The translations under genes were made by a program, and so were the position numbers. From assembly GCA_963920765.1 (NCBI GenBank), contig OY987243.1, positions 6,262,001 through 6,326,000 on the forward strand: a stretch of 64,000 nucleotides of DNA, in the 5' to 3' direction. The notes under the pieces were generated by a model, which saw nothing but the letters and a program-made list of their open reading frames with translations, searched no databases and was not told where the DNA came from. Positions 1 to 64,000 of the stretch are shown one piece after another; the first letter of the stretch is position 1, and each line of letters opens with the position of its first letter. The DNA comes from Ulota crispa (Eukaryota > Streptophyta > Bryopsida > Orthotrichales > Orthotrichaceae).

Positions 1-167
1 GTCGTTTCATCAAGGATAAGATTTAAATCGAACTTTAAGTAGAGGTGATTAGAACTTCGGGCTCTTTGAACCGAATTTCAACCCACTTGTAAAATGAGGG
101 GTATTTCCAAGTCTAAAGGTTTTAATGCCAAAAAAAGATCAAGACAATGACTCTGAGTCTTGAGTTT

Positions 168-524
168 TTAATCCTTAAAGGACGGATGGATCACCGTGGC
201 TTGTCTTGCTTGTAGCATTTTATACTGTTTTGCATATGAGCATCATTAGCATTGCTTCAAAAAGTTGGAAAAGTCAATAGTGCATGGTGTCCTCATGAAA
301 ATCGCAAGAAGGGCAGCTTGGGAGCTAACACCATGTATCACAATTTGGGTTACAAAACAAAATAAATGTATCTCAAGAGGTAATTTTTTGCCTTCCATGA
401 TGCACTACACATTTATGATCACTTTTGAAAAAAAATCAGAACAAAATTAGTCTTTTTCTGGGATACATAATCTTGTTTTGAAGGCAAAGGACGTTTTTTG
501 TCCGTGGCAACGTTTAGGGGTTAA
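168..524. mobile_element. Family A (TTAA) element, 357 bp
   Basis: The left end reads TTAATCCTTAAAGGACGG and the right end, on the other strand, TTAACCCCTAAACGTTGCC. Both begin with TTAA followed by a C/T-rich CCCYTAAA-type terminus. The interior carries no recognisable protein. The left end has drifted from the family form, so this is probably an old copy. Confidence 0.6.
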
Positions 525-827
525 AAGAAATGAATTAAGAATAAGACAATAGAAAGATATGGAAGTTTTAACTACATCCTAAGGTGTCCACAATTCCAAA
601 TAAAACTATTGTTAAAATATTCAAGTTTTGATGAAATCTAATCACTACTCCAAAACAACAAGGCCTTCAATTCTTGGTAGACTCCATTCTTGGAGTTGGA
701 GCCATTACACATTTATTTTTCAAATATCAAATTGTATTTCAAATTTTTTTGCTTGGACTTTTAACACACATGCCTTAGTTTGATTTCAAAAATTCAACCA
801 ATGAAAGGCTAGGATTGGGAAACCTGG
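525..827. other. Unassigned AT-rich sequence
   Basis: I see no gene, RNA or complete element between the family A copy and the family C copy that starts at 828. Confidence 0.5.
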
Positions 828-1084
828 AACACCATGTTAGGTAAATTGGGAAAAATAGTACATTTTGGGACTTTTGAAGGATTAAGGTGATCACCTTAAT
901 ATGAGCTCCAACATTTTTTTGGGTACAAATGCCCTCACTTCAGAGGAGGAATTTGAGAGGGAAAAAATCTTAGTGGCTTAGACTGAACTTGATACCTTTG
1001 AATATGGTTTAAGGTAACTTTTTAGGTTTAAGGTGAAATACAAAATGGAACCCTTGTTTTTCCCAGTTTACCTAATATGGTGTT
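828..1084. mobile_element. Family C element, 257 bp
   Basis: The termini are AACACCATGTTAGGTAAATT on the left and its imperfect reverse complement on the right. The flanks are CTGG (824-827) and TTGG (1085-1088), a 4-bp target duplication with one change. The interior has a short aaggtgatcacctt palindrome and the phrase aatcttagtggctt shared with the other copies at 14512, 16998 and 32207. Confidence 0.85.
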
Positions 1085-1805
1085 TTGGTCTTCAAAACAA
1101 ATGTGGCTCTTAGTATAATATATTTGCCCTTATGGATATAGTTCAGAGTGTGTCCTTCAAGTTCCAATGCAACTCTAGATCACAAAAATATTGTGTTGCA
1201 AAAAACAAAAACAAATATTATAAAATGTTTGGGTATTCAATACCAAAATTTGTTTAACCCAGCTCTAATATTAAGGTTTTGCTATATCTCATTCTTAAAT
1301 CAAAATCCCACTTTCTTGTTGTCAACATTTCCAACAAACGCTACTATAGTCAAACCTCTCTTGTTGCATGGGAAGGGTGGGGAGTTTTTTTTAGTAGTAT
1401 GCACACAAAGAGGTTCAAGCACATTTTCTATTAGTGACATTGTACTTTGGTGGTCCCACTCTGACAAAAATAATTCCATCCATGATTATTGAACCACACT
1501 TTGTGCACATAGAGAGTATGCAATTTAAGAATTCCAAGTAGTTATGCAAATAGGGAATATGCAATAAGAAAGGCTTGACTGTATATAAGCACTTCTAAGT
1601 AAACCAAAGCTTGGAACACAATATGAAGTAATAAACCCCAATCTTCAAACTTTGAACCATTTTGAGTTTGAAAACTTGATGGATTCCAAAGAGATTTAGA
1701 AGCAAAGCTACCATTCTTATACTGCAATAGTTCAAAATCTATAGAAATTTCAATTTTTTTTCAAACAAGTAAGAAAATAATTTGAGTACACATCAAGTGA
1801 TAAAA
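1085..1805. other. Unassigned sequence
   Basis: There are frames of up to 114 codons on the plus strand (1148-1492), but no family resemblance, no splice context and AT-rich codon use. I do not call a gene here. Confidence 0.5.
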
Positions 1806-2052
1806 CTGTGCCCTAAAGGATGTTGCTGTTTTATATACGGACTCCTGTGTTGTATACGGATGGGGTATTTGGATAGCACGTGAATCCCTTTGGAGCTGTA
1901 AATTTCAAGCCAAGTCAGAAACATAATATTGGTCAACTAGGAATTTTTGGGGAATTTTTGACATTTAATGTTAAGTTTTTTTTTCAAGTACTAAATGGTT
2001 CTCCTACAAATACATACAACACTTTTGGTAGGCAACATCCTTCAGGGGTTAA
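1806..2052. mobile_element. Family A (TTAA) element, about 247 bp
   Basis: The left end CCCTAAAGGATGTTGC (1811 on) matches the right end, whose reverse complement reads TTAACCCCTGAAGGATGTTG. TTAA is intact at 2049-2052, but the left TTAA has mutated (ctgt). No coding capacity. Confidence 0.6.
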
Positions 2053-2425
2053 TCCTCTCCAAAAGCTTCAAGTCTAGTGTACAAAATTGCACCTTTTGCA
2101 GAATTTCAGGGAAACTGGGTTGTATGAATTGTGGGATTCTACAAGACCAAAAGCTATAAAAAAATATTTTACAAAATCATTAGTGGATGAAGTCCACTTT
2201 GCTTCTCCCAGTTGCAATTATGGAGCCTATCACTATTGAAGTCCCATCTGACAAGAGGGAGCATGGCCGACATCAAGTCATTCAAGCGTACTCTCTTGAA
2301 TGAAAGTTCTTAATTTATATTTATTCTTCTTCTAGAAAAGACTGCTGTCTGATTAAATGACTGTACTGTACACCAGTGTTCGGAGATTCTTTTAGCTTCA
2401 CGGGTTGAAATCCGGATTTTCACTA

Positions 2426-2735
2426 AGGTAGGAGGCTCATAAATGGAACATCTAAGGGCTGAAACTGAATTTTATGTAGGTGAAACTCCTTGAAATGATT
2501 TTCAGTAAATTTTCCTTGAAAGACAAGAAGAATCCGCATCTAATTCAAATTGTTTCATATTTTTTGGAACTTTGCGGAATTAGTTATGAACATTTGAAGT
2601 GGAAAGATCATATGGCTCTAAAATGGAGCACCTTCTCAAATGTACATGAGCTGTACATTGTTGAAGGTTTATGAAAAACAAGATGTACAGAAAGAGTACA
2701 TTTGAGGCGGTGCTCCGAATTTGAGCCTCCTACCT
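2426..2735. mobile_element. Family B element, 310 bp, TA target
   Basis: Inverted termini AGGTAGGAGGCTCA are flanked by TA on both sides (2424-2425 and 2736-2737). The interior is clearly homologous to the copy at 61117-61441 (shared phrases such as aagacaagaagaat and catattttttgga). Non-coding. Confidence 0.8.
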
Positions 2736-3648
2736 TAGCATGCATCAGTAACTTTCTATAAAACTTTTAAATTTCTACTATGATTTATTGTATTTAGACT
2801 CTTTTTTTTTTTTTTTTTCTTTTTTCTTTCTTTTTTTGGAGAAATGGACCAATTTTTAATCCAATGTTTTCAAATTGCAACTTAGTTTTTTGTAATTTCA
2901 ACTGCTTGACAATGCCCTAACCATTGGCTCTCCCTAAACAGTGATTAGGGCTATTATTTTCATTTTTGGTTTTTATCTTTACCTGCCAAAGACGTGGGTT
3001 GTAGGTTGAATTTTTTGCAACCTACCTTGAATTTTAGTAGTAGGCAAGTTGCAATACTTTCTCGTTTAGTTTAGTATTTTGTTTACGAGTTTTTTCTTGC
3101 CTAAGAACTTTTAGCTACATGTGTGGCAGCTTATTAGGTTATAAATGACAACTTTTAAGTTTAGTCATATATTCTTCAGTTATGTGAATTGGTGATGTCT
3201 AACATCAATCTTCAATAGTTGTTTTATTTTGTTAGTTATAATGCTAAACTTGAACATTTGTAAAGTGTACACTAACAATTTTGTCAAGAAGCCACTAAAA
3301 GACTATTTAGTACATTTGTTGTATAAGCGCCAAATCTTGCCATGACACAATAACTACAAGCAGTTGTTTGAGGGAGGATAGGTGAATAAATAGCACATTT
3401 ACGTTTTGCATTATAGTTAGGTGGGGGGAGCAAATATGATTGATGGTTACTCAAGCTGCCTTAATCTAAGGTCCCATCAGCAACAGGGCAGCATGTCAAA
3501 TTGCACCCCATCTGAAAAGCAATTTTACATCTTGAAACTTTGACTACTTTTTAAATTTTCCTCTTTATTTTTACAATACAATTTTAGCGCAATCAAATTT
3601 GAGATAGATTTTTTGCTAATTTTAGCCAGATTTATTACCGCTAGGTGG
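2736..3648. other. Unassigned AT-rich sequence with a poly-T tract
   Basis: It contains a T-rich run at about 2800-2835 and otherwise unremarkable AT-rich sequence up to the minisatellite. I see no gene. Confidence 0.5.
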
Positions 3649-3904
3649 GATGGAGGAGGGAGGAGATGAAGGGAGGAGGGAGGGGATGAAGGGAGGAGGG
3701 AGGGGATGAAGGGAGGAGGGAGGGGATGAAGGGAGGAGGGAGGGGATGAAGGGAGGAGGGAGGGGATGAAGGGAGGAGGGAGGGGATGAAGGGAGGAGGG
3801 AGGGGATGAAGGGAGGAGGGAGGGGATGAAGGGAGGAGGGAGGGGATGAAGGGAGGAGGGAGGGGATGAAGGGAGGAGGGAGGGGATGAAGGGAGGAGGG
3901 AGGG
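3649..3904. repeat. G-rich 20-bp minisatellite, about 13 units
   Basis: The unit gggaggagggaggggatgaa is repeated almost without change; only the first unit (3649-3668) and the last differ. One strand is all purine apart from one T per unit, with runs of three and four G in every unit, so G-quadruplex or triplex folding is possible (inference). The array lies about 1 kb before the NEK start codon. The long minus-strand frame across it (PSSPPSSLHP repeats) is only the translation of the repeat. Confidence 0.95.
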
Positions 3905-4960
3905 TATGGAAAGCTGAGAATGCCAGGGATGAAGCTGGGATGAAGCTGGGATGAAGCGACTGCGAGGAAGGAAACAGGACGGAGCTCGGCGCGGGTGCAG
4001 GACTGCAGGCGAGCTCAGCAGGAATGATGCAGCACCACCACCACACGGGGAATCTAATGTTCACTCAGGTCACCGGGCCTGCGCTTGCCGCTCGGCGCCC
4101 GTTGCTGCTGGCTGCTGCTACGCTTATGCTGCCGCGGCATTGCTGCAGCTCAGACACATTCTGGAAGGCAGGCACAAGGCAAGGCAGGGGCGTCGGAGCA
4201 GGAGCAAATTGCCGTCCTTGTCCACCACAGCTCCACAGCTCCACAGCCTCCACTGCTCCTCTTTCTATTTCTGTCCATTTCCGCACCTTTTGCTCTTACT
4301 TCAAATCCTTACTGTCCTTCCTGTCGTCACGCTTCCGTCTCTCCCGTACTCTGACCATCTCTACAGTACCACTTTCTCCTTCTCGTGCCGTCTCCGATGT
4401 TTGTTCAACTTAGATCCACCACTGCTCTCTCCCTCACTCAGAGTTCCTCAGTCTCTTCACTCTCTTCGTCTCCATGTATTTCCTTTTCCTTCCTCCTTTC
4501 TAATGCTCGGAGTCTCTTCTTTTAGTGGCCGGCCTACTTGTACAACCTGCATTGTGAAAACTGTGAAGTCGTGTTGCCTCTTTTTCTTTGCTCTTCTCCA
4601 ATCATCTGTTCTTAACCTAGCTTCTGCAAATTTATCTCCTTAGTTGCGTACTCTTCTTCCCTAAAGATTCGCCGCCGGATCATTTGTACGCTGCAGCTCT
4701 CGGCGGTAGTTCGTCAGCGATGGCTTGTGGCATTCTCCGTCGCAATCCTGTATTGCTTGGAAGCAGGAAGAGAGAAATATCGCTGAGCCGGGTGTGCGTT
4801 AGGGTACTCGATCACAAAATCAGGAAGCATATGTGATCGGCTGTGCAGGGACAGACTACGGTTGCGTGTGGAGGTTTACTAATCAATTTAAACTTTGTTT
4901 TAGTCAGTGGTGAAGTGGTAGCAGGAGGTCTTCCGTTTCTTTTCTAGCCGGATAGATACT
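3905..4960 (+). promoter_or_regulatory. Presumed promoter and 5' leader of the NEK gene
   Basis: Base composition changes abruptly from AT-rich repeats to GC-rich and then CT-rich sequence. From about 4240 to 4660 the plus strand is dominated by pyrimidine tracts (tcc, ctt and tct runs), as in many plant 5' leaders. Small frames with upstream ATGs occur (for example the 3951-4643 frame), but I see no protein family in them. I cannot place the transcription start or a TATA box with confidence, and a leader intron is possible. Confidence 0.45.
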
Positions 4961-7900
4961 ATGGCCGAGTCCAAGATGGATAACTATGAGATCATGGAAC
5001 AAGTCGGACGAGGAGCGTTTGGATCGGCGATCCTCGTGAACCACAAGATTGAAAAGAAAAAGTTAGATATCGAAACATTGAACTTGACCGTTTTCTTGTT
5101 TTTTTCTTTTCTTCTCCTTCTATTGCTTCCAGTCTGTCGTCAATGGAAAACAAGAAAATTTTCGCCGTTTATGGTTTCATACTAATGTCACAAAAAGTAG
5201 ATAGTTGCATTGACTTAAGTTGTATGAAACGCCTTGAACGCATTTCAAGGCAATCTTGCAAAGAATTGCTAATGAATGTACGGACGCTGCCATTCTTGCT
5301 GCCTCGATAAAAGGGACGGTCATTATTTCTTAATTTACCTCGTCACAGTTCTCTTTTTCTGGTTTGCTGAATGTAAATTTGATCTCCCTGCGGTTACATA
5401 GTTTGGCATTCGCCGTAGGCAGACATGTTATCAATGTCGAGGAACAGATGTTAGTATTATGTGTTTTGTACATTTGCAGTACGAGTTTCGACAAATTTAT
5501 CTTGATCAGTATTCAGAACATCGGTTGCAATGCCTGCAAGAGTGATAAATTCTTGATTTCTCCCGAGTGACAGAGTTCAGTTATCTGTGCAATGTCATTA
5601 GTTTGCCTCGGTTATGTGTCTTCTTATTCTGCGATAAAGAATCGCTCCCATCAATCACAAATTTTTTCTCAGCTTTCTGTTATTCTCAGTCAGTCTGGGG
5701 TGGTTTTATTCAACTTTATATTGACGTCGTGTTTGTTTGATCGGATGCATGCCAATATGATGTAATGTACAGCAAAATCAGTCGCAGTCGTGCATCCTGT
5801 ACTCTGAACTTTTCTTTTGTTTTTTATATAAACCTTTCATTGGAACATATTATGTTGACTCGAAAGGTGCTTTGCTTAAAGGGACATGTGTCACCTTTTG
5901 CATTGGAGGCTAGAGTTGGTAGTTATTTGGCATCTGTTGATTTTCCGTGTACGATGATTGAGCAGGTATGTTTTGAAGAAGATTCGGCTTGCACGCCAGA
6001 CTGATAGGTGTCGGCGTTCTGCTCATCAAGAGGTGATGCATCTTCTAGTGCTTGCACGATGGTGTCCGCATCTCTTTGTCTTAAATTACTGATGAAAGCG
6101 CTGTTTGATGCAAACTATGAAGTTTGGATCAAATCGTTAGCTGAACTCAGATGTCACTTTCAGCCATGGTATTCGGGGTTCTTATGAGGTTTACTTATGT
6201 CATGTTTCAGATGTCACTTGTGTCGAGAGTGCAGCATCCTTACGTTGTGGAGTACAAGGAGTCGTGGGTTGAGAAGGTACGGAGCATTTCCAAGAACACC
6301 TTCAAGCAGTGTCTAATATTGTTGATGGCAATGTGGCCGGAGAGCCGAAGTCTGACATTGCGAGTGTTGGTTCGTTGTGGCAGGGCTGCTATGTGTGCAT
6401 TGTCACAGAATATTGTGAAGGTGGTGACATGTGAGTCTACTACTCAAGTTTGGTGCCTTGAAATTATGCTTCTTGGCCGTCTGCTAGGAGCTTCTATATA
6501 TGTCATTATTCCTACACGTTCGGCTGCTTGCTTGTTAGACTAGAATTACACATGTTTGTTATTCATCTCGACATCTGAATGTTGGAAAGCCTTCTTCTTT
6601 TTCTTTTCTCAGGGCTGATGTGATCAGGAAGGCACATGGCCAGTATTTTTCTGAAGAGGTAGTAATACCAAGGACCCCATTCTCAATTTCCAGCTGTGAG
6701 GCTGAGTGAAGCTTTAATATTATCTAGTGTTAAATCATTCGTGTTAATAGCATGTCCCCTCTTGTGATTTCAGTTTGGTGATATAAAATATTGATTTAAT
6801 GAATAGCATTTCTAGCACCTCGCACTTTAATGAATCAGTAAGACATCGAATTTGTTCTTATATGGGCACATTTGTTGATTTTTTCAGAGACTCTTGAAAT
6901 GGTTTGCTCAGCTTCTTCTCTCGGTTGACTATCTGCACTCCAACCATGTGCTCCATCGTGATCTTAAGGTAACTTGGAACTATCTTCAGCAAGAAGTACT
7001 GTCTTCGTTTTGCTAGTTTTAGATTGTGATTTGATGAAGTGGACCGGCCTTACCTAACGAAGCCTCACGTGATTGGGTTTTATAGTGTTCCAATATATTC
7101 TTGACCAAGGATCAAGACATTCGATTGGGTAAGTTACTTGTACAACTTCTTTGCTTCAGTGTGTGGCAGTTTTCTGGTTCTTAGATGCAAGTTAAAGAGC
7201 AGTTAGTTATGCGTTTTGTCATTTGGGCCTGGTTAGTTTTATGACATGCCGATTTCTTTGGATTGCAGGGGACTTTGGCTTAGCTAAGATGCTCAACCAA
7301 GATGATCTAGCGTCGTCGGTAAAATTTCTGCCATGAGGTTTTTCGTTGTACTGATTTTTTTGGATATGGTGCTTTTGCTTTGTAGTTGAGTTTCTTTTGG
7401 CAGGAAATCCTGCTGATTTATATGGCTGATTAATTTTTGAGACTATTTTCTATTTCAGGTGGTTGGAACACCAAATTACATGTGTCCAGAACTTCTTGCA
7501 GACATTCCGTACGGATTCAAATCCGATATTTGGTCGTTAGGTACCGAGTTGACTTCTCTATGTTCCTTTCCTCCCTTTCGTTCTTTCAATCAAGTAATTC
7601 CTATGTGCTCTAGAATGCTCTCTGCATTTTGCTCTCGAAGTACAATTATGGCTATCCCTTACGGGATCTGAACTCGCAAGGGATCTTAGTATGTGTATTT
7701 TGTGACATCACTGTGTAATTGCTGTATCGGAAACCGATGTTGGTTTCCTTGAAATCTTTCAGGCTGTTGCATGTACGAAATGGCAGCTCACCGTCCTGCA
7801 TTTAAGGCTTTCGTAAGTACTTCCCTCGAAGTCCTTTTGGAGCATTCCTTTCAACTTACCTAAGTATTTTGTACATATGTTAGCTGCTCCGGATTTCAAA

Positions 7901-10900
7901 CTCTAGTTTTCGGCAGTGGTATTTACGTGGATGAGCTGGGTTGATGAGCAGGATATGCAAGGATTGATCAGTAAGATTAACAAGTCCACTATTGGACCTC
8001 TTCCCGGCATCTACTCGAGCCCCTTGTAAGTTTCTGAACTATAACAAACATGAACTTATTTCTCATTTTTGATTCATACGTTTTTGTACGTTGTGTGATG
8101 CGATCGTTTGACAATTTTTTCTTAAAATAGAAAAGTGGTCTTTTTGTACCTTTTGTGATTATGGTTCTCTTTTTTATATGCTGAAGCTAACTAGATTTTA
8201 TATGCTGAAGCTAACTAGATTTTGAGCCTCCGTACCACTAATCGCTGTGCAGAAAAAGCATGATCCGAAGCATGTTGAGAAAGAATCCAGAGCACAGACC
8301 GACTGTAAGTCTCGGCCTATAAGACTTGTGCTCTTTTGCACAATATTTAGTGCAATTACTTGATTGTCAAAGACTACTCGTGACTTTTAAGTTTTCAGGT
8401 GAACTGAATGAGTTAAATCTTATTGTATCTGCTAAATTTGCATTGAGACTGGAAAATAATGGATTCTACTCCAGTCTGATAGTATATCGTCTGATTGCAG
8501 GCTGCAGAGCTAATCAGGCACCCGCACATGCAGCCTTATATAATGCAGTGTCGAGTACAAGCTTCATTACAAAGTTCTCCTCCAGAGCCTCCAAGACGAA
8601 ATGAAGCAGTACTAGCAGATCACCCTCTACGCAAAAGCCGGTCCATGCCCCTGAAGTCTTCACCTCCAATTGCTAATCCTGTGGCTATTAATGTGGACAG
8701 TAGCACCGATCGGGAGAGCTTTACGACAGATGCTAAGAGCAGTCCAGATGGAGATACAGAATATGGCGATCTGACTGATGGACCACCTCCGGAAGAATGT
8801 ACTGATCAGACATGGACTTATGACAGTGGAGGCACGGAGAGCAAAAGGTTTTATTCTGAAGCCCGTCTCCTCTCTCATTTGATTTACTCTTCTGCCATCA
8901 TAGCTGTCCTTCAATGTCTTTTTTGTTTCTACTCTTAGCTAGATTTATTAGCCCCCGTTGCATGAATCCCTCATACTTCTTTCTGAGTCATAAGATTATG
9001 ACGATACCAACATAGTTTAATAGCCTCTCTGTTTGGTGAAACCACTAATATTCAGGATATGATATTGGGTACTTCTTTGTGCTTTTTCAGGTTGTCTCGA
9101 GAACCTTCTGAACGGGAGAGTGTACGGACTTCAAATCGGGATTGGGTCAAAGAAGAGAGCAAAGTCGCTGGAAAGTACGCAATCAATGCATTAAGTCCAA
9201 AGCCCGATGGTACAAGAGAAAGAACAGATGAAAAAGCAGCAGCGAGGTTGCCAGAAAAGACCGCTCCTAGAGTTTCAAGATCTGATCGCAATCCTCCGAC
9301 TTCTGAGAATCCTCAAACACCATCGCCAGCTGCCAGACTAGTGAATGCACTCAAATCAAAGACAGACCCAACTAGACGAAGACCTAAGCAGATTGATACC
9401 CCACCCTTCTCAAAAGCAAGAGATGCCAATGTAAGTCTGATCATACTCAGTCTTATGCTTTTCACTTTCTCGCATTGATTGTTGAAGGTTATAATATTTG
9501 AGATTCTCATTACAAGCTTTGTGTTATGCACTCCATGTTTATCAGATTTCAACTTCAATTATGTCTTGCCTCTATTTGCCAGAGTAGAAGCTGAAAGTAT
9601 GATCTACAAGATTAAAGAAATGCTAGTCTTGAATGAAGCTTATACTAATTTACGTTCTTATGTTGTCAATTCAGAATGTCGCTGCTGACTCTCCGAGAAT
9701 CAGATGGCGAGCCGATAAGCTCCCGCCAGCCCTTCCGAAGGCCCAGGTTAGTTCTGAGGAAGAAATTATGGTGAAAAAGGAGCGATTGCCAGTCACACCT
9801 TCTGTCACAAGTGCTCCGAGAAGGTCGTCACTCCCATTGCCTCAGAAGACCTCAAGAAAGACCTCTCCTCCCACTCGGCGGACGTCTCCACCTCTCTCAA
9901 GCGCACGGAGCTCGGCTGCACCGAGTCTAAGATTTCGAGTCCAAGGTGGACCTCCCGTACCTAGTTCTCAGTTGGCCAAGAACGACGATGATGGGCAAAG
10001 CGGTCGTCGTTCAGATATTGGTCTAAGCGATCGACGCTCAGAAATTGGTCATAGTGACCGGCGTTCGGATATTGGACTTAGTGATCGTCGCTCAGAAATT
10101 GGAGCTAGCGGTCGTGGCTCAGACATTGGACAGAGTGATCGTCGCTCAGAGATTGGACAGAGCGGTCGCCGTTCAGAAATTGGATACAGCGGTCGTCGTT
10201 CGGACACCGGATACAGCGGTCGGCGTTCGAATCTCCGTAAAATCCCATCACTTGAACGCGGCCTCGACCGTGACAGCACTGCAGATACGGTAAAGACGAC
10301 GCTACAGCGTTTGTCAAGCCTCACCTCAAGGTCAGATAAAGACGGTTCCTCAATGCGCTCTAACCGTTCGAGCCCTAGTGAGAGTGGTAATATCATTCAG
10401 GAACTGGGCCTCAACAACCACTCTCCTAATGTGTCCGTGAATGCTCCTCGATTGGACCTCATACCAGAGTTCAAACTAACAGCTGATCCTGAACCATATT
10501 CAAGCCATCTCTCTTGCCAAGAGATGAAACTGCCAGTCGAACGGCCCAAGTTTTCACCGGCAGTGGTGCCTACCTCAACCCGAAGCCATATTACGGTTGT
10601 TTCACCACGGTATACCCAGCCAGCATCACCCAATCTGACAACTGAGACCCGAGTTTCAATGCCTCATGGTAGGTCAGACTCTAGTCTAGTCCTACCCGTC
10701 CCGGAGTCCAACAAGCACCTGTATTCTATGCAGTTGGAGACATCAATCATCGACAAGACTCAGGATAAGGGCACCATCCACTTCAATGAGAAATCGCCAA
10801 GTCCACCTACTCCAGTTCGTCCTGCCTTCAACGACGTTATTCATGTGATCAGGCATAGTACGTTCCGTCTTGGCGCCACGTCCGACCACTCTCATGTGGA

Positions 10901-11315
10901 TGCTGATTATGCCACTATGGGTGAAATCGACTTCCGGGCTGGAAGGACAGACCTTGAGCCATTCCATGGAAAAATGGATATTGGATCTCTACTCGACTTG
11001 CCTCAACGAGGCTCAGATGTGGAGGTCGTCTCGGTCCCGCCTGGGAACAGTGTCACAAGCCGGCACCCACAGGTGGACATGCACCAACGGCATAACAACG
11101 GTTTGGATGTTAAATCCTACAGGCAGAGAGCAGAGGCCTTGGAAGGATTGCTGGAACTCTCCGCTCAGCTCCTTTCGCAGCATCGGTTGGAGGAGCTTGC
11201 CATTGTATTGAAGCCTTTCGGCCGAGGCAAGGTTTCTCCACGTGAGACTGCTATCTGGCTGACCAAAAGTCTCAAGGGTATGTTGGGTGACGAGCAGCCT
11301 CAAGTTGTGTGTTAG
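4961..11315 (+). CDS. NEK: NIMA-related (NEK) serine/threonine protein kinase, plant type
   Basis: Exons I assign: 4961-5061, 5966-6032, 6211-6276, 6384-6430, 6613-6658, 6888-6968, 7086-7128, 7269-7318, 7459-7540, 7763-7812, 7952-8025, 8253-8304, 8501-8847, 9091-9430, 9675-11315; all junctions are GT-AG and keep one frame of 1028 codons plus stop. The kinase domain covers residues about 9-262: glycine loop GRGAFG (16-21), catalytic K38, alpha-C E56, HRDLK (132-136), DFG (152-154), and activation segment GTPNYMCPE with T171. A long Ser/Pro/Arg-rich tail follows, with nine 8-residue repeats of type SDRRSEIG at about 588-668. Residues 964-1019 hold the block characteristic of plant NEKs ([12 protein letters not shown], then [20 protein letters not shown]). 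Plant NEKs act on microtubules and directional cell growth (family knowledge). The start is the first ATG of the frame; M6 is an alternative. The exon 13 donor (gtttta) is weak but keeps the frame. Confidence 0.95.
8172..8222. repeat. Short tandem duplication in NEK intron 11
   Basis: The stretch ttttatatgctgaagctaac (with the following tagat) occurs twice head to tail, at about 8172 and 8196. It lies inside the intron between 8025 and 8253 and does not touch the splice sites. Confidence 0.85.
9991..10231 (+). repeat. In-frame 24-bp repeat in the last NEK exon
   Basis: Nine consecutive 24-bp units encode variants of the octapeptide SDRRSEIG (also SGRRSDIG and YSGRRSDT). Codons differ between units while the amino-acid pattern R-R/G-S-D/E-I/T-G is kept, so the array is old enough to have diverged silently and is probably held at the protein level. 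It inserts an alternating Arg-Arg-Ser-acid segment in the disordered tail. Confidence 0.9.
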
Positions 11316-12416
11316 AGCTCACATTCCCTCCGCTTTCGTTATCCATCATCATGGGGTTGCAGTTTCATTTTTGAGTGTTGTAAGAGTCTTGCTCAGGATG
11401 GACTCTCGTTGAATTCTGCCCTTCTCTGTCGAGGACATGTGAGTTTCTGGTTTTGAGGCTGTTTGGGTTCAAGTCCGACGGTTTCAGGAGTGGCGATCAT
11501 AGTGCTGGGCTCGTTGTTGATGAGGAGGCTTCATTTTGTGAACCACGCATACCCGTTCTTTGTTTTGTTGTACAAAATAAACACTCGTTACTGTCAATGT
11601 TTTGCGAATGACCTGTGTTTTTTGCGAGGTGTGGCTTCTAGTCTTTTGGTTGATTTTCATATAGTAACACTGAGTTTGTATATGCTCTTCGTTGGTGACC
11701 CTATGCGCTGTCCATGTTTATTTAACCCAAAATGGGTTTCTGCTATTTGGGCGGCCTGCAGGGACTTCAATTTTTGATTTGTTCTTGGCTTATTTTGTTG
11801 TAGCTCCTCAACTTCCAGTATTAGGCTTCATTCTGTACGAGTCTGAATAGTAATGTAAAAAATGAACGTTTATTTTTGAAGCAAATGCAAGTGCCGTAGG
11901 CAGATCAGAAAATTTACTTTCTGAAAATTCGCCTTTTCACTGATTTATCTAGATTTGGTTTTCTCTGCTTTCTAGGTATATTGAGGGCTTAGAATCATTC
12001 CATTTTGTGGTGTTACAAACACGTGAATATCGGTGAATTGTCCGCAACTGTCTTCAACCCAGATTTTGCTAGCTTTGGCATATGCTAAGGGGTCAAAACT
12101 TGAAAACAAATTGCTTACCCGCAGGCCCTCCAAAGCAGGAGGGAAGGGATTTGATTTGGCTTGTCGTAATGGATCACAGTCCATGAATTTAGTAGTAAGT
12201 CCCCAAGTCTTCAGGGATACATCCCTATTTTCTTGTGTATAGAGACACAAACGTTATCTCTAAATTCTATTTTGGGCATGAAAAAGAAATTCACTTACAT
12301 CTTCTAACAGTTTTCACTATTGTAACCGGATGTCTTCGGTGATTTGGTGATTAGCTTATGTAATACAAGTGTGCTTTTCTCCTTTGTGACAGCTAAAGTT
12401 TTGATGCTAACAATTA
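11316..12416 (+). other. NEK 3' region and unassigned sequence
   Basis: It begins with the presumed 3' untranslated region of the NEK gene. An AATAAA hexamer sits at 11576-11581, preceded by a TTTGTTTTGTTGTA stretch that would suit a plant far-upstream element, so cleavage shortly after about 11600 is plausible; a second T-rich region lies near 11790-11860. From about 11900 to 12416 I see only short unsupported frames. Confidence 0.35.
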
Positions 12417-13254
12417 CTCCCTCTGTCCCTCTCAAAACGTCCAAATCAGACACATTTCTTGTAAGGTAGGCGCACCCATAAGCGTCGAAATAAGGGTTTT
12501 GGAGTAGGTGAAACAATTAACTAACTTTTAACTAACTTTGAAAAAAATATTGTAAGTTAGGAAATGGAAACCAAAAATATTGGCATCAATTTCAAGGTTC
12601 CAACTGCAAGCATTTGTTCACAAAGATTTTTCAAAGTCCAAAATCATTAAAATTGTAGGAATCATGTGTAAGAGATGCTAAAAACAAAGCTTGTTGGTTC
12701 TTAAATAGTGAGATGGGTACTCAAAACTGTCATGCCAGTCACCCACAACCATCACTTTGTCACCCATAATCTTTTAAGTACCCATAATCATTTGCTTTTC
12801 TACTTATGACTCCTTGACTTTGTCAGTGAGGCCCAAGGGGACGTGACGCCCATGGGTGCTCCTACCTTACCATTAAAAAAAACTCCCTGATTTCAAACAC
12901 TAAGAAAGTGTTTGCTATGTTCAATGATCTCATGGGGGCAAGTTAAGTGATTAGAGAGCATTCCTCTCTTAGCAAGCTTGGCCTTGCTCATTTGAAGTAC
13001 CATTGTTGCCACTAATCTTTAAATCATCAATAATGAGGAAATCATCAAAAATGAGGAGCTACTACAAGCATAGATATGGTACTTTTTTGAATGAAATTTG
13101 GGTGTCCAAATGACAACATCAAAGTTGGATACTTTGCATACATTTAGTAGATGGTATGTTGATTCTAGAATACATGTGTCACTAGCACAAAGACTAAAAA
13201 CATAGTTAATCCTTTGCAAGGAAACTTTTTGGACGTTTTTAGAGGGAGAGAGGG
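12417..13254. mobile_element. Stowaway-like element (family E), interrupted
   Basis: The terminus CTCCCTCTGTCCCTCT and its inverted partner ending in agagagggag are flanked by TA at 12415-12416 and 13255-13256, the arrangement of Stowaway/Tc1-mariner MITEs. The copy in RF1 intron 3 (58634-59043) is the same family in the opposite orientation. A family B element occupies 12464-12867; without it this copy would be about 430 bp, close to its relative. Confidence 0.85.
12464..12867. mobile_element. Family B element (long form), nested in a Stowaway-like element
   Basis: The termini AGGTAGGCGCACCCATAAGC and, reversed, AGGTAGGAGCACCCATGGGC are flanked by TA (12462-12463, 12868-12869). The uninterrupted host element at 58634-59043 (reverse strand) has ttcttgTAccact at this point, so the insertion duplicated exactly TA. 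The interior is homologous to 26356-26772. Confidence 0.9.
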
Positions 13255-14511
13255 AGTAAAGATTAATATTGGGAATGTTTTCATTTATTGAACAATGATC
13301 CATCCTCACAAAGGTTTGTTTGCAACTTGGAATCAACCTTTGTCATAACAATGACCACATGCAAGCTTGAACGAACATAAATTTGTTGGTTTAATTGGTT
13401 CAGTTGATTATTGTTTGAAGATGCACATGTCTATTACTGTCAGCTTCACAATTCATTTTGATATACTAAAGGTACATATTTTTATTCAGTCTCTTGATGT
13501 ATTACAAACATCATCAGTTTTAAATTAAAATCTGACACACAATATTTGAAATTCTAAGCTTTAGGATGCACTAGGGTTTCTTTAGCTAGTGAAAAAAAAA
13601 TTCAAATTTTTTAGCGCAAAGCCTTTTGGTCAAGTAATTTAACAATTTTCAAAGAATATAATATTGAAATTTGCAAATCAATTACAACCAAATTAAATAA
13701 AGTTTGCAGAAATTTACTTGGTCATAGGTTCTTCAACTTCCACCATGATAGGAATTACCACGATTATAGAAATCTTGAACACATGGTTGCCCTAAAATTA
13801 AATTTTTTTTAGCGAAGTTTGAATTATTAAATTATTTTTTATAAAATTTTAATTAAAAAAAATCTGCTAAAAAAATCTTTGCTCTACACTCAAGGCTCAC
13901 CATTTTACACTCCCAAAATAGCTTATTCTGTATGTGCTAGACAAGAACAAAAGTTCAAAATTGGTAATAGTGTTCAAACAAGTTTCTCTTAAGAAGAAGC
14001 ACGGAATTTTTTGAGGGTTTGAGTTTCCCAAAGCCCAAATATGCAAATCGCCATGGAAGTTTGTCCCAAAGATTTAATGACACTTCCAATCTAAAAGAAT
14101 GGGTGGGTACTATGTAAGCTTAGAAAAAACATGAAACTCAACGTGAAATGTTCCAGGAAAATAGAGTAGGTAGGAAAGACGGCCTACTACCGAGGTGCTA
14201 ATACGGGAACATGACTCATGAATCCAATAACATGAGTCCATGTCTCGTGAGTCTAGGAACATGGTTCATGAGTCCAATTGGAAACATAACTTGTGAGTAT
14301 GGAAACATGAAAGTTGTGAGGAACACGATAAACGCTAACAAATGAAATGCAAACCGTGACCAAATGAATGATTGAAATGCAAAAGCCAATGGGACAACTA
14401 CTAAAAAGCTAGTGAACTCGCAGTTAAGTGGGAGTGGAAAGCCTTCTCTGGACGCCACGTGGCTCAAACTGGCAATCTTGTTTTGTTGGATACTTCCCAA
14501 TTTTCCTATAA
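13255..14511. other. Unassigned AT-rich sequence
   Basis: AT-rich with A and T runs. The 100-codon minus-strand frame at 14216-14518 has no family signature. I see no gene. Confidence 0.5.
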
Positions 14512-14769
14512 AACGCAATTTTCATTAAAAGGGGAAAAAGCTTACAAATTGGGACTTTTGCAAGATTAGGGTGGTCACCCTAATTCAAACTCCAACATTT
14601 TTTTTGGGTACACGTGGCCTCATTTGAGAGGAGGAATTTGTGAGGGAAAAAATCTTAGTGGCTCAAACTGAATCTGATACCTTTGGATCTAGTTTAAGGT
14701 GGCTATTTGGGATTAAGGTGAAATACAAAATGATACACATGTTTTTCCCCTTTTAATGAATATTGCGTT
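14512..14769. mobile_element. Family C element, 258 bp
   Basis: The termini AACGCAATTTTCATTAAAAG and its inverted partner are flanked by ATAA on both sides (14508-14511, 14770-14773). The interior matches 828-1084 and 16998-17255, although the terminal 30 bases differ in detail (AAAAGGGGAAAA in place of AAATTGGGAAAA). Confidence 0.85.
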
Positions 14770-14791
14770 ATAAGTGTTAGGGAGTAGGGAT

Positions 14792-14987
14792 GTTACTTAT
14801 AGAACTTTCTGTTTTCTTTTACTTTAGATTTTAGAATATCTTTTATTTTAGATTTCTTTTACTTTAGAGTAGAGTATATATGGAATTTGAGACTTCCATA
14901 TATATTCTAATCTAAAGTAAAAGAAATTTAAAGTTAAAGATATTCTAAAGTCGAAAGTAAAGGGAAACAGAAGGTTCCGTAAGTAAC
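14792..14987. repeat. Near-perfect hairpin, 94-bp arms
   Basis: Arms 14792-14885 and 14894-14987 are reverse complements with only scattered mismatches, separated by an 8-base loop. If transcribed, the region would fold into a long stem. It ends about 240 bp before the start codon of the Dof-like pseudogene, so it lies in its promoter or leader. It may be a small foldback element; I could not find a clear target duplication. Confidence 0.9.
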
Positions 14988-14994
14988 GTCCGTA

Positions 14995-15218
14995 ACTATA
15001 AGTAGAAGATCCCATTTCTTCATTCTTTCTACATTCTTGCATGGGAATTCTAGACTTACTCTTACTCTTGTCTCAAAGCATCTTTCTTTTGAGGTAGTAG
15101 AAGTTCCTAGTTTTCCTATAAGTAGAAGCCCTTTTTTTCATTCTTTCCACATTCTTACGTGGAGTTCTAGACTTGCTCTTGTCTAGCACCTCCCTTTTGA
15201 TTGAGGTAGTAGAAGAAA
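14995..15218. repeat. Imperfect 120-bp tandem duplication upstream of the Dof-like frame
   Basis: The stretch starting ataagtagaag near 14996 recurs near 15116. Shared landmarks are cattctttc-acattctt, gttctagactt, ttgtct and gaggtagtagaag. The second copy runs into the start codon region at 15227, so the 5' leader has been duplicated. Confidence 0.8.
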
Positions 15219-15226
15219 CGGCAGAG

Positions 15227-16390
15227 ATGGCCATGGAGATTGTCAATGGGACTAAGCGATGTTACCATTGTGGCTTTGAGAACACGGCCTCCAAACCAAA
15301 ATATTTCAATAACAAGAAGCTTGACCAACCCCGGTACAAATGCTCCAATTGCACCAAGTTGTTCAAATTGGAGTTTCATGGGCGTCCCCAAGGGAAAATC
15401 TACCACAAGAAACGCGGTGAAGATCCTGAGGAACTGCGCCACTTGCACCGCCAATGCCCTCATTGTCTAGTACCTGATCAAGCACTACTCAAATACTATA
15501 ACAACCGCTCGAAGTTGTAGCCCCGCTTCAAGTGCATGAGCTGCGGGGAGCCGTTTCAAATGCGCTTGGTGATAGAAGGTGAAAATAGACATCTTGTGCA
15601 CAACTCCTCCTCCTCACAAAATAATTGACGAGGTTGTTGCTCCAAGGCCACAAAGCCCTGCCCACTTGCACCAGTACTACTGCATGCAAATAATACCCAT
15701 AGTCCATTTTGTGATGTTGACAATGACCTGCTCTATTGCTTTCGAATCACTCCACCAAGTCCCTCGATGGTCGTGATGGACCAAGCATCAACAACGACAT
15801 CGTCCAACAAGGACCGTGAGGAGTTTGTAGATTTTCACGAGACCTCAGTGGATGGCTCAGCCCAAGAAGACAAAGCTGATGATGGCCTCGTCTCCTCGGG
15901 CTTTGTCAGTTTCCTGCAAGCCATGCTGGTGGATGATATAATCACAGAAGAAGCTGGATACCACATCATCTCCTCAGACTCCAAAGTGCATGAAGATTAT
16001 CAGATGGAGTTGTTGAAATCAAATCCCCATGCAACTTATGACAGTCAGTTGCCATGCAGCATTGCAAATGTGGAAGAAGGAGCAATGAGTAGTGAAATGG
16101 GCCAAGCCATGGTCGAGGTTAACTTGGGGGTCAATGCCAAATTTAAAAGAATTTGGAGTGAGGAGTTGGAGTTGAAATCCAATAGTCCCCATGCAACCTA
16201 CAACAGTCAGTTGCCACGTGTTGCTGCGAATGTGGAAGAAGGACCCATGAGCACGGGCAATTGGTGGGGATTTTCCATTGCTCCTGAGTTGGGGTTTTCA
16301 TTTCAACAAGCCTACAACAACGAAGGCATCGATGATGATGTCTGGAATGGAGGCATCATGGACTTGGATTACAATATTTTCAAGAACTAG
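15227..16390 (+). pseudogene. Dof-like protein with two zinc fingers, interrupted by two stop codons
   Basis: The frame of 388 codons from ATG 15227 to TAG 16388-16390 is open except for TAG at 15518-15520 (codon 98) and TGA at 15626-15628 (codon 134). Finger 1 is C12-x2-C15-x23-C39-x2-C42 with KYFNNKKLDQPRYKC; finger 2 is C77-x2-C80-x22-C103-x2-C106 with KYYNN and PRFKC. The Y/F-NN...QPRY pattern is that of Dof DNA-binding domains, whose spacing is normally x21, so these are diverged. The first stop falls where finger 2 should have Gln before PRF (CAG to TAG); the second can come from CGA. The acidic C-terminal part has a duplicated block of about 33 residues (SNPHATYDSQLP, again as SNSPHATYNSQLP). 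With no frameshift over 387 codons, decay is recent, or the first 97 codons alone are still made (one intact finger). Confidence 0.75.
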
Positions 16391-16786
16391 CCTAGGGGAG
16401 CTACCATGTACAGTATCTGTAGAAAAATGAATTATTATACCATTTTTATATACATGTACATGATTTTTTTGCAAGCCTGAATTTGCCACATTCTTTTAGT
16501 TTGAATAACTTTCATACCGCACACTTATCACATCATACACTGCCCTCGTCCATGATTTGAACATTGCGGAGTTTTTTGTAACACATAATTATATCAAAAC
16601 CAACTGATTTGATTCTTTTCTTTTGATAGCAAGTAAAAATAATCCCTCCACCTAAAGATTGCAGAAAGTTTAAAATTTCTCAATAATCATCATTGGTTAA
16701 GAAATTAAAGAGTATTTAGAGAAATAATGAATTTTGTTATAACAATAGGATTTCTCTTTTATACAATAATTGGTGAGACACTAAAT
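16391..16786. other. 3' flank of the Dof-like pseudogene, unassigned
   Basis: AT-rich sequence, presumably the old 3' untranslated region (tgtacatgattttttt near 16456) followed by featureless sequence. Confidence 0.4.
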
Positions 16787-17319
16787 AACACCATAGTAGT
16801 TAAATTGGGAAAAATGGAGGGACCATTTTGTGCTCCACCTTAATCTTAGTCTTACATACAGAAAAATTAGTAAATGTATGCATAGCTATGGCTCAAAGTT
16901 GTAATTTTTTGAAATTCTTGGAGGCAATTATTGAGACTTTACTATTGTACAAGAAAGTGGACGCTTGTTCTTTAGTAATATGCTAAATTTTACATAAAAC
17001 GCGTGATTTTTTAAATTGGGAAAATGAGTACATTTTGGGACTTTTGAAGAATTAAGGTGGTCACCTTAATTTGAGCTCTAGCATTTTTTTGGGTACACGT
17101 GCCCTCACCTAAGATGAGGAATTTGCAAGGGAAAAAAATCTTAGTGGCTTAGATTAAATTTAATACCTTCAAATCTAGTTTGAGGCTACATTTTGGGTTT
17201 AAGGTGGAATACAAAATGGTACCTCCATTTTTCCCAATTTAAGGAATAACGCGTTATAATGACATACATAGTGAAAGTTCCAAAATGTACCTTTTTCCCA
17301 ATTTTTCTAATACGATGTT
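16787..17319. mobile_element. Probable family C element carrying a second family C element
   Basis: The left terminus AACACCATAGTAGTTAAATT begins at 16787 and an inverted partner ending tacgatgtt closes at about 17319. Between them sits a complete family C copy at 16998-17255. The outer flanks do not show a clean 4-bp duplication, so the outer boundaries are less certain. Confidence 0.5.
16998..17255. mobile_element. Family C element, 258 bp, nested
   Basis: The termini AACGCGTGATTTTTTAAATT and its inverted partner are flanked by ATAA at 16994-16997 and 17256-17259. The interior is homologous to 14512-14769 and 828-1084. Confidence 0.85.
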
Positions 17320-18563
17320 CAAAAAATAGTTTGGAATTATCTTTTAAATTACACGTAATTCTTTTCCATTTGTTTGATTATTGTGGGTTGGTTGTTTTAT
17401 TAATTTCTACTTACCAAACTGAGTGTTTAGTTTGTGGAGAATTACCTACTACAGAACGTGCTAATAAAGGTTAAAGACTCAAGTGACTTTGACATGTATG
17501 TTTTTGAGAATTAGAAATTTATAAAGATATATAAAAACCAAATTTTCTGGAAATGTAAAGTTGATGATTAATACATTTATTATTGGGCATGCATTTATAT
17601 AGCGTATGATTGATTTTGAAGTGATGGTGGAAATGATGCTTAGATTTTTAATCAATATCAAATAAATTCACCAATGAGCTACAGTTTTTTTATTTTTTTA
17701 TTTTGACAGTATACCTTATTTGAAATTATGTAGTTGGTTTTAAATTTGAGGCATTCAAAATAAAGTGTAAATCTCTTTCTATTTTGAAGGTGTTCAAACT
17801 TCGATTGTTTAGACTCAAGAACCCATGTTAAGAGTATATATAGCTTATCTTTTTATACACACGTTACTTGACATATAATTTACTTTTTGTAATCTAAGAG
17901 AAGTTGAAATGGATGCTCTTTATATTTTAATTCAACCTTAAACATGCATATCGTGATTCTACTTGAAAATAACTTTTGCAAATGCAAATTTTGATCATTT
18001 CATTTAATATTTGGATCAAAATAAATTAATGATAGGACCATATGTTCTTCAATAATAAACTTTGGAAATTAGATCTTAAAAATAAAATCATTTCCCATTT
18101 TAAATTAATTTTGGAATTTTGAGATTCGTCTATATGTTTGTCATTGATACTTAGACCATATTAAAATTGCAGAGAATTCACAATTACAATCACAAAATCA
18201 CACCCTGTTTGCATCAAAATAACAAGTGGTTAACACCTCTACACAATAGTTATACCCAATGAAAATGATTATATTTAAATTATCATTATGATTATTGATT
18301 TGTAGGAAAGTTCTCTATGCAACATTAAACTTGATTCTAACACTTTCATTGACTAATCACGTTGGATCCAGCAATCCAATGTCAAGCTACCGTAGATGAA
18401 GTATCTAAAACAATAATAAACAATATGGAGTAATTTGTTTGAAACATATGGCTTCCAACCATATTTAAGTCAAATCTAACCAAAGCAAATTAAATGTAAA
18501 ATGTTCTAGTATGCAAGTAACATTAAAGCAAATGACTTCTCTACTCTAAAAGGAAATAAACTA
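17320..18563. other. Unassigned AT-rich sequence
   Basis: Very AT-rich with no frame longer than about 71 codons and no repeat ends that I recognise. Confidence 0.5.
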
Positions 18564-18864
18564 CATCAAATAGTACGTTGCCTTAACAATTAGGTTGCTC
18601 TACCTTAAAAATTTATCTTATGACTCATCATTCAGTTATTTGGAGGTGCATGTGTCTCTCCATGTATTAGGATCTTACATGCTTTACATCTTGGATGATG
18701 CTACTCCATTATTGCATTGCATTGCATTGTTGTTGTTGCCATGTCCTTATTGTTGTTAAAAGATGTCAATTATTAATGAAATTTATAAATAATATCAGTA
18801 AGTTTGTATATAGTGTAAAATGTCAAGGAATTAGTGTGGAGTAAACTAAATGCACTATTTAGTG
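18564..18864. mobile_element. Family D element, 301 bp
   Basis: The left terminus CATCAAATAGTACGTTGCC and the right terminus ending TGCACTATTTAGTG are inverted partners, flanked by TA at 18562-18563 and 18865-18866. The ends resemble CACTA-transposon ends, but the target is TA. Confidence 0.7.
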
Positions 18865-18866
18865 TA

Positions 18867-19197
18867 CACTAAATAGTCCATTTTAGGTTACCTTAACAAT
18901 TAGGTTACCTTACCTTGGAAAGTTACCTCATGACTCATCATTTGGTCACTTGACAAGTCACTTGGAAGCCCATACAACTCTCTAGATGTTAGGATTTCAC
19001 ATGATTTACCATCAAAACATTGCTAATTTGTCTTGTGGTTTCCAAGCCTTTCTAAAATTGCTACTGAAGTAGTTTTTGAAGAAAGCTACAATATAGAAGA
19101 AAGCTACAATATAACAATACTGTACTACCAATAAGTATTTATCTATTATAAATTATCAAGAAATTAGTGTGGGGCAACTGAAATGTACTATTTAGTG
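18867..19197. mobile_element. Family D element, 331 bp, sharing a TA with its neighbour
   Basis: The left terminus CACTAAATAGTCCATTTTAG and the right terminus ending GTACTATTTAGTG are flanked by TA at 18865-18866 and 19198-19199. The left TA is also the right TA of the element at 18564-18864, so one copy inserted at the edge of the other. Confidence 0.75.
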
Positions 19198-19231
19198 TAG
19201 TTCACTATCATGATGATTAATTACAATGCAC

Positions 19232-19464
19232 TTAACCCCTAAAAGGCCCTTGGGCTATAGAGATACGGTACCAAATACGATTGCAATCAATATTCAAAAG
19301 TTTGAATTAGTTAGAAATTAAGTGTTACAACCATACATATTGAAGGGTTATACGATGGTGAGTGCATAACTTTTTTTTGAACAGCCCTCAAAACAGCTCA
19401 AATACGGCTGTATATATGGCCGTACATACAACCAGAGATGGCCAATGGGCCGTTCAGGGGTTAA
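19232..19464. mobile_element. Family A (TTAA) element, 233 bp
   Basis: The left end TTAACCCCTAAAAGGCCC and the right end (reverse complement TTAACCCCTGAACGGCCC) match well. The interior (gagatacggtaccaaatacg, aattaagtgttacaa) is homologous throughout to 31362-31593. There is no coding capacity. Confidence 0.9.
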
Positions 19465-20448
19465 GACTACGTAAATAACTATTCGGTTGTTTGAGTTTCA
19501 ACACCCTAGTTGATCCATGAAAATTCTTGAAGCTCTGTTTCCTCGGTGTAACCCTTCGACCAATACCCCTCCAAAGATTGTAACCATCCTTTCATGCAAG
19601 TCACTGAATTTAGTAGCAAATGGTGTAAGCCTGACATTGCTACATGTTTATGAAGGCTTCAAACAAAAATGGGATTATCTTTTTCTGTCCGAATGTCTAT
19701 TAAGGGGCCTTCAAATGGAAATGAGGTTATCCATCTCTTACGAGCATCTACAGTCACCGACTTTGAAATTGCATAAGGAACACAAAGCCTGGAACGAACT
19801 AAAAGGGCATACAAGACCATTTAAATATGAGAATACACACTTGGAAGATGCACAAATGCTCACAAAACTGTGAATACTTTTGAACTGGGCCCCTTTTCCA
19901 AATGCGAATTTTTAAAGGAAGAGCTGAATTGTAGGTAGCAAACATGAAGAAACTGTCGCAGCCTTTACAGTCAAGCTACAGGCCACGATATACATGTATT
20001 TTTGTGACAAAGTCCTAATTAGCCCGCTTCTGAGACTGACAAAATGAATATTCTACAAGAAAAACTCTTAGAAGTTAGGGGCAACCTCAGTTTTAAGTGC
20101 ACTGTGCAGAAGTGTAAAGAAGTGCAAACCCTGACTATTACTCAGCACAGCTACGTCCGAGCGTAGCAGGAGCACCCTACTATATCACTCGCAAACACCA
20201 CATGTATCAGCTATGCCAACATGCTGATTCAGTTTAAAGAGGATCCCCCACAGTACTTCAGAAGGATGCTGTCTGACAAGGTCCATCCACGGTTCTCAAC
20301 TGCACCACCTCAGTAAGGTATTTGACAGATCTGGTTATAAAGTTTCCTTGAAATCCCAAAAGAGAACTTGTACTTGAAGAGCAGAAACATGTCCTCGTTG
20401 ACGAGGTGGCACCTTGCAATCACAATCATACAACGCAGGAGTCCAATA
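19465..20448. other. Unassigned sequence, partly 3' flank of the RRM gene
   Basis: The part nearest 20448 should contain the 3' untranslated region of the minus-strand RRM gene. The 118-codon plus-strand frame at 19517-19873 lacks a family signature and I do not call it a gene. Confidence 0.4.
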
Positions 20449-23400
20449 CTAATACCCCTGGACCGTGTAATCTACAGTAATTTGACGGCCATTCAAGAGG
20501 GTCCTGCACCGAGAAACCTGACATGTCAGAATAATGATGAGCCATAACACGATCTTCACAAGTTTCCATAGAAAACCTACTTACCCCGCCTTTGTACAAA
20601 TTCAGCGAAAGAAAAAGAATCCAATATTTAAAGAAGATGTTTTTCACCTGTGGAGACTACGTTTTGCCGAAACAGCGTCTGCTACGCTGGAAAAGGTTAT
20701 GTGAAAAGCACGTCCTTTCTCATCCTTCTTAAAGTCCTGTATATACCACAGAGCATATGCTCAAGAATCAGAACTAAAGCCAAATAAAGCATAACTCACT
20801 GACATACCTTGAAAAAACAAAAAAGTTCAGCAGCGGATCAGCGGTCTCAAAATCTGCGGAAACGATGTTACATACTTCAAAATCACATGACTAAACGACC
20901 AAAACATCCTACACCGGGATCATACCAGTATTTTTCCTTGTTTCTCGAATGCTTCCACCACCACTGCCATTGATGTATTCTCCGGGAAACCACTCACAGA
21001 CAACACTCTACAAAACACACCCACGTCAATGAAACGTACTTTACCGAAGGACAGAATCGTTCACATTCATGACAAACAGGCTAAACTGTCTCTTAAGTGA
21101 GTGTAAATGGTTACAGAGTTTATATTCACTCAGCTTATTATCTTCATGTAACCCCATATTTGTTTCACTACGAAGTAAACAACGGATTATGAGTAAATCC
21201 AGCACAGGATACTGGTAGACAAGCGCTCAGATACACAAGGTCAAGAAGTTGCGTGTGGTCCCTGTATATATGAGATGAATGATACCTGCTCTTTGTGACA
21301 GGTCCACCAAGCTGGATAAGATGATTCCCTGCAGTCCCCATGCCATTTCCTACACTTGAAATGGGCAAATTATTTGAGCTGTGCCTCCGATCCAACCCGT
21401 TTTCCCGGCTTCGTTTATTTCCAGACTGACCCCCAGATGAACTCCTGGACCATACAGCAGAGTCGTTCCTTGAATAGGGAGGCCGTGTCCCATTGTGATG
21501 GACACTGCCTCGATGGGCTCCGTTAGTTCTCCATGTACCATCAACCTGCGGCCGAATATCTACCTTCTCCGTGTTAGCAATATCCCTGTTGGTAGAGGTG
21601 TGGTTAGGCATCATGATGGGCAACGGTCCCTGTCTCTTAGGAGTGTTAAAAGCCACCACGCCGCCAGGACTAACGTTGACCGGGATTGCATGACCAATGA
21701 CTCCAAGTGGTGATGGATATCCCATGGGGATACCACCTTCTTGTGGCTCACCCCAAAGAGGACTCATCACAGGACCTCGGTCGTAGCCTTGTGCCCTTCC
21801 TCGAGCAGCTGGCATGTTTGAAACCTCATGATGAATAGCAGATGAGGGTACCCAGGCGCTCAGTTGTCTCCCAGCTGCAATTCGGTCTCGGTTGCTTGGT
21901 TGATTCAATAGAAGTCCTCCAGCATCAGCTCGACCTCCACCGTAATCTGCACTTGGTGGAGCTCGGGTCCCAAAAACTTCCAATGGCCGAGGGAAATTCA
22001 TCTGCGGCCCTGAGTCAGGTTCCTGGACTTGCAAATGCATCATCCCGTGCGAACCTTGTACTTGGCCTCCTATAAGCTCTAGACCCATCATAGGTCGCAT
22101 AGTAGAATCACTAAAAGAAGCCCGATGTGCCCCAGAATTAGCCATGTGGACCTGAGCCTGCGCATGAGCATGGGCATGTGCCTGCTGTACTTGAGCGTGA
22201 ACATGAGCTTGTGCTCGGGCTTGAATTTGAGCTTGGGCCTGGGCATGTGCTTGAACCTGTTGAACTTGCTCTTGAGCCATTTGCATAAGCTGTTGCTGTC
22301 GCAAAATATGCTCTTGGATTGCCATACTATCTCCAATATGATATTGAATCTGCCACAACAAACCATTCATTGAATACAAAAGACTAAAATACGTTGACCA
22401 AGTTCGAATATTACAGTGCCATACAAATAAAAAAAACAGAAGCACCGATTAACTGACCAGTTCACACGCTCATGAAATAAGACAATCTCAGAACGCAGTA
22501 GCAAACTTCACTTGAATATTTGTAACTAGAAGGATATTATATAATTGCAGATACACAAACACAACAGGAAAAAAATCATGACGGTTCGTACAGAAATGCA
22601 TCGTCAATCTTCGAAGGAATAAATAACTTATGACATAACTACTTGATGAAGATCCACAGAAGAATAAGAACAGTTGGAGGACCGTTGTTCCCCAGACCAC
22701 CTGAGAAAACGAGAATGTTTCTACAAAGAAGATTCTTACATTAACCTCGTTCTGATTCAACCTTCCAGGTGCTACCATGCCTTCGATAGGTCGCGGAGTT
22801 CCTCGGCCAAAAGAGCGCAATGACACGTGCCCCTCATACTCAGATGAAACTGGAGGTCTTCCAGGACCCATAATTCCCGGTCCAGAATTCCCTCGTTGAA
22901 AAGATGCGACACTGGAAGTTTTAGAACCTGCAAACAGCATTATAAATTAGTACGAACATCTTGCACATTCAGAGAAAATTTGGCTACCAACAGAAACCAA
23001 GGAAGCAGCAAGTAGTAACACAATGTGTTAACACCAGCTGAAACCAAAAGGCCAAATTGGAGCGAAACATAAAAGAAAGATTTTGCATGGAGGAAACAAA
23101 GTCTCAGCTTCAAAATAAGTCAGAGTTGCATTTGTCTATCAGATACATCTGGACTTAATTATCGGTGCTTAGAAAGGTGCAGTTGCAATTGCGCACCCTC
23201 AAAAATTTGAAATTGACGACATAATATTTACTCAAGCAGATGAAGTTATAAAGATCAGCCCATGCAAAACCTGAAGTTTACCTCTAGAGTAATTATTCCG
23301 CTGACTTCCATGCATCCTGTCACTGAACAGAAAGTAGAAAAGACATCAATTAAACATGATGAGTACGTAAACCGCATGCACCATATAGCAGACACGCCAT

Positions 23401-26152
23401 TTTACGCATGCTAGAAAAGCAATGTCATAAACGTAGATATAGTCAACAGGTGAAAATGTTGTAAAATGAAAGGAAAAAACTCACTCCAAAGCAGAAAGGA
23501 CCCTGTGATGCATTCACTGAGGCTCTAAAAGGTGTGAAAACTTGCTACTTCTGTAAGGGTCACTATAATCGTGTCCCACCAATATCTGCTGGATCTAGCC
23601 CAAATGAGAGAGAAAAGTTCAAAATGTTTGTCATACTAACACCGAGGAAGAACAGAGCTGCAGATTCTTAGGGTGACAGTCACTCAATGAAGTATACCTT
23701 GCACGGTTTCGGAATTGCCTGCTGTGCGCAAGAGCAGACTCCTCTGCATCCCGTCTACCCTTGTTATCCAATTGTCTCTCGACAGCATACCGATCTTTCC
23801 TACGTTTTCGCTCACGCCGGTCGTTCTCATATTCGCCATCATCTCCACCATTGGTCACTGCTTCAGGGTCAGAACCCTCGGGCTGTTCCCCGCATTTCCA
23901 ACTTCCACATATGAGTGCTTAATTCGATTCTTCCTATCTATTTTCCCCTCGACCAGGGCTGAGGCTTCCTGCAAGCATCACGTTTACAATACCCAGTACC
24001 TCTTGCCCGAAAAATGAGGGACAACTTAGACCAGAAACCTTATGCGCATGTGTAAGACGTTACTCTACAGCAAAACATACTTCTACAGACGAGCTAGAAG
24101 AGCCACCCCTAGAAGAAAAAGAACTGGCTCCTTCAGCCACTTTCACGTTTATAATTTAGCATACAAAACTCAGGGTACAAATACAACTATGGATATAGAC
24201 GATAGAAGTAGACCTCCTGGCACACTCTTGGCACAGGTCACCCATGGATGATCTATATGATGTAAAGCAGTGTTTCGTATTCCTTAGACAATAGAATAGC
24301 GGATACCTTCATGACCCAAAATTTCGTCATTGAGACGCACTTTCTCCAGACTGTTATAAATGTACCTTCTAAAAGAAAAAAGTCTCTAATATGAGATCCT
24401 CTAAAACAAAAGGCTGATTACCAGCAGTCGAGGAGCTTCAATATGGTTTAGGGTTTCTTTCCGCCTGCTAAAACAGCAGGGTGATATGTGCATAAACGCC
24501 ACAAAATTGCTTCCATGTAACTCGGCCCGCAAGCTTACCCTCCGCACAGCCAATTTAAATTTTAAAAAGGACAACTCCAAGCCCTAAAGAGATACACTAC
24601 ACTCAATAGGGCACACTTTGAAAGTTCAACAACTTTGAATCTCCCTGCATATTTCGGTTCCCCGCCAACGCTTTTGAGCATGCCTTCAGCCTCTGAAAGG
24701 AGTTGAGTAAACCCAGCCATCATCTCCTTCCTGGATTCTCAACTACTACTGTGGGCTTTGCTGCCAAATTGGTCTCGTATGATGATAGAATAATCAGAAT
24801 ATAAATCCCATGCGGCAACTGACAGCTGACAGTAGTTGCTGGACATATCCCGCCAGAAAAGACGCACGGAACCACTTTAGCCATGAAGCGAAAAGAGCCA
24901 CAGCTCGCAACTTTCCCTCGAAGACAACTACATCAACCCTAAATACGACCATAGGGCCCAAGAGATATGTGCAGAAGATTGAATGGACAACACGATATTC
25001 AACTGTAAAAGTCGTACAATACCTATCAGGATACAAACGTTGAACACACCATACGAAGAATGAGATCTTCGAAATAGAATAAAAGCCTCAAGTGGTGGAA
25101 AACATAAGACGAAAATAAACCATTCGACAGAGCCAAGCCATGGCGCAAAGGGAACTGGACATTCCGAAGTTCGTCCTCCTCAAAAGTACAGCGCTCAAAG
25201 TGATGGTTGGACATACGACTGCTAACTGAGTCTGGAAACAATGCACGGACTTCAAATTTATAGACAGACATCGTAGAGTGGACATAAAAGTTACTCCCAC
25301 CAGAAAAAGCATCTGCGATCGTTCGGCACGGGCTGATGAATACATGTGATTCGGGGGATTTTTAAATGAGACAGTAGTGAAATGTTCCCCTCACGAACGG
25401 CCAGGGAGGTGTCGTATGTTCCCCTCTTCTTTCCCTCACTTCAAAACGGGACTAAAATGTGCATTATTCATGCAGCGACCTAAAATTACAGTTCTAAAGA
25501 ACTGACAGAAGAAGCAGACTTCATGCGGAGTTCACTTTTGTGCGTCACCGAAATTTCGACAGGACAGATGACATGAGTAGGAAGAAAAAAATGAGTAAAG
25601 TCAAGAGAGTCTACGCTTGATAACTGCTTGCTACCAATCCAAAGAGAGAGTATTATCAGAAACGGCGAGAGGAGGAGAAGAAACCCTAGGATTGGGAAAC
25701 CCTAGAACTGGGAAACCCTAGCGCAACGAGAACGACGAACTGGGAAGGGGAGGGGGGAATGGGAGCGTGGAGATACGGAGGAGAGAGAGAATGATCACCA
25801 TGGCAGCGTCGTCAAGCTCGCCATCCTCGAGATCAGGCTTACGTGGCAATGATTTGCGCTTAGAGGGATCATCTACAGCGACGACGACGACAACGGGGAC
25901 AACGTGAGGTTGTTGTGCATCATCAATCACTCCTTCCGCTTCCGCTTCAGCGTTGACAGTAGGCGCAGTAGTACTAAGCTTATCCCCGGACGGGTTGGAT
26001 AGGACAGGAGGATGAGGAGCGGTAGGTTCGTCGTTTGCGAGGGCGGCATCTTCATCAGCAGAATCGAAGCCATAGTCGGAGCCCTCAAAGTCTACAAGCT
26101 CCTCGTCTTTGACATCGTACTCATCGTCGTCCGCGGCGTTAGCGTCCGCCAT
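20449..26152 (-). CDS. Acidic, Gln-rich nuclear-type protein with a C-terminal RRM
   Basis: Exons (minus strand): 26152-25799, 23882-23698, 23322-23282, 22927-22740, 22349-21286, 21007-20926, 20736-20648, 20503-20449; all GT-AG and in one frame of 685 codons. Features in order: acidic N-terminus (DEYDVKDEELVDFEGSDYG), a valine-rich stretch, basic segment RRERKRRKDR (140-149) that would serve as a nuclear signal, Gly/Ser/Arg/Pro-rich linker, a Gln/Ala/His-rich helical region (about 257-330), a low-complexity region, then an RRM at about 612-684. The RRM shows beta-1 VLSVSGFP, RNP1-like GRAFHITF and the closing NGRQITVDYT, and it is complete only when the last three small exons are joined. An RNA-binding nuclear role is inferred. 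I cannot name the family; the order acidic/Gln-rich/C-terminal RRM recalls animal RBM33, but this is architecture only. Intron 1 is 1.9 kb. Confidence 0.85.
25682..25724. promoter_or_regulatory. Three telo-box motifs at the start of intron 1 of the RRM gene
   Basis: AAACCCTAG occurs three times at about 20-bp spacing (near 25682, 25698 and 25715), each within a gggaaaccctag context. On the gene strand they read CTAGGGTTT, 75-120 bases after the exon 1 donor. In plants such telo-boxes bind telobox factors and are common near the start of housekeeping genes (established); a role here is inference. Confidence 0.55.
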
Positions 26153-26355
26153 GGTGAAGCCTCGGACACAGAGACAGACAAAGAGGCTCAGAGAGCGGCA
26201 GCCATGGCCGACACAAGCAGCGCGCGCGCGAGAGACACAACGGGATCAGAGTGCATCACTCTCTCAGACACACACACACACTCTCTCACCAACCACACCG
26301 ACTGACTGACTGACTGACTGCTTCGGACGTTCGTTGTCGTCGTCCTTGGAGCATA
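26153..26355 (-). promoter_or_regulatory. 5' leader and proximal promoter of the RRM gene
   Basis: It contains CA- and CT-rich stretches and a (gact)n run at 26301-26320. Only about 200 bp separate the start codon from the family B element at 26356, so the core promoter must be short or include the element. Confidence 0.45.
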
Positions 26356-26772
26356 AGGTAGGCGCACCCACAAGCGTGGACATAAGGGTTTCGGAGTAGG
26401 TAAAACAATTGACTAACTTTTAAAAAAATATTGTAAGTTAGGAAGTGGAAATCAAAAATATTGGCATCAATTTCAAAGTTTCAATTGCAAGCATTTGTTT
26501 ACAAAGATTTTTCAAAGTCCAAAATTATTGAAATTGTAAGAATCATGTGTAAGAGATGCTAAAAATAAGGCTTGTTGGTTCTTAAATAATGAGATGGATA
26601 CTCAAAACCTCATGCTAGTCGCCCATAACCATCACTTCATCACCCATAACCATCACTTCATCACCCATAACCATCACTTAGTTACCCTTAACTATTTGTT
26701 TTTTTATTGATTAGCCCCAGATGGTGTCAGGTGACGGCCATGGGGACACAGCGCTTATGGATGCTGCTACCT
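26356..26772. mobile_element. Family B element (long form), 417 bp
   Basis: The termini AGGTAGGCGCACCCACAAGC and AGGTAGCAGCATCCATAAGC (right end reversed) are flanked by TA at 26354-26355 and 26773-26774. The interior is homologous to 12464-12867. It lies just upstream of the RRM gene. Confidence 0.85.
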
Positions 26773-26790
26773 TACCACTCTCGTCCCTTT

Positions 26791-27625
26791 TTGGGCCACG
26801 CTATTGTATTATGGTCCAGGAAATTACAAACGGAGTAACAAAAAGGAAAGAAATTACAATTTGGGTAACGGTTTGAAAGTAATTACAATTTGGGGAACAA
26901 AATTTGATAACCTCCATGGGTTTTGCCCAATTGTCAAGGTCAGAAGTTGTTGAAGCCGGCAACGACGCCATTGCCAAATCGTCATTAGTTGTGATCCTTG
27001 TTCTCTTAGTTGCAATTAGTCGCAACCCTTACTTGCACCTAGTTGCCAAACGTATGCCAAACAATTGTAGATTGCACACTATCAATGAACAATCAATTAC
27101 TTTTTGCTCACAAGTACCACTTTGGAACTTCAACGTCACATGCTCACCGGTTGCCTCTCACTCATGGACATGTATCTCGTACCATCTCCCAACACAAGTT
27201 GATTCATAAGTAGCAGTTGAATATAAATTAGATGGTGCGTGATGTACTTCCATGAGTGAGACTCGACAGGTGAGCCTATGAGGTTGAAGTTCTAAAGTGG
27301 TACTTGTGAGCAAAAGGTAATTGATTTTTCCTTGATAGTGTGCAATCTGCAATTGTTTGGCAAACATTGGTGGCTAGGTGCAAGCAAGGGTTGTGACTAA
27401 TCACAACTAAGAGAACAAGGATCACAACCAATGATGAGTTGGCAATGGCGTCATCGCATGCTTCAACAACTAGCGCCCTTGGTAGTTGCAGAATCCATCG
27501 GGGGTATTGGATTTTGTTACCCAAACTGTAATTATTTTCAAACCGTTATCCAAATTGTAATTTCTTTCCTTTTTGTTACTCATTTTGTAATTTCCCCATT
27601 ATGGCCTAGTTCTAAGTTGGCCCAA
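26791..27625. mobile_element. Large foldback element, arms about 400 bp
   Basis: The left half (from ttgggccacg) and right half (to tggcccaa) are reverse complements over nearly their whole length, with matching blocks such as ggaaattacaaa, ggaaagaaattacaa and gtgatccttgttctcttag. The short frames on both strands are shadows of this symmetry. No transposase is present. Confidence 0.85.
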
Positions 27626-27760
27626 CTGAGAATTCACTAGGTCATTAATTAAGGAGGAAATATCAAAAATAGGCCCGCTATATTTCAAAAATAGGTTTGA
27701 CATTTGAAAAATATCAAAAGTAGGTCTCAACAAATATCAAATGTTGACTTTTGCAAACTA

Positions 27761-28054
27761 AGGTAGCAACTCCCATAACCATCACTATACCCATAACCAT
27801 CACTTTTAAAATCTTGGAAAATCTATGAAAGTGAATAAATGTAATTACAAGGATGTACAATATGTGAACATGAAACTTTAATGTTGGTATTAGGTACAAT
27901 TGCAGTCGGCTCTTTAAAAATTCATAACTTATTCTCATAATATCCAAATAATGCACCAAAAAGTGCAAATTCATCATTTTTCTCTTGCTAATAGGATCCT
28001 ATAATTTGCTAGATGTTTATTAATAATCTTTAACAATTGTGGGTATTGCTACCT
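27761..28054. mobile_element. Family B element (short form), 294 bp
   Basis: The termini AGGTAGCAACTCCCATAACC and AGGTAGCAATACCCACAATT (reversed) are flanked by TA at 27759-27760 and 28055-28056. The interior is homologous to 54713-55021 and 60738-61033. Confidence 0.85.
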
Positions 28055-28485
28055 TATGGAGGCCAAAACATTGCACATGTTTATTCATTTTCAAATCAAA
28101 GAGCAATTAACAAATATTATGCAAGTATTTTAAGCGAGAGAATGTTTAAGGCAATTGACAAAGAGTTCATTGCAAAAAATCTATATGAATGGTTGTGTAT
28201 AACTAGAGTGAGTAATACTAAAATTGGAGAAGCCATTTCATATTGACTTTTTAAAAAGATGGTTAAAATATGTTTATTTGGGAAAACAATTTGATGAAGT
28301 GAGATGCTTCTAAGAGAATTAATATGGATACATTTAGAATGGCTATGGATTATAACCAATATTTGTGAGGATATACCCAGAGTCAATGAACTCAATGGAA
28401 AGGCTATAATTTAATTGTTATGATGTATGTGAGTTAATGTGATGTATGTTATATGAAGAAAAGACTATGGCCATGATTTGAACAA
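28055..28485. other. Unassigned AT-rich sequence
   Basis: I see no gene or recognisable element; frames are short and overlap on both strands. Confidence 0.5.
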
Positions 28486-29735
28486 CAATGCTAAAAGTGT
28501 GAGCAAGAAGCAGTGAGCAATTGGATTTGAGCAATCATTGATGATAATAATCTAGAAAAAGATATTTTATTGTAATTTTACAACAAACTTGACTCAAAAA
28601 TTATAATATTAGAAATCATAAAAAGGAATTAACGTAAAGAATGTTTGGATTTGGAATTTTTTGATAGTCATAACATGTCTAAAATGATGGCATGGAGGTA
28701 AAGTTGGTAAAAAGTTGTTTTAATTATAAAGAAAGACCTATCAAAATGGATGATCTATAAATGACGGTCACCTATCAATGAATGAAATTCATACATCATC
28801 CATCCAAACTTCATCCATCATCCATCCAAACTTCATCCACCATCCCTCCAAACTTCATCCATCATCCATCCAAACTTCATCCATCATCCCTCCAAACTTC
28901 ATCCATCATCCCTCCAAACTTCATCCAAGTAATGTAGGTTTGTGATGCAAAGTAGAGTTCAAATTTAGGATTTGGCAAAGAGGCAAGATTCTTGCAATGC
29001 TAGGTTGTGTACCTCTCAAACATGTACATGGCATGTGTCCATTAAAAAACTCCAATTTACAACTTGACATGTACACCTCCAAAGATCTCCTAGGTTCTAG
29101 GTAGGTCACATGAGGCCCACCATGACACTTGCAAGAGATAAACAAAATACTTTAAAATGTGTTCACATTACCAACGTAGTGCCTCCTTGGAATTTGAGGA
29201 GGTCTACATGTAAAAAATAGAGTTAAAATTTTCAAAGCATGGTCAAACTTCTTAACATCAAGAATGTTTTCCAACTCGTTTTGACCCTACAAAGCACAAC
29301 TTAATAAACACCACATAATAGGTAGTTGAAAAATAGTCTAAAGATTGTTACATCATTGATGTCAATTTGTTGTAGATTTTCCTTATGTATTCTAGTTTTC
29401 TTAATTTTCCAACCTACATGTGTCATTTATTGCATCCCAAATAAACTAGCAATTTTTTGTCCATTATGAATCATCCACATTCATCCAATAATAATCATCT
29501 ACATTCATCAAAAACTTTTTTTCATTTGTCTATTATGGCTTTCATCTATCCATTCTCATGGATGATATTAGAATATCATCTACATTTTCCCACCCAAGAT
29601 TTATTTACCTTTTCTAACCTTTTCAATGTTATAAATTTACAAAGTATTATATTGCAAATTTTCCAATTATGTAATTTAATTTTCTCATTGCTCACTGCTC
29701 ACCATTGACCGCTCCTTGCTTACACTTTAGCAACC
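28486..29735. mobile_element. Possible 1.25 kb inverted-terminal element containing a minisatellite
   Basis: Near-terminal sequences gctaaaagtgtgagcaag (28489) and, reversed, gctaaagtgtaagcaagg (about 29732) are inverted partners, each followed by a gtgagca motif. The interior has catcc-rich sequence on both sides of the middle. No protein and no certain target duplication. Confidence 0.4.
28797..28927. repeat. 22-bp minisatellite, about 6 units
   Basis: The unit tccaaacttcatccatcatc plus 2 bases recurs head to tail, with the variants ccatcc and ccctcc. Confidence 0.9.
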
Positions 29736-31193
29736 CTGATGATTTGAAAGAGTATCTTGACATGAGCCATTATTTGAAGATCGAAGTATGAGAAATACTA
29801 TAGCAAGTAGCGTAATGCAGGAGATTATAGGTATGTACATGTTTATGAAAATTGCAAGTTACTGTTAGGTAAATAGATGGCAGTAGTACAGCTTCTTTCT
29901 CTTCTCTGAAACAAATCCTTATATATCACCACGACGAGAGAAAAAAGCAAAAGTTTGGACTTGAAACAACCTCCCACCTTGAAACTTGCAGCAAATCTTG
30001 TTACGAAGTCATTTCTTTTTTCTTTTTTCCATATCAAACTTTTCTTCAACTGTCCTCGATGAGGATGCACATGAATTTGAAAGAAATCACCTCCTTTTCA
30101 GTTTGAATAGGAGTACTTCAATCTATGGTACAAATTCACATGCATCACCATCAAGGAAAGCAGAAGTGAAGCTTGGACTTGAATGAGATTCTCCCATGAT
30201 TTCGGAGTTCGCCATAACTCAAACCTGCTAAGTAGCAGATGTTCTGTTTCTATGTCAAACCTTCCTTCAACTGTCCTTGATGGGGATGCAGATGAATATG
30301 AACAAACAACCTTCTTTTTACGGGAAGCTTTTTTATATACCATAATCAAGTGCATCTCCATCAAGGAATGTGGAAGCAAAGTTTGGACTTGAGACCATCT
30401 GTTCTTAAGAGTCCGAAATCTGCTTGAAAGGCTGATCTCAATTTGAAGATGTTTTGCGTTTTGCCAGATCCTTCATTGGCTTGACCCTACCTTCACTACT
30501 TTGCATCTGGACAGAAATCTAGACATTCTTCTGAGTTGCCCTAAAATCAGGAACCCAAAGGCAACCCAAGCATCCACCAACTGATCGATATCTCTGTTCC
30601 TCAATAACACAACCATGTCTTGCAAATTGGATTACCAATGTAACAAATGACTCTCCAACTACAAGCAATACATAACTTAACACATGCATTGGCAACCACA
30701 GGAATCTAGATCGACCTGTCATGGCGGCATGGCCAATCTGATCGAGGTATATGGACAATTTCAGCAAAGATCCGACATATCCCACTCCTATCGCAGCACA
30801 CATCAACAATGTTAACGAGAATGACTAAGCCACTATCAAGGATCTAGGCTCAAATGAAAACTTGAAAGTGAGACCAGTGGGCACAAAAGTAAAGGTGGGG
30901 ATCCGTGTTGGAGGAATGTGAAGGACTGAGAGAACGATGCTTTTAAAACAGTCTCTTCTGGGATTGAGGAGTCTATGGACTAAATTGGAATGCAGAGTGA
31001 CTACAGGAGGTCCGGACAAGATTCACGTATGTCAACAGTCAGCCTGGCATTAGGCCAGAAGGCCGTCGGTATGAAACGCGCATTCCGAGACCGAGGGTCC
31101 GTCGAGAGCGCAAGCAAACGCGGAGCAGCGGGGTCCACGTGTACGTCACCGTGTTGCAGTTCTCGTCGAAGGGGCTGGTTTCAAATTTAACCC
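29736..31193. other. Mixed region, possible remains of a gene
   Basis: At 29950-30390 degenerate copies recur of a stretch containing caactgtccttgatggggat and gcttggacttga. At 30519-30809 the minus strand has a 96-codon frame with two hydrophobic segments, and base composition is higher in GC at 30960-31180, unlike the surrounding repeats. I recognise no family and no splice pattern, so I do not call a gene, but this is the non-repeat stretch most likely to hide one. Confidence 0.3.
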
Positions 31194-31821
31194 TTAACCC
31201 CTGAAGTCTTTTTTAGCTTTCTTTTGGGCTTTTTTTCATTCTTCTTTGGCACCTACGGTAGAAATTGGAGCTATTCGGCCCCCCAAAGGAATTGATGTGT
31301 TAAATCTTTGGCAAATTCTTTTTCTAAATACCCTTATTTTACTTTCATCTGGAGCTGCTGTGACTGCCCTGAAGGGCCCTTGGGCTCTAGAGATACGGTA
31401 CCAAATACGGTCGCAATCAATATTTAGAAGTTTGAATTAGTTGGAAATTAAGTGTTACAATCATACATATTGAAGGGTTGTACGATGGTGGGTGCATAAT
31501 TTTTTTTGGAAAGTCCTCAGAGTGGCTCAAATACAATTGTATATATGGCCATACATACGGCTAGAAATGGTCGATGGGCCGTTCAAGGGTTAAGGAATGC
31601 TCTACGTATTACATAGTATATACGTTGCCATATAATTGACATTTGCTACCAATAAAAAGCTTTAGTTTGGGATCTTGACTAGCTCACTAGAACCGCATTG
31701 ATCTATATTCTAACTTCTTGGTTGATCTCAAATGTAGTAAAGGTGTGGATGCATTCCATATACAAGAAAATACCAAATACTATATTGGTCGCAAAGGGCT
31801 CTTTGGTCTTTTAAGGGTTAA
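31194..31821. mobile_element. Family A (TTAA) element, 628 bp, with a nested copy
   Basis: The left end TTAACCCCTGAAGTC and the right end (reversed TTAACCCTTAAAAGACC) enclose a second family A copy at 31362-31593. Its right TTAA (31818-31821) also starts the next element. Confidence 0.55.
31362..31593. mobile_element. Family A (TTAA) element, 232 bp, nested
   Basis: Homologous throughout to 19232-19464, including ccttgggctctagagatacg and gatgggccgttcaa. The right TTAA is intact (31590-31593); the left TTAA has decayed. Confidence 0.8.
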
Positions 31822-32067
31822 CCCTTGAGCGCCCAGGCCATATTCACCAAAATGCAGACCTAGTCACACTCAATCCAACTAATTTGTCATGACAAATGAG
31901 ATCCATAAAATCCAGCCGTATTGATTGGTAGGAGACATAGGCCCAAAAGTACAGGGAAAAAAGACACATGATTTAACTTTATTGATGAAAAGATTATAAC
32001 AGTCAAACATGGAACTTTTTCAATAATGAGAGGCAATATTTGGGGCTGTGGGGTGCTCAGGGGTTGA
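31818..32067. mobile_element. Family A (TTAA) element, 250 bp
   Basis: The left end TTAACCCTTGAGCGCCC and the right end (reversed TCAACCCCTGAGCACCCC) are good inverted partners; the right TTAA is mutated to TTGA on the plus strand. Confidence 0.75.
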
Positions 32068-32121
32068 ATGAAATAAGAGCATTTTTTGCCACCGGCCAAA
32101 TGAGCCCTTTGCATTCCACCC

Positions 32122-32629
32122 TTAACCCTTGAGCACCCAGAGTTGTTTTAGGGTTTAGGAGAAAATGGGGATTTAATGGCCACCACAGCTTGGAAAATTT
32201 ACATCCAACACCATATTAGCTTATTAGGTAAATTGGGAAAAATAAGGGTCCCATTTTGTACTCCATCTTAAACCCAAAAAATTACTTTAAACTAGATTAA
32301 AAGGTTCCAAATTCAGTCTGAGCCACTAACAAAATTTCCCTTCCAAATTCCTCCTTTCAAGTGAGGGCATGTGTACCAAAAAGAACATTGGAGCTTGGAT
32401 TAAGGTGATCACCTTAATCCTTTAGAAGTCTCAAAATGTAATGTTTTTTCCAATTTACCTAATATGGTGTTATCCAGAAAAAGTGATTGTAGGATCTGAA
32501 AAAGGACTGCTTTCTTTGCTGATGGGGGACCAGCCACAACTTTTTTCACAATACGGATCAAGGGAGAAAGTGAGATCAACTTGGGATCCCAAATGACAGG
32601 ATCCCGTCGCTGGGGCGCTTAGGGGTTAA
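32122..32629. mobile_element. Family A (TTAA) element, 508 bp, with a nested family C copy
   Basis: The left end TTAACCCTTGAGCACCC and the right end (reversed TTAACCCCTAAGCGCCCC) enclose the family C element at 32207-32471. Without it the copy would be about 240 bp, the usual short family A size. Confidence 0.8.
32207..32471. mobile_element. Family C element, 265 bp, nested
   Basis: The termini AACACCATATTAG and CTAATATGGTGTT are flanked by ATCC at 32203-32206 and 32472-32475, a perfect 4-bp duplication. An attag repeat near the left end explains the extra few bases. It has inserted into the family A element at 32122-32629. Confidence 0.9.
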
Positions 32630-32947
32630 CAGCCTATGCGAATCAAGTCTCCAACAGCAGTGTACTCGTTGATGTGTAGGAGTGGGGCTGTTCAAGGTTA
32701 GCCGCTTTCACGTCAAATCCAAGGTTTCTCCATGCCCCCTTTACGGTCCTTGTCAAGCATTGTTCACACACTGTTCACGCTGCCATACTGCGTAGCAAGA
32801 TTTATCAATGTGATTTGTTGTGACACAAGTGCAAGCCCTAAAACCTTCTGAATTGCAAGAGAACTTTAAGCCCTATAGCACTATTTGTTGCTCCCATCTC
32901 CTCCAAACCTAGTTTCCAAGGGCTTCATTTGGCAGGTGGCAAGAGAT

Positions 32948-33468
32948 GCTCTAAGGTCATCCTCAATCCACCCAACATAAAGGCACTTTATACCAATCAT
33001 GATCTATTAATAGCATATTGTTCATCACACAAAAATTATATGATTTGAAGAGCATGAAAGATTTCATTCTAAAAGGTACAATAACATTTTGGTTTGGACA
33101 TTGGATGATTTAGATATATCACATCAAATGTTAGCTAACTTCCAAAAAACTTAAAGGCCTCTTCAAAGCAAGCCTAAATAAGGAAATTTTAGTAAATGGG
33201 GTTGATACAATTGCCGTCTACTTTACTAAAATTTCCTTATTTAGGCTTAATTTGGAAGGGCCACTAAGTTTTTTGGAAGTTAACTAACATTTGATGTGAT
33301 ATATCTAAATCATGCAATGACTAAATCAAAATTTTATTACGTTTTTAGATTGAAAATTTTCATGCCCTTCAAACCATATAATTTTTCTATGACTAACTAT
33401 CTGCTATTAAGAGATCATGATTAATATACAAGCCTTTATGCCGGGGTTGATTGAGGATGCCCTAAGCC
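32948..33468. mobile_element. Foldback element, arms about 250 bp
   Basis: Arms 32948-33197 and 33222-33468 are reverse complements (for example tagatatatcacatcaaatg and catttgatgtgatatatcta). The loop is about 24 bases. No coding capacity. Confidence 0.85.
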
Positions 33469-33625
33469 ATGACAATCATGACCAATGTCTAGAGAGAACG
33501 GGCATGACCAATGTCCGAGGAGAACCGGCATATAATTTATTGTGAGCTGGTTGAAATTGCAAAAAGCCTGATGAATTTGAAACCATGATCGGTCAAATAA
33601 CCACTCAAACTTTACAAAAAAAACT

Positions 33626-34545
33626 ATCTATAGTATACTACAATACCACTTAGTATTGATAGGTAGAACCTGTTTTGGTATTCCAAAGAAGTTTGTATAA
33701 AAAAATGTAAAGGTCATTTCAATCTCGTATTTTTGGTATATGACTCTCATGCAATCCCAATTGACCATACCAAATCTTGGTTACTAAATATAAAAATCCT
33801 AATTTGATAAGTTTTTTTGTGTCAAAATTGCAATTTTACAAGAAAGTTGATTAATAAATAGTGGTGATGAATTTTTGAGATTTGATTGCATGGATAGGTA
33901 GGAGACATCCATACACACATCTTTCCTTCTAACAAACATCTTCAAAAAGTTTAAAATTTTGTCAATAGAGGTTCAAATGCTCAAGTGATCATGACCAAAT
34001 TTAGTAAAATAGATAATTCTTCATGGTGATTAAATTGTGCTATTTGACTCATATATTATGATTAAATCTATACCTTTGAACATGATAATATGTTTATTTT
34101 GCCAAAAGCTAATTAAAAAACGAAGATGTTTATCTTACTAAATTTGGTCATGATCACTTGAGCATTTGAACCTCTATTGACAAAGTTTTAAACTTTTTGA
34201 AGATGTTTGTTAAAAGGAAAGATGTGCGTATGGATGTCTCCTACCCATCCATGCAATCAAATCTCAAAAATTCATCACCGATGTGTTTTAATCAACTTTC
34301 TTGTAAAACCGCAATTTTGACACAAAACAACTTATCAAAAATAGGATTTTTATTTTTAGTAACCAAGATTTGGTACAGTCCAAAGGAATTGCATGAGAAT
34401 CACATACCAAAATTATGATATTAAAATGGTATTTACATTTTTTTTATACAAACTTCTTTGGAATGCCAAAACAGATTCTACCTATCGTTACTAACTGGTA
34501 CTATATAGAATAAATATAGAAAATATTTGGTACATGCTATAGCAA
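33626..34545. mobile_element. Large foldback element, arms about 400 bp
   Basis: Arms of about 33626-34024 and 34121-34545 pair along their length (for example ggaggtaggagacatcc-type blocks near 33900 and their complement near 34235, and tcaagtgatcatgaccaaat with atttggtcatgatcacttga). The loop is about 100 bases. The 73-codon frame at 34197 is a shadow. Confidence 0.85.
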
Positions 34546-34547
34546 AT

Positions 34548-34877
34548 ACTAAGTAGTGCATTAAGGTTGTCCCATACTAATTTCTCCACATTTCCCACTA
34601 TTTATATATTTGTCATGACTACAATAATTTTTGTCAATAATTATTGTGATAAACAGTGGAGGAAGGAAGGAGTGAGGTTGGGAGCAACAACAAGTGCCAA
34701 AGTCAAGGAGTAGGAAAGTTGGAACTTTAGATAAAATCAATAATTATTGTAAGAGAGAGAGAGTTGCATGCCCCTCCAGGTGGCCAAGGGTGAGTCATAG
34801 GACAACTTTGATAAGGTAAAGCAACCTGATTGTTAAGGCAACCTAATTGTTAAGGCAACCTAAATGTACTATTTGGT
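34548..34877. mobile_element. Family D element, about 330 bp
   Basis: The left end ctaagtagtgcattaaggtt and the right end aaatgtactatttgg are inverted partners. At the right it has aattgTTAAggcaacctaaa without an insertion, which serves as the empty-site reference for the filled copy at 35268-36731. Confidence 0.7.
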
Positions 34878-35466
34878 ATAATGAAAACCCTGTTTAAAAG
34901 GGAAATTTTTAGATTTTAGCCAATGAAGTCAAAATTCTCCCCAAATGTTAGTCATGATAGTGATGACACTTGTAGCTCTTTTTATAATATTTAAGGGAGC
35001 AATTGTTATCCAAAAGTAAAAATGAAAATTTTGTGATGCTGCAAAAGATCCATGCATAGGAGCCACCGCCTGCAAGGTACAAACCATTTTCAAAGAATGC
35101 CACACAAGCATTGGTCGGAAAACGCAAAAAAAAAACTCTGCCAACGTGCATTCGAGGGTGCGTGTCGCTTGAACAATGGATAGACCAGAGAAATTCCGTA
35201 GTGCAGTACCACAGTCTGTCACTCTGCCCCCAGCTCAAGAGCGATGGCTAACCTTCTATTTCAGGAACTAATTTAAGCCAGGTTGCCCCATACTTATTTC
35301 TTCACATTTCACACTATTTAAATATTTACTGCTGATACAGTAAATTTCAGCAATAATTACTATGACAAGCAATTTTTAAAGATCTTGGCAATAATAATAC
35401 AACTTTAGAGAGACAAATTAGCAATGTTCATGTCATAAACCATGTAAAATCCTAATAATTAAAGAG

Positions 35467-36394
35467 TTAACCCCTAAAGGACCATTGTCCCTTCGGGGGA
35501 CAAATGGGATTTTGGGCAGGTACCTACGGCCTCAATTTTTGTCCTAATTTTTTGAAACTTTTTTGAAGATAGAAAAACACATTAATTTTTGAGGAGTCTA
35601 ATTTTTATTCCAATTGATTCTAGGGAGCAAAAGTTATGCCCAAATATGCACAAATTTGGGGACTAGGGGCAGCAAAAAAAATTCTTATAAAAATTTGAAA
35701 AAAAAATTTAATTTTTTTTTCTCATAGATTATATCTTTATCTACTTTTGAAGCTTTGATTCATTCCATTTGGACTAGTTATGAGAAAGTTATGGACAATC
35801 TTGTTTTTTTGGCAACTCAAGCATCTTCTTGAAAAAATAACTTATAAATTTCATTTTTGAATGCAGGTTTAACATTTTTTCAAAAACAATTGTTGGAGAG
35901 GGTGAAGTTTGCTTTCTAGAACAATCTCACCATTGGGATTATTGCGTTTCAATTCCATTGCAGGGTTAATAGCAATTTAAGTTTTTCTTCAATCTCATAC
36001 CTTCTTCTACCTAATGTTTTTTTAAAGAATGAAAATTAAGTATTCTTTTTAAAAAAAATTCCCAAAATTCCCAACTCAACTTCCCACCATGCAAAAATAG
36101 AATTCCAAACTTTGTGGTGCAAAAATTTTAAGTTAAAAATGTTCAAAGTTAAAAAATCTAATTAAGCAAGGGGCAAAAAAAGTTGATTTTTACCTTTTAA
36201 ATGCAAATATCTTCCAATCTGTGCAATCAAAGTTCTTGAGTTTTGTATGACACATTTTGATAATAGTCTAGCACAAGATCCTATGATTAGATATGCAAAA
36301 TGCCTGATTTTCAAACTTTTTTACTCTTTGCCATAGAGGTGGCAGTTTTGAGTGTCTTTTGACAAAATAAAGGCCATGGTCCTTTAGGAGTTAA
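35467..36394. mobile_element. Family A (TTAA) element, 928 bp, nested
   Basis: The left end TTAACCCCTAAAGGACCATT and the right end (reversed TTAACTCCTAAAGGACCATG) are the best-matched termini of the family, about 20 bp. The interior is AT-rich without a long frame. Confidence 0.9.
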
Positions 36395-36459
36395 AGAAGT
36401 TTCCAAGTGATCAAATCATGAGTCATGAGGTAACTTTCTATGGTGAGGCAACCTAATCG

Positions 36460-36708
36460 TTAACCCTAAGCGCTTGAGAGACATTATAATGTTTCTCAAA
36501 AAGTTGGGTCAACTCAATTTTGACCAACATAATCTCATTGCACGTTCAGTGAAATTACTTCCAATCTAGTATAGCATGATGGAGACGCCTTTCACTAACA
36601 ATTCATATGGTCCGATCTTGTGAATTGTATTTTACAATCCACAAAAGGTACTTTGATTGCACACAAGTCAAACTTTTTTCGTTTCAACTCTGGGCGCTCA
36701 GGGGTTAA
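36460..36708. mobile_element. Family A (TTAA) element, 249 bp, nested
   Basis: The left end TTAACCCTAAGCGCTTGAGA and the right end (reversed TTAACCCCTGAGCGCCCAGA). The flanks are aatcg before and gacaacctaaatg after, matching the empty site aattgTTAAggcaacctaaa at about 34847. Confidence 0.92.
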
Positions 36709-36974
36709 GACAACCTAAATGCACTATTTGGTGTAGGGTTTGCGGAACATGTGAGCACACAAGCCACACAGGCTCCCAGTTCCCAATGCGTCACTTCTGG
36801 TGTCCGTTGTGGTTGACTTCCGAAACCCCACGAAGCCTGTACAACTTCTGGTGCACTCTCTCTCACACACAGACACAGACTCATGCCTGGGTCACACATG
36901 CCAACAAATTAAGAAGTAAAGTGTATTTTTGGAGTATCGGGGGACAACAACTTTGCTTAAAGTTTCATGCATTG

Positions 36975-37282
36975 TTTTACTACATTGTGTTTAGGTTGCC
37001 CTAAACTAAATTCTCTACATTTTACATAATATAAATATTTACTTATGCTAGCCTGCTATACTAACTTTCAGTAGTAAATATTTCAATAAACAAATTTTAA
37101 AGGGTTTAGCAACAATGATGATGTTGCTGAAAAGCAAACTAGGAGCTTCCAAGTCATAAACCATGTGAAATCCTAAAATATAGAGACTTGCATACCTCTC
37201 CAAGTGGTCAAACAATGAGTCATGAAGTAACTTACCACGGTAAGACAACCTAATTGCCAAGCAACCTAAATGGAATATTCAA
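36975..37282. mobile_element. Family D element, about 308 bp
   Basis: It starts near tttaggttgccctaaac and ends gcaacctaaatgg. The interior is shared with 54334-54636 (tttacataatataaatattt, caatgagtcatgaagtaact). The exact ends are uncertain. Confidence 0.6.
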
Positions 37283-37323
37283 TTTGAGAGATAACCTCTC
37301 CAATCTCCATCATTCAAGGGGTC

Positions 37324-37403
37324 TTAACCCTAAGCTCCCAATCGACCATTTTTTGGTCGTTGCCTGTTTTTTTCGGGCTGCCCAAGACCAAAAAAAACTT
37401 TTT

Positions 37404-37436
<33 letters not shown>

Positions 37437-37880
37437 GTAATAGATAATCAAGTCTACTTTCCAACTTAACTTCAATTGTGTCAATTCAAGTTAAACTCCT
37501 CCAAGGAGAATTTTTCAAAGACAAACACTTCAATATTTGCTAGTGTTGTATAATTTACTATTTTGGGAAACGAATGATGTTCCCTCCTTTCAAAAGATAG
37601 CATCTTTGAAGTTTAGGATAGAATGTCTATTTTTAACTAATTGTGCCAAAATTTGAAATCTATGAGTAAATTTTGTAATTTTGGTGAATATTAAATGATA
37701 AATGCTTCTAAACTCATTAAATAAGAGTAAAAAACCTTTTTTGAATATTTGACCATATGTATAATTGCTAAACATCATGAATCTTATTTTCTCTTTTGAA
37801 ACAAACTTCATTGAAGTTACAAGAGTATTTTTTTAATGCATTTATGTTTTGCCGTTACCCCTTGGGCGTTTAGGGGTTAA
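37324..37880. mobile_element. Family A (TTAA) element, 557 bp
   Basis: The left end TTAACCCTAAGCTCCC and the right end (reversed TTAACCCCTAAACGCCC). The interior includes a poly-T run at about 37407-37436. Confidence 0.7.
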
Positions 37881-38224
37881 AAAAACAATTTTCAATGACT
37901 CAAAATTGCAAGTTTTAGATCAAAAACTAGCATGAGTATAAGAACTCAAGGAAATCTACTTTTACACAATGAAGCAAAGGATTTAGGGCCACTTCAAACT
38001 ATGCCCAAAGGTTTAGAAGCCATTAGTTTCCACCAATTAGATTGCAAGAAACTAAGAGTTGGGCCTCTTGGGCTTTCATACTAGAGGCCAAAGTCCAAAA
38101 ATTATCATCCTTCAAATGTCTACATGGCAGCATTTTATTATCCAAAGCAATAGCCTCTCAAGAAAAATTTGGATCAAGCAAAAATAGAGACCAAATTATG
38201 GTTGAGAGGCTCAGAGGCCATGTT
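37881..38224. other. Unassigned sequence
   Basis: Between a family A copy and a truncated family B copy; I see no gene. Confidence 0.5.
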
Positions 38225-38389
38225 GTGAATTTTTGAAGAGCAAACTGCCATTGCACCCATAACCACTTTTAAGATTTCATGTTTACATGTTGTACATCCT
38301 TGTCATTACATCTATTTACTTTCACAGATTTTCCAAGATTTCAAAGGTGATGGTTATGGGGACACTAACGCTTATGGGTGTTCCTACCT
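38225..38389. mobile_element. Truncated family B element
   Basis: Right half of a family B element ending CTACCT next to TA (38390-38391), with the typical tgttgtacatccttg and gattttccaagattt phrases; the left half is missing. Confidence 0.7.
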
Positions 38390-38600
38390 TAGCAAACCTT
38401 GCAAATCCTCCTATTTTTGAAATTGGTGTAAATGATCTATATTAGAGCAAGGCTTATTATTTGGAAAAACTTGTGCAGCGTCATTTAAAAACAGCTAAGA
38501 TTATGCTTTTCCTCAGTCTGTTATTCATTTGTAAATAATGTTCATGAGGGAAATTTTTTAGAAGATTCAATCTATTTTGATTTCCTACTGAATATTATTT

Positions 38601-39465
38601 TTAACCCCTAAAACTCTTTTGTGTTTACATGGTCAAATGGCTCAAACTGGACCTCTTTCAATAAAATAATTAGTAAATCAAAATTTTGAATTGTTTTCAA
38701 TAAATTAATTGCAAGATCCATTTTGTTACTTGCTTGTGTACATCCTCTCAAAAGTTCAAACTTTGCAAGGGCATATTTCATAAGATTATAACACTCAAAG
38801 TCAGGGCATAACTTTTTTTGAAGTTTCTCTAAGGTGTCAATTTTTTTTGGTCATTCAAAATGATATCTACCACTTTATGAATTTCTTGTGCAATTTAACT
38901 TTATTGTAGAGCATGAAGTTGGTTATATGCCTCAAAAGTTTTATGATCATCCAATGCTTAAAACATAATGGAAAAAAATTGGAAGTGGGAATTCCTTTGT
39001 TCGAATTGTCATTACACTAAAACAACTTTACAGAAAAGATTCTTATAGAAATAAATCTCAATTACAAAATCCATATGGTGTAAAGCTAAAAAATCATGTG
39101 GAGTACTTGTCAAAATAATTTTTTTCTAAAAATGAAAGTAAAATATAAATTATTATATAGTCAAAGAGAATTGATTGCAAATTTTGCTAAGCCATTTTTG
39201 AACAATATTTGGGCAACACCTATCTTCAATCCCACTTTGTTTCTAATTTTTTTGATAATGCTCGTGTTGACATCCAAATCACATATGATACCATATCTTA
39301 CTAAAAAATGATTCAATTCCATTTTTTTTATAGAGGTATGCAATCTCTTCAATATGAACACATACACCCTTATTTTCACAATTTTATCTTTTATATTTAC
39401 TTGAGAAATGCTTGCCCAAATATCCCAAAAGCCAAAAGTGGGCTCCTTAGTCATTTAGAAGTTAA
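38601..39465. mobile_element. Family A (TTAA) element, 865 bp, diverged ends
   Basis: The left end TTAACCCCTAAAACTC and the right end (reversed TTAACTTCTAAATGACT) match only in the first dozen bases. Interior AT-rich, no supported frame. Confidence 0.55.
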
Positions 39466-41282
39466 GCATCTTTAGCTACGTTGTCAGGTTGAGAAAAACG
39501 CGCCTTGAGAACACGTAGGATTTCTTGTTGCAATCGTGCGTTGCTGACTAAAATTGACTTTGGTCTTGATTTGTACACTTCAAATTTTCAATCTTCCATT
39601 GGTCTATTTTGTGGCTGGCTCTAGGGATATAAGGGTCAAAGTAGAGATTAGAATCCACTAGATACGGGACGGATAGTTCAGAACAACAGATACAAGCTGC
39701 CGTCTATATGACGGGATCTTAAATTCAAATTCACAATCTGCTGGCCAAAACTCCAGATCGTGAGAACAGAGCAAGTTTGAACTATATGGGTGATCAATCC
39801 CGACTTTGTCACCATAACAATAAATGAAGTTAAGTTTAGTTTAACCTAAACTACCCGCAATACAATTTACAAAATATAATGGAAATGAATTGAGAAACAA
39901 GCCTCCAAAACTGGCTAAGAATAACAAAGCCACAGCCCACACATATATAAAAAATAAATCCAAAGCAATCCTTTTGAAGTCTTCATATTTTCAAATCTTC
40001 AAGTCTTCATGTCTTCATGTTTTAATAAAAATAATGGAAAAATCACTAATAACTAGTCCTAAAAAGGCTGCGACTTTCTATCTAGTGTCACAGATGGTTC
40101 AAAGATCCAAATGCTAAATATAATAGCAATTTAAAAAGCTCTTCTAATCTTCTAATATCCGTTCAAATTTTAATTCAATCTAAATTACTGTCCAAAAGTT
40201 ATGCGGTTTCAAAGTAGAGGCTCTTCTTCCTCCTTGCAAACTAAACATTGCCTCTATAAACCTTTATAACTTTTGTTCTATACATCACTTATAAATATGT
40301 GATATCAATTTGGAAAGATAATATCACTGGCTACAATTCCTAAAATATTTATTTTAAAATAAAACTCTATCCAAAAGTTCTAGTCAATTAAAGTGTGGGT
40401 TTCAATTTTTTAAAGAGCATCCAAATCCCAACTTCTACATACTATAACTTCTTCAATAAGATTCCAAATGGAATGATTAAAAACAATTTGGAAAACTATG
40501 ATGATAAACTATCATTTTTGAAATTTTAAAAAGAAAATTTCATAGTTTCCAAAAGTTGTAGCTCTTCAAAGTTTCTGCCTTCTCATAATAAAAATGCAGC
40601 CACCTCTAACTCTTTACGCTTCTATAACTTTCTCCTCCAAGCTTTAGATCTCAAGTTTAAAGATTTTTTAGAGAGTTAAGGTTAAGATGGATATTCCTTT
40701 CAAATCTTGTTGCAAAATGATATACAAATCATAAGCTATGGCTTGTTGAAATTTCAACCTTTTTTAAAAATTTGGCTTTTTGACTCCAAAATTCAAATAC
40801 TCATAACTTTTGCATCACAATTACAAATCAAACTTGCAAACTCATTTTAGAGAGGTAATCACACAAGAAACAACTTCTTTAAATTTCAATTCAAAATCAT
40901 GTATACATAAAAAGTTTTTTCATATCAAAGTTTTGAGATTTCTTCCTTCTTTCTACCAACACTCATCCACAAACTTCCAACAACTAAGGACTCTCTTCTC
41001 TTTAATTTCGACCCTATTTAAGGTAAAGAGGTGGGGCACATTAACCCATGCCTCTCTTTATCCTAGCCTCATCATAGATGTCAAACTTTTTTTTCTTTCA
41101 TACATTTTCCATTCACTTTTAAATCTTTAATATTTTTTATCCAAACAAAAGTAAAATATATGAGCCTTCCAAAACATCTAGATAAACATATAAAAATGAT
41201 TAAATTACAAAATAAACACCATCGTATAGAAGTCATGTGCTCTTGCGGGCATATAATACCATCAAACACTTGTCTTTAGTCG
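39466..41282. other. Unassigned AT-rich sequence
   Basis: A and T runs and many ctttt and caaaat phrases, possibly old repeats. No frame above about 106 codons and no family resemblance. Confidence 0.5.
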
Positions 41283-41500
41283 CCCAGTCGTGAACTTGGT
41301 TGGCTGGAAAAGCGGTCGTCTCTGGCCGCCTATTGGTCTGGGTTTGAACTCCATCGGATTCGTTGAGCGATGATGGTGGCCTAGGCTTGGCAGCTAGTGA
41401 GACAGAAACTTGGCCCAGCCAATCTACTACCTACCCCCTGAGCTGTACATGTAATAAAACGGCGTAGTGCACTAGAATCTATAGCCACCGCGCTGTTACC
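41283..41500 (+). mobile_element. Possible tRNA-derived SINE
   Basis: A GC-richer island in AT-rich sequence. It shows an A-box-like ttggctggaaaagcgg at about 41299 and a B-box-like gggtttgaactcc at about 41340, spaced as in tRNA promoters, followed by an unrelated body. It does not fold into a full cloverleaf by eye, so a SINE head is likelier than a functional tRNA gene. Confidence 0.4.
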
Positions 41501-41723
41501 AAACCGTGGTCCTCACCATGACTACCCTTTTTGTTACAACTGTTGATTTATTGAAATCAACTCAAATGTAAATAAATAACAAATATCTACATGATGAAGA
41601 GATCTCCATCAGGATAATGTTAGAATAATTTAGTGCTATGTTACACAAATTAAGATGCTATATCAAATACTAAATAAATAAAATAACCTTTTATTAAAGA
41701 GTAAAAACCGAGTGCAAGCTAAT

Positions 41724-42655
41724 TTAACTTTTAAATGCCTAAGGGTTTTTTATTCATTTTTAGAAGGTAGTTTCAAAGTTCTTGATTAGTCCTTGTAAGA
41801 TCATTATTAAACATCAAAACAAAATTGTAACCGTTGAATTTTGAATTTCAAGATTTCTAGATGGCACTATCCAAAACAAATCCAAAATGGCCTTGCATAT
41901 TTTAAAATATTTGTGATTGAATGATGGTGAATATGGAATTTTTTGCTTTTTTTGGAGCTGCCTGAATTTTCTAATGCAAATTGGCAATTTTTGAATACAA
42001 ACTGGGAAACAATCACTTAGAATGTTTTAGTGTTTATTGTTGTTACTTCAAAACCAATGGCCCTTCTTCCAAATTCATGACCTTAATTTCACAAATGAGC
42101 CTACAACACAAATGTCAAAATGCAACATCCAAATACAAAGAAATTTTCCGCTTCAATGATTGACCAAAAATCATTATGAATGAAAGATTTTCAATGGTGA
42201 ATATATTTTAAATTTAACAACAAAGACATTCTAAGTGAAATTAGTCCAAAAGCACTTTTAGATTTTGTTAGATGTCAAAATTTCAGAAAAAAGGCCCTTA
42301 TTGCCTAAATGAGTGCCTAAGGGAAATCTTCACCTTTTGCTCAATTTGATGCTTGTCTTTTCAATATGGCAACTTTTCATAGCTCTATGACACTATTTGC
42401 GACACTATTCATGATACTATTCACAACACTATTTATGATAGAAAATTTATGCTTGTAGTTAACCTTTTACCAAAAACAAATGGAATGAGATGTGGAGGAA
42501 GTTGAATTTGAACACTGAAGCTAACTTCATTGCGCAATTTTTCCAAAAAAAAAAAAAACCTCTAAACAATAAAATCTATGCCCTCAATAGGGTTTTAAAG
42601 TTCCTTGAATTTTTTTGGACACCACAATGTGGTGCCCTAGGCATTTAGGGGTTAA
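41724..42655. mobile_element. Family A (TTAA) element, 932 bp
   Basis: The left end TTAACTTTTAAATGCCTAAG and the right end (reversed TTAACCCCTAAATGCCTAGG) pair well over about 20 bp. The right TTAA (42652-42655) borders directly on the truncated foldback element next door. Confidence 0.85.
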
Positions 42656-42945
42656 AATTTATAATATTTGTATAGATACACCTGGTTTTTCAGAAATTTC
42701 ACAAACACCGTTGGATGGACTACCATTTGCATGTGTTTTTTTTGTTATGCATGCCACTTCCCTTCTTCCTTTGTGCACACGCACAACAAAAAAGGGTAGT
42801 GTGCACACAAAGGAAGAAGCAAAGTCACATGCATAACAAAACAAACACCTGCAAATTTTGGTCCATCCAATGGTATTTGTGAAATTTCTGAAAAACTAGG
42901 TGTATTTATACAAATATTGCAAGCTTCAAAGGTACCCATAAAGTT
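42656..42945. mobile_element. Foldback element, truncated copy of the one in RF1 intron 8
   Basis: Two inverted arms (atatttgtatagatacacct and its complement near 42900) flank a middle with ccacttcccttcttcctttg, all matching 56981-57298. The outermost left bases are missing. It joins a copy of RF1 exon 8 exactly as in the RF1 gene. Confidence 0.85.
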
Positions 42946-42976
42946 TTTCCTTGTATTAAATGCTGGAAATTATTGC

Positions 42977-43054
42977 CTCGTTGGCTTGTGGAAGAACAGC
43001 CACAGATGCTGCGCTTGTGTGAACTCTTCCACTTTTTTTAGTCATTGGAATCCT
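42977..43054 (-). pseudogene. Displaced copy of RF1 exon 8
   Basis: The copy of the 78-bp RF1 exon 8 (57323-57400) is the same length and in frame, but carries 8 or so base changes, mostly C-to-T on the plus strand, giving for example PMTKK for PVTEK. Its donor is gc instead of gt. Intron 7 sequence continues beside it to about 43157, where homology stops and a second right arm of the foldback element begins (about 43158-43262). No other RF1 exon is near, so it is a dead fragment. Confidence 0.9.
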
Positions 43055-43157
43055 CTGAGAGGCAACAAATATTGTTTTGATGAGTCGAAAACATCCAAAA
43101 ATTGGTCGAAAGATTTAAAGAGTGTGACACAAAGAAGAGACATGGAAGGAGACACCT

Positions 43158-43262
43158 GCAAATTTTGGTCCCTCCATAGGTGTTTGTGAAGCTTCTAAAA
43201 AAGTAGGGGTATGTATGAAAATATGGCAAACTTTAGGGGTACCCATGAAATTTTCCCTTGAA
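43158..43262. mobile_element. Solo right arm of the foldback element
   Basis: It starts with acctgcaaattttggtcc and ends with acccatgaaattttccctt, a second copy of the right half of the element at 42656-42945. The RF1-derived segment is therefore enclosed by foldback arms on both sides. Confidence 0.75.
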
Positions 43263-43323
43263 AGTTTCATCTGTACCTAGCCGACTTGCTATTTAGGGTG
43301 TGCTAGCTGGATTTTTCCTTTAG

Positions 43324-43567
43324 TGATTTGTACCACACTGCCTTGTTGCGTGGCTGTTTTATTGTGAAAAAACACATCAAGTCGAAGGGCGTGACAATGA
43401 CAACGCTTTTAGCAAAGGCTTGTGCTCTCGCTTTGGCCAAGCACCCTATTGTGAATGCTTCTTGCAAGGATAGGAAGAGTTTTGGCTATAACAAAGATAT
43501 CAACGTTGCCGTTGCCGTTACAATGGACGGTGGTTTGCTCACACCAGTTTTGAAGAATGCCGATAAG
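43324..43567 (+). pseudogene. Exon fragment of plastid pyruvate dehydrogenase E2 (dihydrolipoyl acetyltransferase)
   Basis: The frame 43325-43567 encodes KGVTMTTLLAKACALALAKH, then VNASCKD, INVAVAV and GGLLTPVLKNADK, which is the start of the catalytic domain of the plastid E2 subunit as I know the family. It ends at a normal donor (AAG then gtacat) and is preceded by a plausible acceptor (tttag). I find no convincing lipoyl domain, start codon or remaining catalytic exons up to 45261, so this is an isolated exon. The first 20 codons are poorly conserved. Confidence 0.75.
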
Positions 43568-45261
43568 GTACATGCTTTTGTGTCCATCAACATTTTGATA
43601 TATTCTAAGCTTTTCCATTTTCAGTAATGACATCTACCTAATGTTGTTTGCAATGTTTTTTGAAGTTTTGGATGGTAGATTCCTGGATGATGCATTCATC
43701 TTTTAATGATTTACTATTATGTATGTTAAATTTTGAGCATACGTATCCTTTTGATCTTGAGGTTTAAGTTTGTATTTTGATATTGGGTATACAAATATTG
43801 GAATATGACTCATGTAGAGTCCGGATGAAATTGGCCATAATTGACTTGTAGCTTTATGGACTTTTTAAATGACAATATGATCTGCATATTGACCTTTGTA
43901 TCTAGATATTTAAATGATCGTTGATAGAAGTGTGAATTCTCAGAGCGTTTTGATAGGCCAAATGCCATGCCTACAAGTAAAGAGAAAGTGGCAAGCTTGA
44001 CGCTGGATGAATGGATGCATTAGATAAATTTGAGGTGTAAGTTCTCTCATTGCTTGTTCAACAATGTACTTCTTGCTTGTTCCGTATGACCCTTTATTCT
44101 GAAAATCTTGTAACATTGTTTTATTTTAATTTGAACATTTATCTTGATGATTGATGATTGTCGAATGATTTAGATTTGAGTGAATCAAACTTTTCTTGAC
44201 AAATAGCGTGTACACTGACATAGGGCAAGATCTTATAACTAGAGCTGCGGTTGAAAGAGATGTTATCAAGATGCAAAGGATCAAATTATGAAGTTTACAA
44301 AACAAGTATAGGGGATAAGCTGAAGCAAGGTGGTGGCAGAATCAATCAAGGACGTTTGGACACACATATAAATGCCCGGGCTTTCTTTGATCCATCTTTA
44401 GACCTTAATAAAACACATAGCCCATGCAAAACTCTACTTCATTTTATTTGTTTTTAAAATCGATCAAACATCCCACTAGGATAAGGCTGCCAAAAATCTA
44501 TTTTGGCTCTATAGATAATGGGCTTTTAGAAGGTAAAATAAAAAGATGTCTTGTTTTTCAAATTTTCATTTTCTTCATAAAGAGATCAACTATTAGTTAC
44601 ATATTCCGATTTACTTTGGATATAATTAGGTTAAGTTTAGGTGATGTGTTTCAAACTTTTACTTTTTTTACAAATAGTTTGACTTTTATTTTTTTATAAA
44701 CATCTTAACTTTTACTTTTTTATATTTAGCTTAACTTTACTTTTTTCAAAATTCTACTTGTTATAAATTATCTAACCACTAGAAACAGGTGTATATAATT
44801 TTTTGGTGTTGAGTTTATATTTGAATACTTTGTGTTTAAACTTATATATTCAAGCTTGTTTTTAGGTCATTGTCAATATAAGCAAAGGTAGTTTGGGACT
44901 TGCATCACAAGAATCCTTCCTCGCTCCACAAAGTGTTGGTGCTGTGCTCTTCTTCTATTACTACCTGCCACTATAGTTGTTGCCACTACCCATTTTTGTT
45001 TAGTGCACAATCTTGTGCTACTTCTCTTCCATTTGCAGCAATAAATATTGCACAATCTCTCCCAATGTTTGGTGAGTTAGGGTGGTTTTAGGTCTCATTG
45101 AGCTTGAGTGGAAAGCACAAGGGAGAGCGTGTTTCTCTTGTTATCAATCACTAGCTTTTATTTAGAGAGGGCTGTGCTCGAGTTGGACATAATTATTGGT
45201 GTTAGGGTGTGGAAAAATTGTTAGATTTTGAAGGATCTTTAAGATTCTAAAGACGGAAGCA
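43568..45261. other. Unassigned sequence between gene fragments
   Basis: It may contain eroded downstream exons of the E2 gene (a weak resemblance near 43985), but nothing firm. T-rich stretches from 44560 to 44760. Confidence 0.4.
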
Positions 45262-49099
<3,838 letters not shown>

Positions 49100-52000
49100 C
49101 GCCATATTCATTAAATTGGGAAAACCAGATTCCCAAGTTGTACTCACCTTACACCTAGAGCTCGGTTAAGGTGGGCACCTTAAACTTCCAAAATCATGGA
49201 TTTTACCCAAATTAACAATTATGGCCTTCCATAGAAATTTGATATAGTTCAATTTGAGACTTCATTTTCTTTAGTTTCTTGCAATTCTAGATATGAATAA
49301 TTATTGTGAAATATAATAAAACTTGTACTTTGTAACATTAATTCATGGAATACAAAAAACTTTTATTATTATTATTATTTTTTAAAGTTCTTCAATGTTT
49401 TGGAACCTTACGAGTCATGAATTCAGCACTAGAAGTTTTGAATCTATTTTTTGTTTTACTTAGCTTAGAATTTATATTAATATAGATGGAATAGTCATTT
49501 ATGTTACATTAGATTAGTAAGACCAAGTGGTTAGTGGTTCACTATTTACCTTACTTCATTTGGCAAGTCATTAAGAGTAATTTGGTGAGATTTAGTTGTT
49601 TTTAGGTAGTTCTAGTGACACACTCCAATGGAGCTTGGGATCCCCTCTAAAGTCCCCACTAGCCTAATTAGAGAGGGTTAGTTTAGGAGTAGATTAGTTA
49701 TGGAATGGCCAATGGCCACGCTATCTAGCTTGTGACTCAACAACCAGTTACAACACATTTTGGTGCATTTGTACCAAAATTCTCAACGCCTTTTGCTTCT
49801 TGAAAGGCATGATTCCAAGCGGTCAATCTTGCTATGTTCTTGGTCAACACCGACCAAGGGGTTTGACAAATGGTAATAAAATGCTATCAAAATTCAAGAA
49901 TGAGTTTCTCATGAATTCAAGACTCTACTCCAAATTTGAAGTCATTTTGATAGTGGCAAGGCCTTGAATGACAAACGCCAACTGAACTCAAGACTTGGGG
50001 GGGTCAGTGTGTAAAAAAAATAAGAGGCTAGGTGCAAACACCAAGTAATTTTTAGGGGGGTACTAGTTTAAAAAAAAATTTAAACACCTTATCATTATGT
50101 AATTTCCTACTTTAGGTTATTAAAGAAGGGGCTTGGATTACTTATCATTCTAAATTGATATGAATAAATAATATGGTAAATTAGATTAAAAAAAATACTA
50201 CAATTTTTGTTGGACATTAAATTTCTTTCAAACTTTTTTTCCCCCTACTAATGACTGTTTTCAAGTTTTGACTATAATTTAACAAAAAAGTGTACTCAAT
50301 ACTACAATTGTATCTTCCATAAAAATTGTTAGTGATGCTCATTTACAAGGAAGGTATCATATTATTGAATGCCATAAATTGAACTTTAGGTTTAGGTCTT
50401 TTTACATGGTTACTATCATGGTTGTCACATTGGGCCATCCACCCGCCTGCTTGCCTATACACTTGAAGTGCCCGATTGAGGTCAAGGTCTGTCCAATGAA
50501 GTCAACTCATAGTTGACTTCTAAAAATTGTACAAATTGATAAAAGAAACTTACTTTGTGAATGCTAATGACACTCATTGTTGCCAACATGAAGTCAAAAC
50601 ATGGCTTCAAAGTCATATCACGTCTTAAAATGAAAAATGATGATTTGATTCTTCCATTTTTAGATCAAAAATCATAAAAATGGCCAAAAAAACACAAGAG
50701 GGTAGATACATCCACATGTGCTGTCTTTTTTGTCCATCCGCCTGTGCTGTCCGACAGCCGAAACTCACCCAAAGTAACAACCATGATTACTATGAATGAT
50801 ATAGAGATTGCTTTTTGGTATAAAACTTTGCTTTAACCTCCATTGTTTGATTCAATGTATTGTACATGTCTTCACAGTATGCAAAATAATATGCTTTACT
50901 AAATTGTGGTGCACAACAAAAAATTGTCAATTAGAATTTATATTATGCAAACTCTTTGATTGGCAAAAACATGCGGTACATATGTTTGCTTTAAGGTACT
51001 GTACATGTCTTCATAGTATACAAAATAATATGTAAGAAATAATTTTTGAATAAAAGCCAAAAACTGAAGACAATGAAAAAGACAAACAAAGCAATTCCCA
51101 AGTCCCAAGTTGGACCCTGAACCTTGAACAACTAGAACAACAAACATAGGGCTCAGAGCAAGAACATCCAATTTCCAAAATTAAATGACAACCACCTAAA
51201 GCTAGCCAAGTGAGCCGACATCTATTGTAGAAATGAGTAAAGTCTATAAAATTGTTGAACACTTTAAATATGCCACTCACAAGGGAGCAGCTTTAGTACT
51301 TTTGGCCAAAAAACAAATAAAATGGGGTATCCTAGGTCTAATTTTTTTTGAATTGGACCTATTTTTTTATACCCTACAGTAGTTTGAAGATATTTCATGG
51401 TTTTTTTGTACCCTATAGTATAAAAAACCAAATTATAATTTTCATCTCAAATGTTTTCTAGACACTCTATCATTTGTTTGCACATAGTTTTCTAATGCTA
51501 CCTCTCATTGCACCCCCCCCCTCCCCAAACTCTTTAGGCTCTTTATAGGGTGTTTGCATGTAAGTCTATTGTGTTCAAAGCCATTTCAGTGATCACATAG
51601 TAATTTTTGTTGTCATTTTGATATTTTCTAAAAAAATGCAGTAAAGAGGCACTAAACACTAGGGGTATTGATGATATTCTCAAAGACTACTAGGGATATA
51701 ATAGATATTCCTACACAAAGTTAGGGGTATTTTTGATAGTTCAAATATTATAGGAATGTATTTGATTTTTAGAAAGAATTGAGGGACATTTTTGATATTT
51801 TCCCTAATTTATAGTATAAACTAAGATAGAAGGTATTTGGTGCAATCCGGTGAACAATTGATTGAAAATGGGAAATGCTGTATTTTAGCTAGTGAAGTCA
51901 ATATTTCTCTCCAAATGCTAGTATAGGATGTTTGCTTATTGGAAGGAACATTTAATGATTTTTGCTAAAATTATCATTTTGAGCCATAATATTGGGTCTA

Positions 52001-52154
52001 TTAAAGCAACATTGTTTTTAGGGCACCAAACTTACAATGAATCATAAGCAAAAAACTTAAATATATAGCAAACATGTGTTTGTTTAATACCATGAACCGT
52101 TTAAAACAAAATTGTGTTCAAATTTCTTCAAAACATGATATCGGGTTGAGTGTA
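49100..52154. other. Unassigned AT-rich sequence with repeat fragments
   Basis: A partial family C end lies at about 49100-49170 (taaattgggaaaaccag). Later parts have homopolymer runs (c-run at 51513) and phrases shared with 34900 (tgaagtcaa-attctc). I see no gene. Confidence 0.5.
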
Positions 52155-52776
52155 CAGGTAATTTCCCTATTATTTCTCTACTCATATTATCACTCTGTTC
52201 CTATTATCACTTCTCTATCTTCAAAAATTCATATCTTTTAGCTATTTGCTTCAAATTTGGATTTATTAGTTTCACAAAAAAAGTTGCAAAGTTCTTTGAT
52301 TATAGTGCAATATTTGTTTCACTTGACCAAATTTGCAAAAGATATAGCATATTAGCTCTGAAGACCTCAATTAGAAAATTAGTCTTTTGTTGAAACACCT
52401 TATCTATAGTAATGTCAATTACAAAATGCAAGAAAAAACTGAAATTTGTTAGATTAGCTAGTACTTACAGACAAAGGTCAAGGAAGGGAGGAAGAAGGCC
52501 AAATATAAAAAAGACAAAATATGATCATTTATGAAAATTAAAATCACAAAGAAAGTGATAATAGGACAATTTTAAGTTTGAGCTTAAGCTTGACCTTACC
52601 TCATTGAAACCTTGATAACTAACACATATTTCACTCATTTAAAATTTGGAACTTGATACAAATCCATGACTTAATTACCTTTCAGATGGTACCATAACTA
52701 TGCCATTTGGTATGCTGGAACTTCTCTGTAATTAATATTTAAGTTGCAGCCTAGTGATAATAGGGTAAATTGCCTG
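52155..52776. mobile_element. Inverted-terminal element, 622 bp, TA target
   Basis: The termini CAGGTAATTTCCCTATTAT and, reversed, CAGGCAATTTACCCTATTAT are flanked by TA (52153-52154, 52777-52778). Single copy in the window, non-coding. Confidence 0.65.
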
Positions 52777-53000
52777 TATTTAGTTTTTAAATTTTTTGAG
52801 AAAAAGTAAAAGAAAATTCCACTAGGCTTGCCCATTCTTTTCATTGAATTTTTTTAATAAAAAGCCATCTATATTATCCAAAACTAACTAATTAACAATA
52901 TTAGTGATGTAAAGAAAGAACTTGCTTTGTACACATGAGAGGATAAAGAGAATTTTTTATGTAAATAAATATTTTCATCAATCATTGTTCTATATAAGGA

Positions 53001-53407
53001 GATTGATATGTCTACCACACCCTTTCAGCTATTCTACCACACTTCCAAGGTAAATTTTAGATTTCTACCATCAAATAGTTGAATTTTGAGAATTTGAAAT
53101 TCATATTTGGACTCAAGGACCTTCATTTTGTTTAGAACCATAAAAAAAGGTTTTAAATGAACAAAACTCAATGAAAAAGCTTAGCTTGAGGGAAAAGTAT
53201 TACTTTTATTTTTTTTATAAAAAAAGATAAGCTTTTTCATTGGGTGTTGTTCAATTAAAACTTTTTTTTATGGTTATAGACAAAGTAAAGGTCTCAAAGT
53301 CCAAATTTCAATTCCAAATCCTTAAATTCAGCTTTTTGATGGTAGAAATCTAAAATTTACCCACAGGGTGGTAGAATAGCTGAAAGGGTGTGGTAGACAT
53401 ATCAATC
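53001..53407. mobile_element. Foldback element, arms about 190 bp
   Basis: The ends gattgatatgtctaccacac and its reverse complement are at 53001 and 53407, and pairing continues inward (tttcagctattctacca, atggtagaaatctaaaattt). The loop is T-rich. No clear target duplication. Confidence 0.85.
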
Positions 53408-54333
53408 CCTCTATATAAATGGTCCAAAACTCTAAATTACCAAGTTTATCTTTGATTTTCTATTTTAGGCCAAACCAATTGACACAATTGCAAAAGTTGC
53501 AAAAGTGTACATTCCAACAAAGAATGGCTTACCGATATTATGATATTTTTTTAAATCAAGAAAATTTGTTCACGCTTCAAAGTCTTATGCACGGCAAGTA
53601 TAAATTCAAAGTCAATTATAATTGCAATGCAAAAGTTGCCCCCGAACGACCAATTCCCAATACAACCAAAGGTCAAAAAATAATCCAAGTGATTCTTGTA
53701 ATGGCACTTTTGAACAAGAATACCTCCATTTCTTATCACTAATAAAAACAAACAATCATTCTCCTTATTATCCTAAAGTCTTATCCTAGATTTATACACA
53801 ATGGCCATTGGAACCGAGGTACCTTTTTTCATTTAATTTTGACAATTCAAAAGTCTAACCTGACTACAATATTGAGGAAGATATATAAATCCTTGACAAT
53901 AGGTAGCATATGCAAAATATGGACAAAAAATCATTTCTTTGTAAAAACTAGTTTACATCACATCTCAAGATTGAGAGGTCATGGAGTAGTTAATCCAATA
54001 ACAAAGGAAAAGCATATTGTCAGATATTCTCTCAAAAATACTTGTATTATTCTTCAAGCAAAAAACTGTACAAGAAATAGATTGTAACTTGGGCCAATAA
54101 ACCTTTCACATAACAAAGTATCTAGATTTTTCTAAATGAAACTTATATTTGGTCCATTGGCTTTTACTAAGAAGAAAAAGATAGCCATCATAAAAAAATA
54201 CTTCGTGTGACATGCATGCAAACAAAAAGCCTTTGCAAAACTTTGCTCAAATCTCTTTGGATGAAAAGCAAGAGACAAGCCTTGTAGACATGATACATGG
54301 TTCAAGTTAAATCATCATCCAAAATCTGCAGTA
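53408..54333. other. Unassigned sequence
   Basis: The 107-codon frame at 53419-53742 begins just beside the foldback element and lacks family features. I see no gene. Confidence 0.45.
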
Positions 54334-54636
54334 CACTAAATATTACGTTTGGGTTGCCCCACACTATTTCTCAAACATTTATACTATATAAATATTTATT
54401 AATATTACAGTAATTTTCATGGATAATTATTGTAATAAACAATACTCAAAGGGCTTAACAACAACAAAACTCTAGAAAAACAAATTAGCAATGTTAAGGC
54501 CATAGACCGCGTGAAATCCTAGTATCTAAAGAGTTGCATGCGCCTCCAAGTGGCCAAGCAATGAGTCATGAGGTAACTCTCCAAGGTAAGACAACCTAAT
54601 TGTTTAGGCAATCTAAGTTAAATGCAATATTTAGTG
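54334..54636. mobile_element. Family D element, 303 bp
   Basis: The left end CACTAAATATTACGTTTGGG and the right end ending GCAATATTTAGTG are inverted partners; TA precedes the left end, and the right flank is not TA. The interior serves as an uninterrupted reference for the split copy at 35268-36731. Confidence 0.75.
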
Positions 54637-54712
54637 AAACTAATTGGTAAGGAGTCAAGTGCTCCTACCTCAACTTGAGTAAACCAAGAGCAAGTTCAAT
54701 GCAAATTGCATA

Positions 54713-55021
54713 AGGTAGCAGCACCCATAACCATCAAACTAAAGGTTTTGAACATGATGATTATTAATAAACATCTAGCAAGTTATAGGATCCTATTAGG
54801 AAGAGAAAAATGAGTTTGCACTTTCAAATGTGTTATTTGGATACTGTGAGAACAAGTTGTGGATTTTTGAAGAGCCGACTACAATTGCACCTAATACCAA
54901 CACTAAGATTTCAAGTTCACATGTTGTACATCCTTGTAAATACATCTACTCACTTCCACAGATTTTCCAAGATTTTAGAGGAGATAGTTATGGGTACAGT
55001 GATGGTTATGGGTGTTGCTAA
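54713..55021. mobile_element. Family B element (short form), 3' side of RF1
   Basis: The left terminus AGGTAGCAGCACCCATAACC is preceded by TA (54711-54712); the right end has partly decayed (gtgttgctaaagg). It ends about 200 bp from the RF1 stop codon, in the opposite orientation to the copy at 60738-61033. Confidence 0.8.
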
Positions 55022-55217
55022 AGGGTACTACACAATCTCCAGAAATTAACCAGCAAGAAAATGTGATACCTCCGAGTGAGCATGCAGTACAAATCAACTG
55101 GCATGACATCACATGAGCACCTGCCAAGCTCAGAGCAAAACTCATCTCCATCATGAAGAAGAAGAACTAAACTCAAAGAAAAGAATCGAAAAATGAACAG
55201 TAAAAACACGGCGAGTA

Positions 55218-58200
55218 TTACGACGCAGCTTTGAGAGACGCCATAGCCGCCATTTCTTGCTTCATGGTCAAAGTATCAATGAAACCATCCAGCCCGTCTC
55301 CTTGCATGATCTGGTCGATGGAGTGCTGCGTTATGTTTATGCGGTGATCGGTGACTCTTCCTTGAGGAAAATTGTATGTTCGTATCCGCTCTGATCGGTC
55401 TCCACTGCCAATCTGCACAGGAATTCAAATACTTCAGACACATTTTTCTTAACAAGACTTGGAGCCAATACAAGATACAGTGGTGCTTGGTTAACATCAA
55501 CCTTTGTAATAGCAACAATTGGATAAGATCACAGCCCCACTCCCCATTTGCCCAAAGCACGTCTTATGAGCTTGGTTAAGTGCTTGCACATGGTCAACTT
55601 TTTCTTTTCATCAATGCCCATTTTGACCAAAAATATGGGTAAGAAAGCACCTCCAAAGTTGCAACAACCAGAACTAGAGAAATTGATGCAAATGGAGTGT
55701 TTGTTTTTTATCAATGCTTGGATAAGGTCAACACTTTTCTCTAGCCCAAAGTGTTGACTGTATCCAAGCACCACATAAGCAGAGGATCCTAAACTTAAAC
55801 CCTAAACCCTAAACCCAAACCATACCAGAGGAAAAAATATTCATATGGTCTAGGAACTAATTCAGTGCTGACTGGACAAGTAGACATTGGTTTAACTCGA
55901 ATATTTGGAACTTGGCCCCACAAAAAGCAATTCAATTCAAGGTTTTCATGATTTCATTAACCCCAGTTATTAGCTGCAACTTATCTTTTCGTAAATTTGA
56001 TTGGAATTCAGTTAGCAAGTGATGTAAGCATGACTTGGCTATGGCTGCTGACCTGGCAATGGAACTGGTGTTGCTTATTGTGATCTCTGGTAGTCTACAA
56101 TTTTCCCGTTTGAATTGCTTAAAAAGATGTGATGAGACTTGCGTACAAAAGCCAAATTCTTCAAGATCAAAAGTGATCTCTCCACAAGCGCTATGGATTT
56201 TCCAAAAATCTTACTCCTATGAAAGTTAAAATGGGAAATAATATATTCTACTTTACATATTCAGAGTATGTTGCAGGGGTCGGTGAGATCAGGAGCTGTG
56301 CTGAAATTTGCGACTCCAGGAAATTAATAAAAGCCAACTGGGGTAGTAATACCTGCTCAAGGCGAAGACTCGACCGTGCCATCGCCTGCTGCATCCTCTC
56401 TCTCTCGAATAGCTTCGCACGAAGCAGCTTGAGTGCTCTGGCTCTATTCTGCACGTTAAAACACAATGATAGGTTATGTAAATTATTTCAATGCTCATCA
56501 GCCAAATTAATTAACATGAAATTAGCTAAAACCATGAAAAAACCGTAATTTCTTTTGGTACTTGTGAGAGTTTCTTACCATGTGTTGAGAACGTTCGTCT
56601 TGGATGGCAATCACAATGCCAGTGGGTAAGTGAGTAACACGAACAGCACTGCTGGTAGTGTTAGCATGTTGACCACCGGCACCGCCTGCTCGATAGGTGT
56701 CTATTCTCAGGTCTTCATTCCTCATTTGAACGTCAACCTGCATATTTGCTAACCTCAACATTATAAATACAAAAAGGATAGATTTACGTTCTCATCTCAA
56801 CAATAATTGCTAGAGATTATTCCTCTTGCAGAGGAGAAAAGAATTACCACTATGAAACTCATCTTGCATGTACGTGAATAAGCATGAGCAGCTGCGTTGA
56901 ATGACAGATTTAAGAGGTAGACAAAGCCTAGTATATTGGATATAAGCATCTCAAGAACCTCAAAACTCATGTATTGTATTAAGGGAAAATTTCATGGATA
57001 CCCCTGAAGTTTGCAATATTTACATAGATACCCCTGCTTTCTCAGAAATTATACAAATACCCTTGGACCAAAATTTTCAGGCGTTATTTTTGTTGTGCAT
57101 GCCACTTCCCTTCTTCCTTTGTGCACACGGTTCTTCTTTTTTGTTTCATTACATTCCCTTCTAAAACATTAGTCATGAAGGAAGTACGAGCACAAAGCCT
57201 AAAAATTATGGTCCAAGGGTATTTGTGCAATTTCTGAAAAACCAGGTGCATCTATACAAATATTGCAAACTTCAGGAGTATCCATAAAATTTTCCCTTGT
57301 ATTAAATGCTGGAAATTATCACCTCGTCCGCTTGTGGAAGAACAGCCACAGACGCTGCGCTTGTGTGAACCCGTCCACTTTTTTCAGTCACTGGAACCCT
57401 CTGAGAGGCAACAAATATTGTTTCGATGAGCCGAAAACATCCGGAAACTGGTCAAAAGATTTGAATTGTGTAACACAAAGAAGAGCCGTGGAAGGAGACT
57501 CTAGAAGCCACCCAATAATTAGAGAAAACAAATACACCAGCACATGAAAGAAAGACATTGATGGCCTCATATGCAACACGTTGCAATTCAATCAGTAGAA
57601 CGCAAAGAAGAATAGTTGATCAGTTGAACCCCAGTGTACCTGAACCCTGTGCACCCCACTCTCAAACTTGAGTTTCCCATAAACACCATCTCCAGTAATG
57701 GAAGCACTTGCTTCCTGCATCATAACACGCTCGCTTCAGTACGCTTCCTGGCACCTGGTTAAGAAATTCACCCTCTGCAAATGAAAAGCTTGCTACGAAG
57801 ATTCAAGAAAAAAACGAACCTTGTATCCTTTGCTTTCTGTTTGAGTTATGCTCAAAACCTCAAAACTCCAGAGCTTTTTCTGGGCAAATCTCTCGTACCT
57901 GTAGAATAAAAATCATTGAATTTTCGTGACAACAAACATTGAAAGGACACATCTATCCATTGGCTACAGCCTAAACAGAGTTGCATAGTAATGAAGTAAA
58001 CAAGGACTCCAGACGGTGATTACTAAAGAAGTGATAAAGAATCCAAGACAAGTAAGATGTATGAATGCGAGGGAAGAAGGAAAGGTAAAATGGACAAACA
58101 TTCTGAAAACGTCCAGCGCAAACAATGAGGCTTCCTCTCCGCCGGTGCCTGGAGAAAAAGGTGAACACAATACCGAGGCATGAAAAAAATATGCCACTTT

Positions 58201-60472
58201 TTAAATTGTCACTACCTTATGCATCACAAAAAATTTATAGTGGAAAAGAAAATGGATAAAAAGCAAGCACAGAATCAGGTTACATACCAGCTCTGACCTC
58301 AAGAATGCAGCCACGACTGTCAGCTACATCTTTGGGAAGCATGAGTGATAACATTCGTTGCAAGTCCTCGAATTCTAGCCTCGACACAAATCGAAGTTCT
58401 TCTGCTGCTGCTTGTTTCATCTCCTCATCTTCTGCGGCTTCATCTATCAGAGTTTTCAAACCTTCCATCTCCTGCCACGACTCAGCAAAGGTCATGACCG
58501 TTCCAAGTATCCGTAATTAAAACACAAATACCACCAAGTAATCGGCATGAAATGACATGACCAGATTTATGGCTCAAATGACCAGTTAAAAGCATTTTTA
58601 AATCAGTATACGATTTGAAGGCACAAACTGATACTCCCTCTGTCCCTCTAAAAACGTCCAAAAAGCGTCCTTGCAAAGGATTACCTGTATTTTTAGTCTT
58701 TGAGCTAGTGACACATGCATTCTAGAATCAGAATAACATCTACCAATTGTATGCATAATCTCCAGCTTTGATGTCGCCATTTTGGCACCCAAATTCCACG
58801 CAAAAAGTACCATATTGTGCATGCTGCCAGCTCCTCATTCTTGATGATTTAAAGATTAGTAGCAACAATGGTACCTCATATGGGCAAGGCCAAGCTTGCT
58901 ACGAGAGGAATGCTCTCTAATTGCTTAACTTGCCCCCATGAGATCATTGAACATGGCAAACTCTTTCTCAGCGTTTGAAGGGGAGCTTTTTAGTGGTACA
59001 AGAAATGTGTTTGATCTGAAGCTTTTTAGAGGGACAGAGGGAGAAAGATCTATGACATAAAATTAGTGAATTTGACTTCGAGAGATTTGTAACAAGCCGC
59101 TTAAAGACCATGCAAATGGTAACGACTCTTGAAATCATGCAAGTGAGGTCTAGACTGAAGAATACCTTGCGCTTGGATTTCAAGGAAGCTATGCAGGTCA
59201 TGAAATCCTCCAGCTTGCTCAGCTCTTTACTCAATCGTACAATCTCATCGGGAGGCGCAGCAGGCTGTCTTCATACCACTCAAACATTGGTCAGTGACAA
59301 AGAAATAGCAAATGCTTTTTTGACCAATCCAAACATTCAAGTTCAAAGCCCTGGTAAACCCTAATTTTCATGCCCAGCAATTTTCTGAGGGTCAACAAGA
59401 GGTAGCCTACCTCAGAGAGAGCCTGATTCAAACTGATATGGCGATGCTCTATCGTCAGCATCCCTCGCTCTACTATGGTCAACATGTCTTGTGAAAAAGG
59501 GAGCTGTCCTTCTGCATCACAACAACTTTTCATACTCTCAGCAACTTATATCAAGCTCTCTAAGACACATTTCTTCCTCTTTTCACAGATCGACAGCCCT
59601 CAAAATGCTTCCATTCGTGTCTGCTAAGAATATTCTACATTCTAAACCTAAATTTTCTTTCTCTAAAGTAACCAGAATTAGATTTCCAAACAAAACCTTC
59701 ACGTGCTTCACCTCCAATCCCTTGAACCTTAAACCCTAAACCCTAACTCTAACCCTAATCCTGTGTCACATATTCTACGACCATTCAAAGACAATTCTTT
59801 CTGTTTCAAGTTTCACAGTATATCGGACCCCAGCACGAGAATGCTTCCACTAGTGTCTGTTTAGAAAATTCTACATTCTAAACCTAAATTTTCCTTTCTC
59901 TAAAGTACCCAGAATTAGATTTCCAAACAAAAACCTTCAAGTGCTTCACCTCCAAGTCCCTTGAACATTAAACTCTAAACCCTAACCCTAATCCTGTGTC
60001 ACAAATTTATCCAAAGACGATTCTTTCTGTTTCAAGTTTCACAGATTATCGAAAACTTCACAGCACGAGAATGCTTCCACTAGTGTCTGTTTAGAATATA
60101 TTCTACACCTGAATTAGCTTTCCGTAGAATAGCCAGAAAATTCGAGTTCCTAGCAAAATCTCGACATTTCTTCAGCGTCAAGAGCTTTAAACCCTAAACC
60201 TTGAGATCCATGCACTATCAAATTACGAGAAAGAATTTCTAGAGTATTATTTGGAGAATACTGCAAAAAATGACTTCCATGAACTCCGATTGTGCATCGA
60301 AATGCGGCTTACCGGCGGTGGAGAAACATCTGGCCCCTGTCGTGAGAAACCAGCTCTTGTTTGAAACTCCGCTACGAATAATTTGAGCCGTCTGGAGGGG
60401 AGTTCTGCTGGCAGCAGAATTTGTGCAGAGAATGCGAAACAGAGAGAGCGCGGGGGATTTGAAGCGCCTCAT
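55218..60472 (-). CDS. Mitochondrial peptide chain release factor 1 (class I, RF1)
   Basis: Exons (minus strand): 60472-60313, 59511-59411, 59264-59166, 58471-58288, 58148-58100, 57898-57820, 57714-57640, 57400-57323, 56737-56579, 56448-56353, 55412-55218; all GT-AG, one frame of 424 codons. The N-terminus ([14 protein letters not shown], then GARCFSTA) has the Arg/Ser-rich look of a mitochondrial targeting peptide. Then follow the coiled N-terminal domain, [11 protein letters not shown] in domain 2, the stop-codon-reading tripeptide PVT (252-254, the RF1 type that reads UAA and UAG) and the catalytic GGQ (296-298) within [13 protein letters not shown]; the C-terminus has [16 protein letters not shown]. 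It releases finished chains from mitochondrial ribosomes. The chosen start is the first true ATG; the open frame upstream begins only with TTG. Exon 2 could start 3 bases later. A plastid location is possible but less likely. Confidence 0.95.
55788..55822. repeat. Short interstitial telomere-like repeat in RF1 intron 10
   Basis: Four AAACCCT-type units (aaacttaaaccctaaaccct, then aaacccaaacc), the complement of TTTAGGG. Too short to be an old chromosome end. Confidence 0.8.
56981..57298. mobile_element. Foldback MITE in RF1 intron 8, 318 bp
   Basis: The ends aagggaaaatttcatggata and its inverted partner (tccataaaattttccctt) are flanked by gtatt at 56976-56980 and 57299-57303, a 5-bp target duplication. 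Pairing extends about 100 bp inward. It ends 24 bp from the exon 8 donor. A truncated copy lies at 42656. Confidence 0.88.
58634..59043. mobile_element. Stowaway-like element (family E) in RF1 intron 3
   Basis: The terminus CTCCCTCTGTCCCTCTAAAA and its inverted partner ending gagggacagagggag, with TA on the left (58632-58633). It is uninterrupted and supplies the empty site for the family B insertion at 12464. Confidence 0.85.
59565..60200. repeat. Tandem repeat of about 235 bp in RF1 intron 1, with telomere-like blocks
   Basis: Two full copies and one partial copy, marked by atgcttccattcgtgtctg (59604), atgcttccactagtgtctg (59841) and the same at about 60070. Each copy ends with a telomere-type run: aaaccctaaaccctaa (59729), aaaccctaaccctaa (about 59976) and aaaccctaaacc (about 60188). 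Confidence 0.85.
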
Positions 60473-60737
60473 GGCGTCTTCAGATGTGACAAATGTGCGC
60501 AGCAATGCTCATAACTTGGTTTGCTTTTTCTGCGAATCGAAGAACTACTGGCAATCTGGAAGAATTGTTCCTCGATCTTTAAAAATGGGTGACGACGTAA
60601 GCGCATAATGCTCCAAAAAAATCCGCCTCTGGAACGCACCGATTTCGCCAGCGGGAGCAAAGTCCTGTGCACGGCGGCAGACTTCCAGGTGCCCGGCAAA
60701 GTTGTGCGACCTTTACCGGGGATCGGTAAAGTGCATA

Positions 60738-61033
60738 AGGTAGCCACACCCATAACCATCACCTCTGAAATCTTGGAAAATGTGTGGAAGTAAATAGATG
60801 TAATGATAAGGATGTACAACATGTGAACATGAAATCTTAGTGTTGGTTATGGATGCAGTGGCAGTTTGCTCTTTAAAAATTCACATCTTATTCTCAGAGT
60901 ATTCAAATAATATATTTGAAAGTGCAAACTCATTATTTTTTTGTTGCTAATCGGATCTTATAATTTGCTAGATGTTTGTTAAAAATCATTAGGTTCAAAA
61001 ACCTTAATTTGACGGTTATGGGTGTTACTACCT
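60738..61033. mobile_element. Family B element (short form), 5' side of RF1
   Basis: The termini AGGTAGCCACACCCATAACC and, reversed, AGGTAGTAACACCCATAACC are flanked by TA at 60736-60737 and 61034-61035. It sits 265 bp upstream of the RF1 start codon, so it probably borders or enters the promoter. Confidence 0.9.
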
Positions 61034-61116
61034 TATTGGCAAAAAAAAGTTTTGTCAATCACTGCTTATGTCAGAGCATCTCCACCAGTCTTGGCTTGTT
61101 CACAAGTTTCCATTTA

Positions 61117-61441
61117 GGGTAGTGTGCTCATAAACCGTCCACCTAAGGGCTGAAATTGAATTTTGGGAATGTGAACTTCTTGAACTATTTTTTGGTAATT
61201 TTTTCAATAAAGACAAGAAGAATTGACATCTAACCCAAGTTATTTCATATTTTTTGGAGCTTTGTGGAATTAATTATGAAATTTTGAAGTGGGAAAGCTA
61301 CAAGTCTCTAAAGCTGCCCACCTCCTCAAATGTACACTCCTTGTACATTTTGAAAACCTATGAAAAAAAGCATGTACAACAAGGGTACATTTGAGAAGGT
61401 GGGCAGTTTTAATGCATGTATGGTTTATGAGCAGACTACCT
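61117..61441. mobile_element. Family B-related element, 325 bp
   Basis: The termini GGGTAGTGTGCTCATAAACC and, reversed, AGGTAGTCTGCTCATAAACC are flanked by TA (61115-61116, 61442-61443). The interior is homologous to 2426-2735. Confidence 0.8.
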
Positions 61442-61442
61442 T

Positions 61443-61880
61443 ATATTTTGAAGGGCCCTTAAGTTTTTTGATCTCCACCAATGCTCTTCAAAAAGGTGGT
61501 CTTGCATTTCAACATGTCTCATAAATAATCATTTGACCACTTATCAATAGGGTTTTTTTTATCTAGTGACAACTTCCCAATACGTCCTTCCCTACAAATA
61601 TGCTTCAATGTGGAGGGGACAACGTAGCACTTTGTTGCCAGTAAAAAAAAATTGTTTATCAAGGAAGTAAAGGATAAAGTTCACTCAAATTAGGAGGTCT
61701 TGGCTTGATTTTAGGTTTCCATCTATATTTTTGAAGGGTTCTTGAGTTCTTTGATCTCCACCAATGCTCTTCAGAAAGGTGGTCTTGCATATCAACATGT
61801 TCCATAAATAATCATTTGACCACTTATCAAGGAAAGGAAAGGATAAAGTTCACTCAAATTATGATGAATAGTGATGAATA
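61443..61880. repeat. Direct repeat of about 150 bp, 280 bp apart
   Basis: The stretch gatctccaccaatgctcttc, with the following ggtggtcttgcat and ataatcatttgaccacttat, occurs at about 61472 and 61758. The phrase aaaggataaagttcactc also occurs twice (61669, 61842). Confidence 0.85.
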
Positions 61881-62040
61881 GTGTTTTGAAGAGCCCTTGT
61901 TAGACATGTTGGGACTTGGGACAAAGTGTCTTGAGAGAGTTTTGAAAGGGCCCTTAGAACTTTTCATCCACTTTGGGCGTGCATTAGACTCTAGGAGGAC
62001 ATAGATGGAGATACTCTAAGTGATCACTTTCATGAAAGTA

Positions 62041-63083
62041 CACTAATAATGGTATTTAGTGTTAGCAACACTAAACAAAAACCCCAACACTAAGTGCCAA
62101 CAATCCTCTTGATGTTACCAACACTAAAAGTCTAAGTATACACTATTTGTCAACTATTGCAATTTATGGGAATATCATTTTTTTACAAGTTTACATTTCG
62201 TGTTAGAAATTGTTTCATTACAAAAAATAACATATATTAAATTTATGAATCAATATTTAGACACCTAACACAAATTTTCATTTAAGTAGCCAAAATCCTA
62301 GTTATGGAAGGGGCCTTGACCAAAAACAACTTAAATTCTTTGTAAATCAAGGTGCTTGAGAAATAAACAATTGATGAAGAAGCAACGAGCATCTTTTCAT
62401 ACTAACTGCTTGAGGAGGGTGAAGGCCCCAAGGAAGTTGGAGGACTATATTACTAGAAGAAACCTGTGTTTTTTATAATGGATTTTTTTGGACATCCACT
62501 TGAATCATGTTACAAAAGATATTAAAACCAACATCTTGATGTCATGTTTGATGTCATTTATAACATAAGAACAAGTAGAAGTCCAAAAATATATATTATA
62601 GAAAAAATGGATTTCTTCTAGTGTATTACCTCCAAAATTTGATTGAATGGAAGTGCAACATCTTTCAAAATTGGAAAATACACACCAAAATTGAAAAAAT
62701 CATGAGAAAAATCACTTGTTTGACATTGTAGCTCTCTAGCAATGTGAGCAATGCAAGGCATGCAAATGGAGCAAGGTGGAACAATAGATGTGCATGAGAT
62801 AAAACAAAGGTCAACCTTCCAAAGAAATGCAATGAAGGCAAAGCCACAAGAAAAGCGACACAATTGAACCAAGCTAGAAGGAAAGAGAAGTGCAACATGG
62901 GTTGCAAGCGGAGAGGTTGAGTAGGCTACAAGGGATTTAGGACAAGAAGAGAAGGAGGCAACAAAGAGTGTTGTGCACTAAAAGAAAGCAACTCTGAATG
63001 CAAACTAGTTGAGATTTAGAGTTAGTGAAATGAAAGTGCAAGTAACACTATTGGTAACATAACACTAAATACCATAATTAGTG
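62041..63083. mobile_element. Inverted-terminal element with CACTA-type ends, 1043 bp
   Basis: The left end CACTAATAATGGTATTTAGT and the right end (reversed CACTAATTATGGTATTTAGT) pair over 20 bp and more, flanked by TA on both sides. The interior has small hydrophobic minus-strand frames (62618-62907) but no transposase that I recognise. Confidence 0.8.
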
Positions 63084-63265
63084 TAGTAAGGAAACAAGTA
63101 AAGGTCAAAAAAATTTAATTACTATTAAGGCAAATTCTCATAATATTTTGGATTTTGTTTTGAAACTAATTTCTTTGGTTTTAGGAGATTTGGGTGAAAC
63201 ATATATGAAATTGTCCAACCCCTCTCAATGAAACATTGTGTGTGCCAAAAGTTGGATGAAAGGTA

Positions 63266-63905
63266 TTAACCCCTAAATGCATAAGGCACCCAATTTGGGT
63301 GTTTGCAAAATTTTGAAGACTAATAAAATGTTATCAAATCACTATTTTTGGTATTTTCTTTTGAATACAAGTTTGTTTTTAAGTCTATCTTCACCATCAA
63401 AAATCTGATTTGAAAAATGAATATTGATGATTTTTCTATTCAAGATTTTGTACAAGGGTGTCCACTGCAATCTTGAATTTTCTAGTGTTGGAAGATCTTG
63501 AAAATGAGCCTCAAATACACTAGAGCTTGGAGAAAAATCCGCATTAGAAAAATACAAGTGTAGATTTTGAAAGCTATAAAGTGACTAAAGTTAAACATGT
63601 CATGACCTTAAACCTCATATTTTTTTGATGACTAACTTTTTAGATTTGACATGTAAAATGAGGATTAGAAAACTTAAAGTCACTTTTGCAATTTTAACAC
63701 CCTCATGTTCAAACGTTGTAATCTTTCAAACTATAAGTGATATTGTTGTATTTTCTTTTTCCATGTAATCTCTAACATGTCAAGTTTAAATTTGTACGGT
63801 TACAATTTAAAAAAACTTGATGAGATTTATGAAAAAATTGGTTGATTGTTCACTTTCCTGAAAATGCCAAGAAGTTCAGAAAGGCCTTGGGCATTTAGGG
63901 GTTAA
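63266..63905. mobile_element. Family A (TTAA) element, 640 bp
   Basis: The left end TTAACCCCTAAATGCATAAG and the right end (reversed TTAACCCCTAAATGCCCAAG) match closely over 20 bp. The interior is AT-rich and non-coding. Confidence 0.9.
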
Positions 63906-64000
63906 CATTATCTAAACTTATGGGTGAATGTGTACCTATGGATGATTTTTTCCATTTTCAAGGGTGCATGTTGGTTGACCATTGAAATTCAAAAAGATTT

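Follow-up and report, generated by a model that had tools for sequence, protein, structure and literature searches.

The window, a stretch of 64,000 nucleotides (C2:6262001-6326000, within a 274.8-Mb assembly of 157 contigs), contains 13 non-coding elements (Table 1), which were delimited by their paired termini and by comparison with a 200-kb sample from another contig (C1:500001-700000, picked after sites had been listed genome-wide). Exact TTAACCCYTRAR sites occur 17 times in the window, compared to an expectation of 0.08 from 100 dinucleotide-preserving shuffles, in which the largest count was 1. The elements range from 232 to 932 bp, agreeing with the sizes of about 230 to 930 bp given in an initial annotation of this DNA, and total 6,222 bp, or 9.7% of the window. 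Twelve of the thirteen starts listed in that annotation do delimit an element, but no partner was found for the orphan terminus at 31194; it was dropped, and the element at 31590-31821 was counted in its place on account of its sample relative. The left TTAA of 31590-31821 is common to its neighbour and so carries little weight; the elements at 31362-31593, 31590-31821 and 31818-32067 all abut one another. The description of the elements as TTAA-bounded holds at both ends for 10 of the 13, the exceptions being CTGT on the left at 1806, GACT on the left at 31362 and TTGA on the right at 32067. The weakest boundaries are those of 168-524 and 1806-2052, which rest on their own ends alone, the former having short and partial relatives in the C1 sample and the latter no relative found there.

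Table 1. Elements delimited in the window (window coordinates).
Feature	Position	Strand	Observations
TTAA element, 357 bp	168..524	.	TTAA at both ends; one terminus exact, the other with 1 mismatch; ends alike at 9/20 terminal bases
Element, 247 bp, left TTAA lost	1806..2052	.	Ends alike at 15/20 bases; right terminus exact
233-bp MITE, GGCCC subgroup	19232..19464	.	TTAA at both ends; both termini exact; falls in one cluster with elements of 232-242 bp from the sample
232-bp MITE, GGCCC subgroup, left TTAA lost	31362..31593	.	Identity of 91% to the element at 19232, across 145 nt; right terminus exact
MITE, 232-240-bp group, left terminus unrecognisable	31590..31821	.	90% identity over 221 bp to C1:515245-515465; right terminus exact
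250-bp element, GCGCCC subgroup	31818..32067	.	TTAA at 31818-31821 common to neighbour; right TTAA is TTGA
508-bp element	32122..32629	.	TTAA at both ends; both termini exact; middle of about 250 bp is another kind of repeat
928-bp MITE, GGACCA subgroup, tied to transposase element	35467..36394	.	In one group with the 7,179-bp element and seven MITEs of the sample; flanks, when joined, align to repeat copies
249-bp element	36460..36708	.	Empty copies with one TTAA; 77% over its length to C1:615385-615632
557-bp element, uninterrupted form of C1:563028-564512	37324..37880	.	Empty-site alignment, no junction indel
865-bp element, right end with 2 mismatches	38601..39465	.	Groups with C1:567086-567968 (883 bp)
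932-bp MITE, AAATGCC subgroup, left end with 2 mismatches	41724..42655	.	Groups with sample AAATGCC elements
640-bp MITE, AAATGCC subgroup	63266..63905	.	TTAA at both ends; both termini exact; in one group with elements of 647-931 bp from the sample, plus another of 1,758 bp

When grouped with the sample elements, those of the window form several subfamilies, as had been proposed from their subterminal sequences, and the element at 32122-32629 has a sample copy near C1:572060-572289 which is without its middle. The absence of coding capacity noted initially was borne out, as only one of the 32 listed window ORFs (of at least 110 aa) touches an element, by 52 bp, and a tblastn search with nine transposases as queries gave no match within the window; an Rfam search over the window also gave no match. 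Loosely matching ends (TTAA fixed, 2 mismatches) were about as frequent as in a reversed control, both in the window (36 compared to 34) and in the sample (149 compared to 140), so that loose ends alone mean nothing and were not used. Some near-matches in the window, at 55795-60187, are runs of CCCTAAA.

Target sites and abundance of the elements

In a 264-kb sample, TTAA precedes CCCCTAAANG at 53 of 55 sites and CCCYTRARNG at 76 of 89; at these 89 sites the T, T, A and A are about equally kept (81, 83, 84 and 82 respectively), and one base further out the letters vary. Across the genome TTAA precedes CCCCTAAAGGACCA, which represents one subgroup, at 7,555 of 8,876 sites (85%), and hence this whole-assembly check of the flanks, suggested in the initial annotation, did not speak against TTAA as the target. 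When 35467-36394 and 36460-36708 were excised in silico, the joined flanks aligned through to the repeats at 54375-54636 and 37017-37279. The empty site of 36460-36708 holds one TTAA in the copies at 18865-19033 and 34836-34880, but not in those at 54375 and 37017; the latter two copies are both without TTAA at the site of 35467-36394 as well, so that there the comparison supports the boundary and not the four letters. The sample element C1:563028-564512 holds a nested 929-bp element (C1:563441-564369), and when the flanks of this insertion were joined they aligned to the uninterrupted form at 37324-37880 with no junction indel and a single TTAA; beyond the ends of the host element the sequences diverge. 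TTAA is therefore duplicated on insertion, as in the piggyBac superfamily, and the 3-bp TWA or 2-bp TA duplication of Tourist or Stowaway elements is not what is seen.

Genome-wide, 53,219 exact TTAACCCYTRAR sites were found (26,697 + 26,522), compared to 1,409 (695 + 714) for the reversed pattern, and there are 2,134 elements of 230-244 bp in which both 12-bp ends are exact, compared to 1 for the reversed control. With two exact ends to each element these sites would imply some 26,000 elements, and because many ends carry mutations there are probably more. The density of sites is 194 per Mb genome-wide, 266 per Mb in the window and higher again in the C1 sample (73 exact sites/200 kb); scaling the window's share of element sequence by site density suggests that the elements may make up very roughly 7% of the genome, an extrapolation from this one window. 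As to the host genome itself, a Dof zinc finger was found in one of six window proteins scanned, and the same assembly gave 6 LFY-SAM and 14 dirigent matches, domains which we take to point to a land plant. Ten of its contigs measure 16-41 Mb, and together with C11 they hint, as a guess, at about 11 chromosomes, a number that would be in keeping with a moss.

piggyBac transposases and their association with the element termini

The PF13843 profile gave at least 120 matches in the assembly (116 of 528 candidates scored), with a best E of 1.3e-73 and spread over contigs C1 to C11, compared to none in any of 14 control genomes. Most copies are broken, with 10 of the 120 matches counted by eye as stop-free. 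An open frame of 476 aa (C4) and a match without stops (C2) each matched only moth piggyBac (6x67) and piggyBat (9c0f) in the PDB at E 0.001 or better. Among 21 aligned transposases (the 20 best of the 120 PF13843 matches and L041, which carries the 476-aa frame), the catalytic Asp positions hold D in 19, 14 and 18 copies, with all three in 13 of the 21, and the residues found in place of D are N, plus one E; the three catalytic aspartates expected of the piggyBac superfamily thus appear to be present in this set as judged by alignment. The 476-aa frame, the only long open one to be read from end to end, carries Asn at the third of these positions, and a search for the 5' terminus of its element did not find one. 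Pairwise identity among the 21 copies runs from 27 to 81% (median 35%), giving 12 groups at 60% (matrix read by eye).

A 7,179-bp element at C1:661173-668351 is bounded on each side by TTAACCCCTAAAGGACC and contains a decayed piggyBac transposase (C1:665584-666716), the three pieces of which are 48-61% identical to another copy (E 1.4e-102). Of seven of its frames compared with Pfam, two of the three transposase pieces matched PF13843, and the third piece and the four other frames matched no Pfam family. Its first 198 bp or so and last 460 bp or so match non-coding sample elements, as well as 35467-35565 of the window at 84%, and it groups with seven sample MITEs and one window MITE. Among the 40 matches to the first 198 bp that were scored, of 5,278 candidates, 39 start at the first base; leaving aside the query's match to itself, identities are 89-94%. 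At one locus each on C5 and C9, a related transposase is followed by the 3' segment seen in the C1 element, up to the same terminal GGGGTTAA; the flanks beyond this shared 3' terminus all differ on the three contigs, the C5 and C9 copies being compared at the 3' side. With MITE termini placed around a transposase and these two further loci, the MITEs of approximately 930 bp appear to be piggyBac elements that have lost internal sequence. The 7,179-bp element lacks the middle of these MITEs, and a block of it (2686-3011, 326 bp) also adjoins another MITE on C3, outside a transposase element, so that a composite origin keeps some small probability.

A second family is represented by a 5,027-bp element (C3:13130262-13135288) in which TTAACCCCTCATCGCC and TTAACCCTTCATTGCC ends, related to those of the MITEs, surround its own transposase; a copy on C10 is 90.5% identical over its length and has its 5' TTAA changed. 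Thus PF13843-type transposases are found within full-length elements both for the GGACCA subgroup and for the 5,027-bp family, although the direct transposase link is to the approximately 930-bp GGACCA subfamily, with the AAATGCC, GGCCC and GCGCCC subfamilies tied in by similar ends and TTAA alone. The relatives carrying these ends encode transposases of the piggyBac class and no other transposase class was found on them, which supports the initial assignment to piggyBac.

Origin of the elements

We consider it very probable that the elements are non-autonomous, internally deleted piggyBac-superfamily MITEs in a land-plant genome, mobilised by the transposase of full-length copies. The transposase would come from full-length piggyBac copies at other loci of the genome and would bind the CCC[CT]T ends, excise the elements at TTAA and insert them at new TTAA sites with duplication of the tetranucleotide, a duplication which is seen in the empty sites although its chemistry is presumed. 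A piggyBac transposase may have moved every subfamily in this way. The usual MITEs of plants are Tourist-like (PIF/Harbinger, TTA or TAA) or Stowaway-like (mariner, TA), as partial text of PMC10004981 also indicates, and a Stowaway-like element is present in the window at 12414-13259, so that elements of these kinds might simply happen to sit in TTAA. This is highly improbable, given that the four bases are about equally kept and the next outer one is not, that the empty site retains a single TTAA, and that the transposase of the 7,179-bp element matches PF13843 with no tested piece matching another family. Chance matches or telomere-like repeats might be invoked for the few near-matches which are CCCTAAA runs, but as an account of the elements this is virtually impossible in the face of the excess of exact sites over shuffles, the paired ends and the empty sites.

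The region is dense in MITEs, and this, together with the MITE middle that the 7,179-bp element lacks, could be read as two separate MITEs, of another TTAA-targeting group, flanking an unrelated piggyBac copy. Such an arrangement is highly improbable, as the order and orientation of transposase and 3' terminus are alike on C1, C5 and C9 with differing flanks beyond, and CCC[CT]T ends likewise surround the transposase of the 5,027-bp family. Beyond the assignment to non-autonomous piggyBac elements, there is in our estimation an even chance that a land plant retained a diverse stock of piggyBac transposases (12 groups at 60% identity among the 21 copies aligned) which acted as a main MITE engine of the 275-Mb genome, accounting for some 26,000 or more TTAA elements and several percent of the genome by rough scaling, and that piggyBac genes which may be open and perhaps domesticated (C1:1180709-1181995 and C8:19570986-19572215) are left from it.

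piggyBac elements in land plants

The piggyBac superfamily, best known from animals and a standard tool of genetic engineering, is characterised by footprint-free excision and a transposase with a cysteine-rich C-terminal domain. The elements described here resemble moth piggyBac (6x67, 6x68) and piggyBat (9c0f) in their TTAA duplication, PF13843 transposase and ends starting with CCC, and differ in their land-plant host and their thousands of MITEs. The terminal inverted repeats of piggyBac are quoted, in the consulted part of PMC10175614, as 12-19 bp beginning CCYT, which the CCCTT ends fit, whereas many here begin CCCCT, with one more C; both kinds of end are found on transposase-bearing elements. 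Like the Tourist and Stowaway MITEs of plants, these are short, non-coding and abundant, but those have other target duplications and transposases, as excerpts of PMC10004981 also indicate.

The initial annotation held that piggyBac is not known as an abundant family in land plants. No report of an abundant family was found, but absence from land plants would be too strong a claim, since a 2015 table, as given in the portion of PMC4438587 consulted, lists PiggyBac among the superfamilies that every group studied possesses, and land plants are one of these groups. PiggyBac is also named among angiosperm MITE superfamilies (PMC10004981) and plant transposons (PMC10794571), with 1,230 copies annotated in a fern (PMC6890710), in the sections of these papers that were available. 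In literature lying largely outside the subscription journals, no report was found of piggyBac MITEs having multiplied in this way in a land plant, and by title and start of abstract none was found describing piggyBac in a moss or bryophyte. Two matches in a Niphotrichum paper, in the text searched, were to the word "piggybacking". Thus piggyBac in plants is already in print, and what is unusual here is the host and the copy number. A plant full of piggyBac MITEs would show that massive colonisation of a land-plant genome is possible, and its transposases and ends would allow comparison with the animal ones; it would also be a warning that TTAA elements may be wrongly classified when plant repeats are annotated.

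Other elements and repeats in the window

Four long, near-perfect foldbacks without TTAACCC ends were found in the window (see table) and are possibly hairpin MITEs from other families. The inverted ends TTACTCCCTCTGTCCC and TTACTCCCTCTCTCCC bound an 846-bp stretch (12414-13259), which we take to be Stowaway-like, a MITE of a different kind neighbouring the swarm of TTAA-bounded, piggyBac-like MITEs. A 20-bp unit forms a tandem array at 3592-3971, and two of the TTAA-bounded elements are inserted into a dispersed repeat with several copies in the window (18561-19033, 34584-34880, 35300-36850, 37017-37279 and 54375-54636).

Foldbacks in the window and piggyBac transposase (PF13843) matches in the assembly
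Feature	Position	Open frame
Foldback	window 26819-27595	
Foldback	window 32989-33428	
Foldback	window 33639-34505	
Foldback	window 52991-53417	
Opposite-orientation pair	C2:36765124/36779670	
Opposite-orientation pair	C7:18203169/18223004	
Opposite-orientation pair	C10:676128/785346	
Stop-free match	C1:1180709-1181995	563 aa
Stop-free match	C8:19570986-19572215	472 aa

Domain matches across the Ulota crispa assembly

Six loci, C4:16275377 among them, match the LFY SAM domain, presumably more than would be expected; one of these matches is strong and the remaining five are weaker. Some matches to PF13843 occur in pairs of opposite orientation, with 15-110 kb between partners and equal or nearly equal scores; the tabulated pairs may be either inverted duplications or assembly artefacts. 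Two matches without stops lie in long open frames, and these may be either young copies or domesticated genes.
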